Virus record (IMG/VR): IMGVR_UViG_3300009636_000009
Location: 1-50,824 of that record
Reading direction: 5' to 3' (one strand)
DNA length: 50,824 nucleotides
From: a virus
The number at the start of each line of letters is the position of its first letter. Position 1 is the first letter of the stretch. The notes beneath the pieces are model-generated. The model made no database searches, was not told the origin of the DNA, and worked only from the letters and a program-made list of their open reading frames with translations. Both the position numbers and the translations under genes were made by a program. This document shows positions 1 to 50,824 of the stretch, piece by piece.

Positions 1-3000
1 GTCGGTAATTGTTTGACCATTACATTGAACAAAATTACTTGGTAAAGCAGGTGTTCCACTCAAATTTTGCAACCAAGCCACTACACAACCAACAGGAACA
101 TCTCCCAATGAACTTGATGCCCAAGAAGCACTTACAGATGAACCACCACCCGGAGCCCACGAAGCACTTAGAGCGTAACTTGAGGAAATTGATATATTTG
201 ACCAAGATGAACTAATAGATGAACTTGCCCAACTTGATGATGTTGCATTTGGATTATCTGTAAATGGAGCATAAGAAGCAGTTATAGCATAACTTGAACT
301 AATAGAAGAAGAAGCCCAAGATGACGAATTACTTACATCGGGCATCGGAGCCCAAGAAGCAGTTATTGCATAACTTGACGAAATAGATGAAGATGCCCAC
401 GATGCACTTAAAGATTGGGAAGCGAATAAACTTGAAATTGATGAAGTAGCTAGATTTGCATTGGTGATATTACCAGTCCAAATTCCATCTGCTAACATAT
501 TATTTTGCCAATCTATTGATGGAACATAGAAAGTTTTACCAAATCCATTCGTTACATTTATCCATTGAAGTGAAGCCGGCAATTTAGAAGATGTCCAATT
601 GATACCATCTGAGCTATATGATGAGGTTGCAGTATTGATTGTGACAGCTACAAATTTTCCATTTCCATAGGTAACACTACTCCAAAACAGTGAAGCAGGC
701 ATTCTGGAAGATGTCCAATTAATACCATCGGAACTATAAGAGGCAGTTAGAGAATTTCTTGCAACAGCTACATAAGTTCCATTACCATAAGTAACACTTT
801 CCCAGAGACGTGAAAGAGGCATTGTAGAAGATGTCCAATTGATACCGTCATAACTGTAAGCTCCTGAAATAGAATTGTATGCAACTATAACAAATTTCCC
901 ATTTCCATACGTTATATTTTGCCAATTAAGAGAAGCAGGCATAGCAGAAGCAGTCCAATTTATACCATCAGAACTATAAGACCCCGTATTAGAACCTACA
1001 GCGACTGTTACAAATACTCCATTTCCGTAAGCCACACTCTGCCAATTAAGAGTAGCAGGCATTGAAGAAGATATCCAGTTAATTCCATCATAACTATAAG
1101 CTCCTACATTAGAATTATACGCAACTGCTACGAATGTTCCATTTCCATAAGTAATTCCATCCCATTGAAGAGAAGCAGGCATAGCAGAAGCAGTCCAATT
1201 TATACCGTCATAACTATATGAAGATGTAGAGCTGCTATTTGATACAGCTACAAATTTTTTGTTTCCATATGCAGCATATGACCAAATAAGCGGAGCGGGC
1301 ATTATAGAAGCAGTCCAATTTATACCGTCATAACTATATGAAGATGTAAAAGTACTATTTGTAACTGATACAAACATCGATTGACTAGTGGCTAAACAAA
1401 GTAAACCATTACCAGAATCTATAGTTGAAGAAGATATATAACTACAACTTGTTACATTTGTTGGTGTTGGTGCCCAAGAAGCAGTTATAGCATAACTACT
1501 TGAAGTTGAATTGTTTGACCAACTTGAAGTTCCAGTCAAAGAACCTATTATAACACCATTTTGTATATTAGTAAGACCCCAAAGATTTAAAGATGCAGAA
1601 GGACCATTTCCAGCATTGGTTACTTGAGTAAATTGTAAAGAAAGATAACTCGGAAAAATACTACTACCAGTCCAATATCCAGACCCCGAAGATATGGAAC
1701 CATAATTTTGATTATAAAACATATTTTGCTCAGCATTAAACTGAGCTTTTTTTACACTTGATAAGAACCAATCATTTTGAATACCAATATCAAAACCACT
1801 ACAAAATTCATTATAATTATATGAATATTGATGGTAGGGAACTTGATAATATGGTCGTTGAGGATTTGCAATTGCATAAATACCTCCTGCGCAACTAACC
1901 ATATGGCATCCCTCAATAACTATTTCTTGACGAACTGCATCCAATATTGCTGAACCCAAACTGAATACACTGCTTGATGGTGAATATGAAGTTCCAACTA
2001 TATCACCACCACTACCAGTATTATACTGTCCAAATCCACCAAAATCACTATTAACAATTCTAGCATGGTCACAATTCAAATATAATCCTATTGCACCTCC
2101 TGAAAAAATACAATGATTTTCCACAATAAGTGCATTATCTCCACCTGCATCCGCCCACAAACAAATTAAAGAAGGTGGAATATTAGCAGGTACACCCAAT
2201 TGTATAGAAGAACCAGCTACACGACCATTTTGTAAAGAATAAGAATTACCAAATGCACAATTATTAAATTCACATTGATTAAAACCAATAGCATAAACAA
2301 CTGCACATTGTTGTTCCCAACACCAGAATCCGATATCATATGCACTAAAATTTACCCACGCATTATCATTTTGACCCGTAGTTCCAATAGTGATAAAAGC
2401 AGAAGCAGTATTAGGATTACTAGAACTAATTGCATTTGTACCTGTATAAATTATTTGAGTATTAAATTTTCCAGCACCTTCAATGACGTAATTAACAGGA
2501 TAACCCGGTCCTCTAGTGCTATTTGGCAAAGTAATATTTGGAACAGAGAAAGAAATGGGGCTATTACAATTATATGTACCGGGAGCAAATACTAATTTAC
2601 TCCCAACTGGAACACTACCACTCAACAAATCCATATTAGCAAAATTAATAGGGTCATTAATAGCGGCTTGAATCATTGGTGAACAATCACTACCGGAAAA
2701 AATTTTGAAACCACTGCTAGTTCCATTCATATCTACACAATACATTGGCTGTGGATATGCATAGAGATGTATAACAGGTTCAGTAGTAAAACCAGCAAAA
2801 GAAGCAGTATCAGCTATCAAAGCTACATCAGAAACTAATGATAATGATGAAATATTTGCATAAGAGGAAGATATAGCATTGAAAATTGTACCCTTCCAAA
2901 GACCATCTGATAATATTTGATTTTGCCAATCAATAGAAATATTGTTACTATTGTTATTACCATCATTATTTCCATAAACTACATTAAACCAACCAGACAA

Positions 3001-4236
3001 ATTAACAGGCATCACGGAGGCAGTCCAATTGACACCATCATAACTATAAGCTGTATCTGGTGTATCTGCAATTGCTACAAATTTTCCATTTCCATAAGCT
3101 ACACCAATCCAGAAAAGTCCAGAACCAGACAAAGGCATTGGAGTAGAGTACCAAGTAATTCCATCATAACTATATGCTGCAATATCACCACTATCTTCAA
3201 CTGTCACAAATTTGCCATTCCCATAAATTACACTATTCCAACAATATATTCCGGGCATTACAGAAGCCGTCCAATGAATTCCGTCATAACTATAAGCTCC
3301 TGTATTAGAAGTGTTTGGAACTACTACAAATTTTCCATTTCCATAACATACATTAGTCCAATAAATGGGTGGAACTCCCGGCATTACAGAAGCCGTCCAA
3401 TGAATTCCGTCATAACTATAACTCGATGTATTGGACCCATCATACGTAACTGCCACAAATTTATCATTTCCATAACACACAGAATACCATTCAAGAGAAT
3501 CAGGCATTACAGAGGCTGACCAATTTATTCCATCTGAACTATAAGATGCAGTATTAACAAAATTATCTGCAACAGCTACATATTTACCATTTCCATAAGC
3601 TACACTAGCCCAATAAAGTGAAGAGCCACCGGGCATGATAGATGATGACCAATGAATACCGTCATAACTATAAGCTGATGCACTACCATTGGTATTATAA
3701 TATGCAACGGCTACATATTTACCATTTCCATAAATTAAACCATCCCAACCAAAATCACCGGGCATTGTAACAACGTTCCAGTTAATACCATTTAAGCTAT
3801 AAACTGCGGTATGAGAACCCTCTATGGTTGCTACAAATTTACCACTGCTATAAAGATAACTGTTACTTGAATCTATATTTGGAGTACTAATAAAAGAAGC
3901 TGATACGATTGAACCACTAAAATAACTCGCACTAATCGAAGATGATGCCCATGATGCAGATATAGCTGACGTTACTGAAGAAGTTATTGAAGAAGTAACA
4001 TATGTCACTGAGGAAGTAGCAGCGTATGAAGCTGTTATTGCAAAGAAAGAATAAGAAGCAGTTTGATCTTGAGTAACAATGATATTACCAATTGAAGATG
4101 TCGGAATCCCCGCAATAACATATCCAAGACCATCTAAAAAATAAGTGGTAGAACCTGTATCAGCATATCGTTGGACTACATCTTGGTAAGATTTAGAAAT
4201 ATACTGATTGGTAAAATCACGACTAGGAAATTGCAT
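1..4236 (-). CDS. Giant composite tail fibre / receptor-binding protein (3' end outside window)
   Basis: The frame is open from the ATG at 4236 to base 1 with no stop, so 1412 codons are visible and the C-terminus lies outside the window. Architecture by translation: N-terminal anchor with SASWASSS-type linkers (about 1-125); seven repeats of 40-43 residues with YGNGKFVAV and S-x-DGI-x-W signatures (about 125-415); a segment ending SIDWQN..L.DG.W.G; a cysteine- and glycine-rich region of short beta strands resembling a pectate-lyase-like beta-helix (about 490-860); a second block of seven exact 40-residue repeats (about 947-1226) ending in the same SIDWQN motif; alternating SSSYAITASWA linkers (about 1259-1370); and a tail-collar-like start with GDVPVG, AWL and CNGQTITD. 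The DG..W signature is Asp-box/Ycf48-like, so each block probably folds as a seven-bladed propeller. Role in host recognition is inferred. Confidence 0.85.
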   Translation of the reverse strand, partial: MQFPSRDFTNQYISKSYQDVVQRYADTGSTTYFLDGLGYVIAGIPTSSIGNIIVTQDQTASYSFFAITASYAATSSVTYVTSSITSSVTSAISASWASSSISASYFSGSIVSASFISTPNIDSSNSYLYSSGKFVATIEGSHTAVYSLNGINWNVVTMPGDFGWDGLIYGNGKYVAVAYYNTNGSASAYSYDGIHWSSSIMPGGSSLYWASVAYGNGKYVAVADNFVNTASYSSDGINWSASVMPDSLEWYSVCYGNDKFVAVTYDGSNTSSYSYDGIHWTASVMPGVPPIYWTNVCYGNGKFVVVPNTSNTGAYSYDGIHWTASVMPGIYCWNSVIYGNGKFVTVEDSGDIAAYSYDGITWYSTPMPLSGSGLFWIGVAYGNGKFVAIADTPDTAYSYDGVNWTASVMPVNLSGWFNVVYGNNDGNNNSNNISIDWQNQILSDGLWKGTIFNAISSSYANISSLSLVSDVALIADTASFAGFTTEPVIHLYAYPQPMYCVDMNGTSSGFKIFSGSDCSPMIQAAINDPINFANMDLLSGSVPVGSKLVFAPGTYNCNSPISFSVPNITLPNSTRGPGYPVNYVIEGAGKFNTQIIYTGTNAISSSNPNTASAFITIGTTGQNDNAWVNFSAYDIGFWCWEQQCAVVYAIGFNQCEFNNCAFGNSYSLQNGRVAGSSIQLGVPANIPPSLICLWADAGGDNALIVENHCIFSGGAIGLYLNCDHARIVNSDFGGFGQYNTGSGGDIVGTSYSPSSSVFSLGSAILDAVRQEIVIEGCHMVSCAGGIYAIANPQRPYYQVPYHQYSYNYNEFCSGFDIGIQNDWFLSSVKKAQFNAEQNMFYNQNYGSISSGSGYWTGSSIFPSYLSLQFTQVTNAGNGPSASLNLWGLTNIQNGVIIGSLTGTSSWSNNSTSSSYAITASWAPTPTNVTSCSYISSSTIDSGNGLLCLATSQSMFVSVTNSTFTSSYSYDGINWTASIMPAPLIWSYAAYGNKKFVAVSNSSSTSSYSYDGINWTASAMPASLQWDGITYGNGTFVAVAYNSNVGAYSYDGINWISSSMPATLNWQSVAYGNGVFVTVAVGSNTGSYSSDGINWTASAMPASLNWQNITYGNGKFVIVAYNSISGAYSYDGINWTSSTMPLSRLWESVTYGNGTYVAVARNSLTASYSSDGINWTSSRMPASLFWSSVTYGNGKFVAVTINTATSSYSSDGINWTSSKLPASLQWINVTNGFGKTFYVPSIDWQNNMLADGIWTGNITNANLATSSISSLFASQSLSASWASSSISSSYAITASWAPMPDVSNSSSWASSSISSSYAITASYAPFTDNPNATSSSWASSSISSSWSNISISSSYALSASWAPGGGSSVSASWASSSLGDVPVGCVVAWLQNLSGTPALPSNFVQCNGQTITD
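125..460 (-). repeat. SASWA / SSSYAIT linker repeats in fibre gene
   Basis: The minus-strand translation alternates short Ser/Ala/Trp/Tyr units such as SSSWASSSISSSYAITASWA, at least four times with small insertions. Related units occur near the start of the same gene (about 3895-4040) and in the genes at 7346-7900 and 37907-38653. They look like fibrous spacers joining folded domains. Confidence 0.8.
557..1396 (-). repeat. Tandem repeat block A: seven copies of exactly 120 bp in the fibre gene
   Basis: The codons for DGI-x-W recur with equivalent bases near 604, 724, 844, 964, 1084, 1204 and 1324, a constant 120-bp period (40 residues). Adjacent copies are close at DNA level: about 40 bases around 1185-1226 recur unchanged around 1305-1346. 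Each unit carries the YGNG.FVAV strand and the S-x-DGI-x-W turn of one propeller blade. Confidence 0.92.
2990..3870 (-). repeat. Tandem repeat block B: seven diverged copies of 120-129 bp in the fibre gene
   Basis: The same blade signature occurs near 3035, 3161, 3281, 3407, 3530, 3659 and 3788, with spacing of 126, 120, 126, 123, 129 and 129 bp, always a multiple of three. Copies around 3260-3295 and 3385-3420 are nearly identical in DNA. Variable loop lengths contrast with the fixed period of block A and suggest an older duplication. Confidence 0.9.
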
Positions 4237-4249
4237 ATATAACCTATAA

Positions 4250-4849
4250 TTATCTTAAGAAGTTATCTATTCCCTTTAAAATCACCCTAGCATGATAATT
4301 ATATTCTGGATTAGCCTTGAAATATTCCTTTAAGATTTGAATAAATTCTTTTTGCTTTTTTTGGAAATTTCTCTTTTTTATACCAAACTGTTCACAAATT
4401 ATTGCTATTTCTTTTTTTGGAATAAAAACATTAATGCCTTTTCTTTTTGATGGTGAGATAATATCAGATGGGGTTCCCTTTACATAATTTAAAATTGGAT
4501 GTGTTTTAAGTTTAACAAGAGGTTTAAAAGATTGTTTTTGTTCATTGACCTTAACTTTTACAGATGTGTGTTCTTCAACTATAAAATCCGATTCCCAAGG
4601 CTTGAAATAAGTATCTTCCACAATCACTTCAAGATGCATATTACCACGGGTATTTTCATCTAATATTCCTTTTAACCGTTTAATAGGGATAATACATTTA
4701 TCACCATTTAATTGACCATTGAATATCAAGTTTGGTCCAGTAGTTGATTCCACAATCAATCGTGTTATAGAATTTTTTAATGAGGCATTTTTAACATCTA
4801 TCTCACACTCAAAGTTCTCATTTTTATCAGTGTATAATTTATATGACAT
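4250..4849 (-). CDS. Conserved phage hypothetical, beta-rich N-domain and basic C-domain
   Basis: A 199-residue protein without a recognised enzyme motif. Residues 1-100 look like a beta sandwich with alternating hydrophobic strands (LIFNGQL, KCIIPIKRLKGIL, LEVIVEDTYFKPWESDF). The rest is lysine-rich with a helical end containing KKRNFQKKQKEFIQILKEYF. No signal peptide or membrane segment is visible. An AAAGGA Shine-Dalgarno lies a few bases before the ATG. It sits 13 bp upstream of the giant fibre gene and just after the 115-residue gene, so co-transcription is likely. A virion structural or core role is possible from position, but this is inference only. Confidence 0.8.
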   Translation of the reverse strand: MSYKLYTDKNENFECEIDVKNASLKNSITRLIVESTTGPNLIFNGQLNGDKCIIPIKRLKGILDENTRGNMHLEVIVEDTYFKPWESDFIVEEHTSVKVKVNEQKQSFKPLVKLKTHPILNYVKGTPSDIISPSKRKGINVFIPKKEIAIICEQFGIKKRNFQKKQKEFIQILKEYFKANPEYNYHARVILKGIDNFLR

Positions 4850-4852
4850 TTT

Positions 4853-5200
4853 TTATTCCTTTAATTTAATATCAATATCAGAAACAGCTTTTACAACCAA
4901 TTTAATATCATTAGCTGTCACCTTAAAATCTTTCTTCATTTTTTCTTCGTTATACTCAACTCCTTTTACTTTACAAATAAGTTTTATCAACCGCCTTCTT
5001 TTATTTTGCTTTTCTTGGTCTTCACCAGCTCTATACGGACTCCAAGGTTCTTCAAGCCACGGCTGAACCAATGTAGCTGCATCTACTCCCAGTGGATTGC
5101 CAGCTAAAATTTCAGCTACCAACAAACATTCTGACCATTCCCAATTGGCGTTTTTCCATAAAACGTCTGTAAATCCCCATATATAACAAATCTGGCTCAT
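4853..5200 (-). CDS. Conserved phage hypothetical, 115 aa
   Basis: Small tryptophan-rich N-terminus (IWGFTDVLWKNANWEWSEC), then a charged QEKQNKRRRLIKLICKVKG segment and a hydrophobic C-terminal helix. I recall comparable proteins of unknown function from uncultured phages but cannot assign a family. The TATTTATA octamer stands two bases upstream of the ATG on the coding strand (5203-5210), so a transcript starting there would be almost leaderless. It ends three bases before the downstream 199-residue gene begins, consistent with one operon. Confidence 0.78.
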   Translation of the reverse strand: MSQICYIWGFTDVLWKNANWEWSECLLVAEILAGNPLGVDAATLVQPWLEEPWSPYRAGEDQEKQNKRRRLIKLICKVKGVEYNEEKMKKDFKVTANDIKLVVKAVSDIDIKLKE

Positions 5201-5202
5201 AT

Positions 5203-5210
5203 TATAAATA
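5203..5210 (-). promoter_or_regulatory. TATTTATA box directly before the 5200 start
   Basis: Coding-strand TATTTATA two bases upstream of the ATG. One of ten exact copies found just upstream of gene starts in coding sense; a late-promoter element is the proposed reading. Confidence 0.4.
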
Positions 5211-5243
5211 TATTATCCGTTAATCATACATTAAAATTAGATA

Positions 5244-5525
5244 TTATTTTCCAAGATACTTTTTGACCCAAGGTGATAGAGGAAATCTATGAGGTTTTGA
5301 TACTTTTATTATTTGTTCATCTGTGGCTTCTAATGGACTGATTGACCCTCTAAACATAATAAGATACTTATTTTGTCGTTTACCTACAATTATTGCTGGA
5401 AGATTATCAAACCCCAATGGAGAATTAGGTCCTGTTAATGGACCCTTCCCAGTTGTAAGAACAAAATCTCCCACTTTTAAATTTTCACCTTGAAATTCAG
5501 TTAATAATGATTTAAGTTTAATCAT
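5244..5525 (-). CDS. Small probable head-associated protein with LLTE motif
   Basis: A 93-residue orphan. It begins MIKLKSLLTEFQGE, a short amphipathic helix ending in L-x-E, which resembles the T4 capsid-targeting and gp21-cleavage signal. The body is beta-rich (VGDFVLTTGKGPLTG, PAIIVGKRQNKYLIMFRG), reminiscent of a small SH3-like barrel, and ends with basic residues. It overlaps the end of the upstream SWIM-domain gene by 8 bp, suggesting coupled translation. Packaging into the head is inferred from the N-terminal motif and not shown by similarity. Confidence 0.75.
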   Translation of the reverse strand: MIKLKSLLTEFQGENLKVGDFVLTTGKGPLTGPNSPLGFDNLPAIIVGKRQNKYLIMFRGSISPLEATDEQIIKVSKPHRFPLSPWVKKYLGK

Positions 5526-6846
5526 AATAGGTTATATTAAATGGTCCTTGTTTTGCCACATCACCGATTGCTTCAAATAAATTACTTCTTCTAGTCGCTA
5601 ATATTTTTGTTTGTAAATATCTACGCAATGCTGCCAAGTGTTTACATAAGCCTTCACCATAATCATAAGCTGGTTTTGGTTTTCTATTAATACAACCGCT
5701 TAAACTGTCAGGTCCAATATCACTTGCACCTTTTTGAGTATCATTATAAGCAAATCTATACATGAAATCAGGACAACTACAATCAACTTTACACTCTAAA
5801 TTCATAGCATCATCACTTCGTTCTACTCTACCTTTTAAGAATGTAATATGACCTTCAAATGGTTCATCAGTTACAGTGGTTTGTGGACTGGATTTATATC
5901 TGAAATTCCATTGTTCTAATCCCTCTTCAATACTAACAGGAATAGAGCGAACTCTTACATTTGCTGCACGTTCTTTTCTTTCAGGAGTTGTTAAAGCTAA
6001 AAGTTCTTTATAAGTCATTGTTTCTTTAAGAAATATTCCTTCCTGTAACAAATTTTCAATTCTTCCACTCGTATCATCTCTAATTGTGTCACAATTCTTT
6101 TCTATTGCAAAATTCTTCATTGCTTTTATTTTTTGTGGAGAAGGCGGAAATCCTTTTTTATAATTATATGTCAGAATATCACCATCAAAATAACCAACTT
6201 TGACAACTCTAACAAATCCCAATTCATACATTCTATTATAAACACCCACATCATCATAATCACCATAAGATAATTTTTTTCCCATATTCTCTAAATAATT
6301 TCTTGCCCAATTTGCATGTCCTTCCCACGGAACTCTTTGAAACTGTAAATTTGGTTCTAACCAATAATATTCATTCTCTTCTCTTTCGTTTAGAAGAATT
6401 TGTTGAACAATTTCTTTTAGAAGCAATTTTAATTCACTTCTTTTTATCAGTGTAGCATTCTCAAATACAATGAATTTTGGACGCCCAGCGCCAAATGTAT
6501 TAATTAGTTTTTGATAAAGTAATTGTGGTATGTCATCTTCTGATGGCCTTCTATTACCAAATTTTCTAAGTTCATGTGCAGGAAAAACCACAGATATTGT
6601 ATTCTTTTTAGCATCATACCAACCTCTAAAATAATTTTCTCTATCAATACCAAAGTTGATACCATGCGTTTGTCCTTTTTTGTAGCGCAATATGTCATTT
6701 TTATAAATCCAACACCAATTTTTCCACGAAATATCTTCACCATCTTCATCTGACTGTCCTATTGACCAATAAGAGAGAGCCAATGCTTCTTTTTCAGCAT
6801 CTGACATATTATCATGATATGATTCCTTAAAAATAAAATCGGTCAT
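5518..6846 (-). CDS. Modular protein with internal targeting-like motif and SWIM zinc finger
   Basis: A 442-residue protein in at least three modules. Residues 1-130 contain GIDRENYFRGWYD and look like a separate domain. Residues 136-154 (RSELKLLLKEIVQQILL) match the amphipathic motif seen at the N-termini of neighbouring proteins. Residues 155-255 carry YWLEP, HANWARNYL and NRMYELGFVRVV. Residues 275-420 contain MTYKELLALTTPERKERA and a SWIM-type zinc site, CSC at 356-358 and CKH at 401-403 (CxC...CxH). SWIM domains bind nucleic acid or protein in other systems. The internal motif suggests a fusion of two formerly separate head proteins. It overlaps the next gene by 8 bp. Confidence 0.82.
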   Translation of the reverse strand: MTDFIFKESYHDNMSDAEKEALALSYWSIGQSDEDGEDISWKNWCWIYKNDILRYKKGQTHGINFGIDRENYFRGWYDAKKNTISVVFPAHELRKFGNRRPSEDDIPQLLYQKLINTFGAGRPKFIVFENATLIKRSELKLLLKEIVQQILLNEREENEYYWLEPNLQFQRVPWEGHANWARNYLENMGKKLSYGDYDDVGVYNRMYELGFVRVVKVGYFDGDILTYNYKKGFPPSPQKIKAMKNFAIEKNCDTIRDDTSGRIENLLQEGIFLKETMTYKELLALTTPERKERAANVRVRSIPVSIEEGLEQWNFRYKSSPQTTVTDEPFEGHITFLKGRVERSDDAMNLECKVDCSCPDFMYRFAYNDTQKGASDIGPDSLSGCINRKPKPAYDYGEGLCKHLAALRRYLQTKILATRRSNLFEAIGDVAKQGPFNITYYD

Positions 6847-6851
6847 ATTGA

Positions 6852-6859
6852 TATAAATA
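6852..6859 (-). promoter_or_regulatory. TATTTATA box before the SWIM-protein gene
   Basis: Coding-strand TATTTATA ending five bases before the ATG at 6846, in the short gap after the previous gene. Confidence 0.4.
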
Positions 6860-6867
6860 TAAAAATT

Positions 6868-7257
6868 TTAAAGGTTAGTTGGAGTAGTTTTAACTATGGA
6901 ATAATATACATCATTATTTTCACCATAATCATATACATCCTTTACTAAAATTCTTAAAATTTTCTCACCCGGTACATGCCATTTTCCATCAGGTGGACCA
7001 GCATGTTTTAACCCACCAAGACTGGTAGCTGCAAATACATTTCCCTTACTACTATGAAGTATAATCAACAACCCTTTTGATATTGGATGAAAAATTGAAA
7101 ATTGAATTGAATAATCAATAGGTAAACTCTGTACTATTTTCCATAGTTCTTCTTCATCATCAGGTATTAACTTTTGTGGAGTTGGTTCACCAAACTGTTC
7201 TTTAAAAATACAATATACAATCTCTTTAATAAGTTGTTTAAGTTGACTTTGCTTCAT
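6868..7257 (-). CDS. Probable head-internal protein with N-terminal targeting-like helix
   Basis: A 129-residue orphan beginning MKQSQLKQLIKEIVYCIFKEQ, the clearest copy of the recurring helix whose LIKE tetrapeptide fits the (I/L)xE rule for T4 gp21 cleavage. The remainder has a proline-rich linker and a compact alpha/beta domain with LLIILHSSKGNVFAATSLGG. No catalytic motif is visible. The gene stands 21 bp upstream of the SWIM-domain gene and is preceded by a TATTTATA box, so it may head a transcription unit running to 4250. Confidence 0.78.
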   Translation of the reverse strand: MKQSQLKQLIKEIVYCIFKEQFGEPTPQKLIPDDEEELWKIVQSLPIDYSIQFSIFHPISKGLLIILHSSKGNVFAATSLGGLKHAGPPDGKWHVPGEKILRILVKDVYDYGENNDVYYSIVKTTPTNL

Positions 7258-7264
7258 ATTCTAA

Positions 7265-7272
7265 TATAAATA
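7265..7272 (-). promoter_or_regulatory. TATTTATA box before the 7257 start
   Basis: Coding-strand TATTTATA ending seven bases before the ATG at 7257 and just downstream of the terminator hairpin at 7305-7324. A promoter here would restart transcription after termination. Confidence 0.45.
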
Positions 7273-7286
7273 TTCAATTTTTATTG

Positions 7287-7324
7287 AATAAATGCAAAAG
7301 AAAAGAGCCGAAGAAATTCGGCTC
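7287..7324 (-). terminator. Rho-independent terminator T1
   Basis: Perfect 8-bp stem (7305-7312 with 7317-7324), GC-rich GAGCCGAA, with a four-base loop. On the minus strand it is followed by TTTTCTTTTG. It lies 21 bp past the stop of the fibre-like gene at 7346. Its 24-base flank at 7287-7310 is identical to that of the terminator at 8889-8926. Confidence 0.85.
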
Positions 7325-7345
7325 CTTTGTATTCAAATATTAAAA

Positions 7346-7900
7346 TTATTCTGCATTCACTTGAATTACAAAATTATTCCATGATGATAACCCACCTATA
7401 GGATTATCACCATAAGTAGTAGCTTTCCAAAGTGCCCAACTAGCTTCATAACCAACAGTACGATTAGTAGTCCTAACAGTAACAATATTTTCATTAATAT
7501 TCCAAAAGATTTGACCAGTACTGGCACCACCCACGGTTGCTGCGCCATTAATAGTGCTAATATCTAACAATGACCCTGATTGATAACCACTAGTCCCATC
7601 ATTATTAATACACAAGATTCCTACTCCTGTTCTAAAAGGAATAAACGGTAACGAAATATTGTACATATATGGTCCACTTGCAAATGACGCAGTAGTTGTA
7701 TATCTCAAAACAGAGGTTGGTGGTGCCCAAGATGATGACATAGATGAACTTGCCCAAGAACATGAAATCTGTTGTTGTGTTAATAACGTCCAAGATGAGC
7801 TTATAGCATAGCTTGAACTAATTGATTGATCTGCAAATGAAGCAGATGTTAAAACTAAAGATGCTGAAGTATCACATAAATGGATAGATAGATTTGTCAT
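7346..7900 (-). CDS. Small fibre-like structural protein with SSSYA/SASWA linkers
   Basis: A 184-residue protein whose first 75 residues are linker units (SISSSYAISSSW, SCSWASSSMSSSW) like those of the giant fibre gene. The C-terminal half is a glycine-, serine- and aromatic-rich beta domain (TGVGILCINNDGTSGY, GQIFWNINENIVTVRT). No enzyme motif is present. The gene is followed by terminator T1 and preceded by a TATTTATA box at 7935-7942, so it may be its own unit within a two-gene cassette. A short fibre, or a decoration anchored through its linkers, is the likeliest role; this is inferred from composition. Confidence 0.78.
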   Translation of the reverse strand: MTNLSIHLCDTSASLVLTSASFADQSISSSYAISSSWTLLTQQQISCSWASSSMSSSWAPPTSVLRYTTTASFASGPYMYNISLPFIPFRTGVGILCINNDGTSGYQSGSLLDISTINGAATVGGASTGQIFWNINENIVTVRTTNRTVGYEASWALWKATTYGDNPIGGLSSWNNFVIQVNAE

Positions 7901-7934
7901 AATATTTTAACTGTTAAATATAACTTTATTGCAC

Positions 7935-7942
7935 TATAAATA
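7935..7942 (-). promoter_or_regulatory. TATTTATA box upstream of the 7900 gene
   Basis: Coding-strand TATTTATA 34 bases upstream of the ATG at 7900, inside the 81-bp gap after the methyltransferase gene. The spacing would allow a conventional short leader. Confidence 0.4.
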
Positions 7943-7981
7943 TCTAAAAATAAAATATTATTTCAAATTTCTTTCTTTATT

Positions 7982-8839
7982 TTAACCTAAATTTTTTTTA
8001 TTTATAGCCACAAATCTCATAGTACTTTTATGATTAAGTATATAATCTTTTAAATCAGTAAAAATTCTTTGCCTAAAAATATAACTTGGAAGAGAATTTT
8101 GGTCATACAAAAGACCTGTAGTATAAAAAATATAATCCTTTTGAGGTATATAATCACATAATTTTTCTATATTCCAACCAAGTTCTATACATTCATTTCT
8201 ATGTGTTTCAATAAATAAATCTACAGCATCGTTTGATAATGTTTCTTGAGCTTTTTCAAGTATTGGTACTTCGTATCCCTCTACATCTATTTTTATTAAA
8301 TTTGGTTTTATATTATTTGATTTAACAAAATTATCTAAGGTATCAATATTAACTTCATGTATTTTAGCATTTTCAGGATTACTATTAATCTCAGCATCAG
8401 ACACTTTAAAGTTTGGGTCGTTTGTAAATCGTGCCATATTAGTATTGTGATAATAACATTTTCCAACATAATTATTTAACCCAATTGGATGTGTACTTAA
8501 ATTCCAATTATTTAATTTAGCAGTATTTTGTAATCTCTCACAATGAGAACGAATAGGTTCTATTGAATAACATCGATGGTCTTTTACTAAAGAACAATAT
8601 ACCGAAGAAACTATTCCACAATATGTTCCAATATCAATAAAAACACTCGGAGAATTTTCTATACAATATAATTTAAAAGCTGTCATTTCAGAAACTATTT
8701 CTGGGTTTGAATTCCAGATAGATTCTGGTCCCACTTCAATACACTTATACCGTCTATGCCATTCATAAATATTATCGTCCATTTTCCATTCTACACCATG
8801 TACATTCGCTATTTTCATAATTTTTGATTTATATTCCAT
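7982..8839 (-). CDS. FkbM-family methyltransferase
   Basis: SAM-dependent methyltransferase of the FkbM type. Visible motifs are FIDIGTYCGIVSS (SAM-binding motif I), YSIEPI (motif II acidic position), a PIGLNNYVG strand and KIDVEGYEVPILEKA, which is the family's diagnostic block. FkbM enzymes commonly O-methylate sugars or small molecules; the substrate here is unknown. I prefer the ATG at 8839: the frame also opens at a TTG at 8899, but that lies inside the terminator flank and would add a hydrophobic stretch unlike the family start. The ATG at 8818 is another option. The gene sits between terminators T2 and T1, directly behind the capsid gene, in a cargo ('moron'-like) position. It could modify virion glycans or host surface sugars. 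Confidence 0.85.
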   Translation of the reverse strand: MEYKSKIMKIANVHGVEWKMDDNIYEWHRRYKCIEVGPESIWNSNPEIVSEMTAFKLYCIENSPSVFIDIGTYCGIVSSVYCSLVKDHRCYSIEPIRSHCERLQNTAKLNNWNLSTHPIGLNNYVGKCYYHNTNMARFTNDPNFKVSDAEINSNPENAKIHEVNIDTLDNFVKSNNIKPNLIKIDVEGYEVPILEKAQETLSNDAVDLFIETHRNECIELGWNIEKLCDYIPQKDYIFYTTGLLYDQNSLPSYIFRQRIFTDLKDYILNHKSTMRFVAINKKNLG

Positions 8840-8888
8840 AGATATCAAAATTCTACAATAAAATCTAAACAAGAATGAAATAAAATTA

Positions 8889-8930
8889 AATAAATGCAAA
8901 AGAAAAGAGCCGTATTTCTACGGCTCCTTT
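8889..8930 (-). terminator. Rho-independent terminator T2 behind the major capsid gene
   Basis: Perfect 8-bp stem (8907-8914 with 8919-8926, GAGCCGTA) and a four-base loop. The minus strand continues into TTTTCTTTTG and the plus strand into CTTTTTT, so it can act in both directions. It lies 30 bp past the capsid stop and shares 24 identical bases with T1. Confidence 0.88.
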
Positions 8931-8956
8931 TTTGTTTAATTGATTATCTGTTAAGA

Positions 8957-10804
8957 TTATACCGTGTCCAAATCGGCAATGTAAATCTTGCCATAGAATT
9001 CAGGACGAACAATCTTCTTCGCGTAACGGGTCATTACACCACGTCTTGGCGTGAAGTTCACAGGGTCATACACTAACGGTGTCTGAACCAATGGAATGTA
9101 TGGAGCATATACTGCACCAGTTTCCAAGAAGTTATTACCACGGAAGCCCATTAGAATGATATTATCAGTCATATATGGGTTCTTGTAAACTTGGAACCTT
9201 GAAGCAAATGAACCAACCCTTGAAACGCCCATAGCAAACTTTGCTTGGTCGCCATCGGTATTCACTACGAATCCCGGAATAGATTCAAGAACAGTTGCCA
9301 CTGTTGGGGAGATAACCATGAAGTTAGCACCACCACGAAGCGTCAATTGGTGAATCCTGTTGGATACCTTTTGAATCTTGTTACCAAGAGTTTGGTACCA
9401 TGTTGCCTTGGTGTAGTAACCACCAGTACCTGCCGTTGTTGTTTGAACGAATTGGTAAGTACCAGTTCCAGTAGGAACTATTTCCGTATTAAGCCTTGCA
9501 CTCCAACGTTCAATATTGATAGGTAATACTGCGTTAATCAACATATCAAGAATTTCAAGGTCAATTTCCATTGAAACATATTCAGACAACAGAGCAGTCA
9601 ATTCTGCTTCTGCGTCAATGCTATGATAAGCATTCAAGTCTTGAGCAAGTTCAGGAGTCCAGACAGCTTTCAACTTACGTGTCTTAGCTACGATTGGTTC
9701 GGAGTTAAGTTGCAAGTTTACTTCTGGAATACCGATATCCTTGTTAAGACCAGTATCAGTAGTTGACTTACCTGTTCCATAAACAAATCCCGTATCAGTA
9801 CCAGTAGCATTAGCATTGTTTGGATTATCTTCGAAGTCACCACGGTCTTGTGGGCTTGGTTGAACTGTGTAATAAATATTACCAGTGAAGGAACCAGTAG
9901 CACCAGCCGAAGCTGATAAGACAAACTGGATTTCACCAACCTGAGCACCACCAGCATCGATACCAGTACCCACTACAAATTTTGTAAATGGTGGGAAATA
10001 CATAGGACCGGAGCCGGCAGCACTACCTGATTGAAATGAAGCAGTTAGCCCTGCTGTAGATCCAGTAACAATGCTATATGGCATGAATGAACGAACAGCT
10101 AATGGGTCAAACGGATTACCTTGACTAGTCGTAGTACTATAAAAATTTGAAGTTTTAAAAGTAATAAGCTGATTGTTATTAAACGATGCTGAAATACTAT
10201 TCAAAATTCCTTGTACTGAACCAGATGAGGCATATTGAGTATAATAATTAGCCAACCAGTCAATATCTTCCAATGTTGATGTAGCTGCACTAAATGTTAC
10301 TGCAGTTGCAGCTTTTTGATTAATGGTGTAACCATATCGGCCTGCGCCGTATAGACCACCGCCGAATGTATCAGTAGAACCTAGTTTAGCACCAGTACCA
10401 CCGAACAATGATTGATAATATGAACCTGATGTATCGGCAGGATTACCACCGTGAGGTGAGCCATACTTGAAATCCAAGTAGAACACAAGACCAGATGGGA
10501 GGTTCATAGGCTGAACGGATACGAATTCCTTCGCAGCAAATTCAGCAAATACACGTCTGACCAACGGGAGAGCTACGCCAGCCCACTGTTCAGAGTTTGC
10601 GGAAGTACCAGTAGCAGTTGCTTCTTCAATCAGTTGTTTAGCCTGATTTTCGAGCAAGACCGACATATTGGACTTCTCAATATCACTCTTAATACCATCA
10701 AGAAGACCGGTTTTATCCCACTTGGTCACAAGACCACGGGTTTCCTGCATCAAACGAGCTTGAGGATTGAGAGTGTTTGTTAACAATGATTTAATATTTT
10801 CCAT
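8957..10804 (-). CDS. Major capsid protein, T4 gp23-like
   Basis: A 615-residue precursor (T4 gp23 has 521). Family landmarks are SVQPMNLPSGLVFYLDFKYG near residue 97 and, at the C-terminus, YAPYIPLVQTPLVYDP and RRGVMTRYAKKIV. The first 61 residues form a charged helical propeptide ending IEE-A; this fits the (I/L)xE rule for the T4 prohead protease, and T4 gp23 is cut at a similar place (after Glu65). Mature chains would start at Ala62. Residues 130-330 hold Gly/Ser/Thr-rich insertions relative to T4. The gene follows the scaffold gene by 42 bp and ends at terminator T2, so the two are probably co-transcribed late. No strong Shine-Dalgarno is seen; the leader is A-rich. Confidence 0.97.
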   Translation of the reverse strand: MENIKSLLTNTLNPQARLMQETRGLVTKWDKTGLLDGIKSDIEKSNMSVLLENQAKQLIEEATATGTSANSEQWAGVALPLVRRVFAEFAAKEFVSVQPMNLPSGLVFYLDFKYGSPHGGNPADTSGSYYQSLFGGTGAKLGSTDTFGGGLYGAGRYGYTINQKAATAVTFSAATSTLEDIDWLANYYTQYASSGSVQGILNSISASFNNNQLITFKTSNFYSTTTSQGNPFDPLAVRSFMPYSIVTGSTAGLTASFQSGSAAGSGPMYFPPFTKFVVGTGIDAGGAQVGEIQFVLSASAGATGSFTGNIYYTVQPSPQDRGDFEDNPNNANATGTDTGFVYGTGKSTTDTGLNKDIGIPEVNLQLNSEPIVAKTRKLKAVWTPELAQDLNAYHSIDAEAELTALLSEYVSMEIDLEILDMLINAVLPINIERWSARLNTEIVPTGTGTYQFVQTTTAGTGGYYTKATWYQTLGNKIQKVSNRIHQLTLRGGANFMVISPTVATVLESIPGFVVNTDGDQAKFAMGVSRVGSFASRFQVYKNPYMTDNIILMGFRGNNFLETGAVYAPYIPLVQTPLVYDPVNFTPRRGVMTRYAKKIVRPEFYGKIYIADLDTV

Positions 10805-10846
10805 ATATTGTTTTTTCTCTATTTTTATTTTTTGCTCACTAGATTA

Positions 10847-12439
10847 TTACTTCTTTTCAGGAGTAGTAGTCTTCGGTGTATCTTTGATTCCAGCGAGCTT
10901 CTTGAATCTAAGAGCCATCTCATTACCTTCAGTAATTAACTTGGAAGGTTTTGTTGATGACACCGGCTTTGATGCGAATCCTTCGGTAATTTGCTTAACT
11001 TGTCCCTTTTGCGAAACCGGTTTTACAACCGATTTTACAGAGTGGGTTTTTGTCATTTGCGTACCGAAATTCAAGGACTCCGCCAATAGGGCGTAGGCCA
11101 GCTTGACTTCACGAACACTTTTTGTTAGGTCAAATGATTCAACGATTTTCATACGATATGAATCGTCCAAAACACCTGCGAATTCTTTAAACAACTTGTT
11201 CGTGTAAAGTAGTTTAGCATTCAACAGATTGACCTCATTAATTTGTCCACGGAGGAATTCAATGGTTTTATAGGCTTCTTTCAAAGCAACCCTGTATTGA
11301 GATGCTTCTGCCATTGGTTTACCTGTTTCAGACCCACTACCAATGTTGCCTTTACCTTGAATATTATGATTTTTACCCGGTAGCTGTCTCTTACTAGCAT
11401 CTGGACCGGGTGGATAACCCTTTACACCACCGGTTTTGTCCTGACCAGCAAGTTCTTTGGTTGGAAGACCTTGATTTTGTAAGGCTTCATCCATTTCTTC
11501 ATACCCTTCTTCTTCCTCTTCTTCTTCGCCTTCTTCATTAAGAGCGGCGAGTAATTCATCTAGATTGATATTTTCTTCATCTTCTGCAGCTCCAACAGGT
11601 TCTTCAACCGGTTCTTCAGCAGGTTCTCTAACTGGTCGCCTACTTGCTCCACCAGCATCCATAGCTGTTGGGGGGACTGTATCAGCTCCCGGTTCAGCTT
11701 CTGGTTCCGGTTCAAGATTAATATCAACTTCACTACCCGGTTCTGCTTCAATATTGGCAGCAGGTTCTTCGTCACCAGTAACGGGTTCTCTTTCATCACC
11801 AGTAACAGGCGATGACACTCCACCACTATCTTCTGGTGCTGGTGTTAGTTCTGGAGCAGCAGGTTCTTCTTCCGTTCTACCTTCTTCTTCCTCTGCTACT
11901 TCATTTTCCAACTCTGCAATAATTTCATCTAAATCTTCCGAAGTTAGACCAGCTTCTTCAACCCTACCCTCATCTTCCTCCTCGCCCTCTTCTTCCCTTC
12001 TACCTTCATCTTCCTCTTCGGCAGTTTCATCCATTTTCTTCCTACCTTCATCTTCCTCTTCTTCTTCTTCGGCAGTTTCATTAACTTTCTTACCGAGTTT
12101 AGGAACGCCTGTTGGGCCTAATCCAGCTTGAACGGCTTTAAAATCCACATCACCGGCGCCACCTTTTGGTGTTTTGGGATTACCTTTAGAAACGGCTTTG
12201 GTTGCTGGTCCCTTAGCTTCTCCACCACTTCCATGAACCTGATTTGGAGCTTCTACTTCCTGTAGTCCCTCTTCTTGGTCTTCTTCTTCTTCGGATTCCT
12301 CTTTTAATTTGTCGGCAAACATTGCCTCAAAACGGGGAGCGAAGGCTTCTTCAAGAGCGGCTTTAGCATTGGCGAGAGCAGTGGCTCTTACTGCCTTAGC
12401 ATCAGCAATCGCTTCTTTCAATAGTTCACTATTAATCAT
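10847..12439 (-). CDS. Prohead core scaffold protein, T4 gp22-like
   Basis: A 530-residue, very acidic protein (T4 gp22 has 269). Residues 1-45 are an alanine-rich helix, about 45-330 are Glu/Asp/Gly/Pro tracts with repeated EEEDEGR units, and about 375-455 are helical with LRGQINEVNLLNAKLLYTNK and KIVESFD, a block I associate with gp22-type core proteins. Near the C-terminus are two ITEG sites (about 483 and 502), matching the (I/L)xE cleavage rule; T4 gp22 is likewise degraded to small acidic peptides. It lies immediately upstream of the capsid gene, as in T4. The acidic tract lies on a long purine-rich strand with short GAA repeats, prone to length change. Confidence 0.9.
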   Translation of the reverse strand: MINSELLKEAIADAKAVRATALANAKAALEEAFAPRFEAMFADKLKEESEEEEDQEEGLQEVEAPNQVHGSGGEAKGPATKAVSKGNPKTPKGGAGDVDFKAVQAGLGPTGVPKLGKKVNETAEEEEEEDEGRKKMDETAEEEDEGRREEEGEEEDEGRVEEAGLTSEDLDEIIAELENEVAEEEEGRTEEEPAAPELTPAPEDSGGVSSPVTGDEREPVTGDEEPAANIEAEPGSEVDINLEPEPEAEPGADTVPPTAMDAGGASRRPVREPAEEPVEEPVGAAEDEENINLDELLAALNEEGEEEEEEEGYEEMDEALQNQGLPTKELAGQDKTGGVKGYPPGPDASKRQLPGKNHNIQGKGNIGSGSETGKPMAEASQYRVALKEAYKTIEFLRGQINEVNLLNAKLLYTNKLFKEFAGVLDDSYRMKIVESFDLTKSVREVKLAYALLAESLNFGTQMTKTHSVKSVVKPVSQKGQVKQITEGFASKPVSSTKPSKLITEGNEMALRFKKLAGIKDTPKTTTPEKK

Positions 12440-12666
12440 AAAATTGTTTTCTTTGTTTTCTGAAGTTATTTGAACTCCAATGAAGTTTACGTTTTTGAAT
12501 ACGTGGCAGCAAATAGAAATTACTGCATTTCTGTAATATAAATAGTATTATATTTTCTAAAATACAAAAAATTTTATTAAATAATAAAATTCTATTATGA
12601 AATGAAACTATATCTTACCTTAAAGAAACTGATATTTAACTAAAATTATGTAATATTTATTTATGT
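12440..12666. promoter_or_regulatory. Divergent intergenic region between scaffold and plus-strand genes
   Basis: This 227-bp AT-rich gap separates the minus-strand scaffold gene from the plus-strand block and must drive both directions unless transcripts read in. TATTTATA on the minus strand (12537-12544; TATAAATA on plus) lies 98 bp before the scaffold ATG. A close match, TATTTATT at 12654-12661, precedes the plus-strand ATG at 12667 by five bases. A pure-AT inverted repeat spans 12570-12591. No coding region is visible. Confidence 0.6.
12537..12544 (-). promoter_or_regulatory. Candidate late promoter box for scaffold-capsid unit
   Basis: TATTTATA in coding sense for the scaffold gene. Read on the plus strand it is TATAAATA, the T4 late-promoter consensus, so either orientation could be functional. 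Confidence 0.45.
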
Positions 12667-13446
12667 ATGCCCAGCAAATCATTAAACCAACAAGAATTTT
12701 TTAAAAAAGTAAGACATGCAAAACATGACCCTGATTATGGAAGTGCATATGTTAGAAAAGTAGCAAATTCAATGAGTGACTCTGATATTGATGATTTTGC
12801 TAATTCTTTAGCTGAATTAAAAACCAAAAAAGCAGTATTGTCAATTCTTAAAGATATTCGTGAACCGATGTATCTTGATGAAGTAGGTGAAGAATCTACT
12901 TCAATTGACCCAGTATCAACCACATTTCATGTAAAAGAAGAATGGGCAACATATATAAAACCTTACATCGGTCAACCCTTTTCACCAAGAGAATTAGCTG
13001 CATTGGACAATTTCAAAGAAAAGAAACCAACCACTACTGCTAGAACCGAAATATGGTATAAAACTACAGACCCATTTGGAACCAGTCATGTTACCGTTAT
13101 TAAGAAAATGAAAGATAGTGGTCAATTTTCTTTTACAGCTTTTCAAAAACATGACAGACCAATATCTGACGAAGAAAAAAAGAAAAAAGAACAAGAGAAA
13201 CAAATGGCTACTGGTCTTGGCGGTACTGAAGCTGGATTAGGTAGCGCAGGCGGTCTTGGTGGACCACCAACATTTCCTCAAGGTGCAGTTCCTCCGGGTT
13301 CTCCAATTCCACCAGCCGCTGAACCTGAACAACAAGAAAAAGAAGAAGAAAAAGAAGATATCATCGTTACCAAATCTATTTTATTTAAAGATGATATTAA
13401 AGGCGCGGCTATTCTTGTAGAATTTCTAAAAAAATTAGACCTATAA
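12667..13446 (+). CDS. Conserved phage hypothetical, 259 aa, first plus-strand gene
   Basis: N-terminus SKSLNQQEFFKKVRHAK resembles the short 'S..QQ.FF' leader of phage structural orphans, but no function is established. Residues 1-60 are helical, and 75-155 form an alpha/beta domain with EIWYKTTDPFGTSHVTVIKKM. Residues 165-240 are a low-complexity Gly/Pro/Glu linker, followed by a compact C-terminal helix (AAILVEFLKKLDL). The low-complexity composition resembles that of the minus-strand head proteins. It is one base ahead of the next gene, so the plus-strand genes form an operon. Confidence 0.8.
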   Translation: MPSKSLNQQEFFKKVRHAKHDPDYGSAYVRKVANSMSDSDIDDFANSLAELKTKKAVLSILKDIREPMYLDEVGEESTSIDPVSTTFHVKEEWATYIKPYIGQPFSPRELAALDNFKEKKPTTTARTEIWYKTTDPFGTSHVTVIKKMKDSGQFSFTAFQKHDRPISDEEKKKKEQEKQMATGLGGTEAGLGSAGGLGGPPTFPQGAVPPGSPIPPAAEPEQQEKEEEKEDIIVTKSILFKDDIKGAAILVEFLKKLDL

Positions 13447-13447
13447 T

Positions 13448-13750
13448 ATGATTAAACTTACAGAATTATTAAAACATATTGTTAGCGACGAACGTGATAA
13501 AGGATTAACTCCGGTTGATAATTGGAAAGCAACCGATGCTATGTATCTTGAAGATATGGGTTTTAAAAATGATGGTATGTTTTATTATGCTCTTAAAAGA
13601 CCAGAAATGAGATTAAGCCATAAAAAAGGCACAGGTTTTATTATTGAAGATAGAACAAAAAAAGAAAAACGAACATTCCTAAAATTTAAAGACCTTGAAG
13701 AATATTTTGCTAATTATAAGCAAAAATGGGAAAACCGGCCCTATTTATAA
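13448..13750 (+). CDS. Small hypothetical protein, 100 aa
   Basis: Begins MIKLTELLKHIVSDERD, a helix related to the recurring targeting-like motif, though without a clean (I/L)xE. The remainder is an alpha/beta domain (YYALKRPEMRLSHKKG, KFKDLEEYFANYKQKW). It starts one base after the preceding stop and overlaps the annotated start of the following gene by 25 bp. No function is recognised. Confidence 0.75.
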   Translation: MIKLTELLKHIVSDERDKGLTPVDNWKATDAMYLEDMGFKNDGMFYYALKRPEMRLSHKKGTGFIIEDRTKKEKRTFLKFKDLEEYFANYKQKWENRPYL

Positions 13751-14538
13751 GACATATGAATGGCGATTGGAGCCCAGCTGAAAAAGATCCACAACTTGAT
13801 ACTGATATCAAGAGATTAACGGGCATTGACAGAAAAAAAGCTATTATCGATAAAATTTGTCCTTTCTGTCATAAACCTGTAGATGTGAATAAATTTCGTG
13901 ATGAACAAAGTAGAAAAGAATTTAGAATTAGTGGTCTTTGCCAAAACTGTCAAGATAAAATGTTTGGGAAAGAAGAAGAAACCGAAAATCTTATGAAAGA
14001 AAATTTAGAAGTACAAGAGTTTAGTCTAAAGAAAATTGTTGAAAATTTATCCAATATTCCCAGAGATGGTGGTGCTAGATTTGGTGATGAAGTTAAAAAA
14101 CTTTCCCCACAACAAAAAAAAGAATTGATGGAGAAGGTTAGCAAATTCAACGAATATGGAAAAGTTTTACGATGTGAAACGGCTTTAATGGAAATGGCAA
14201 AAAATCTTTCTGAAATTGGTCAAATGGCAGAATCTTACGCTATGACCGAATCTGGTGATTATTTTCAAGCCGAAGTTGTCAAAAGAGATTTTAATGAAGT
14301 AAAAAAGATTACCAAAGATTTTTCAAAACGAGCCAAAGAATGTTACGGTGGTCTTCAGCAATTAAATGCTCTTTACGAAGATATGGGTAGAAAAATGGAA
14401 AGATATTTTGAAATACAATCCTTGGACGAAATTGCTTCTGCAATTCCACAACAAGAAATTTCAGCACCTGCTCCAAGAATAGGTGAAGTATCGGATGAAG
14501 AAGAAAGTCTTACCGAACAACACTTAAAAAAAAATTAA
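13726..14538 (+). CDS. Zinc-finger helical phage protein; probable upstream part of a frameshifted product
   Basis: A 270-residue protein. Residues about 45-84 hold CPFC and CQNC, a four-cysteine zinc site of a type common in phage orphans. Residues 90-245 are long charged helices, probably coiled coil (VENLSN, KRDFNEVKKITKDFSKRAKECYGGLQQL). The ATG at 13726 overlaps the previous gene; the ATG at 13756 (MNGDWSP) starts just after its stop and is equally plausible. The ORF ends in a nine-A run (14526-14534) followed by TTAA. Slipping back one base there joins it in frame to the next ORF, see 14601-15134. Confidence 0.8.
   Translation: MGKPALFIRHMNGDWSPAEKDPQLDTDIKRLTGIDRKKAIIDKICPFCHKPVDVNKFRDEQSRKEFRISGLCQNCQDKMFGKEEETENLMKENLEVQEFSLKKIVENLSNIPRDGGARFGDEVKKLSPQQKKELMEKVSKFNEYGKVLRCETALMEMAKNLSEIGQMAESYAMTESGDYFQAEVVKRDFNEVKKITKDFSKRAKECYGGLQQLNALYEDMGRKMERYFEIQSLDEIASAIPQQEISAPAPRIGEVSDEEESLTEQHLKKN
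14523..14538 (+). promoter_or_regulatory. Poly-A slippery site, candidate -1 frameshift
   Basis: Nine consecutive A residues (14526-14534) directly before the zero-frame TAA at 14536. A -1 shift reads through into a frame open from about 14499 to 15134. The downstream frame has no ATG or GTG start before a TTG at 14601, which has no recognisable ribosome-binding site. Confidence 0.6.
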
Positions 14539-14600
14539 ATGAAGTTGGAGAAACGACAAGAAGCGGCAGAACTCCATTAGATGTCAATCATATTGTAGAT

Positions 14601-15134
14601 TTGTTGGAAAGTTTACCCACCCCCTCAGTTATTGTTTTCGTAGATGGCAATAAGGAAAATTACGCAATGTATCTTGACTCAAATTTTAGACATTTAAGAG
14701 GAATTCCATTCGTATCAGTATCAAAAACAATTAGTAATGTTAGTGGTCCTCAAGGAAAATTTCTTCCATCATACTATTATAATGATTTTAGAGATAAAAT
14801 GAAAGTTGTTAAATCAGTAAAAGATATCGCTGATAACATACACGATTATACTTTTGGTGATTACTTGGAATTTAATAATGTAGATTTAAAAAGAAGGAGA
14901 TTAAAATCCACAGACCCCCATAAAATAGGAGACGACCTGTTTACAGCTCAAGAAAAACTTATATTACTTCAGCGTTATACTGAAAGTCTTACATACAGAA
15001 TTTTTAACGCTTACAAATATGAATATAATGTATCTAAACTTAGCCAAGGCCCTACACCAATTGCACCTGTTCCAACAGTTCCTCTAAGCAAGATAATAAA
15101 ACCTTGGGTTGTTAAAAAACCAAAAGAAGGATAA
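14601..15134 (+). CDS. Downstream part of probable frameshifted protein (unknown function)
   Basis: Annotated here from the first usable start (TTG), giving 177 residues. The frame continues upstream to the poly-A run and encodes a plausible protein there (LNEVGETTRSGRTPLDVNHI) before LLESLPTPSVIVFVDGN. The body is alpha/beta with VIVFVDGNKENYAMYLDSN, then helices and a proline-rich tail (PTPIAPVPTVPL). No enzyme family is recognised. Either it is the C-terminal domain of a -1 frameshift product with 13726-14538, or an assembly or true indel in the nine-A run split one gene. It converges on the minus-strand gene ending at 15142. Confidence 0.7.
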   Translation: MLESLPTPSVIVFVDGNKENYAMYLDSNFRHLRGIPFVSVSKTISNVSGPQGKFLPSYYYNDFRDKMKVVKSVKDIADNIHDYTFGDYLEFNNVDLKRRRLKSTDPHKIGDDLFTAQEKLILLQRYTESLTYRIFNAYKYEYNVSKLSQGPTPIAPVPTVPLSKIIKPWVVKKPKEG

Positions 15135-15141
15135 TATCTAC

Positions 15142-15408
15142 TTAATTTGTAGTATTATTTACATCCTCAGTTTTACACACTTCAATATAACGTTTCATCC
15201 AACGCATAAAATAGATTGCTTTATCTTCGGCAAGGAATGTAGCACGACCTGTAGTGGCTTCTTGAAGAGAAATTGGAAATAAAAATCCATCTTGGTGTTG
15301 ATACCAAAATTCATTATCCCTGAAATAAACAAATCTTACAACCTTATTATCTCTCACCAAATCAATAAGTTTTACTGTTTTGGGATCAACATATTTAACA
15401 TTTTTCAT
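15142..15408 (-). CDS. Small hypothetical protein, 88 aa
   Basis: Compact alpha/beta protein with VVRFVYFRDNEFWYQ, GFLFPISLQEA and an AEDKAIYFMRWMKRYIE helix. Similar short proteins occur in phages and mobile elements, as I recall, without known function. The start overlaps the end of the upstream gene by 14 bp. The stop is 7 bp from the convergent plus-strand gene, so this is the end of the accessory block's transcript. Confidence 0.75.
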   Translation of the reverse strand: MKNVKYVDPKTVKLIDLVRDNKVVRFVYFRDNEFWYQHQDGFLFPISLQEATTGRATFLAEDKAIYFMRWMKRYIEVCKTEDVNNTTN

Positions 15409-15892
15409 AATTGTGATTTATAGGCAATTTAGTTCCTCTAACATGTACGGCATGTCTGTGGTAATACATTTCTGAACTTCCAAAGGTTCCTTTCCAAATA
15501 AACGGAGAATCTTCCAATGATATTCTATGAACGTAATGATATTTCTGATCTTTCATCCATTTTAAAATCATAGGTTTAAAAATATCTTTTTTACTAAAAT
15601 AATCAAACACACTTTCAATACCTCTCCACCTGCCGGCATCAAGGTCATAAGTTTTTGTGTATCCTACACCACAATATCTGGCTGTTTTACAAATCATTGG
15701 TAATACATTAGGAACAGTTCCATCAATATACGATTTCATTATAGGATGGGTGGGGTCATCAAATTGATGAATAAATGTTGGATATTCTACAAAAATAAAC
15801 CCCGCTTCTTCAATTTCTTCCGGTGTCCACAAATCATTCGGTAAATGATAAGCACCCGGATAATGATGACTTAATTTTAATCTATCATTCAT
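15395..15892 (-). CDS. Hypothetical protein, 165 aa
   Basis: Histidine- and aromatic-rich soluble protein (KLSHHYPGAYHLPNDLWTPEE, YHRHAVHVRG) with no motif I recognise. HLPNDLWTPEEIEEAGF is suggestive of a phage-type regulator or binding protein but is not diagnostic. It overlaps its neighbours by 8 and 14 bp, so the five genes 15142-16641 read as one coupled string. Confidence 0.7.
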   Translation of the reverse strand: MNDRLKLSHHYPGAYHLPNDLWTPEEIEEAGFIFVEYPTFIHQFDDPTHPIMKSYIDGTVPNVLPMICKTARYCGVGYTKTYDLDAGRWRGIESVFDYFSKKDIFKPMILKWMKDQKYHYVHRISLEDSPFIWKGTFGSSEMYYHRHAVHVRGTKLPINHNYEKC

Positions 15893-16187
15893 TTTTTATA
15901 AACTTTCCTATATTACTTTTTATAAAAATTTCTTCTTTACTATTCCATGCAAATATCCAACAATTATCTTTATTATCTGATTTACAAAAAAATATAGGGG
16001 CACCTTCATCACATCCACCGCCTTCATCAAAAATCACAAGTCTCTCCTTTTTTCCCCTGTCATTAATATTACATTCACGTTCTCCCAAGCAGACAAGAAA
16101 CATATCCTTTAAAGGTCGCATGGAATTATCAGATTTAAATTTGATGGATAAATTTTCCCACTGTAATACAAGTCGCTTATTTGTCAT
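15885..16187 (-). CDS. Hypothetical protein, 100 aa
   Basis: Small mixed alpha/beta protein (LVLQWENLSIKFK, RLVIFDEGGGCDEGAPIFFC, NCWIFAWNSKEEIFI) with four cysteines but no clear zinc spacing. Function unknown. It overlaps the downstream gene by 8 bp and begins three bases after the upstream stop. Confidence 0.68.
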   Translation of the reverse strand: MTNKRLVLQWENLSIKFKSDNSMRPLKDMFLVCLGERECNINDRGKKERLVIFDEGGGCDEGAPIFFCKSDNKDNCWIFAWNSKEEIFIKSNIGKFIKNE

Positions 16188-16190
16188 AGT

Positions 16191-16415
16191 TTATCCACGT
16201 CGAATTCTTGGTGAACAAATTGGGTAGCGCTCTATAACTTCTCCCAGTTTTTCATAATAGCAATCATCACAACAAACACCCTTTGGGCATTTGTTTCTAC
16301 CGGTGATAAAACCTTGTAATGGAACTTTGCAATACGCACAATAATCCCTATGTTTTTCATAAAATTCATCCAATATGTGTGGATTTTCAATCAATTTTTT
16401 AAGTGGAATTGCCAT
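16191..16415 (-). CDS. Small zinc-binding protein, 74 aa
   Basis: Contains CAYC (about 26-29) and CPKGVCCDDC (about 43-52), a cysteine pattern of a small zinc ribbon or treble-clef fold. The N-terminal PLKKLIENPHILDEFYEKH is helical. Such mini zinc proteins often bind nucleic acid or a host protein; which applies here is unknown. Confidence 0.68.
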   Translation of the reverse strand: MAIPLKKLIENPHILDEFYEKHRDYCAYCKVPLQGFITGRNKCPKGVCCDDCYYEKLGEVIERYPICSPRIRRG

Positions 16416-16425
16416 ACTTTAATAA

Positions 16426-16641
16426 TTACTTTGACTTAAACCCAAAAGCTAACCAAGGTTTTAGTTCTTTACCTTTTGGTGATTTTCTTTTTCTTTCCAA
16501 AGTATTCAAAACCATATTAACAATTTCATCGGCTAAAACTCTTGACGACCAAGGTTCGTTCTTAGAAGTTATATCTATAATAATTTTTTCAGCTGCTATT
16601 TGAAATGTAAATCTTTGTTTTGGTGTAATTTTCATAATCAC
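16426..16641 (-). CDS. Small basic hypothetical protein, 71 aa
   Basis: Begins MIMKITPKQRFTFQIAAEK and has a helix LADEIVNMVLNTLERKRKS with a basic tail. No motif is recognised. The start overlaps the stop of the nucleotidyltransferase gene by 4 bp (ATGA type), implying translational coupling. Confidence 0.66.
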   Translation of the reverse strand: MIMKITPKQRFTFQIAAEKIIIDITSKNEPWSSRVLADEIVNMVLNTLERKRKSPKGKELKPWLAFGFKSK

Positions 16642-17864
16642 ATGTAAAATTTATTTTCAAGAGGTTGTCCATCTGATATCCTGCCTACACCGATAGGTTC
16701 AGGATTACAGGAAGGTTGAACAAAAATAACATTTGAATTTTTATTATGATACCCCTCATACAATTTATGATAAAGTTCATTAATCTTTTCATAATTCACA
16801 GTCTTTGGAAGAGTTGTAGTTTTATAAGCTTCATCTAATTTTACTTGCATGGAATTTGCAAATTCAATAACCTGTTCATAAGACCATGAACCATTTTTAA
16901 TAGCTAAGATTTCCTCACGGTCAGGACGTTTGACAATAACCTTGCGGTCATTCAAGATTTCCAAACCCATTCGCATTAACCTAACAAGATGTGAAGCATG
17001 TTTGGTATCGTAACCCGATTTAACTTCAAGTTCATGTCTTGCTGGATTACGATTCTTTCTCCAATTAAGCCAAGAATTGTAGGCTTCTATTTCCTTTTTG
17101 TAAAGTCGTTCTCTCTGTAAAATATCAATTACTTCTTCCTTCAAGTTGTATTCCTTGGACAAACGTTCAATGACACCAGCCTCATACATTTGAGGCCAAT
17201 TACCTTCATTAACGTCCACTTCTGAAACATTAAGAATTAATTCCCAAATGGTTGACTTTAATTCGTCGCGTTCCATTTCACTTAATGGAAACTGTGATAG
17301 ATTCCATCGTTCAACTTCGGATTTGATTAAACCAAAGATTTCACTCATTTGTCTTGGGCGTTCTTCGGGCAAACCAAAATCTTTTCTTTTTGGTTCTGTC
17401 AATTCACCACGAACAATCCATTTGCGGTGTCGTTCAATTTTCGCTAATTGACTATATGCATATCCCGAAAATGTAAATTTAGCTTTGGATGACAAGAATA
17501 AATCTCTACTATCCATCAATTCATCCATTGGTGATTTAAAAACAAAATGGTTACTGGGGTCGGTCCACAATAGTTCAATAATATTGGGATTTACATTAGC
17601 AGCCAAAATCATGAACTTTTTCAAAGAGTAAAGAGTGGACTCAAATTTTGGATTTTTTGGATTTTTCAAATGCTCCAAAAATGATTCAATAGATTTATCA
17701 TTTTCTGCCTGCTCAAAGCGATGAAATAGATTATTTTCTATTTCTTTAGGCGGAATTACAATACCTTTTACATCAACATCGGACAATTCATTATTCAAGC
17801 CATAAGCCTGTGAACCGTGGAGAGTTATGTAAATAGTATTTGGAACAAGCCAATTCAAATTCAT
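16638..17864 (-). CDS. Predicted nucleotidyltransferase, YcgL/RlaP-like (COG3541 type)
   Basis: A 408-residue protein of the DNA polymerase-beta-like nucleotidyltransferase superfamily. The catalytic signature HGSQAYGLNNELSDVDVKG (residues 16-34) supplies the GS turn and the metal-binding Asp pair Asp29/Asp31. Downstream GYDTKHASHLVRLMRMGLEIL is characteristic of the COG3541 group, associated with RNA repair. Plausible chemistry is NMP transfer to RNA or protein. In a phage this could repair tRNA cut by host anticodon nucleases, by analogy with T4 Pnkp/Rnl1; that role is inference. The C-terminal 70 residues extend beyond the recognisable domain. Confidence 0.85.
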   Translation of the reverse strand: MNLNWLVPNTIYITLHGSQAYGLNNELSDVDVKGIVIPPKEIENNLFHRFEQAENDKSIESFLEHLKNPKNPKFESTLYSLKKFMILAANVNPNIIELLWTDPSNHFVFKSPMDELMDSRDLFLSSKAKFTFSGYAYSQLAKIERHRKWIVRGELTEPKRKDFGLPEERPRQMSEIFGLIKSEVERWNLSQFPLSEMERDELKSTIWELILNVSEVDVNEGNWPQMYEAGVIERLSKEYNLKEEVIDILQRERLYKKEIEAYNSWLNWRKNRNPARHELEVKSGYDTKHASHLVRLMRMGLEILNDRKVIVKRPDREEILAIKNGSWSYEQVIEFANSMQVKLDEAYKTTTLPKTVNYEKINELYHKLYEGYHNKNSNVIFVQPSCNPEPIGVGRISDGQPLENKFYM

Positions 17865-17894
17865 ATAGATAGTTTATCAGAGAAAGCATAAATG

Positions 17895-18065
17895 TCAAGC
17901 GTTCTTAAGAATCACTTCCCTAAGATTGTCCAAGAGTTCTATGTAAAAAATTATTTTTAAATAATGACCATCATTTCCATACCAGTTTATATCCAATGGA
18001 TAACACAATCCTCTATGAAAATGATATTTTAACATTCTCTTAAAAATTTTATTATATTTTTCCAT
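17895..18065 (-). CDS. Small ORF, 56 aa, coupled to upstream gene
   Basis: Starts at the ATG at 18065, sharing one base with the TAA of the upstream gene (TAATG), and ends with TGA at 17895. The product is aromatic and basic (MEKYNKIFKRMLKYHF, GNDGHYLKIIFYIELLDNL) and looks folded and protein-like. It fills most of a 200-bp gap otherwise without a gene. Function unknown. Confidence 0.55.
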   Translation of the reverse strand: MEKYNKIFKRMLKYHFHRGLCYPLDINWYGNDGHYLKIIFYIELLDNLREVILKNA

Positions 18066-18409
18066 TAGACAATATTTTCGTGTAATTCCTTTTTATGATT
18101 TTTCAATAAACGAATTTTCGCTTTCTGTTTCCATTGGTCTGCTTGTAATTGCCATAATAACTGTAATTCATAATCAGATGCATTCCAATAATCATCAAGT
18201 TCTCTAATTCGTCTTTTCAATGCATGTAATACAAGTTTTTCATGAACATATTTACCATTGATAAACCGACAATATTCACAATCACATTCCTTCCGCCAGC
18301 ATTGGTGTGTATGGCGATTTCGTAAAATTAAAAACAAACGCTCGATGGTATCACCCAATCGAGCGTCTGCTTCTTTTTGAATTCTATTAATTATTTGTTG
18401 AGGCGTCAT
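18065..18409 (-). CDS. Cysteine-cluster hypothetical protein, 114 aa
   Basis: Helical, charged protein with a compact Cys/His cluster (HTHQCWRKECDCEYC, about residues 33-47), likely to bind zinc, followed by KYVHEKLVLHALKRRIRELDDY. I have seen similar patterns in phage orphans; no function is known. It overlaps the upstream gene by 23 bp. Confidence 0.72.
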   Translation of the reverse strand: MTPQQIINRIQKEADARLGDTIERLFLILRNRHTHQCWRKECDCEYCRFINGKYVHEKLVLHALKRRIRELDDYWNASDYELQLLWQLQADQWKQKAKIRLLKNHKKELHENIV

Positions 18410-18791
18410 CAGGTTTGGTTTCTGCTGTTGGCTGAGCGCCGCCCTTTACCAATTCATACAATTTACCCCATTCACCTTTTTCAGTAGCATTTACTACTGT
18501 GTTTTCAATCTTGGTTAGTTTTTCATCCAATTTCTTCTTGGCTTCAAATGCTTTTGGAGAAAATGTTTCATTTCTACTACCATCAGCGTTTATAGCTACT
18601 TGGTCTGGTTTAGAAGCCTTGCGAGCTTCACGGAGAGTTTCTTCCGATAACTTAATGGCTGCAGCAAGAGCATCAGCTCGTTTAATTACTTCAGCATTAA
18701 CTAATTTCTCCACAACTGTATTAACTACTTTATCAGAACCGAATTTTTCAATTTGTTCTGCCACTGCTATGTTTATTGATTTTGGTGTCAT
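18387..18791 (-). CDS. Helical hypothetical protein, 134 aa
   Basis: Start chosen at the ATG at 18791 (MTPKSINIAVAEQIEKFG); a longer frame from 18830 adds an unlikely hydrophobic lead. The protein is nearly all charged helix (VVEKLVNAEVIKRADALAAAIK, AFEAKKKLDEKLTKIENTV), probably coiled coil, ending in a disordered PTAETKPDDAS tail. Function unknown; it may be a small structural or DNA-associated protein. Confidence 0.72.
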   Translation of the reverse strand: MTPKSINIAVAEQIEKFGSDKVVNTVVEKLVNAEVIKRADALAAAIKLSEETLREARKASKPDQVAINADGSRNETFSPKAFEAKKKLDEKLTKIENTVVNATEKGEWGKLYELVKGGAQPTAETKPDDASTNN

Positions 18792-18830
18792 AATTATAAA
18801 GAAAATATCACACTTTATTACAAAAGTCAA

Positions 18831-19352
18831 TTATTTAATTTCTTTAAACGGCGGCGGACACAACATATCAACAAATTTCATTACCTTTTTATAAACTTCA
18901 TCCTCTTTAGTAAAGCAATATTTTTTGGTTGCAACTTCATCAATCCAATTTCGTAAGTCGGTTCCAAATTCCTCACTTCTTGCTTTAATATCACAGCAAA
19001 ATTCTGCCAAATATACATCAGGCATTTCTTTAATGCCACCCGGCCAAGCTTCGGGGTGATGTTTATTTGTAGAATTATGATGATGAATTGCCAATTTCAT
19101 TTTCAATTTAGCAACATCTTCTACAGGATTTCCAAGAGAAAGATATTCCCACTCTATACCAAAAAATTTAGATGCATCGTGTACCATTCCATTAGCAACC
19201 AAATTTCTAGCTAATTCCACTTCACCCAAAGCCAATAATTTTTCTGCTAATATTACGCAATTATCTTCCACATTGCGAATATGTCTCGCAATTAGGCGAA
19301 TTTTTTCCATCGTTTTTTCAGCTTCCTTGCGGAGCCGTTCGGTTCTTTTCAT
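18831..19352 (-). CDS. DUF5662-like protein
   Basis: A 173-residue protein with the histidine-rich pattern of the DUF5662 family: HDASKFFGIEWEYL, HHHNSTNKHHPEAW and a later EFCCDIKARSEEFGTDLRNWIDE helix. The His/Asp arrangement suggests an HD-like metal centre, but the activity of the family is not established. The start overlaps the NADAR gene by 35 bp; the ATG at 19310 (MEKIRLIARH), eight bases after the NADAR stop, is an alternative. Its position between a NADAR enzyme and the nucleotidyltransferase hints at nucleotide or NAD metabolism, as inference. Confidence 0.75.
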   Translation of the reverse strand: MKRTERLRKEAEKTMEKIRLIARHIRNVEDNCVILAEKLLALGEVELARNLVANGMVHDASKFFGIEWEYLSLGNPVEDVAKLKMKLAIHHHNSTNKHHPEAWPGGIKEMPDVYLAEFCCDIKARSEEFGTDLRNWIDEVATKKYCFTKEDEVYKKVMKFVDMLCPPPFKEIK

Positions 19353-19782
19353 CTTGTAACTCTTTTCTTATTTCCATCCAAAGAATACCCAATCTGTTTT
19401 TTCCAGAACCATCACCACCATCAGCCCAATATCTATCCTTGAAACTATGTTCAACAATTTCTGCATCTCCAGTAGAAAGTAAAAGCTCCTTAATTTTAGG
19501 ATATTGTGCAATTTTAGCTAATAAAGCATCTTTCATAATGCTTTCTTTGACTTGTTCCCAATCAACTCTTAAAGGACGATTCCTGTCACGTCCTATTTCA
19601 GCAGCCGCTCGCGGGCCTTTGGCAAGCCTTACATCTTCTTCGTGTTCAGTTCCAGCGAATTTCTGTGATTGGAAATAATGCTCTGTAGTAGGCCACACTT
19701 TACCTTTCAAAACAATTGGATGTCTTGAAAAATTGGAAAAATCTCCATAAGGTTCTGCTATTCTATAGAATTCAATTTTCAT
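19318..19782 (-). CDS. NADAR-domain (YbiA-like) protein
   Basis: A 154-residue NADAR-family protein. Family landmarks are EPYGDFSNFSRHPI, WPTTEHYFQSQKF and KGPRAAAEIGRDRNRPLR near the middle, then YWADGGDGSGKNRLGILWMEIR at the end. NADAR proteins act on N-glycosidic bonds of ADP-ribose-like substrates: YbiA on riboflavin intermediates, others removing ADP-ribose from guanine bases. A phage copy could reverse DarT-type ADP-ribosylation of its DNA, or affect NAD-based defence; this is inference. The ATG at 19782 is preferred over an upstream in-frame ATG at 19842, which adds 20 hydrophobic residues outside the family. Confidence 0.88.
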   Translation of the reverse strand: MKIEFYRIAEPYGDFSNFSRHPIVLKGKVWPTTEHYFQSQKFAGTEHEEDVRLAKGPRAAAEIGRDRNRPLRVDWEQVKESIMKDALLAKIAQYPKIKELLLSTGDAEIVEHSFKDRYWADGGDGSGKNRLGILWMEIRKELQDEKNRTAPQGS

Positions 19783-19881
19783 AATAAAAATATAATACCA
19801 CAAAATTCGCGGATTGTCAATGAAAAGATAAATCTTATCCATTTAACGGCAATTAATGTTAAACTGAATATTTTGAATATA

Positions 19882-21147
19882 TTAAGAAGGATTCTTTGAA
19901 CTAACAGGAGGTAGATAACGTTTAACAAACGGTTGTAATTTTTGAGTAAGGTCCACATTTCTTGCAGTATATTTACCAGCTAAATCCCAAGGACTCATAC
20001 CTTTTTCTGATGGTAATGGTTCGTTTGGATTGGGCATATCAATATGACCCGGTTTTATTATTTGACCCCATATTTGTTTAGCCTTTTCTGCTGTTCGTTG
20101 AGCTGGTGGTACTTGATTCCACATTTGTCTAGCCGTCATTACAATTTGTTGTCCAGCAGGTGTTTGACTCCAATGTTGAGCGGTTTTTGTTCCAAAAGGA
20201 GTATGCAATCCAGCATATCCAACCAAAGCGGCGCTTGCTAATGCTTTCCATTTATTACTAATTTCATCTTGTCGAAATTGTTCAGAATAAATTTCTCTGA
20301 CAATTTCTTTAATAATAAATTTTAATTCTGACCTATTTACTTTCTCTTGTAACATTGAACTAGTTGGTTCGTATTTCCACACTGCTGTATTCCAATGCCC
20401 TAATAATTTGCGAAAATCATTTTCATTATAACAACATATTTGTCTTGGAAATTTTTTCTTTGTAGGAACATGTTCTTCTGTGTAGGGGAAAATTTTCATA
20501 CCCGGAGGACACTTTTCTTTTTTTAGGTCAATATGACAATATGTTACACCATATTCTTTATAATATTTTGGTTCCTTTTTTGTTATAGGGTGTGAAATCC
20601 ATCTATCATCTGCACCTGCCCATCCTTGAGCTTCTTGTAATTTTCTGTATTCTTCCCATATTCCTGCCCCACCTTCATCCTCTATCATTTCCCTAGCAGT
20701 TTCTATAGCTTGACGAATAGCAGCTTCATAATTATTCTCCTTTAACACTTCTTCTATTGCATCCAATCCATTTGCAAATATAGCAGTATCAGCTAAATCT
20801 GCTGATAATAATCCAAGTCTTCTTTCTAAAACGGTATCTATTAATTTTACACCAGTTTGTCTATCTCCGACTTCTTTTCGCCATTTTTCAATTGTAGCAA
20901 CACTTTTTGGAGATATTGCTTCATTCAAATCATTTTCAAAAAATTTTGGTTTTTCTAATGGATTTTGTTTTTTATGTTTAATATCCCAAGAATGTTCAGC
21001 CCATGCACCACAATTTAAACATTGATATCCTTTTTTTCCTTTCCATGTAATATCATTAGCAGTACAATTACGAGATAACCCATTTTCAAGTAATTTTGCC
21101 TGCTTTATAATTTCTGAAATTATCAATTTTAATTGTGATTTCTTCAT
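19882..21147 (-). CDS. Modular probable head-internal protein with two targeting-like helices
   Basis: A 421-residue orphan built of modules. The N-terminus, MKKSQLKLIISEIIKQAKLLENG, and an internal copy at about 271-291, NRSELKFIIKEIVREIYSEQ, are two versions of the recurring amphipathic helix with an (I/L)xE end (IISE, IIKE). Between them lie a CLNC element (43-46), a long helix (TAREMIEDEGGAGIWEEYRKL) and a cysteine-containing segment (ICCYNENDFRKLLGHWNTAVWKY). After the internal copy comes a short apolar stretch and a Trp/Gln/Pro-rich tail. If the phage protease cuts at these sites, the ORF yields at least two packaged peptides. It lies next to the protease gene. Confidence 0.8.
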   Translation of the reverse strand: MKKSQLKLIISEIIKQAKLLENGLSRNCTANDITWKGKKGYQCLNCGAWAEHSWDIKHKKQNPLEKPKFFENDLNEAISPKSVATIEKWRKEVGDRQTGVKLIDTVLERRLGLLSADLADTAIFANGLDAIEEVLKENNYEAAIRQAIETAREMIEDEGGAGIWEEYRKLQEAQGWAGADDRWISHPITKKEPKYYKEYGVTYCHIDLKKEKCPPGMKIFPYTEEHVPTKKKFPRQICCYNENDFRKLLGHWNTAVWKYEPTSSMLQEKVNRSELKFIIKEIVREIYSEQFRQDEISNKWKALASAALVGYAGLHTPFGTKTAQHWSQTPAGQQIVMTARQMWNQVPPAQRTAEKAKQIWGQIIKPGHIDMPNPNEPLPSEKGMSPWDLAGKYTARNVDLTQKLQPFVKRYLPPVSSKNPS

Positions 21148-21153
21148 CTATTA

Positions 21154-21456
21154 TTACTTTAATTTGAAAGTATTTCCACTAACATTTTCAAATATAGGAT
21201 ATTTTGATTCTTCTTCAACGTTTTTTGTAGTTATAAGGTCTTGTAAAATAACTTTAATCTTTTCAAGCAACCGTATAGCATCTTGATGTGACAATGTTCG
21301 TGGATTATAGCCAATGTTATCCAAAATAGTTTGAATAGTTTCTTTAGCTCTCCCCGGTACTGAAACAGTGGATTTAAATCCTAATGGCGCTGAAGTACTA
21401 GACTTAGTTGGTTTTGCTATTATTTCATGTATTTTATTTTTCATATAATTATTCAA
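21154..21456 (-). CDS. Small helical hypothetical protein, 100 aa
   Basis: Begins MNNYMKNKIHEIIAKP, a weak relative of the recurring N-terminal helix. It then has a Ser/Thr-rich linker (TKSSTSAPLGFKSTVSVPGR) and a helical core (AKETIQTILDNIGYNPRTLSHQDAIRLLEKIKVILQDL). It overlaps the protease gene by 8 bp, so the two are likely coupled. A head-internal or assembly role is inferred from position only. Confidence 0.7.
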   Translation of the reverse strand: MNNYMKNKIHEIIAKPTKSSTSAPLGFKSTVSVPGRAKETIQTILDNIGYNPRTLSHQDAIRLLEKIKVILQDLITTKNVEEESKYPIFENVSGNTFKLK

Positions 21457-22078
21457 TTTCAGTTAAAATATCTCTTACAATATTCTCAACCCTTTCCCAT
21501 TTTTGGGTAATTGGATTTTGAATAGTGGTTTTAACACCTTCCTGAAGAGTACCCGATGGAAACATGAAGGCGCCCCTTGTACTAGGATTTGATACAAAAT
21601 CAAACGCTATAAGTTCAAAATCATCTTGAACCACATCTGCATCTTCATTTATACTTTTATTGACTGTTCCCAATCCACGACTGGAAATTCCAAGTCGAAT
21701 ATTGGCTTTAAATAATTCCTTTAAAATATTTCCATTTGGAGTAGGTAAAACTTCAACAGTTCCCATAAGGTCATCACCTTCCCAATGTAATTCTACAACA
21801 TTATGAGACACATTTTGTAAGTTTACAACTGAGCTTTCTGGATGGTCAAGTTCTCCCAATGCTCTTCTTTCTTTTACAAAGTTTTCCTCATATTTTTTTG
21901 ATTCACGAAAAAGTACATCTTTCTTATATAGCCTACCGTTTTGATTTTTTATATTTGCTCGTTGTAAAATACCCTTGACAACCAATCGTCTTCCATCAGT
22001 ACGAATAGCTTCTTCAAAGAGATTATCTTTGATAAATTCAAAGGTTATACAATCAACTAATAATTGTTTAGTATTCAT
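21449..22078 (-). CDS. Prohead core protease, T4 gp21-like
   Basis: A 209-residue serine protease of the phage prohead type (T4 gp21 has 212). The catalytic region reads GELDHPES (His79), then NVSHNVVELHWEGDDLMG, and GISSRGLG (Ser132/133), followed by FDFVSNPSTRGAFMFP; these are the hallmark blocks of the family. It should cut core and capsid proteins after (I/L)xE during maturation, inside the prohead. Candidate substrates here include the capsid precursor (IEE61), the scaffold (two ITEG sites) and the many proteins with LIKE-type N-termini. It is encoded between portal-linked genes and the scaffold, as in T4. Confidence 0.94.
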   Translation of the reverse strand: MNTKQLLVDCITFEFIKDNLFEEAIRTDGRRLVVKGILQRANIKNQNGRLYKKDVLFRESKKYEENFVKERRALGELDHPESSVVNLQNVSHNVVELHWEGDDLMGTVEVLPTPNGNILKELFKANIRLGISSRGLGTVNKSINEDADVVQDDFELIAFDFVSNPSTRGAFMFPSGTLQEGVKTTIQNPITQKWERVENIVRDILTEIE

Positions 22079-22079
22079 A

Positions 22080-23210
22080 TTAAACGTTCCATCCTATCTC
22101 TTTAACATATTCCAAGAGATAATATCTACCATTTTTAACTATATCAACCAAACCTTTCGAATATTGGCCATAATACGTTTGTCGTCTCATAGCATCAATT
22201 GCAGCCAATTTTATATCTCTGTTATCTATATTATTTATCATATGATTTTCAGGAATCAATAACTGGTACTTGATTTTGGTAGTATTTACATTTTCAGCTA
22301 ATATTTTTGATGTTTTCTTTATATAAGGAAGAAAATTAACTTTTCCATTTTCATCTTTTATACTATCAGACATAAATTCTACAAGAAATATATTTAAATC
22401 TTTTTGAATCCATTCAGCTACAGGTGGAAGTTTCTTTTTCTTTTTACGATGTGGAATCTCCGGTTCTGGTTCTGCCAGCGATGGCTCTGCTGGAGCTGGT
22501 GCTTGTTTTGGCACCGTTTGTTGTGGAGCCATTGGTGCTGGCTCTTGAGTAGGAACCATTGGAACAGCCTGTGGTGGTTGTTCTTCTGGTGAGGGTGCTG
22601 ATGGAGATGCTACATTTGGTTCTTCTTCATCACCAGCTTTTGGTGGTTGTTCCGCTGGTTGTTCTTGTGGTGGAACTTCTGGACCTGCTATTGGTTTTTC
22701 TTCTGCACCCGGAGCAGGTTGAGAACCTTCACTTTCAATTTTAATATTTATACCCGGAGTTAAAAAGTATTTCTTATCATTTTGGTCGGTTGCTATCACC
22801 ACATAATCCTTATACCAAAATTCTACACTAATTTTCTTAATATTTTCTATAGTGTAATCGGTTTTTGGTTGTCCATAACCGCGTGAAGCATTAGCAACAA
22901 CAGTTTTGTTCAAAAGTCTTTTGTTCATTTTATCCAAAAGAACCTTCTTAGCATCAGATTCAGCCTTGTTCTTTTTATCCTCAAATGCCCTAAAATCACG
23001 AGTGAAATCATATTCCGATGGGTCTTCCGGTTCAGGTGATGTTTCTGCAGGTGGAGGGGTTGGTGGTACCTCTTCTGCCGCAGCACCGCCTGCGCTCATA
23101 CCTGCGGGAAGAACAGGAGCAGGCACAGGAGTAGCCGGGCTTGCCATTGGTGGCTGTGGAGCCTGTTCAGTTAAATTCAACAAATTTCTTAATTTAATTT
23201 TCTTACTCAT
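22080..23210 (-). CDS. Proline-rich probable prohead core / head-internal protein
   Basis: A 376-residue protein starting MSKKIKLRNLLNLTEQAPQPP, whose LTE fits the prohead-protease rule. Two long Pro/Ala/Glu tracts (about 17-65 and 160-250) surround a small beta domain (NIKKISVEFWYKDYVVIATDQNDKKYFL), and a helical C-terminal domain follows from about 260 (WIQKDLNIFLVEFMSDSIKDE, AAIDAMRRQTYYGQYSKGLV). Disordered Pro/Glu segments of this kind occur in phage core proteins. It begins one base before the end of the 683-residue gene's spacer and ends one base before the protease start, so all three are co-expressed. Confidence 0.78.
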   Translation of the reverse strand: MSKKIKLRNLLNLTEQAPQPPMASPATPVPAPVLPAGMSAGGAAAEEVPPTPPPAETSPEPEDPSEYDFTRDFRAFEDKKNKAESDAKKVLLDKMNKRLLNKTVVANASRGYGQPKTDYTIENIKKISVEFWYKDYVVIATDQNDKKYFLTPGINIKIESEGSQPAPGAEEKPIAGPEVPPQEQPAEQPPKAGDEEEPNVASPSAPSPEEQPPQAVPMVPTQEPAPMAPQQTVPKQAPAPAEPSLAEPEPEIPHRKKKKKLPPVAEWIQKDLNIFLVEFMSDSIKDENGKVNFLPYIKKTSKILAENVNTTKIKYQLLIPENHMINNIDNRDIKLAAIDAMRRQTYYGQYSKGLVDIVKNGRYYLLEYVKEIGWNV

Positions 23211-23211
23211 A

Positions 23212-25263
23212 TTACTTCACCTTCTCTAAAATACTTTCTACTACTTTAAATCCTAACTTTTTAGTTACATCTAATGCTCTTTGACTACCACTTTTCTTTT
23301 TAGAAAATGCAAATGGTGTAGCATATCCAGCTATAGCACCCGTTGCTGTCATTTCCTGAATATTTTCTTCTTCCTCTGGAGGAAAATTTCTAACTGTTTT
23401 AAGAGTTGGTACAAATTTCTCTTGCTCTTCATCCCATACTTCAAAAGGATTATTTATACCATGAAATCTTATAAATTTTCTTTCCCATCTTGGTGGCCCC
23501 AAAATAATTTCAAACACAATATCAGTAGGAGTAATTTTATATAATACTTTAATATTTTCAATATTTCCTACAGGGACCTTAAAAAATCTAGAAGCTGCAT
23601 TTCTTACTTTTTTAATTATAGAATAATCCATTCCTAACCTATGGAGTCCTGACCTATGTATTTCTTCTAATTTTTTTCTCGATTCCAATTCTCTTGCTTT
23701 TAAATATTTTTTTAAATCTCCCACGGTTTTTACTGTACCACCCTTTATTTCATTCATAATTTGATTTTTAACAAATTCAATATCTGCATCTTTTAGTCTT
23801 GGATTATGTGCTTTTATCAAATCAAGCATCATATTTATGTTATCTTGTGTTATCTCTATTTTCTCCCACTCACCACCACCAGCGTAAATGTTAGAACCAC
23901 GGTTAATTATACGGTTTAATAACATATAAATAAAAGCAATACCCCCTACTGCGGCAGCCGTAGTCAAACCTACACCAATTTCAGAAAGACCAGAAATTCT
24001 TTTTGACCTAACACCACTTTCCATATCATCTTGATACTTTCCATCAGGACCGATTTTTTCTCTTATTTTCTTTTTAAACACATATGGAGTAGCATATCCA
24101 CCAACTGCACCCATTTGTTCCTCATAATCTTCTGGTTCAATCGGTTCATCCACATCTGCTTGAGTATATGGTCTAAGAATTTCTGGACGATATTTTGATA
24201 GTTTCTGCTTTCTACATTTATCACACGCTCTTACCAAAGGAATACCCTGACCATCACGTTCCCATTTACTAGGTAATCCACTACCACAGTCGCATGTTCT
24301 TTCCTCATTTTCTTCTGCAACGTTCACAGCTTTCATTGTGCCACCAAGACCCACATCAGCTGCTAAGTCGGCTCTCGTAGTCATTTTTTCATGAATAATA
24401 GGAGTAGCAGATACTTTTCCATTTACAGAACCATCTGGTCCAATTATTACTTCATCACTGGCAAATCTACCACCCGATTTAGTCATAATAACATTTATAG
24501 TTCTGTCACTTATAGGCGACGTAGATTTTATATGATACCCTCTCCTTTCAAAATGATTAACTGCTCTTGTTTGTGATGATGTTTGTTTACTCAATTCATG
24601 TAAAGAAACTCCACGTTCAGAACCTCCAGCGCCACCACCAACAAAACTAAGATATTTACTAAGATTTATATGTGGCTCATTAATACTTCCATCTGGTTTT
24701 ATATTTGCAACTCTTGTTACTGGACTACCAAGCTTCCCTTTATGTCTTATGAGAATTATACCTACGCCATCTGATGTTGGATAAGTATTTCTAAGAATAA
24801 ATCCTATTTTTTTCAATGTGTTAATAGCTCGTTTCTGAGTTATTGTAGCTTGATGAATATCTGGACCAACACCAAGTATCTCATTCAATATAGCTTTTTC
24901 TACCATATTTTTAATCCGAAATTTAAGATGTAATTTTTTTTCAACAATAGAAAAATCTAAACCTCCACCCGTAAGGCTCATAGGAATATCAGATGCAGCC
25001 TTTCCAGTCACAGAACCATTAGGATTTACTAATGCTTCTTCATGGCCATATTTTCCACCCGATTTATCCATAATAACTATTACAGTTTTACCTGTTGTAT
25101 CTGCAGGCATTGTGGATGTAACACGATAATTAAGTTTTTCCAAATATTGCACAACTCCCTTCTGTTGTGGTGTTTGTTTATTTAACTCACTAGGAGAAAC
25201 CCATCGTCCTAATTGTTCTTCAACCACATTTTTAATCAATGATTGGAATTGAGATTTTTTCAC
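23212..25263 (-). CDS. Large modular head-internal candidate: triple repeat domain, zinc site, membrane-like helix
   Basis: A 683-residue protein. Residues 1-20 (MKKSQFQSLIKNVVEEQLGR) and about 111-131 (LHLKFRIKNMVEKAILNEIL) are variants of the targeting-like helix. Three copies of a ~65-residue alpha/beta domain (about 24-88, 137-195, 222-283) share L.KQT..Q..AV..(L/F)E...Y, V.IVIM.KSGG.(Y/F) and NGSV.G patterns. A four-cysteine site (CDC at 324, CDKC at 347) is followed by KYRPEILRPYTQADVDEP. Then comes GGYATPYVFKKK (about 388), a hydrophobic segment (about 427-455), a mixed domain, and a second copy, AGYATPFAFSKKK (about 645). Function unknown; it is positioned between portal and protease, like T4 core genes. 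Confidence 0.8.
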   Translation of the reverse strand: MKKSQFQSLIKNVVEEQLGRWVSPSELNKQTPQQKGVVQYLEKLNYRVTSTMPADTTGKTVIVIMDKSGGKYGHEEALVNPNGSVTGKAASDIPMSLTGGGLDFSIVEKKLHLKFRIKNMVEKAILNEILGVGPDIHQATITQKRAINTLKKIGFILRNTYPTSDGVGIILIRHKGKLGSPVTRVANIKPDGSINEPHINLSKYLSFVGGGAGGSERGVSLHELSKQTSSQTRAVNHFERRGYHIKSTSPISDRTINVIMTKSGGRFASDEVIIGPDGSVNGKVSATPIIHEKMTTRADLAADVGLGGTMKAVNVAEENEERTCDCGSGLPSKWERDGQGIPLVRACDKCRKQKLSKYRPEILRPYTQADVDEPIEPEDYEEQMGAVGGYATPYVFKKKIREKIGPDGKYQDDMESGVRSKRISGLSEIGVGLTTAAAVGGIAFIYMLLNRIINRGSNIYAGGGEWEKIEITQDNINMMLDLIKAHNPRLKDADIEFVKNQIMNEIKGGTVKTVGDLKKYLKARELESRKKLEEIHRSGLHRLGMDYSIIKKVRNAASRFFKVPVGNIENIKVLYKITPTDIVFEIILGPPRWERKFIRFHGINNPFEVWDEEQEKFVPTLKTVRNFPPEEEENIQEMTATGAIAGYATPFAFSKKKSGSQRALDVTKKLGFKVVESILEKVK

Positions 25264-25268
25264 TTTTT

Positions 25269-26141
25269 TTAAAGTTGATTTTTAATTTCTTTCAAAAGTT
25301 CATAAGAAAGTAAAACAACCATAACTTGATTATCCTTTACTATTTTATTTGGTAATGGTTTTACTTTATTCAGTTGACGAACAACTTCGTTGATTTTTAT
25401 TCTTATTACATCATTATCCTTAATTTTTGATGATAATTCACACAATTGTTTCTTTACATTATCCACTTCTTTTACAATATATTCACCAAGCGAATTAGTA
25501 TTGGAAATATTGTTAATATATTCACGAAGAACATTCTTTTGATTTTCATCTAAATCTTTATATTTCTTATTCATACCTTCGACCAATATACGATAAGATA
25601 AAAGACGAACATCTTCATTTTGTTGTGCATAAAACTTAAGAATATCCTCTTCACCAGATTTCTTCGGTCTATCAACAATGTTTTCAATAATACACGTTTT
25701 TGCTTGATAAACTTCTTTTGCATCAAATTTCAAATCTTTGGAAGAATCATCTTCAAATAGTTTGAATATGGAAGCTAAAGTCCTATAATTTTTAATATTT
25801 GCTTTTAAAAAATCGTTAATTGGATAAAGTTCCTTAATTTCCTTAATTAATTCGTATTTTTCCCTCGCTAATTTAGCGTTACTAAGTTTTTTTCGTTGTT
25901 CTACAATAACCGACAAAAATCTATCCGCATGGTGCTCATCCTTGATTTTTTCAGACAAAAGAAAATTATAAAGACGCCATTCTCGGCCCAATTCGGTGTT
26001 TTCTTTAAAGTATTTAAAAAGTAAATCTTTAGCTTCCGACTCATCTTTACCAGCAATAATATCTGCTGTCACTTGTCGTGTCAACAATTCAAACAAAATA
26101 CCTGTATTTCTAAACTTTGAGTGGCGCATTTTCTTAGGCAT
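25269..26141 (-). CDS. Conserved helical phage protein next to portal, 290 aa
   Basis: Almost entirely alpha-helical and charged. It opens MPKKMRHSKFRNTGILFELLTRQVTADIIAG, a start I recognise as recurrent among T4-like orphans next to the portal gene. Further helices include LLFKYFKENTELGREWRLYNFLL and YEELLKEIKNQ-like ends. No enzymatic motif is visible. An AAAGG Shine-Dalgarno precedes the ATG. It lies between portal and the core proteins, where T4 places gp67/gp68, so a prohead-core role is plausible but unproven. Confidence 0.8.
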   Translation of the reverse strand: MPKKMRHSKFRNTGILFELLTRQVTADIIAGKDESEAKDLLFKYFKENTELGREWRLYNFLLSEKIKDEHHADRFLSVIVEQRKKLSNAKLAREKYELIKEIKELYPINDFLKANIKNYRTLASIFKLFEDDSSKDLKFDAKEVYQAKTCIIENIVDRPKKSGEEDILKFYAQQNEDVRLLSYRILVEGMNKKYKDLDENQKNVLREYINNISNTNSLGEYIVKEVDNVKKQLCELSSKIKDNDVIRIKINEVVRQLNKVKPLPNKIVKDNQVMVVLLSYELLKEIKNQL

Positions 26142-26159
26142 ATATTCAACCTTTACACT

Positions 26160-26171
26160 TATTTATAAATA
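26160..26171 (-). promoter_or_regulatory. TATTTATAAATA box upstream of 26141
   Basis: A palindrome containing both TATTTATA and TATAAATA in coding sense, about 20-30 bases before the ATG at 26141 and before an AAAGG ribosome-binding site. It lies in the gap following the portal gene. Confidence 0.45.
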
Positions 26172-26202
26172 TGATGTGAACATATGAAAATGTATTATTT
26201 CA

Positions 26203-28284
26203 TTATTCATCAATTATGTTATCTTCATCAAGCATTGACTTGCTTCCTGTTGTCGTTGCTTCCTTAATTAATTCCTTTTTTTCTCTTTTTGATTTATCCA
26301 AATAAGAGTTAAGATTCTTAATCAAACTACTTCTTTGAAGTGTTTCAAGACTGAATGGAGAATTCTTTGCCCATTTTGGTGTCAGAGAATTACTACTTTT
26401 TCTCGGTTTTCTTTTATTTTCCAAATCACCGAGGGGGTCTTCTCCAAAACGGTGTTGTTTGCGAGCATCATGTTCCCCTTCTTGCGACGGCCTTTCATAA
26501 TCTTCAGCATGTTCACCATGTTCCTCTTCTATACTTCCAGTATTATTGATAGCCATTTGATTCCATTTAGCATAATTAGTATCTCCTTTAATCTTTGCTT
26601 CTTGTAACGGTGGTAATACGCCAGCTCCACCGCCTCCTACTGGAGGTCCCAGTTCAGGTAATCCACCGACACCAGCTCCGCCTAGTTCAGGTAATCCGCC
26701 GCCGCCCAATTCAGGCAATCCTCCACCACCCGGTGGAAGACCTTCAGCTTTTGGATTAATTTTCTGAAATGGTTTAGCAGGGTCATTACCCTCTTCTTCA
26801 ATGGATTTAAATCTCCACACCTGTTTGGAATCCTCAACAATCTGGTCAAGTAATTCTTCTGAATCATCTTTGGACAAATTAAAGACGTTTTTGTAAATCC
26901 ATTGCTTAGAAAATAATTTAGCTTCCATCATATTTTTAGCCAATTCCGTTTTATTTCCCCAAACTTCAATCTTTTCCTTCTCAAAAATCGTTGATGGATT
27001 AGTAAGTTCAAGTTTAAAATTTACCAAACTTTCATCACGATATCCTTGTGAATACAAATGAACAATAGCAATTTTTTCAAGTTCTGATATAAGAACTCTT
27101 TGAATACGTTGAATAGTTCTAGCAAATCTTACATCTTCTGATGCTAATGTAGCTTTACCTGAAAGTTCTTCTTCATAACCTAAGAAAGCTTTAGGAATCT
27201 TTAATGCTGCCATTAATTTGTTACGTAAATATTGAATATCATCAATACCCGTCCATTCTATACCACTCAAAGTTTCAATAGAAGTTCCACTATCACTACC
27301 ACGAACAGGCAAAATATAGTCTTCCGTCATATTTTGAAGATTAAATCTGAGATTATAATCTCCTGTTTGAGGGTCAACATATGGAACTCTCTTTAACTTA
27401 GTTACCTGCTTTTCTATAAAAGAATCAATATCTTGTGGAGGAATGTTACCTACATCCAACTTGAAAATACGTCTTTCTGGAGCACGCATAATACGATTAA
27501 TCAACATAGCGTCTTCCATTAAAGATAATTGCTTCCAAACACGGCGTGCTCCTTCAATCATAGCTTTACCATAAGGAAGGAAGTTTGAATCAGAAAGTAA
27601 TCTAAAATGAGCACACTCAAAAAATTCCAATGTTTCAACTTGTGACGTATCGGTTGGTCTTATTTGAAACTTTACATAATTTTTATTAAGTGGGTCTGTA
27701 TTTTCAAGCCGTTCAACATTATAGGAAGAAATTGGTTCAATCTGATAAACACCATATTCAGGCGAAATATATAAGCGCATGTAAAAATCACCATATTTAG
27801 CCATATTCCTTGTCCAAGACCAAAGATTATGTTCAATATTTAGAACATCATAAAAAAGATTAGTAAGAATACCCTTTATATTTTCATCTTCAGCATGAAC
27901 AACTAAAATTTTTCCCAATTCATTAACAGTTAACGATTCATCTGCGTAAATATCCAAAGCTGATGCGATAATAGGGTCCATATCCATCGTATCATAATCT
28001 CTAAAAAGGTCAATACGAGCTGCTTGGTAAGCTAGAGAAAAATCTCTAGTGTAAGCATTATAAGCTGTAGAACGAACACGATTAAAACGGTCACGCAAAC
28101 TGTTTCTATCAGTTGCGTACATCAAATCGCTGGTATCCTTTACTTTAAGTTTTTTACCACCAACGTTACGAACTACAACGCCTGAAGAAAACAACTTCTT
28201 TAAACGCGCAAATAAAGACTTTTGCTTTATGTCAACTTCGTCATTATCTACTCTTACTTCTGGTCTTAGAGGTGAATCAGGCAT
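26203..28284 (-). CDS. Portal vertex protein, T4 gp20-like
   Basis: A 693-residue portal subunit (T4 gp20 has 524). The portal core spans about 60-500 with YDTMDMDPIIASALDIYADE, MAKYGDFYMRLYISPEYGV, LLPYGKAMIEGARRVWKQL-like and EDAMLINRIMRAPERRIFKLDVGN blocks typical of gp20, then ATLASEDVRFARTIQRIQR. Twelve such subunits should form the DNA channel at the unique head vertex and bind terminase. The extension after about 520 is unusual: repeated GGGGLPELGG units, a polar segment and a lysine-rich end. An AAAGGA Shine-Dalgarno sits before the ATG. It lies 12 bp downstream of a 67-residue gene and close behind terminase. Confidence 0.95.
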   Translation of the reverse strand: MPDSPLRPEVRVDNDEVDIKQKSLFARLKKLFSSGVVVRNVGGKKLKVKDTSDLMYATDRNSLRDRFNRVRSTAYNAYTRDFSLAYQAARIDLFRDYDTMDMDPIIASALDIYADESLTVNELGKILVVHAEDENIKGILTNLFYDVLNIEHNLWSWTRNMAKYGDFYMRLYISPEYGVYQIEPISSYNVERLENTDPLNKNYVKFQIRPTDTSQVETLEFFECAHFRLLSDSNFLPYGKAMIEGARRVWKQLSLMEDAMLINRIMRAPERRIFKLDVGNIPPQDIDSFIEKQVTKLKRVPYVDPQTGDYNLRFNLQNMTEDYILPVRGSDSGTSIETLSGIEWTGIDDIQYLRNKLMAALKIPKAFLGYEEELSGKATLASEDVRFARTIQRIQRVLISELEKIAIVHLYSQGYRDESLVNFKLELTNPSTIFEKEKIEVWGNKTELAKNMMEAKLFSKQWIYKNVFNLSKDDSEELLDQIVEDSKQVWRFKSIEEEGNDPAKPFQKINPKAEGLPPGGGGLPELGGGGLPELGGAGVGGLPELGPPVGGGGAGVLPPLQEAKIKGDTNYAKWNQMAINNTGSIEEEHGEHAEDYERPSQEGEHDARKQHRFGEDPLGDLENKRKPRKSSNSLTPKWAKNSPFSLETLQRSSLIKNLNSYLDKSKREKKELIKEATTTGSKSMLDEDNIIDE

Positions 28285-28296
28285 ATTATCCTTTTA

Positions 28297-28500
28297 TTAT
28301 TTCAATGTAATTTTTAATTCTTTTTTAACTTCTAAAGTCATCCCAAATTTTTCAGGATTTATCACAGATTGATATAATTCATATAAAGAATCTTTTAATG
28401 CATCTTTACCGTGAAATTTCTCAATATCTTCCAAACATTCTAAAGTGATTTTAGATTTAGAATATGGGCTTATCAATACTAACGTGTTATCTTTTGTCAT
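28297..28500 (-). CDS. Small hypothetical protein, 67 aa
   Basis: Short alpha/beta protein (NTLVLISPYSKSKITLECLEDIEKF) located between terminase and portal genes, 20 bp after the terminase stop. A near-match CATAAATA/TATTTATG octamer lies five bases upstream of the ATG (28505-28512). No family is recognised. Confidence 0.7.
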   Translation of the reverse strand: MTKDNTLVLISPYSKSKITLECLEDIEKFHGKDALKDSLYELYQSVINPEKFGMTLEVKKELKITLK

Positions 28501-28520
28501 AATACATAAATATGTTCAAT

Positions 28521-30134
28521 TTATCGTAATAACCAAGTTAAGGATTCAACATCACCCGGTCTTTTACCAAATTTCATTTGCCATTGGTCACGACCTGTTG
28601 ATTGGACTTTAGCAGTATAAATGGGAGTTCTATCTTCATTTTTATTGATGTGTATTTTATCTAACATATTTTTTGTTAAAACCATTTTTTCATTTCTAAG
28701 TCTTAAAGCTGTATCTCTTACCCACAATCCCATACCCAATGCCAAAACTAAATCATCATTATAATTTTGAGCTGCTTGTGCCTTTCCATTTTCCCAAATA
28801 AAAGTTTTTAATTCATTAATCAATCTGATAGAATGAATAATAACCAACTTTTCTCTAAAATATTCCTCTATCTTTGAAACTAATAATGGTCTTGTTTTAA
28901 TTGTTGTAGAAAATCCCGGAAGTAATTTAGCTTCATCACGATTATATCTATTTGACATATTATGATAGACATCTGCTATCTTCGGGTCATTAGTATTAGA
29001 ATAAAATGTATTTTTATATTGGCGGTCAATAATTTGTTGAAGAACGGCCCAACCAATATTTTCACGTTCAACAATCAGAAGTGCATCATTATATTCGGTA
29101 GCTAGATACACTAACATATTGCCAAATTCTCTTGTACCTATTTGGTCTTGAAATTCTACAACTTGTTCCAAGGTTTCTATATCAAACACATGAGCTGCAG
29201 AAAAATCAGACCCATCACCACGAGCTACGTCAGCACATACAAGATAATCTTTGCCTTGCATTGGTTCTTCAAATATCCATAAAGCTTCTCCACTTCTTGC
29301 TTCTTTCCTATCTCTTACCATTTCTGGATTTTCTTCGTACCATTTAAGTGTTATTAAATCTACAACGTTTGCTCCTGATGATAGAAAATCTCCATCACAT
29401 TCCTGACTAGCAAGTTTAGCACCAAGTTGTTTGGTTTGCTCATCTCTCCATTTTTGGTCACGTTCTGGGTGAAGATTCCACGAAAGTCTCAATGTTTTAA
29501 AATCGTTTTTCTTCCTTTCGGCATCCACCCACATTTTATGAAACCAATTACCAACACCATTCGGGGTTGAAAGAACAATAGCTTTACCACCGGTTGATAA
29601 GGTATTATAAGATGATGCCCATATAGTTTCACTCTCTTCAATAAAAGCTGCTTCATCAATAATCAAAAGAGACAATGCTTTTGAACGACCAGCATCCTTA
29701 GCTGATGACGTAGCTGCAACCTGAGAACCATTTGCAAATCTAAGAGACATATAATTATTTGTGGTTTCCTTTACTTTTAACCACGATGGCAAATGCTCAT
29801 TAGCAAAACGAACTTTGGTGATAATTTCCTTTGAAACTTCCTGTTTTATTGAAATAATTAAAATATTTTTATCACTATTAAAAATGGACATCCATAAAGA
29901 ATATGCTGCAATTAAAGTGGTGATACCCAATTGTCTTGATTTAAGTATAAGAATATATCGGTGTAAATCAAACTCCTTAAGTGTGTCTTCTTGAAATGGA
30001 TATAAATCAAAAAGTATAGTTCCTCTCGTTGGATGCTGTATTTTTACATATTTTCGCATGAAATATGCAGGGTCTTCCATGCACTTCTTTGTCTCTTCTT
30101 TTATTATATCTCTTAATGTAGGTTGATTTACCAT
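28521..30134 (-). CDS. Terminase large subunit, T4 gp17-like
   Basis: A 537-residue packaging motor (T4 gp17 has 610). ATPase domain: KSRQLGITT (65-73), a deviant Walker A with the lysine at the front rather than in GKT, as in many phage terminases; LLIIDEAAFIE near 157 (Walker B and catalytic Glu); VLSTPNG near 187 (coupling motif). Nuclease domain: CADVARGDGSDFSAAHVFD near 298 and ERENIG near 353 supply the RNase H-like acidic residues, with NDDLVLALGMGLW near 460. It cuts and pumps concatemeric DNA through the portal. It starts one base after the upstream zinc-finger gene and is followed by a 67-residue gene and portal. Confidence 0.96.
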   Translation of the reverse strand: MVNQPTLRDIIKEETKKCMEDPAYFMRKYVKIQHPTRGTILFDLYPFQEDTLKEFDLHRYILILKSRQLGITTLIAAYSLWMSIFNSDKNILIISIKQEVSKEIITKVRFANEHLPSWLKVKETTNNYMSLRFANGSQVAATSSAKDAGRSKALSLLIIDEAAFIEESETIWASSYNTLSTGGKAIVLSTPNGVGNWFHKMWVDAERKKNDFKTLRLSWNLHPERDQKWRDEQTKQLGAKLASQECDGDFLSSGANVVDLITLKWYEENPEMVRDRKEARSGEALWIFEEPMQGKDYLVCADVARGDGSDFSAAHVFDIETLEQVVEFQDQIGTREFGNMLVYLATEYNDALLIVERENIGWAVLQQIIDRQYKNTFYSNTNDPKIADVYHNMSNRYNRDEAKLLPGFSTTIKTRPLLVSKIEEYFREKLVIIHSIRLINELKTFIWENGKAQAAQNYNDDLVLALGMGLWVRDTALRLRNEKMVLTKNMLDKIHINKNEDRTPIYTAKVQSTGRDQWQMKFGKRPGDVESLTWLLR

Positions 30135-30135
30135 A

Positions 30136-30750
30136 TTATTTTTTCAATTCAGATTCAAGTGTAGTTATTTCTTTTTCCATTTTTTCTAATTCTCCGTTGA
30201 CTTTTATCAAGTCTTCCTCTGCGGCTTTCAACCATTGTGGATTACATTTACCTGTCCAAGTCATTATTTCACCATTAGATAAAACATCACCCATTTTACC
30301 TGAATCATTTTTAAGAAAGTTGATTGAGTCTATAACTTTTTCTTTAAAATCTTCTAACACACCTTGTTTATTCTTAAGCAATTTCATCTTTTCATAATTT
30401 TTCCACTGTCCATTGATACGATAATCCATTTCTTCTATTTGAAGACAATCATAACATTTGCCTGTTCTTGGAAATACTTTCTGGTCTAGCCTATCTCCAT
30501 ATGCTCTAACATTTGTGCCACAAATAGAACATCGAGATAATTCGTTAAGTTTGTCAAGTATTGGGGTGTCAGTTGAACTTAATTGAACTTTATATCCATT
30601 CTTTTTTTGCCATTTATTTCCTCTGGAGTCTTTCCATATCTCGCCTTCTTTTCTTTGAGAAATATTTGGTTCATAACCAACCTGAATAAATGGATTTTCA
30701 CCATCTAATACTTGCTGTATAGTTTCATAATTCCATTTTCGTCTAGCCAT
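30136..30750 (-). CDS. Zinc-finger coiled-coil protein, candidate small terminase
   Basis: A 204-residue protein. The N-terminal region carries GENPFIQVGYEP, EGEIWKDSRGNKWQKKNGYK and a four-cysteine site, CSIC and CYDC (about 74-102). The C-terminal 100 residues are helices ending in a coiled coil (LIKVNGELEKMEKEITTLESELKK). It begins with a good AAAGGA Shine-Dalgarno and ends one base before the large terminase. T4 gp16, the small terminase, is a coiled-coil protein in the same position, so this is a candidate DNA-recognition subunit. The zinc site is not part of gp16, and the assignment rests on position and fold type. Confidence 0.7.
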   Translation of the reverse strand: MARRKWNYETIQQVLDGENPFIQVGYEPNISQRKEGEIWKDSRGNKWQKKNGYKVQLSSTDTPILDKLNELSRCSICGTNVRAYGDRLDQKVFPRTGKCYDCLQIEEMDYRINGQWKNYEKMKLLKNKQGVLEDFKEKVIDSINFLKNDSGKMGDVLSNGEIMTWTGKCNPQWLKAAEEDLIKVNGELEKMEKEITTLESELKK

Positions 30751-30795
30751 AATATATTCCTTTTATATTACATAGTTTACAAAAAATTTTCATAA

Positions 30796-30807
30796 TATTT
30801 ATAAATA
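30796..30807 (-). promoter_or_regulatory. TATTTATAAATA box upstream of the packaging genes
   Basis: A palindrome with both TATTTATA and the T4-late-like TATAAATA in coding sense, 46 to 57 bases before the ATG at 30750, in the only gap between the preceding tail gene and the terminase operon. A promoter here would drive the terminase, portal and core genes. Confidence 0.5.
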
Positions 30808-30813
30808 AAGTCT

Positions 30814-33030
30814 TTATGGACTGGTTTCAATTATTTTAGTACTACCTGACCAATAAATTTTTCTCCCTGCTAATGAATCATATTCAGAAACCAATGACCT
30901 TTTTGTAGAAATGTGTAATGTATCCAGTCTATTAGATGAATTATCTAAAGTTAAATACAAATATGTATTATCATAAGTAATATCAACAATCGGGTCAAAA
31001 ACAATAGCACCATCAGCTCTAACCGATAACACTCTACTTTGGCTTATAGCAGAACCACCGGGTCTTGCTGGTAAGTTTGGTACAAACAAACTTCCTGTAA
31101 CAACTAAATTTTGATAACCCCCTCCCCCCGGTATATATGGTATCAATGTGCTACCTGATGGGTCAAAACTTTGCAATGTCTCCAAATCTGAATAAACTAA
31201 ACTATTATTGATATCAAATAGTTCAGCTTTAATATCAAAGCATTCATTAGCTACAGAAATAGGCCAAGGAATCTGTGTAACAAACACATCAGGTGAAAAT
31301 CCATCATCACCATAAACCCTAAATGAAATATTTTTAATATATGATTGGCAAAGTCTTGGTACAATCACCAATGTCCCAAATAAATCATTTTGAGGTGTAT
31401 AAAAAGCAATTACATTGTCAAAATTGACTTGTGAAGAAGTAATATTAGCCACTAAATTGGCAATATTGATACCAAAAGTATTATTATAAGTAGGTTCTTG
31501 TTGAGCTGTAGGAATTGAACTGGTAAAATAAAATGATAATCCAGCCGTTGTTTCTGATGGGTTTTTTATTACAACTGCAGAAACTTCTATAATATATTGA
31601 ACATTAGCTTTTAGAGCTATAAAATTTGAATCATAAGAAGACCCCGATTCCTCCAAAAACTGATTCATATCAAAGGGAACATAAATAGCATTTTTATCCG
31701 TTGTTACAGAATCACTTTTAACCATGAAATAATCGCTCCCTGACAAACTGGTATATGATGGAGAAGATATAAACATAGAATCAATAGCAAAACTTGGAGA
31801 ATGAATCAATGATATATTATTGGAACTCGTAAACCAATAACGAGCTATATGTTCATCATTATAAAATTTACCCAATAAATCATAAAACGCATTTTGAGTT
31901 ATATCATCTTCTAGTAATTCATTTGCAATAATAGGTTCATCTGCAACTATTGAAAAGTCCGCAGTAGATAATAAACTTTTTCTATACACTTTATGACGAG
32001 CCACATAACCTGAAAATGTCCTAATATTTCTATAAGTTATATCAGCATATGATTGCTGAACAATGTATGGAATTCCACCTATAATTGTTGTTTGATAACT
32101 GGATGTAGCATTATTATATGCTATAAATGGATATTGAATTGAAAAGTTTGCATTTACTATATTAGTTATCGTACTATTACCATATTGGTCACTATAATAA
32201 TAAGGTGTAGAAATTTGGATGGTGCTATTGTTTATAACACTGGTAATAGTGTAAGATGCTGTAGCAGAAACGGGAATATTAGTTTGAGATAACGGTGATT
32301 GTATAGTATTGATATTGAGATTGATGGTAGCACCCACCATTTGCGAATTAAAAGCATTCGGGTCAGGAGTAGTATCCGTAACAATAGGAGATAACAATGT
32401 CAATCTATAATCTATATTCGTATTGCGTTTATTAATTGTAGATAAATTAGTATCTTTTGGAGGACTTATTGCTAAACCCTGAACTGTTCCTGTAAACAGT
32501 TCATTACTCACCAACCCCGTAGATATACTAGAATTTAAAACAGGAACTTCAGCAGACGCAACTTCTAACACAGGTGTTCGATAAAATCTTACTCTTGAAA
32601 TATTTTTTAAAGTTTTATTGATGGTAATATTTTGTATCCATTTTACCGTTCTTCCATCAATTAATGTTCCATATAAAATTATTTTACCAACACCATCTGA
32701 TGTATCACCGAAAACATATATAGAAAAAATATAGGATGTTCCTTCCTTATAAGCATAAGTTATAGAAGAAACATTAGAAGATTGTGCCAATTCAATATGA
32801 AGGGCATTGCCTTGAGAATCCAAACATTCTATAAGAATTTGACTACCGGATTTAAGATAAGTAGATCCATTAAAAGAAAAAGAATTTTTACCAGCGGTAA
32901 ATTGTGGATTAAATTCAGAAATAACAAAAAACTGTGAAAGATATTGTGTATCAATCACATCTGCCTGCATTGTATATAGACCATAATCCGTTCCCCCAAC
33001 CCCAAAACTATTTAACAAATTTAATGCCAT
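30814..33030 (-). CDS. Large tail-associated structural protein
   Basis: About 738 residues, beta-rich, Ser/Thr/Asn-rich and low in charge, the composition of virion tail proteins. It has repeated Ig- or fibre-like strand patterns, a run of GGGG near 640 and a C-terminal segment with VLSVRADGAIVFDPIVDITYDNTYLYL that resembles a fibre tip or chaperone-like end. The ATG at 33030 (MALNLLNSFG) is preferred because TATTTATA lies three bases upstream. The ATG at 33048 (MSLFIG), overlapping the stop of the recombination gene as TAATG, is the alternative. It is separated from other tail genes by the replication genes. Exact role unknown. Confidence 0.75.
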   Translation of the reverse strand: MALNLLNSFGVGGTDYGLYTMQADVIDTQYLSQFFVISEFNPQFTAGKNSFSFNGSTYLKSGSQILIECLDSQGNALHIELAQSSNVSSITYAYKEGTSYIFSIYVFGDTSDGVGKIILYGTLIDGRTVKWIQNITINKTLKNISRVRFYRTPVLEVASAEVPVLNSSISTGLVSNELFTGTVQGLAISPPKDTNLSTINKRNTNIDYRLTLLSPIVTDTTPDPNAFNSQMVGATINLNINTIQSPLSQTNIPVSATASYTITSVINNSTIQISTPYYYSDQYGNSTITNIVNANFSIQYPFIAYNNATSSYQTTIIGGIPYIVQQSYADITYRNIRTFSGYVARHKVYRKSLLSTADFSIVADEPIIANELLEDDITQNAFYDLLGKFYNDEHIARYWFTSSNNISLIHSPSFAIDSMFISSPSYTSLSGSDYFMVKSDSVTTDKNAIYVPFDMNQFLEESGSSYDSNFIALKANVQYIIEVSAVVIKNPSETTAGLSFYFTSSIPTAQQEPTYNNTFGINIANLVANITSSQVNFDNVIAFYTPQNDLFGTLVIVPRLCQSYIKNISFRVYGDDGFSPDVFVTQIPWPISVANECFDIKAELFDINNSLVYSDLETLQSFDPSGSTLIPYIPGGGGYQNLVVTGSLFVPNLPARPGGSAISQSRVLSVRADGAIVFDPIVDITYDNTYLYLTLDNSSNRLDTLHISTKRSLVSEYDSLAGRKIYWSGSTKIIETSP

Positions 33031-33033
33031 GCC

Positions 33034-33041
33034 TATAAATA
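33034..33041 (-). promoter_or_regulatory. TATTTATA box three bases before the 33030 ATG
   Basis: Coding-strand CTATTTATAG, self-complementary at its edges, placed inside the first codons of the longer version of the gene; it favours the 33030 start if functional. Confidence 0.35.
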
Positions 33042-33047
33042 GGCTCA

Positions 33048-36000
33048 TTAAATGAAATTGACTTTAGAAAACCCCTTATCTTTAATTATTTCAATGTGTT
33101 TATCCACTATATCACGAAGAGATTCTAAATGCGAAACTATTATGATAAAATCAAAATTAGTCTTCAAATAAGAAAATAACGTTTGCATTGAGGCCAAATT
33201 CTCTGCATCCAATACCCCAAAACCTTCATCTATAATAAGAAAATTGGGTCTTGGTAAATTTGAAATATTTATCAAAGCTATGCGGATGGCTAAAGATAAA
33301 GCAAATTTTTCAAACCCACTAGTTAAACTCATCAACCATTTTTTGTCATTATAAACAATATAGGGAACTACATTTTTGCCATCAGTTTCAAATATCGATG
33401 TAAAATCAGTAACTTGACTCAAAATATTATTAACTTCATTTTGAATTTCTGGAACGGTGGCTGTGATTACACCGAACGGAATTCCATCTCTACTGACAGC
33501 TTGACAATACACTTCATAAAGTTTATATTTTTGTTCTACAATTTTAATTTGGTCAATTTTACGATTGATTTCTGAAATTTGATTCTTACATACAGAAATT
33601 TTACTATTGATATCCATGACACTTTTATTTTTTTCTTTGTAAGAATATTCTGTTTCTTCTAAAACTCGTTTGTAATCATTGATTTGTTTGTTAATTTTTT
33701 CATTAATCAATATTGATTCACTACTTTTATTGTATAATTCTATATTTTTTTCATGAAGCTTAACTTCTTCTTCAATTTTTGCCAAAGATTGATGTAATAA
33801 ATTAAGTTGATTAGTAAATTGTAACTTTGTATCTTTTAAGTCATTTCGTTTTTTGAGAAGGCCCATATGTTTTAGATTAGCTCCATGAGCCCATGAAGAT
33901 TCACCAATTTGTACATCAATAAGTTCATTTTCCTTTTTTAAATTGGTTGCATCTTCTTTAAGTTTAACAATTCGTTTTTTAGCTTCTTCAGCTTCGGTTG
34001 CTACTTTACCTGCATTTTTAACACAGTATGAGCAAGCAGAGTCATATTCAAGCATTTCAGCATTTTTACAAATTTGAATGTCATGTTCATAATTCAATTT
34101 TATTCTTGCTCGTGCGTTCTCAACGTCTTGTCTTCTAGCTACAAGTTTTTGATAAGTTACATACACGATATCTATCTTTTTTAATTCCAATATCTTTATT
34201 TCATTTTCAACTGTTATCAGTTGTCCCGACAACTTTTCCACTTTCTTTTCAACACCGACAATGTCCGATTTTTTAATGGTTATATTCAATTTAGCTTTAT
34301 CCAAATGGGACTGACTTGCTGACAAAAGAGGTATTTCATAATCAATTTTAATCAATTTTCGGGTTTCGTCTAAAATATTCTGTTGAATTCTTTCCTTAAT
34401 CTTTCCAAGTTCAGCCAATACTTCAGTTTCATCATGATATAAACCTTCAGCCTGTCCAAGAAGATTGGTATAATTCACCAATTTTTGCGTATAATCATCA
34501 TTTCTATAGGCTTTGAGAGTTACAATTTGTTCTTTTAGCTTTTGATTAGCTTCTGTGTAAAGTCTATCAAATATTGTTAATCCCATAAACTGAGCAAACA
34601 AATCTTTGCGGTCTGTATCACCCATATCAATAATGGAAGCATTGTTTTTACCACTCTGAACACTCAAGGAAGTTAATACAAAATCATCATAAGACCCCAA
34701 ATATTCTCTAATAATTTCATTTGTATCTTTTCTTTGTTCACCATTCAAATCCACTTCTTGGCCATTTTTAATTTTCCAAAAACGAACATCAACTTTGACT
34801 TTATCTTTTTTATCAGTTTTACCTTCTCGTTTAATGAAGTATCTTTTACCGTCAATTTCAAATTCAAATTTACAATTAAAACTGGTTTTATGAACATTCA
34901 TTATGTTGGCTGCTTTAAATTCTCTTTCACATTTATCAAATAAACAAAATGTCATTGCAGAAAATATACTGGACTTTCCAGAAGTATTTGCTGCAAATAA
35001 ACCTACAAGGTCCCTCATTTTTGTAAAATCAATAATATTCTTTTCACCGTAAGAAAACATGTTTTCCCATTCAAATTTGATTGGAATCCAACGAATATTT
35101 CTGGCAAAATCATCTTTCTTTACCAAATCATTCATTTCATCATTTATCTTGATGATTCCATCAATAAAGGATTGGTCGATAATTTTAAGTTTAGTTTTCA
35201 GAAATTCTTTTAGAAGGTCAACTTGATAGTTTTTATCGTTAATATTACCCAAAATCACATTGCCATTAGCTGTTGAAATCTTCGCTAAAGAAATTCCTGA
35301 ATCCAACTTTTGATAACATGATTCAACAACTTCCGTCAGTTGCCTAACGTGAGTCAGAGCTTCCTTGACTTCGGTAGGCATTGTATTTTTTAGCTGAAAA
35401 CGAACTCTAGCCTTCTTAGGAAGGTTATTCAAAGAGGTAGAAATGACGCCATTATTAAGAAGAACACTTAAAAACCCATAATCATTTGGAATGTCTGAAT
35501 GAATATAATCTCTTTGCCCTAAATTCCAAAACGAATAACCGTGGCCCTTTATGGGTTCATCGTGTTTTTGTTGAATAAGTGACCCCACATATCTTATAGC
35601 AGGTTTGGATTCTTCTTCGTCATATATTTGAAGAGTTTGTTCTTTGTGAATATCACCCAATAAAACGATATCATGACCATCAAATGTATGAGTAGTAATT
35701 AAAGGATTGGTTAGAGTGAACCCAAGGTCTGTTTTAGCTCCATCAACTTGTCCGTGATATGTAACAATGAAATATTCATATTGGTTTTTATAAATATCAG
35801 GTATATACCGTTTCTCCATGTATTTGTCAGGTGAATCGAATACACTATAGTTATTTATACAAATATTACCTAATCCATAAAGACCTGATTTCTTGAGATA
35901 GAAAAGAGATGGATGATTTAATGCATCCACAATAGGAGTTAAACTATCCATTCTATTGCGATTTGTCAGATTTGTATCATGATTACCTGCAACAAGAACA

Positions 36001-36257
36001 GTAGGTCGTAGTGAGGCCAACTCAAACAAAAAATCAGCAGCTAAATCCACACATTCAGGACTCAAATCAATTTTACTATTAACTACATCACCAATAACAA
36101 AGATTGCAGTTGTTAATGGCGTTTTTAATATTTTATCAAACAGTCTTGAAAATACTTCTTTATATTCTTCATGTCTTTTTGTGAGCCGAATATGAATGTC
36201 CGATAAATGAACTATATGGCTGAATTTTTTATTTGTTATTAAGTGCTTGATTGCCAT
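33048..36257 (-). CDS. Fused Mre11-Rad50 (T4 gp47-gp46) recombination nuclease
   Basis: One 1069-residue chain. Residues 1-400 are Mre11/SbcD/gp47-like: LSDIHI (Asp20, His22), GDVVN (56-60), GNHD (91-94), TYHGQ near 167 and GDIHKEQ near 197 supply the two-metal phosphodiesterase site. Residues about 400-1069 are Rad50/SbcC/gp46-like: ATPase loop FAANTSGKSS near 424 (Ala where the first Gly of the P-loop is usual), coiled coil, zinc-hook CSYC near 741, second coiled coil, signature LTSGFEKFALSLAIRIAL near 979 and Walker B FLIIDEGFGVLD near 1003. In T4 these are two genes; the complex resects DNA ends for recombination-dependent replication. It overlaps the metallopeptidase gene by 29 bp. Confidence 0.95.
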   Translation of the reverse strand: MAIKHLITNKKFSHIVHLSDIHIRLTKRHEEYKEVFSRLFDKILKTPLTTAIFVIGDVVNSKIDLSPECVDLAADFLFELASLRPTVLVAGNHDTNLTNRNRMDSLTPIVDALNHPSLFYLKKSGLYGLGNICINNYSVFDSPDKYMEKRYIPDIYKNQYEYFIVTYHGQVDGAKTDLGFTLTNPLITTHTFDGHDIVLLGDIHKEQTLQIYDEEESKPAIRYVGSLIQQKHDEPIKGHGYSFWNLGQRDYIHSDIPNDYGFLSVLLNNGVISTSLNNLPKKARVRFQLKNTMPTEVKEALTHVRQLTEVVESCYQKLDSGISLAKISTANGNVILGNINDKNYQVDLLKEFLKTKLKIIDQSFIDGIIKINDEMNDLVKKDDFARNIRWIPIKFEWENMFSYGEKNIIDFTKMRDLVGLFAANTSGKSSIFSAMTFCLFDKCEREFKAANIMNVHKTSFNCKFEFEIDGKRYFIKREGKTDKKDKVKVDVRFWKIKNGQEVDLNGEQRKDTNEIIREYLGSYDDFVLTSLSVQSGKNNASIIDMGDTDRKDLFAQFMGLTIFDRLYTEANQKLKEQIVTLKAYRNDDYTQKLVNYTNLLGQAEGLYHDETEVLAELGKIKERIQQNILDETRKLIKIDYEIPLLSASQSHLDKAKLNITIKKSDIVGVEKKVEKLSGQLITVENEIKILELKKIDIVYVTYQKLVARRQDVENARARIKLNYEHDIQICKNAEMLEYDSACSYCVKNAGKVATEAEEAKKRIVKLKEDATNLKKENELIDVQIGESSWAHGANLKHMGLLKKRNDLKDTKLQFTNQLNLLHQSLAKIEEEVKLHEKNIELYNKSSESILINEKINKQINDYKRVLEETEYSYKEKNKSVMDINSKISVCKNQISEINRKIDQIKIVEQKYKLYEVYCQAVSRDGIPFGVITATVPEIQNEVNNILSQVTDFTSIFETDGKNVVPYIVYNDKKWLMSLTSGFEKFALSLAIRIALINISNLPRPNFLIIDEGFGVLDAENLASMQTLFSYLKTNFDFIIIVSHLESLRDIVDKHIEIIKDKGFSKVNFI

Positions 36258-36732
36258 AAGTTATAATAGGTTTTACTCTTAAATCCTTTATTAAATCGTA
36301 AAATAATTCTTCCCAAGGTTCATAGTTGCTAAGAAACCCTGCATGAATATATGAGAATCGAAGAGCATCTAATTCAGTTTTTGATGTGGTAAAATACAAT
36401 CTTGCTATATCATTATAATTTTCTTTTGTTATTTGGGTAGCTTTACATTTTGGCGTTTCTTTTTCTATACCTTTGAAGTATTGCCAATGGTGACGCCATT
36501 CATGTGCAATAATATTTTTCTGTACTTTATTGTCATATTTACTGCTAACAACAATTGCACCATATTTTAGAGAATGGGGCTTTCCATCAATATCATATAT
36601 TTCATTCTTCGGGGATGGATTGTAATAACTACCAGCTCTACCACTAGTAAATGGAAAAAACAACACTTCTGGGAAAGGGATGGTTTTATCTACCTTTCTA
36701 CGAATCCAATTTAGTTCTAAACTTTTCATCAT
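36229..36732 (-). CDS. HEXXH zinc metallopeptidase-like protein
   Basis: A 167-residue protein with IIAHEWRHHWQ: His77-Glu78-x-x-His81 is the zincin motif, with downstream acidic residues (TELDALRF near 120) that could give a third ligand. There is no signal peptide, so it would act in the cell or in the virion. It overlaps the start of the Mre11-Rad50 gene by 29 bp, and its own start overlaps the stop of the small upstream ORF (AATGA), so the three are translationally linked. The substrate is unknown; processing of a phage or host protein is possible. A degenerate, non-catalytic zincin is also possible. Confidence 0.78.
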   Translation of the reverse strand: MMKSLELNWIRRKVDKTIPFPEVLFFPFTSGRAGSYYNPSPKNEIYDIDGKPHSLKYGAIVVSSKYDNKVQKNIIAHEWRHHWQYFKGIEKETPKCKATQITKENYNDIARLYFTTSKTELDALRFSYIHAGFLSNYEPWEELFYDLIKDLRVKPIITYGNQALNNK

Positions 36733-36872
36733 TTCAATGATTTTATTGTAAGAAGAGCAATTCTAAGCATAAATAAAAGTTGTAATGTTTCTTGTTCTTT
36801 TACACTAAATTTATTCATAGCAGACATAATATATTCACTAAATTCTTTACACGATTTCCCATTCATTCTCAT
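36729..36872 (-). CDS. Small ORF, 47 aa, coupled to metallopeptidase
   Basis: From the ATG at 36872 to the TGA at 36729, whose bases overlap the next ATG. The product is MRMNGKSCKEFSEYIMSAMNK followed by a hydrophobic helix (LQLLFMLRIALL). The frame is open upstream to about 36934 (NVIKFIDNNLVKPYIEM) without a standard start except TTG, so the real gene may be up to about 20 residues longer. It fills the 200-bp gap between primase and peptidase. Function unknown. Confidence 0.5.
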   Translation of the reverse strand: MRMNGKSCKEFSEYIMSAMNKFSVKEQETLQLLFMLRIALLTIKSLK

Positions 36873-36931
36873 TTCAATATACGGTTTAACCAAATTGTTA
36901 TCAATAAATTTTATAACATTTTCTATAATCT

Positions 36932-37864
36932 TTATCTATCAAGTCTTGCTTTAATTATGTCCGAAAAATCAAAAGCTTTTGACTTCTCAATCAATTCATT
37001 TACTGCTTCAAATCCAAGAATAGATGGGTCTTTTTCTCCCAATCTGATTAAATGAATATCAATTTGATTAACTTGTAAATCCTCAATTCTGTCAAAAATA
37101 TCCACTGCTTGTTTTAATGCATCATTATCCAAAACAATATTAACCCTCTTAACTTTATTAGATACAACTGCCAGTTTTAAGGAAAATGGTAATGTAGTTC
37201 CGAACAGAGGTATTGCATTATTTCTAACTGACATTGCATCAAACGTGCCTTCCACTAATGTTATGGGTTCATGCCAATTCACAAATAACTCAAATCCAAT
37301 AATATCTTTGGACCAAGGTGGTAACATATATTTATACCAATTTCCTTCATGGTAAGCTCTAGCTGCAAAAAAGTTTACATTACCATCTTTATCATAGGAT
37401 GGAACTAGAATTCTTTGTTTATAGATACCCTCTTCACAATAACCAATATTATAACGAAGAATATCATCCATTGTAACTCTTCTATCTCCAAGATATTCTA
37501 TAGCATGTCCATAATCAAACGATTTTGATGGTTTCCAAAGAGGTATAAATTCGTTTGGTAAAGATAAATTTTTTGGTCGCTCTACTTCTGTTATAATTCG
37601 CTTCCACGATTTCCCTACAATTTTATACAATTCATCAAAATAAGCTTCTTTGACTTTAAGTTTATAAAAAAGCGAACTAATGGACCTGCCACAAGAGTTA
37701 CAAACCCAACAATGCCATTCTTGAGTTCTAACATTGACTTCCAATTTTCTTTTATAGTGTGAACAAAATGGACAGAAATAAACTGCTTCTTCACCCTTCC
37801 GGATATAAGAAATTTGGTTCAATACCTTATCAAGAAGAGAAAATAATTGTGATTCCTTTAGCAT
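36932..37864 (-). CDS. DnaG-type primase, T4 gp61-like
   Basis: A 310-residue primase (T4 gp61 has 342). The zinc-binding domain has CPFC (31-34) and CWVC (52-55) with a further Cys58. The TOPRIM core shows ITLVEGTFDAMSV near 203 (catalytic Glu) and VNIVLDNDAL near 240 (Asp-x-Asp). A central FFAARAYHEGNWYKYMLPPW block is typical of the RNA-polymerase domain. No helicase domain is fused, so it should partner a separate gp41-like helicase outside the window. It makes RNA primers for lagging-strand synthesis. It is encoded directly after a fibre gene rather than in a replication cluster. Confidence 0.9.
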   Translation of the reverse strand: MLKESQLFSLLDKVLNQISYIRKGEEAVYFCPFCSHYKRKLEVNVRTQEWHCWVCNSCGRSISSLFYKLKVKEAYFDELYKIVGKSWKRIITEVERPKNLSLPNEFIPLWKPSKSFDYGHAIEYLGDRRVTMDDILRYNIGYCEEGIYKQRILVPSYDKDGNVNFFAARAYHEGNWYKYMLPPWSKDIIGFELFVNWHEPITLVEGTFDAMSVRNNAIPLFGTTLPFSLKLAVVSNKVKRVNIVLDNDALKQAVDIFDRIEDLQVNQIDIHLIRLGEKDPSILGFEAVNELIEKSKAFDFSDIIKARLDR

Positions 37865-37906
37865 CTAAGAAATGCTAAATTATAAAAAGTTGAGAGTCAA
37901 ATATTT

Positions 37907-38653
37907 TTAATAACTAAACACTACTAAACTTCCAGAAACAAAATCAGCTATAGCATTTGAAGCGGTAAGTAAAACTGTTGACATTGTAAATCCTTCCGGA
38001 TTCATATTAAAAGGAACTCCAAACGAAGCAGTTACAGATGAAGAACTACTACCACTCCATCCATTAAAGATTGCTGCATAATAAATACTTGCTGCTGGAT
38101 TGTTAAAACCAATACAATACATTCCAGTACTTGAACGAGAAAGATAGCAATTATATGATTTGCTTATCGCAGATGAAGTTAAAGAAGTTACCATACTTGC
38201 CCAAGCAAAAGCACCTTGAGATGCTGTGATTGCATTATTTGCCCAACTAGAAGTCCCAACGCATGAACCTGTAAATGACCCCATAAATGAGCCTGTTGAT
38301 GAACCACTCAAATAACTTGAAGAAATAGCATTAATTACCCACGAAGCAGTTCCATAAAATGAACCAGTATATGACCCTGTAAATGAACCAGTAGCAGAAC
38401 CACTTAAATAACTTGCGCTAATAGACTGAGTAGCAAATGAAGAAGTAATTGACATTACTGATATAAAATCAAATGAAGAAGTAATGGTATAACTAGAACT
38501 AATTGCATTACTTGCAGTTAAATTTATACTTTGAGTCAATACATTTCCCGAACCATCCGTAAAAGACGAAGATTCTGTAACATACTCAACGAGTTGGGTC
38601 CATGTTTGCCAAGGTTGTTTGCCTGCTAAAGTGTATTTGTCGTAATTTGGCAT
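37907..38653 (-). CDS. Fibre-like protein with tandem GSFTGS / SSSYLSGS repeats
   Basis: A 248-residue structural protein. After a short head (MPNYDKYTLAGKQPWQTWTQ) come Ser/Ala/Tyr linkers and two copies of a repeat with ISSSYLSGS, TGSFTGS and GTASW elements (about 75-145), then a beta domain with YNCYLSRSSTGMYCIG and a hydrophobic C-terminus. The linkers match those of the giant fibre and the 7346-7900 gene. The ATG at 38653 is preferred; the upstream in-frame start at 38692 overlaps the resolvase gene and adds hydrophobic residues. TATTTATA precedes the ATG by six bases. Likely an accessory fibre or spike; role inferred. Confidence 0.78.
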   Translation of the reverse strand: MPNYDKYTLAGKQPWQTWTQLVEYVTESSSFTDGSGNVLTQSINLTASNAISSSYTITSSFDFISVMSITSSFATQSISASYLSGSATGSFTGSYTGSFYGTASWVINAISSSYLSGSSTGSFMGSFTGSCVGTSSWANNAITASQGAFAWASMVTSLTSSAISKSYNCYLSRSSTGMYCIGFNNPAASIYYAAIFNGWSGSSSSSVTASFGVPFNMNPEGFTMSTVLLTASNAIADFVSGSLVVFSY

Positions 38654-38659
38654 ATAGTT

Positions 38660-38667
38660 TATAAATA
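38660..38667 (-). promoter_or_regulatory. TATTTATA box before the 38653 start
   Basis: Coding-strand TATTTATA ending six bases before the ATG at 38653, between the resolvase and the fibre-like gene. A late promoter here would switch from the replication gene to a structural gene. Confidence 0.45.
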
Positions 38668-38673
38668 TATTGA

Positions 38674-39186
38674 TTAGCCAAATAAAGCACAAACTATAGC
38701 ATCATACATATCACTATTATGCGCATCCCACTTACCCCGTTTATTTAATTTCTCAAACTTGGATATATTAGGTACTATCAAAGGGATTTGTTGTTTAACA
38801 TAATCTTTGGGTTTGATTCCTTTTATCCTTGCTTTACCAAATACTTTTTTTCTCATAGTATTAACATTACAAAGAGCAATTGGAAATTTGAAATATTCAG
38901 ACAACATATATTCAAACACAGAATTCCATCTTGAAAGAGTAATAATAGTTTGTTGAGAAGTAAGGCCACCACCAAATCCTGACAATGCAGCTTCGAGATT
39001 AATATGGTCAACTGAAGTGATTAAAGAATGTTTTAACAAAAAATCTATAACAAATTTTCCTTTTTCCTTGTTAGTTTCAAATTTTGAAACATTAAGGAAA
39101 CCAGCATCCATTACTGAACCACTTTGTGCAAATCCCCACCCAACTATGGATGTTGATGCATCAAGACCTAAAACAATATTGGACAT
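38674..39186 (-). CDS. RuvC-like Holliday-junction resolvase
   Basis: A 170-residue protein of the RNase H-like RuvC superfamily. It has the four acidic positions: Asp9 in LGLDASTSIVGWG, Glu65 in INLEAAL, and the C-terminal pair in KWDAHNSDMYDAIVCAL (about 154-163). FGKARIKGIKPKDYVKQQI resembles the DNA-binding helix of the family. It should cut branched DNA during recombination and before packaging, the job done in T4 by the unrelated endonuclease VII (gp49). Its start codon lies two bases after a strong hairpin, see 39189-39223. Confidence 0.9.
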   Translation of the reverse strand: MSNIVLGLDASTSIVGWGFAQSGSVMDAGFLNVSKFETNKEKGKFVIDFLLKHSLITSVDHINLEAALSGFGGGLTSQQTIITLSRWNSVFEYMLSEYFKFPIALCNVNTMRKKVFGKARIKGIKPKDYVKQQIPLIVPNISKFEKLNKRGKWDAHNSDMYDAIVCALFG

Positions 39187-39188
39187 AA

Positions 39189-39223
39189 TAAAATCCTATA
39201 TAACAATAATATATAGGATTTTA
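39189..39223 (-). terminator. 14-bp perfect hairpin: terminator-like and covering the resolvase ribosome-binding site
   Basis: Arms 39189-39202 and 39210-39223 are perfectly complementary with a 7-base loop. On the minus strand the stem ends in GGATTTTA followed by TT, and the resolvase ATG comes two bases later. AGGA, the only Shine-Dalgarno candidate, lies within the stem. The hairpin lies 19 bp beyond the stop of the upstream gene (39242), so it can act as an attenuator or as a translational lock on the resolvase. Confidence 0.7.
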
Positions 39224-39241
39224 TAAAACTTTTAATTAAAT

Positions 39242-39514
39242 TTAACCAATAGCTGAATCGTATTTTTTAGTATCCAATCCCTGAACATATATGGATAATC
39301 CATTTCCATCATTTATAAAATCAGAAACTTCCAATTGTTCTTTGGTTAAAAATCCATTTTTTACTTGAAATTCTGCACCCTGCATACTTGCAAATAATGC
39401 ATCTACTCCGCTTTCAATAATATCTCTAGCATCAAATGCTCCACCAACAGGTTGAGTTTCATATCTCTCTGCTAGGGTTGTTGTTAATGATGGTCTTGTA
39501 ATTGGTGTTGGCAT
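39242..39514 (-). CDS. Small structural-type hypothetical protein, 90 aa
   Basis: Begins MPTPITRPSLTTTLAERYETQ and has a short helical middle (AFDARDIIESGVDALFASMQGAEFQV) and a polar end. Composition and its place among tail genes suggest a minor virion protein. A CGGAG Shine-Dalgarno and a TATTTATA box precede it. The hairpin described at 39189 follows the stop. No family is recognised. Confidence 0.72.
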   Translation of the reverse strand: MPTPITRPSLTTTLAERYETQPVGGAFDARDIIESGVDALFASMQGAEFQVKNGFLTKEQLEVSDFINDGNGLSIYVQGLDTKKYDSAIG

Positions 39515-39533
39515 ATAATATGTCTCCGTTGTT

Positions 39534-39541
39534 TATAAATA
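39534..39541 (-). promoter_or_regulatory. TATTTATA box upstream of 39514
   Basis: Coding-strand TATTTATA ending 19 bases before the ATG, with GGAG between them: the layout of a promoter with a short leader carrying a ribosome-binding site. Confidence 0.45.
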
Positions 39542-39544
39542 TAG

Positions 39545-42244
39545 TTAGAAATCTATTTTCACCACAAAATTAATAGGAAAATCTGGGGTAATTTTGATTG
39601 GCGAACCCAATTTTGCTATGGCTACTAAATCACATCCATCATATAATCCAATTGAAGTTACTGTAGGTGCCAAATATGAACCCGTTGGGTCCTGCTTGAC
39701 TAAACTTTCATATTCTAAAAAGGTAGGATTAATCATCGGTGGTTGACCACGAAGAGTTTTACTATTCATATAATCAAGAATATTAGCCAAAAATTTGTTC
39801 TGTGAATTTGGAGTAATATAAAGATTATAATTTTTCTGTGTTAATCTGTAAATAAAGTATTTCCACAAAATATACATGTCATTATTATCAATTTTATTAT
39901 CATTGTTAAAATCCAAATCTCCATACATAGTATTATTTATGGTGGAATAACTTGAGGCAAATAAATTATCTGTTCCAACCCAAAAAGATGAATACATCTT
40001 AAACACAGCTGGTTCTTCATTTGTAGTAGTATCAACAATTGAAGAACTCCAATCAGTATTTGGTTGTCCTGTTACTTCAGTATTCTTGTAGGCCATATAC
40101 CTAAGTAATACATCTGCATCTTGAAAATCAAATTTGCCATTTTGATTTATATCAAATTCGGCATTTGGAAATATAATTGCTGTTGGATTGGTACTAACGT
40201 TAAATTCTCCTATATCAACAGGACAAACAACTTGTTTTTCAAATATGGTCTGAGAAGATGTGAATTCTATATCATAATCATATTCATTAACAGTATTACT
40301 GAGTTGTAATCCCTCAAAATTTGAACCAGAAGTCATAATAACCATTTTACCGTTTCTATAAAAAACATTACCAACATAAAAATTTGGGCGAAGATTTTTA
40401 AGATTATAAATGTAAGATTTTCCACTAAGGTCGCCAATAACATCCACACTACCAGTAAAGCTTCCCGTAAAAGGACTCAAATCCATGATAGTGTTTGACC
40501 CTGATATCAACATAGGAGAACCTATTATGATGAATTGATTACTAATATTTGCATCCCACCCATACACACGATATGGTGACAAAAACTGTTTTTTAACTTG
40601 ATAAATATTGGATATATCCCAATCAATATTAGTTGTGTCGGGTATAGAACCTGTGTTTTTGTTATATAAAATAAATTGCCCATTTAAAAGAGCATCAGGA
40701 CTATCTCCACAAAACCATTTTTGGAATAAAGAACCTCGAAGATAACAAATTGAAGAAGATAAAGCATTTATTTTTGGAACTCCTGCTACAGCATATTGAT
40801 CATAAACACTCACCGACCAACCTAACATATTATTGTTGATAATCTTTTCATTACCATATGATTTTCTAGCCAAATAATATCCATAGTTTGCATTAGCACA
40901 TCTTTCAAAGAAATAAACAGAACCTTGTGTATATGATAAACTGTCATTTTCATATTCTTGTATAGTTCTGTCAGTTGGTGCTCCTACCATTACTGTATTA
41001 CCATACATCGAAACAGAATGACCAAAAGAATCATTAACATTCGGATAATTTAAAACTATAGGAAAAGTAGGATAAAATGGAAGTGGATAAATAGAACCAC
41101 TATCAGGATACAAAGTAAACGTATTATTCCATTCAGTTCCATCAAATTCATAAATATAAGCTCTAGATTCACTTGATTTCAAACTTCCAACAACCATACT
41201 CCAACTAAAAGAGGATGATGCTTTATTCATTCCAATACTAGCACCAAAATCATCATCTACATCAATATCGGAAGGTAGTGGTAACGTTTGAAAAAACGAC
41301 CAACTCAGATTATTTTCATCCAATTTTCTAAACATGAATACTGCTCCCATACTTCCTGATTCAAGAGGTGAACCTACAGCCAACCATTCATCATTTAATG
41401 AAACAGAATACCCAAAGGAAGATGTTATGACAGGATTTGGATTATATATTGTCGTTAAGTATGGATTTGTTCCAACTATTCCAACTGTTCTTAGACTTAA
41501 ATTTACAAGGTCTGTATTTGTATAAAATGTTTGTATGTTTACATTACCACCACTATTTGATGTTGATGCTATTGACACGTTTATCCAATTAGCTCCCGGA
41601 GTCAATAAATCCAATGATTGAAGTAATACAAATGAATAATTTTGTACTGATGGAACATTTGCTTGAACAGTCACAGGCCCATTTAGTGATGAAGAGAAAT
41701 AACTGGTAATTGTAGGTGGTATTCTCTTAGCATAAGGGTCTATATCTAATACTGAAACATCAAAAAGGTCAACATATCCCGACCCTGTAAAAACAAAAGA
41801 CTCCGTTATAAATGTAAATGTACTTGTAAAGTATGGATTTCCTATTGCTAATAAAGTATTACGTAAATCTAATGATAATCCATATCCATCTTCCGAAGCT
41901 GTATAATATAATCCCGTATCAACAGACAAATCCAAGTCTGCAGTATAAGGGATGGAACCTGTATATTCTGTTTGTATATAATCGGTTGGACCTGTTGGAA
42001 AAGGATTATTATATTCTGTTGTTAACAAAATCAATTCGGATGGAGTTAAAGGGCGAAAAAGAGTTGTTTTATAATCATGAATATCTGAATTTATATTATA
42101 TTTATAAACTTCTACGGAACCTGTTCTGGTAAGGCTACTTGTCATTGGGTCATAACGAAATAAACTAGGATTTCCCACTGCTGCCCAATATCCATCGCAT
42201 GCTACAGACCATCCAAAATTTTGGTTATAAATATTTGCAATCAT
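39545..42244 (-). CDS. FG-GAP-type beta-propeller tail protein with dockerin-like calcium loops
   Basis: An 899-residue structural protein. Seven FG-GAP-like repeats start near 10, 118, 276, 330, 405, 471 and 560, with patterns such as FGYSVSLNDEWLAVGSP and FGHSVSMYGNTVMVGAP, consistent with a seven-bladed integrin-alpha-type propeller. Two dockerin-like loops follow: DINQNGKFDFQDADVLLRYM (near 697) and DLDFNNDNKIDNNDMYILW (near 774), both with the DxNxxGxxDxxD calcium-loop spacing. The last 40 residues (IGLYDGCDLVAIAKLGSPIK to the end) match the C-terminus of the 394-residue gene at 44424, a shared docking module. Probably a tail-tip adhesin; substrate unknown. Confidence 0.85.
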   Translation of the reverse strand: MIANIYNQNFGWSVACDGYWAAVGNPSLFRYDPMTSSLTRTGSVEVYKYNINSDIHDYKTTLFRPLTPSELILLTTEYNNPFPTGPTDYIQTEYTGSIPYTADLDLSVDTGLYYTASEDGYGLSLDLRNTLLAIGNPYFTSTFTFITESFVFTGSGYVDLFDVSVLDIDPYAKRIPPTITSYFSSSLNGPVTVQANVPSVQNYSFVLLQSLDLLTPGANWINVSIASTSNSGGNVNIQTFYTNTDLVNLSLRTVGIVGTNPYLTTIYNPNPVITSSFGYSVSLNDEWLAVGSPLESGSMGAVFMFRKLDENNLSWSFFQTLPLPSDIDVDDDFGASIGMNKASSSFSWSMVVGSLKSSESRAYIYEFDGTEWNNTFTLYPDSGSIYPLPFYPTFPIVLNYPNVNDSFGHSVSMYGNTVMVGAPTDRTIQEYENDSLSYTQGSVYFFERCANANYGYYLARKSYGNEKIINNNMLGWSVSVYDQYAVAGVPKINALSSSICYLRGSLFQKWFCGDSPDALLNGQFILYNKNTGSIPDTTNIDWDISNIYQVKKQFLSPYRVYGWDANISNQFIIIGSPMLISGSNTIMDLSPFTGSFTGSVDVIGDLSGKSYIYNLKNLRPNFYVGNVFYRNGKMVIMTSGSNFEGLQLSNTVNEYDYDIEFTSSQTIFEKQVVCPVDIGEFNVSTNPTAIIFPNAEFDINQNGKFDFQDADVLLRYMAYKNTEVTGQPNTDWSSSIVDTTTNEEPAVFKMYSSFWVGTDNLFASSYSTINNTMYGDLDFNNDNKIDNNDMYILWKYFIYRLTQKNYNLYITPNSQNKFLANILDYMNSKTLRGQPPMINPTFLEYESLVKQDPTGSYLAPTVTSIGLYDGCDLVAIAKLGSPIKITPDFPINFVVKIDF

Positions 42245-42279
42245 AACTATAACTATCCATATAAAAAATAATTTTCAAA

Positions 42280-42939
42280 TTATACTCCCCAATACCAATT
42301 ACATCCAGATGAACTGGCATTTGCATTAAATGTATTTGAAAAATAACCTATTTCCTGTTGGTGAGAAAATAAATTAGTTCCAGCAAACAAATTTCCATTA
42401 CCGTCATCCATTACAGTGTATGGATTATCATAAGTATCAATATACATCGTAATTGTATTCGGTAAGATTTTATCTCCATATAAATATCTTGGAATATCAA
42501 TCAGCCAAAATCCATTTGATAAAAATCGTTTGGTTTTAGAAAGTTCAAAATCAATATTTTCAATACCCCACATTTTACTTGGGTCATAGTAAGTATTATA
42601 AAACGCTGTTTTAACTTGATAATAAATGGACCTCTGATATGTTCCATCCAAATTCACAGGGTCAGAATCAGGATAAAATGAACCTGTAACATTTAAACCT
42701 TGTTCTATTGTAGCTAAATCATATGGTGCCGGATTTAATGCTAAACTACACGAAATATTTAAAACTGGAGAAGAACTTCCATTACCATAATCAAGAAATT
42801 GTAATGCAAGAGTAACAACTGATTGCGTACCCATAGGCAGTAAAAGCAAGTCGGAATTATCAGTGTTGTTAACTGACCATGCTTTTATTGCACTAAAAGG
42901 TGTAGATTGAACTTGATACTTTTTAAGTGATTTTATCAT
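42280..42939 (-). CDS. Conserved tail protein, paralogue of N-domain of 42942-44414
   Basis: A 219-residue protein whose whole length aligns by eye with residues 1-217 of its upstream neighbour: ML/IKSL...Q.TPF.A...W.V.N, then Y.NSDP/YPDSDPVN, GTYQR..Y.Q, WG.ENIDFE.SKTKRF and DDGNGNLFAGTNLFS.QQE. This is a tandem gene duplication. Composition is that of a beta-rich virion protein. It ends in SGCNWYWGV where the longer paralogue continues into a propeller, so this copy may be the propeller-less partner or cap. Function within the tail unknown. Confidence 0.85.
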   Translation of the reverse strand: MIKSLKKYQVQSTPFSAIKAWSVNNTDNSDLLLLPMGTQSVVTLALQFLDYGNGSSSPVLNISCSLALNPAPYDLATIEQGLNVTGSFYPDSDPVNLDGTYQRSIYYQVKTAFYNTYYDPSKMWGIENIDFELSKTKRFLSNGFWLIDIPRYLYGDKILPNTITMYIDTYDNPYTVMDDGNGNLFAGTNLFSHQQEIGYFSNTFNANASSSGCNWYWGV

Positions 42940-42941
42940 AT

Positions 42942-44414
42942 TTAATCAGTAGTATATTGTCTTCCAATTATAATGGAACTTCCATAGGCCAGAAGTCCCC
43001 GTACTTCCGGTGAAAAATGTTCATGGACAACTGGCGTCCATACAATAGTATCGGTTGACTGGTAAAAAGTATTATTTAAACCTGCTACGTAATACACACC
43101 ATTATCAAATAGAACAGTATATAAGTCATTTGTGATATCGCTGCTTCGAATATTCCATAGAGTTCCATTCGATGATACTATAATAGTACCCCCAAAACCT
43201 GCAGCAACAAAGTTATTGCCGTCATAAATAACTTGGTGAAGTTCACTGCTTACTCCAGAAATTTGGACTGACCACAAAGTAGCGTTTGTTGACGTGATAA
43301 CAATTCCACCACGTCCAACTGCGACATACTGTCCTTGAGCGTAAATTACGCTATACAGGTCGTTTCCTACGGGAGAATCATGTTTTGTCCATAAAGTTCC
43401 ATTCAATGAAAGAATTGTAGTACCGCCGGTTCCTACAGCAACGTATTGTCCATTTGCATAAATTATTGATTGTAAATTGGATAGTGTGGGCGATACTTGT
43501 TGATACCAGACAATGGCATCTGAGGATGTATATATTACACCATCATTCCCTACACCAACAAACAAAGAATTTACATAAATAAAACTAACAATTGTATCAT
43601 TGACATCACCTATAAAAGTCCAATAGTATCCATCAGGCGAAGAAAAGAAATTGCTACCATCGGTACCATAGAGTGTACCATTTACATCTATTATACAGCG
43701 AAACCCATATGCTCCTATACAATCTTGGGGAACAAATATAAAAGAAAGGGAAGGCTTCGGTGTTAATGATTCCCAATACCAATCACAACCTCTATCACTA
43801 GCAGTTACAAAATTATTTGGATATGTACCAAGTTCTTGCTGACGGGAAAATAAATTAGTTCCAGCAAACAAATTTCCATTACCATCATCTACAATAGTAT
43901 AATTATTATCTGTTGTAGTATCATACATCACAATAGTATTAGGTAACATTTTTTCTCCAAAAACTGCTTGAGGAATTTCAAACATTTTGAATTTATCAGT
44001 TATAAATCTTTTTGTTTTGGAATTTTCAAAATCAATGTTTTCCAATCCCCAAATTTTTGTAGGGTCACGATAATTGTTATAAAACATACCAGCAATTTGT
44101 GTATAAACACACCGTTGATAAGTTCCATCTGGATTTTGAGGGTCGGAGTTAGGATAAAAAATTCCCGTAACTTTTAGTCCATCTTTAAACAAAGCTAAGT
44201 CAAGTTCTTGTTGTTCCAATGCAATATTACAAGCACTAGCAGTTATAGGACCAGAAAGTTCATTATCAATATACTCCAGAGCAACAGGTAGACCAGCACT
44301 TCCACTATGTTCCATGAGAATTAAATCCTCATTTATTACATTGGATACTTCCCAATTTTGTGTAGCAACAAAAGGTGTGGTTTGCGTATCATCTTTATAA
44401 AGTGATTTAAGCAT
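42942..44414 (-). CDS. Conserved tail protein with Asp-box/Ycf48-like propeller
   Basis: A 490-residue protein. Residues 1-217 are the paralogue of the next gene's product. From about 225 six repeats of 40-45 residues follow, with GQYVAVG.GG.I..S.NGTLW signatures (IYANGQYVAVGTGG, IYAQGQYVAVGRGG, IYDGNNFVAAGFGG and others), typical of Ycf48/BNR-type beta-propellers. They resemble the blade units of the giant fibre at the left edge but are more diverged. A receptor- or glycan-binding head displayed on a tail domain is likely. It ends two bases before the paralogue's start and begins nine bases after the stop of the 394-residue gene. Confidence 0.86.
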   Translation of the reverse strand: MLKSLYKDDTQTTPFVATQNWEVSNVINEDLILMEHSGSAGLPVALEYIDNELSGPITASACNIALEQQELDLALFKDGLKVTGIFYPNSDPQNPDGTYQRCVYTQIAGMFYNNYRDPTKIWGLENIDFENSKTKRFITDKFKMFEIPQAVFGEKMLPNTIVMYDTTTDNNYTIVDDGNGNLFAGTNLFSRQQELGTYPNNFVTASDRGCDWYWESLTPKPSLSFIFVPQDCIGAYGFRCIIDVNGTLYGTDGSNFFSSPDGYYWTFIGDVNDTIVSFIYVNSLFVGVGNDGVIYTSSDAIVWYQQVSPTLSNLQSIIYANGQYVAVGTGGTTILSLNGTLWTKHDSPVGNDLYSVIYAQGQYVAVGRGGIVITSTNATLWSVQISGVSSELHQVIYDGNNFVAAGFGGTIIVSSNGTLWNIRSSDITNDLYTVLFDNGVYYVAGLNNTFYQSTDTIVWTPVVHEHFSPEVRGLLAYGSSIIIGRQYTTD

Positions 44415-44423
44415 TTCATTATT

Positions 44424-45608
44424 TTAAAAATCCAATCTGACCTTAATTAAAAGCTCATTGTCAAAGGTTTTTATAGCAGGTCTACTTAATTTACCAACTG
44501 CTACCAGTTCATTGCTAGCATCATACAAACCAATCGTAGTAATATATGTTGTTGGATTTGTAATAAAATCAGAATTGTATATAGTTCCGGCAGCATGAAT
44601 ACCGTCTGTACCATCATAAACATATGTCGGATTATTAGAATAATTAAAATCAAGATTTTTAACTCTCACAAAATAATGCTGAGATGGAACATATTCAGTT
44701 TTACGAACTTTCATTGTATTATTTGCATTCTGAATTGCCCAAAAGAATACTTTATGATTTACAGTAGTTGGGACTAATGATAATTGGCCGAGAATAGGTA
44801 TACCAGAAATACTTCCAGTACTATAATTTGACATACATACTGTTCCAGCACCACTAGGACTAGGCGGCCCAACTGTTCCTGAAAGATTACTCAATCCTAT
44901 GAGTTGATCAATAATTTTAGCATTAAATACAACTACACCATCTTCTGGATAGAATAATCCAATACCCTGATATGAAGGCAAAGTGGTCGTTGAACCATTA
45001 ATAGACCCTATTATCAAATTATAAACTGATGAAGCTTGAGAAAAGAATGGTGAATCATCTCGTAAAGTTATAGAACCATTAGACCCCGTTAATGTAATTT
45101 CAAAAAGACCCTCATCAACTTTGTCTTTCATTTTATAAGAGGAAAAATTTATAACAAATATATCATATCCAGTAATCATTTGAGGATTAGCAGAACTTCC
45201 AGATAAAAATTGAAACAATCCAGTTTCTCCTTCTCCCAACAATAAATTTTGATATTGCGTATAAATAGCTTTGGGTGCAAACGCTAAAATACTTCCAGTA
45301 TCTAAATCAAAAGAACCACTTCCAAATTCACCATAATAATTACCATAAGCTACTGAAAAATATGGGTCATTATTACCATAAGTTGTGGTATCTGGAAATA
45401 TATTAATATAATACATGGTTCTACGAATATCATAAATTGATGCTCCGAACGAAGGTGATGGTGTAGTTGCTGATTGGGTTAGTGCAAAAAAGTCATCAAG
45501 AAAAGAACTTTGAGTTAGGAAGGTAACTCCTTCGGGCCAAAATCCACTTGTAACGGTACTCGTTCTACCAGCTACTATATCAGTGGGGTCAAATTGATTG
45601 AATATCAT
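44424..45608 (-). CDS. Conserved tail/baseplate structural protein, 394 aa
   Basis: Starts MIFNQFDPTDIVAGRTSTVTSGFWPEG and shows a beta-rich body (YYINIFPD, DPYFSVAYGNYYGEFGSG, TGYDIFVINFSSYKMKDKVDEG, YNLIIGSINGS). The C-terminal 40 residues, TTIGLYDASNELVAVGKLS and on, are homologous to the end of the FG-GAP protein at 39545. I recall similar proteins from uncultured T4-like phages without a defined role; baseplate or neck placement is a guess. It ends nine bases before the propeller gene and follows the 218-residue gene by 10 bp. Confidence 0.82.
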   Translation of the reverse strand: MIFNQFDPTDIVAGRTSTVTSGFWPEGVTFLTQSSFLDDFFALTQSATTPSPSFGASIYDIRRTMYYINIFPDTTTYGNNDPYFSVAYGNYYGEFGSGSFDLDTGSILAFAPKAIYTQYQNLLLGEGETGLFQFLSGSSANPQMITGYDIFVINFSSYKMKDKVDEGLFEITLTGSNGSITLRDDSPFFSQASSVYNLIIGSINGSTTTLPSYQGIGLFYPEDGVVVFNAKIIDQLIGLSNLSGTVGPPSPSGAGTVCMSNYSTGSISGIPILGQLSLVPTTVNHKVFFWAIQNANNTMKVRKTEYVPSQHYFVRVKNLDFNYSNNPTYVYDGTDGIHAAGTIYNSDFITNPTTYITTIGLYDASNELVAVGKLSRPAIKTFDNELLIKVRLDF

Positions 45609-45618
45609 ATAATTATAT

Positions 45619-46275
45619 TTATGTTGTTATATTAGTAGTCGTCAGTGGGACTGTTACTGTAACTTCAATACTCAAACTACCTCCAGATTCATTACCAATA
45701 ATTGTCAATGTCGTAGAAGTTGTTTGACCTAAACTACTATTCGGAAGAAAGATAAAAGTTTGTCCTACAACAACCTGTGAACTGGATGTATTGATATCAC
45801 CAGCAAATGCTGGTATTGTACTAGAAACAGAATTAATTGAATTAGCTTGAGAAACAATCAAAACACCAACATTCTTATTTCCAAGAATTGCTGTATAACC
45901 AAGAGTAAGATTATAAGGTGGATTGGTTGAAGGAGCAATGGTAATCTGACCAGTATAATTACTAGCAACCGAAATTTTATCCTGTGCAATACTGATAACA
46001 GGAATAGAAGTAACGCCTTGATTAAGACTTACCAATTTATATTTCATGACCTGAGTTTCATCGGAAACAGGTTCAAAAACAGGTGTATTTCTTATAGCAA
46101 TATCATAAAAAGCACTACCATTTGGATGATTTGGTTGATAAAGTGTATAGTCAATTTCATCGTCTGCCAAAGCAAATGATGTAATATTCAGATTTCCATT
46201 CTGCGCCAGAAGCTGGCGTCCTTTTTTAGTAAGAATAGCATCTACAGTTATTGTTTGATTGTCAATATATCCCAT
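45619..46275 (-). CDS. Conserved tail structural protein, 218 aa
   Basis: The start MGYIDNQTITVDAILTKKGR followed by LLAQNGNLNITSFALADDEIDY and NHPNGSAFYDIAIRNTPVFE is a block I know from many large T4-like phages, where it is a conserved structural orphan. The second half is Thr/Ser-rich Ig-like beta sandwich (GSLSIEVTVTVPL). It follows the giant protein gene by 63 bp. A tail or baseplate role is inferred from gene order. Confidence 0.84.
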   Translation of the reverse strand: MGYIDNQTITVDAILTKKGRQLLAQNGNLNITSFALADDEIDYTLYQPNHPNGSAFYDIAIRNTPVFEPVSDETQVMKYKLVSLNQGVTSIPVISIAQDKISVASNYTGQITIAPSTNPPYNLTLGYTAILGNKNVGVLIVSQANSINSVSSTIPAFAGDINTSSSQVVVGQTFIFLPNSSLGQTTSTTLTIIGNESGGSLSIEVTVTVPLTTTNITT

Positions 46276-46338
46276 ATGAATTTCTCTTTTCTCTTATAAG
46301 TATTCTCTTAAATGTGTTTTTTTCCATCTTTCCATATT

Positions 46339-49300
46339 TTAACTGGAGCCGCCCCTACTACCGGGAGGACCGCCCCTACTGGGAGGACCCTTACTAGGTC
46401 GTCTGGTTGGCCCAGCCGAACCTCCACCAGATAAAACTATTTGACCAGTAGTTGAAGAAGGAACAGTTTGAATAACATTACTAGCATTTATTACAGTAAC
46501 ATTACTGACGTTAGTTGATTGAACAGGAGAACTTCCATCGTTAATACCATTACTATTAATCGTTGAATCTGATGTTTCTTGTCCTTTAATAAAAATTCTA
46601 TTACCATAGGTTCCATATTTTATTTTTGAGAATTGTTGTAATTTATGAGAATAATGATTTCTTGGATAACCAGAAACCAATTCAAAATATTGTGATAAAG
46701 GACTTATATTTAAATTAAAGTTGGTTTTGGTAATAGGTGTAAATATATTTGCAGAAGCACTTATATTACTTACTTTTTGATCTGGTGTTCCAAGAAACGT
46801 GTTAGTTCTATGAAGATATGCATTTGCAACAAAATCATATGTATAAGAATAGCTTGATGAGTCATATACAGGCAATGATACTAAATCCGTAAAATATATT
46901 AGATTTCTCATATAATGTTCATCAAGCATAACGTATCTATAAAGATATAGCGACGAGGATGAATATGTGTTATCTAATGGATTATCAGAACGAATATATT
47001 CCCCTGTTTTGGCATAATAATAATATTTATCCCACACTTTTACCATATAGTATAGAATTGGATGATTTCCTTGATTAGAACCTGAAAAGAATTTATTTGG
47101 ATAATTAACACCGTGGTCAGGTCCAATTATAAATCTACCACCTTCATCTTGAGAAGTTACCGAACCATAAATAGGAATGGTGTAATTAGATGATAATGGT
47201 CCTGATGAAGATGTTTCCCACAATCTAGGCAATAATTCAAAATCAGGATAGAAGGAATGTTGAATTTTATCCATGAAATCAGTATAATATCCACTTCCAA
47301 TATTAGAAGGCTTTACTTCTGTAGGGTCATCTATGTATGTTAAGTCTATTATATCACTATAACTTGGAGGCATAGAGTTTGCCATAGACTGTTGTAATTG
47401 TGGAAAACCACCGTTTACCAATGTCCAGTCAGTATTAAAATCTGTCCAAAAAAGACATTCATCAAAATTATAAATATTTTTTATTACAGTTGGAGTTTTA
47501 TATGAAATGTCAAGACTAGCTGTTATTGGCCTATTTTGATATTTTGGTCTTTCAAGAAGTGTTGGCTCAATTACCACACCTGTATAAGAATTAGCTCTAG
47601 CTGGTATAATATTTCGTATAGCTTGAAAAATAGATTTATCAAAATAAAATTTATATACTGTCAATAATTCATTAAAATATGTTCTTTTATTACCATTTGT
47701 ATTATATTCATAATTTTTATTAACTAAATTTGCATATTTGTCATTGTAAAGGTCAGATGTATTACCAATAAGCCCCATAATGCCGCTTTTACCAACATAT
47801 CTCAAAATATCTTTATTTTTAGAATCCTGTGGGTCAATAAAAAATCCAAGTTGATTAGACTCACCTGAAACTGTTATATCAGGATTAATGGTTGACCTGT
47901 CAAATGGGTCAAGTCTAGTATCGAGATTATAAGATAATGTTCGGATTTTAACATTTTTATATTTATTAGGTCCAAATTTAGATGCATCAATATTCTGTTG
48001 GTATGTCAATTCTTGAAATTGATATGGATAAACTGATTGAGAAAACCATTGACATGTAGGATAACCAACCCAAGAAGCAGAAAAAGCATTTCCAATTGCT
48101 TCTGGAAAGTTATGAGCAATAATTTCAACTGAACCTGTCGGATAATAAGATTGCCAATTTTGTTCAATAATACTCAAAGATGCAGAATATAAAGTAGGAT
48201 TAACAGTAGTAAGAGTTTGGTCTGTGTAATAGTTTGGAATAGCATAGTATGGAGATTCATTATCAACCCACACAGAACCACTATAATAATACATGTTTTG
48301 TGGATAATCCCAATTTAATCTTACCCATAAATGTTGATAAGGAACAGAACCACTAAAACCATATGAATTTAAATCATCAACGTGTTCTTCAAAATCGTTA
48401 TCATCAATAGGAACATCCCAAATTAATAATTTATCCAATGCCCCTTTAAATGTTCCATCACTTAATCTAAATTTACCAAATTGAGAAAATACATCATTGT
48501 CATTATTATAAAAAATTGCATCGGATGTAGAATAAAAAATTTTTCTTCCATTTTCATTCCTTTGAACGGTTAAATCATATTCAGTAGGAATATCATTTAA
48601 ATCTGTAGATGGGTCAAATAAAGAATTTGGATAATTTCTTCTCAACATCACACTAAAAATATCACCATTGAAAATAGGCAATACACTACTTGTTATATTA
48701 ATACCTGAAGAACCAGAACCCATTTGAAACACAACTTTTCCAGTATATTGACCCGGAACTCTATAGAATCCTAAAGCCCAATTAAAATTATAAGAACTTG
48801 AATATGGATATGGAATACTTGTAAATAATGGGAAAAATTTAAAATTTGGGTAATAAGTATTGTTAGGGTCAGAACCAATGGAAAATTTGAATTCTGTTGT
48901 CATAACTGAATATGGTATTGGTCCTTCAATGTAATCACTCACGCCTGAGAATTGGAGCATATACATTTTTTCATCTAGTTCATATGTAGGAGATATATCG
49001 CTAGCATAATCTGTCCCACCATATTCTCTTATCGTAAGCATCGATGAAGGTAAACCATAACATGACAACAAATAATCCACACATTGTTCTGTACCCTTGG
49101 TCTTATAGATGCCCGGTAAACTAATGAGAATGCGATTCCATATAATTTGAAGTCTCTGTTGGGAAGATAAAGCATTATAAGATGCTGAATTCATACTGTT
49201 CAGATATACTTCGTCAAGGTCTAGCGACCCAATAATATCATCGACATCCCATCCAAAAGAATACAACATTTCTTTTAATGTATTGGTTGGAAGGCTAGAA

Positions 49301-50824
49301 GTAAATTCATTTTTTACCTGCCTTTCAATAGGCATAGCAGAAATATATGTGTAAATATCATCAAAATGATGACCTATCATATTCAAAAAGGTCAAATACT
49401 CTGAATAGTTGTCGTCATCAATAATATATTGGGGTACATTTGATGAAAGACTATCTCTATTATTTGTGTCATATAGACTTGCACTAAAGTCTGCATCACT
49501 TATATAACTCGCACTATAAAATGAACCAGACTGCAAATTATATTGGTAGAAACCAGAATTAAATAAATAGGACTCAAATCCATCGAATGAATCAACTATT
49601 TGGTTACTTTGTGTACTAAAACTAGATAATTCATTAAAATAATATTGATAAGGTATTGAAGATGATAATGAACTATTATATCTATTATTAAGTTCCACTA
49701 TCGAAGCACTCAAAACTGTCCATTGAATCATCTTATTCTTAAAAATATTAAGCCTGTTTTGTGCAGACGAGAATACCACAAAATTATTATAATCAGTATA
49801 ATCCGTATTCAATTTAGCAATATTTTTGTTAATTCTAATACTATTTTCTATAGTAGATGGATAAGAAAGGTCATCTGCTGAATATAAAATGTTAGAATTC
49901 CCTACATTAATAAGATTTTGCGGTGGTCCAAAATTTGGGGAAGAAATTGTTATAGTTTGATATTGTACCGGTGCTTGTAAAATAGCAGTAAACACATAAG
50001 GCACCATACCAAAATTAGATACCCAGCACGTATCCTTTATTGAAATATCAGAAGAAAGTGCCGATGATAATTTTACAATAAGAGTCAGAGGGTCTGTAGG
50101 AATTGTCCTTTCATCAAGATATCCTATATCTAATATTGAGAAATATTTATTATTTCCAAAATTTAGTACGTTTTTTAAATATCCAAAATATTTGTCTTCG
50201 TAACTGGATTGTAATGGACTAACAGCATTGTCATAAAAATATGTCACAAAGAAATCATAACAAAACTGTCTAGCATCTTTATATCCTTGGTCTTGTGAAT
50301 TTAAAAGTTGGCTGAATTTTTCATCTAATCGAGCATTTACAAAATTGATATACTGTTGTCTAATATCATTAAAATCAGCAATATGTCTATAACTTTGTAA
50401 TAAATAATTACTATAATATGTTCTTATACCCTGAATTCTCTTTATAGTTACAGGTTGTTGTAAAGTATTTGTTGTTGGAGTTACAAAAGTATATTTTATG
50501 TAATCTTCGTATAAATTTTTTAACAAATTTATAACAGAACCGTCATCAGTAAGAAAAAAAACAAATTTCAAAAAAGAAATACCATCTTGATATTGACTTA
50601 AAGAACTCATTTCCTCATAAATTGTATCATAAGGAAAATTTTTAATAATTGACAACAAAACAGGAGCCACATCTCTAATTGGAAACTTTTTAATACAGAA
50701 AGAACTATATTCAATATCAAATGTATTGGATGGTATAAGTTTTATTTCAGTTCTTGATGGAGAAATATCCTTGATTGTAAGAGATGATGATAAATTACCT
50801 GCCACTTCTCTTACAAAATTATAA
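46339..50824 (-). CDS. Giant tail/baseplate protein (5' end outside window)
   Basis: At least 1494 residues. The frame stays open to the right edge beyond the GTG at 50805, and the extra codons read YNFVREVAGNLSSS, the kind of sequence that precedes ISPSRTEIKLIP in related phage proteins, so the true start is outside. Near 575 is LPGIYKTKGTEQCVDYLLSCYGLPSS then REYGG, resembling the KGT block of phage tail protein I/baseplate wedge proteins. About 640-800 looks like a LamG/concanavalin-type sandwich (TFKGALDKLLIWDVPIDDNDF). The final 25 residues are Gly/Pro/Arg-rich. Probably a baseplate or tail-hub component carrying a carbohydrate-binding-like domain. Confidence 0.82.
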   Translation of the reverse strand, partial: YNFVREVAGNLSSSLTIKDISPSRTEIKLIPSNTFDIEYSSFCIKKFPIRDVAPVLLSIIKNFPYDTIYEEMSSLSQYQDGISFLKFVFFLTDDGSVINLLKNLYEDYIKYTFVTPTTNTLQQPVTIKRIQGIRTYYSNYLLQSYRHIADFNDIRQQYINFVNARLDEKFSQLLNSQDQGYKDARQFCYDFFVTYFYDNAVSPLQSSYEDKYFGYLKNVLNFGNNKYFSILDIGYLDERTIPTDPLTLIVKLSSALSSDISIKDTCWVSNFGMVPYVFTAILQAPVQYQTITISSPNFGPPQNLINVGNSNILYSADDLSYPSTIENSIRINKNIAKLNTDYTDYNNFVVFSSAQNRLNIFKNKMIQWTVLSASIVELNNRYNSSLSSSIPYQYYFNELSSFSTQSNQIVDSFDGFESYLFNSGFYQYNLQSGSFYSASYISDADFSASLYDTNNRDSLSSNVPQYIIDDDNYSEYLTFLNMIGHHFDDIYTYISAMPIERQVKNEFTSSLPTNTLKEMLYSFGWDVDDIIGSLDLDEVYLNSMNSASYNALSSQQRLQIIWNRILISLPGIYKTKGTEQCVDYLLSCYGLPSSMLTIREYGGTDYASDISPTYELDEKMYMLQFSGVSDYIEGPIPYSVMTTEFKFSIGSDPNNTYYPNFKFFPLFTSIPYPYSSSYNFNWALGFYRVPGQYTGKVVFQMGSGSSGINITSSVLPIFNGDIFSVMLRRNYPNSLFDPSTDLNDIPTEYDLTVQRNENGRKIFYSTSDAIFYNNDNDVFSQFGKFRLSDGTFKGALDKLLIWDVPIDDNDFEEHVDDLNSYGFSGSVPYQHLWVRLNWDYPQNMYYYSGSVWVDNESPYYAIPNYYTDQTLTTVNPTLYSASLSIIEQNWQSYYPTGSVEIIAHNFPEAIGNAFSASWVGYPTCQWFSQSVYPYQFQELTYQQNIDASKFGPNKYKNVKIRTLSYNLDTRLDPFDRSTINPDITVSGESNQLGFFIDPQDSKNKDILRYVGKSGIMGLIGNTSDLYNDKYANLVNKNYEYNTNGNKRTYFNELLTVYKFYFDKSIFQAIRNIIPARANSYTGVVIEPTLLERPKYQNRPITASLDISYKTPTVIKNIYNFDECLFWTDFNTDWTLVNGGFPQLQQSMANSMPPSYSDIIDLTYIDDPTEVKPSNIGSGYYTDFMDKIQHSFYPDFELLPRLWETSSSGPLSSNYTIPIYGSVTSQDEGGRFIIGPDHGVNYPNKFFSGSNQGNHPILYYMVKVWDKYYYYAKTGEYIRSDNPLDNTYSSSSLYLYRYVMLDEHYMRNLIYFTDLVSLPVYDSSSYSYTYDFVANAYLHRTNTFLGTPDQKVSNISASANIFTPITKTNFNLNISPLSQYFELVSGYPRNHYSHKLQQFSKIKYGTYGNRIFIKGQETSDSTINSNGINDGSSPVQSTNVSNVTVINASNVIQTVPSSTTGQIVLSGGGSAGPTRRPSKGPPSRGGPPGSRGGSS

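Follow-up and report, generated by a model that had tools for sequence, protein, structure and literature searches.

The virus record IMGVR_UViG_3300009636_000009 of IMG/VR (50,824 nucleotides; hereafter the window) carries short sequences that recur at the N-termini of otherwise unrelated proteins. Judging from sequence and by analogy with T4, we consider it likely that these repeated N-termini are capsid-targeting sequences removed by a gp21-type protease, in what would be a greatly expanded form of the system of T4. An earlier note on this DNA had quoted five such N-termini, and all five were found in the ORFs given for them, on the minus strand, as are all window features described here. 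Tag A (consensus MKKSELKQIIKEEIxKVLNE, 20 residues) begins a 129-aa orphan with no PHROG or Pfam match (6868-7257; tag MKQSQLKQLIKEIVYCIFKE at 7198-7257) and an ORF of two tagged units (19882-21147; tag MKKSQLKLIISEIIKQAKLLE at 21085-21147). Tag B (consensus MIKLKxLLxE) occurs as MIKLKSLLTE (5496-5525) on a 93-aa orphan with no Pfam match (5244-5525). The remaining two are a tag-B-like MSKKIKLRNLLNLTE (23166-23210) on the ORF at 22080-23210 and a divergent tag A, VKKSQFQSLIKNVVEEQLGR (25204-25263), on the ORF at 23212-25263, which starts with GTG. The motif had been described as N-terminal, which is true of these five; further copies are internal. One, NRSELKFIIKEIVREIYSE (aa 271-289; 20281-20337), joins the two units of 19882-21147, and the other, KRSELKLLLKEIVQQILLNE (aa 135-154; 6385-6444), lies inside the ORF at 5518-6846, where PHROG 31560 matches aa 143-190, at the tag; this ORF also has a weak, below-cut-off match to a SWIM zinc finger. 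The description of the repeats as amphipathic helices fared less well: they recur, but their amphipathicity is weak, with 3 to 53% of shuffles reaching the observed moment across seven peptides, and amphipathicity as the key property was rejected since the moments of most tags are not unusual. Structure prediction for 19882-21147 placed helices at 3-21 and 272-286 in a low-confidence model (mean pLDDT 45.9) that was judged too poor for a fold search.

The gp21-like protease claimed for this DNA is indeed encoded, at 21449-22078 (PF03420, Peptidase_S77, 8.7e-27; 94.3 bits against a cut-off of 27; phrog_207). Its His79 and Ser132/133, which we take to be the catalytic positions by comparison with T4 gp21, are invariant with that protein in an alignment. 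Two of the tagged ORFs are not orphans, as had been supposed, but head-core-like genes standing directly before gp21 (22080-23210) and two before it (23212-25263); their position matches that of the T4 core genes 67 and 68, which stand before 21. Tags on the two genes before gp21 are present in most relatives while the bodies vary. In relatives of 22080-23210 (57-74% identical), KLRNLLNLTE is retained, with one to three residues differing in some, and more distant relatives are more altered. Relatives of 23212-25263 vary greatly in length; its C-terminal EMTATGAIAGYATPFAFSKK has a counterpart in them and in a 73-aa gene of Flavobacterium phage immuto, again two before gp21. The major head protein gp23 (8957-10804) has a predicted gp21 cut after Glu61, where QLIEE/ATATG aligns with SFLTE/AEIGG of T4 gp23 (slash, cut), so that the maturation site [LIV]xE/A is conserved. 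A probable gp22-like scaffold without a strict tag (10847-12439) was assigned from its position before gp23 and its acidic composition. Megablast of window positions 5000-25300 against phages gave no match.

Our main comparison genome was a 365-kb contig (433 called genes) whose gp21 and gp23 are identical to those of the window. There, a strict class-A regex, built on the motif of the earlier note, matched 7 times in 6 genes against 0.02 per shuffled proteome, and four of the seven matches fell in the first 15 residues. A less tailored test counted PHI-x-x-PHI-PHI-x-E starting at residues 2-14, with the expectation taken from internal density. This search through relatives, which had been proposed earlier, again found enrichment at N-termini, with 41 matches against 12.6 expected in the 365-kb contig and 24 against 6.1 in immuto; about thirty genes in one genome were loosely tagged. 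N-terminal Glu at the motif position was thus enriched 3-4 fold, whereas Asp in its place was not (14 vs 12.7 in the 365-kb contig and 3 vs 5.0 in immuto). Atu_ph07 gave 38 vs 18.5 for the Glu form and 19 vs 20.6 for the Asp form. Two other phages with a gp21-type protease showed little core excess (CBB, 21 vs 14.0; Mel-JY01, 8 vs 5.1), and a check of the core against the published virion proteins of CBB was dropped because this excess was too small to be informative. In T4, the loose core recovered IPII, IPIII, gp24 and Alt and missed IPI. It also matched T4 genes with no known head role, such as DNA ligase, as well as the N-terminus of the window terminase, as would be expected if lysine-rich amphipathic N-termini were simply common and the recurrence a matter of chance. 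Given the 7 matches against 0.02 and the permuted patterns described below, chance is extremely unlikely as a general account. For tag A it is refuted; individual loose matches may still have arisen by chance. The earlier expectation that the motif would be rarer in enzymes held in direction, weakly, both in immuto (1 of 43 annotated enzymes vs 17 of 159 other genes, p = 0.07) and in T4 (1 of 42 vs 11 of 187, p = 0.32).

Across IMG/VR, the tag A pattern was found in at least 120 stretches, compared with none for a permuted and none for an arbitrary pattern; tag B was found in at least 120, compared with 44 for its permuted pattern. Only 6 stretches in a prokaryote genome collection (257 Gb) carried tag A. 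Among the matches listed, both tags are short N-terminal segments on otherwise unrelated proteins: 137 tag A bodies formed 88 groups, 73 of them single, and 132 tag B ORFs formed 77 body groups. Tblastn with the short tag against phages returned a single weak record, and the commonest tag-A body family had no match in phages. On contigs of 30 kb or more among the matches listed, an S77 protease was present in 19 of 25 with tag A and 20 of 33 with tag B, versus 4 of 29 random viral contigs. The six tag-A contigs with no detected S77 gene are of 41-60 kb (five) and 105 kb (one) and may therefore be fragments. Bodies homologous to one another carry tag A in one phage and tag B or other tags elsewhere; of 19 homologs of tagged bodies, 8 were tagged, against 71 of 1038 genes overall, and 11 had no strict tag.

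Recombination could also have left such shared 5' ends as a by-product, as could selection for easier translation through A-rich starts. Tagged neighbors do occur in runs (seven in L196), and AAA encodes Lys2 in 84 and Lys3 in 87 of the 88 groups among the matches listed. However, the tag codons for Ile, Glu, Ser and Leu vary, Glu is preferred, and homologous bodies bear unlike tags, which leaves this explanation very unlikely. In none of G001, immuto, Mel-JY01 and T4 were tagged genes significantly more often preceded by a T4-like late promoter (TATAAATA).

Tag A is conserved up to the Glu of [LI]xE, the motif cut by T4 gp21, and not beyond. Among the matches listed, this Glu stood at residues 16-20 in 62 of 88 groups (20.1 in shuffles) and at residue 20 itself in 37 of 88 (4.1 in shuffles). 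This end of tag A fits the proposed (I/L)xE processing code, but the predicted cut is probably near residue 20 rather than after IKE. Tag B matches listed show no conservation beyond Glu10, a residue fixed by the search pattern itself. In the window, the divergent tag of 23212-25263 is an exception, with no [LI]xE in residues 1-20. Alternatively, the helices might anchor or tether proteins elsewhere in infection (membrane, host nucleoid, tail or baseplate), with no relation to the protease. Another common N-terminus in CBB (MLPF..) is carried in part by proteins with Laminin_G or Kelch domains, and the published virion list includes 7 of 8 members of one cluster, which probably lie on the outer surface; moreover, N-terminal enrichment was also seen for hydrophobic residues at the Glu position, and for Glu one residue later. 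We nevertheless regard anchoring as quite unlikely, since enrichment at a fixed position is seen for Glu but not for Asp, tag A conservation ends at [LI]xE, and the tags track the S77 protease. M[KR]W..L.E starts in Atu_ph07 fall mostly in a virion-rich gene cluster and are not independent evidence, because 11 of 12 are paralogs.

That a large class of proteins shares a targeting-plus-cleavage tag, as the earlier note proposed, is well supported at the sequence level: the bodies are unrelated, Glu is preferred, tag A is conserved only as far as [LI]xE, the tags co-occur with S77, homologous bodies can bear different tags, and genes preceding gp21 are tagged. By analogy with T4, the tags would bind the prohead core while the head assembles, and their bearers would be carried inside. 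The protease would then cut after the Glu of [LI]xE, at about residue 20 (tag A) or residue 10 (tag B), freeing the passengers in the head; these would probably reach the next host with the DNA. Tags inside ORFs would separate fused passengers.

Mullaney and Black (1996) are said to have described the T4 capsid-targeting sequence of the internal proteins IPI-III and Alt. Two further sources also describe this sequence (PMC9026906, PMC9024508). The tags here resemble it in being N-terminal, 10-20 residues long and ended by [LI]xE, and in lying on diverse proteins of phages with an S77 protease. Tag B keeps the register of the T4 peptide MKTYQEFIAE (hydrophobic 4/7/8, Glu10), whereas tag A is shifted by two residues. 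Our tags, for which targeting and cutting are predicted, are of other sequence, and the handful of tagged T4 genes compares with about thirty loosely tagged in one genome here; unlike in T4, internal copies join units and the genes preceding gp21 are also tagged. In phage P1, the N-terminal packaging signal of DarB, longer than 9 but shorter than 30 residues, similarly sends a passenger into the capsid; no N-terminal consensus is reported for the P1 Dar proteins, and the signal is not recognizably of the same sequence as our tags (PMC9024508). Head proteins of SPN3US have long N-terminal propeptides, several of more than 100 residues, that are cut after x-x-E with A-X-E specificity by a gp21-related protease and for which a targeting role was suggested (PMC5694885). 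MKKSELK was found in no paper of the open-access literature searched, and we found no description of either tag in the portions seen of its capsid-targeting papers (T4, P1, SPN3US and reviews). A virion proteome of immuto was likewise not found there; CBB and Atu_ph07 have such studies.

At about even confidence, the tags may form an open packaging code in T4-like environmental phages, in which interchangeable N-terminal address tags, acquirable by any gene, place a large and fast-changing counter-defense and host-takeover kit in the head, to be delivered together with the DNA. This kit would comprise ADP-ribosyltransferases, Acb1-like phosphoesterases, acetyltransferases, tRNA repair, zeta-type kinases and many orphans. 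If so, sequence alone would suffice to predict which proteins many uncultured phages inject, with tags differing by lineage. It has long been asked which proteins a phage delivers to its host along with its DNA, and an answer has required purified virions of every phage in question. A tag readable from sequence would single out candidate injected proteins, most of which matched no family here, in uncultured phages, and would point to new anti-defense factors. The tags would also add two new peptides that could be tried for directing foreign proteins into phage heads.

Domain matches among tagged bodies include acetyltransferase, tRNA-nucleotidyltransferase and Acb1-like domains, and one body weakly matches the ADP-ribosyltransferase Tox-ART-HYD1; T4 Alt is also an ADP-ribosyltransferase. 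These cargo domains overlap with those of polyvalent proteins (ADP-ribosyltransferases, MPTase-PolyVal), for which injection with DNA was proposed; those are large fused multidomain proteins, and the parts of that study consulted do not mention the tag (PMC5512222). The tag might instead be only a docking or cleavage site for gp21, on scaffold or core fragments meant for destruction, and not on delivered cargo. The two core-like tagged genes preceding gp21 would fit this, as would internal tags, which would split proteins into pieces. We think it unlikely, since several bodies consist of one enzyme-like domain that starts only after the tag (at aa 28 for Ser_hydrolase, aa 22 for Mom and aa 45 for PolyA_pol). 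Against delivery, however, some of the putative cargo, namely Mom and lysozyme, offers no obvious reason for injection.

The window, a virus record of 50.8 kb, carries a head and tail module of T4 type, almost entirely on the minus strand. The major head protein lies at 8957-10804 (phrog_138, 2.4e-67), and the gp21-like protease claimed in the earlier note is indeed encoded, at 21449-22078 (Pfam Peptidase_S77, 8.7e-27); the five N-termini quoted there were verified in window ORFs, exactly as quoted. The protease and head protein are identical in G001, a 365,299-base contig, and gp21 and gp23 of G002, a related contig, are the same as in G001. We called genes in G001 by reading the contig as overlapping stretches with a simple coding score (433 genes; 435 on rerun). 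The proposed recurrence of the motif in this phage was borne out: the strict motif gave seven matches in six genes, vs 0.02 per shuffled proteome, and a profile made from these seven found weaker copies elsewhere in G001.

Because strict motif and profile both derive from the motif first noted, a more general core, PHI-x-x-PHI-PHI-x-E, was tested too; it shares its register with MKTYQEFIAE of T4. Its start was allowed at residues 2-14, and expected counts were derived from how densely it occurs in the interior of the same proteins. N-terminal cores numbered 41 vs 12.6 expected in G001, 24 vs 6.1 in Flavobacterium phage immuto and 16 vs 6.0 in T4, with little excess in phage Mel-JY01 (8 vs 5.2); phage CBB has an S77 protease, yet its count was just 21 vs 14.0. 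Counted by genes in further contigs, the core was found 9 vs 2.2 times in G002, 9 vs 3.6 in G007, 4 vs 2.6 in G006 and 2 vs 0.9 in G009. With Asp for Glu there was no comparable excess (G001 14 vs 12.7, immuto 3 vs 5.0, T4 8 vs 5.9, Mel-JY01 7 vs 6.0). When Glu was shifted one residue earlier, G001 had 18 vs 12.6 and immuto 5 vs 6.1; when it was shifted one residue later, G001 had 19 vs 8.1 and immuto 6 vs 4.7. The Glu place was enriched in hydrophobic residues too (G001: Leu 30 vs 8.7, Ile 26 vs 8.4 and Met 11 vs 1.9; immuto: Leu 22 vs 3.5), which signal or membrane starts would be expected to cause. The T4 scan recovered IPII, IPIII, gp24 and Alt and missed IPI and the remaining gp21 substrates, which have their sites elsewhere. 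It also matched genes, ligase among them, that are not known to encode internal proteins, so single loose matches prove little. Tag-like stretches likewise begin window genes 28521-30134 and 36932-37864, one a terminase (PTLRDIIKEE) and the second with a zinc-finger and primase-like look (MLKESQLFSLLDKVL); these are probably chance, and a caution for loose motif searches. The amphipathicity suggested for the tag helices is weak, helical moments being ordinary for most of them.

Two tags, A and B, occur at the N-termini of many unrelated proteins. Scanning IMG/VR with the back-translated tag-A pattern MKKS[EQ]L[KR]x[IL]I[KR]E hit at least 120 stretches, vs 0 for a permuted and 0 for an arbitrary pattern, and these held at least 147 tagged ORFs, at least 139 of them complete. 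Among the matches listed, 137 bodies of at least 25 residues behind residue 24 were found, and the bodies fell into 88 BLAST groups, 73 of them single and the largest with 28 members. Taking one representative per body group (n = 88), residues 13-20, left free by the pattern, read E-I-x-K-V-L-N-E, and conservation ended after residue 20. An [LI]xE with Glu at 16-20 was present in 62/88 representatives (20.1 on shuffling residues 13-22), and with Glu at residue 20 in 37/88 (4.1 shuffled). In a collection of prokaryote genomes, described as 257 Gb in size, only six stretches matched the pattern, all in assemblies titled uncultured bins or MAGs. In one environmental stretch (L196:626-2543), seven small genes in a row each carry tag A, each in a separate body group. 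The tag-B pattern, MIK[LF]Kx[LF][LIM]xE, which itself fixes Glu10, hit at least 120 stretches vs 44 when permuted; 132 of the 145 matches listed were complete ORFs of at least 40 residues, which formed 77 groups and showed no conservation beyond Glu10.

Tagged contigs were rich in S77 proteases. Considering contigs of at least 30 kb among the 80 matches listed per scan, S77 was found in 19/25 for tag A (immuto included) and 20/33 for tag B, vs 4/29 for a random 15-mer; at 90 kb or more, again among the matches listed, the counts were 11/12 for tag A and 1/7 for the random 15-mer. In the window protease, the positions aligned with His and Ser of T4 gp21 are unchanged. The T4 gp23 maturation site SFLTE/AEIGG (slash, cut), behind a propeptide given as 65 residues in PMC5694885, aligns with QLIEE/ATATG of the window gp23, and Mel-JY01 and immuto have QLISE/A and QIVSE/A; an [LIV]xE site is thus retained. 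Judged by sequence, the tags are most likely capsid-targeting sequences that the gp21-type protease cuts off. They agree with the T4 targeting system in sequence features with one exception, window 23212-25263, in which residues 1-20 contain no [LI]xE. Our open-access literature search returned no match for MKKSELK, and the passages it returned from capsid-targeting papers held no account of the tags.

The tags occur on probable head genes, and they are modular. Immediately ahead of gp21, gene 22080-23210 has a KLRNLLNLTE that is kept in relatives 57-74% identical, with small changes in some, and altered in homologues from more distant relatives. Two before gp21, 23212-25263 has a class-A-like start kept in most relatives (not in L017, a 48-residue L020 ORF or L009, which is cut). 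Its tag-carrying homologues range from 73 residues, in immuto, to 747; its C-terminal end, EMTATGAIAGYATPFAFSKK, corresponds to a stretch of the immuto gene of 73 residues, which starts MKKSQIVKAVQEVLEE and is likewise two genes before gp21. In T4, genes 67 and 68 lie between genes 20 and 21. In each of seven distant relatives (L022-L025, L028-L030), one single ORF matches both window genes. The 19882-21147 protein, whose predicted structure model is poor, has a tag at residue 1 and a second at residue 271; one relative (L073) has the first unit alone, and another (L015) has the second unit, untagged, in a reading frame of its own. Homologous bodies can bear unlike tags, as in the L110 (class A) and L336 (class B) proteins (42%, 2e-23) or immuto 113188 (A) and its L345 counterpart (B). 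Other phages encode homologues, likewise tagged, of the polyA-polymerase, Mom and lysozyme bodies found in G001. Across six genomes, homologues of pattern-found bodies had a strict tag in 8/19 cases vs 71/1038 genes overall (p = 1e-5); of the other 11, without a strict tag, four show near-tags in which His, Asn or Asp replaces Glu. For T4 IPIII, PMC9026906 describes Asp at the Glu place as stopping cutting, not targeting. T4-like late promoters were not significantly enriched ahead of tagged genes in G001, immuto, Mel-JY01 or T4. The window ORF at 13726-14538 is homologous to class-B tagged proteins and to the Mel-JY01 gene after gp21; its G009 relative starts MKENLEVKEFSLKKILEN, matching an internal Met of the window ORF, and therefore the true start may be internal.

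The presumed cargo of the tags is diverse. The 88 tag-A representatives matched nine Pfam families, one member each (serine hydrolase, four alpha/beta hydrolase models, DUF5661, Tox-ART-HYD1 at 6e-4, RelB-like and TraC_F_IV), and six PHROG families, all unnamed, again one member each. The 77 tag-B representatives matched sixteen Pfam families, one member each, including Mom, polyA polymerase, lysozyme, Zeta toxin, SprT, HD, IF2_N, MPTase-PolyVal and DUF5661. A tagged cluster at 3-13 kb of G001 encodes three acetyltransferases, a tRNA nucleotidyltransferase, a lysozyme and, slightly below the cut-off, an Acb1/2H-phosphoesterase-like protein; a Mom protein and a serine hydrolase lie outside it. 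Mom and lysozyme would be odd cargo. We noticed no DNA-replication families in the Pfam results for the tagged representatives and G001. The earlier note would have the motif less frequent in cytoplasmic enzymes, and this held in direction, with modest p values: 1/43 annotated enzymes (a deoxyribonucleotidase) vs 17/159 other genes in immuto (p = 0.07), and 1/42 (ligase) vs 11/187 in T4 (p = 0.32). T-even internal proteins, described in PMC3012670 as diverse defence proteins with the targeting sequence as their only common part, follow the same logic on a small scale.

Other shared N-termini were also observed. T4 gp61.1 (gene 61.1, NC_000866 18966-19130) starts MKTFKEFIKE, compared with MKTFKEF in IPI and MKTYQEFIAE in IPIII, and from this likeness it is possibly an unrecognised internal protein. 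A third tag in immuto, such as MENFDLKKFLVEN and MADNFNLRSFLTEN, is on four proteins in the T4 register (NC_055915 1803, 103806, 117631 and 118632). In L510 and the CBB record KU574722, ten called CBB proteins in six body groups share MLPF followed by Y(G/A)N (344368-354701, also 75120 and 173132). Eight of them lie in the cluster at 344-355 kb; seven (CBB_536, 537, 548, 549, 551, 552 and 553) appear in the virion protein list of PMC5259590, and CBB_550 is absent from that list. Twelve proteins of phage Atu_ph07 start M[KR]W..L.E, vs 0.015 expected in shuffles (MF403008 39484-49507, 290373, 304780 and 349666). Ten are in the virion-protein-rich clusters described in PMC6102473, if CDS numbering follows accession order; 11 are paralogs, and the twelfth is unrelated, with a weak ART-PolyVal match.
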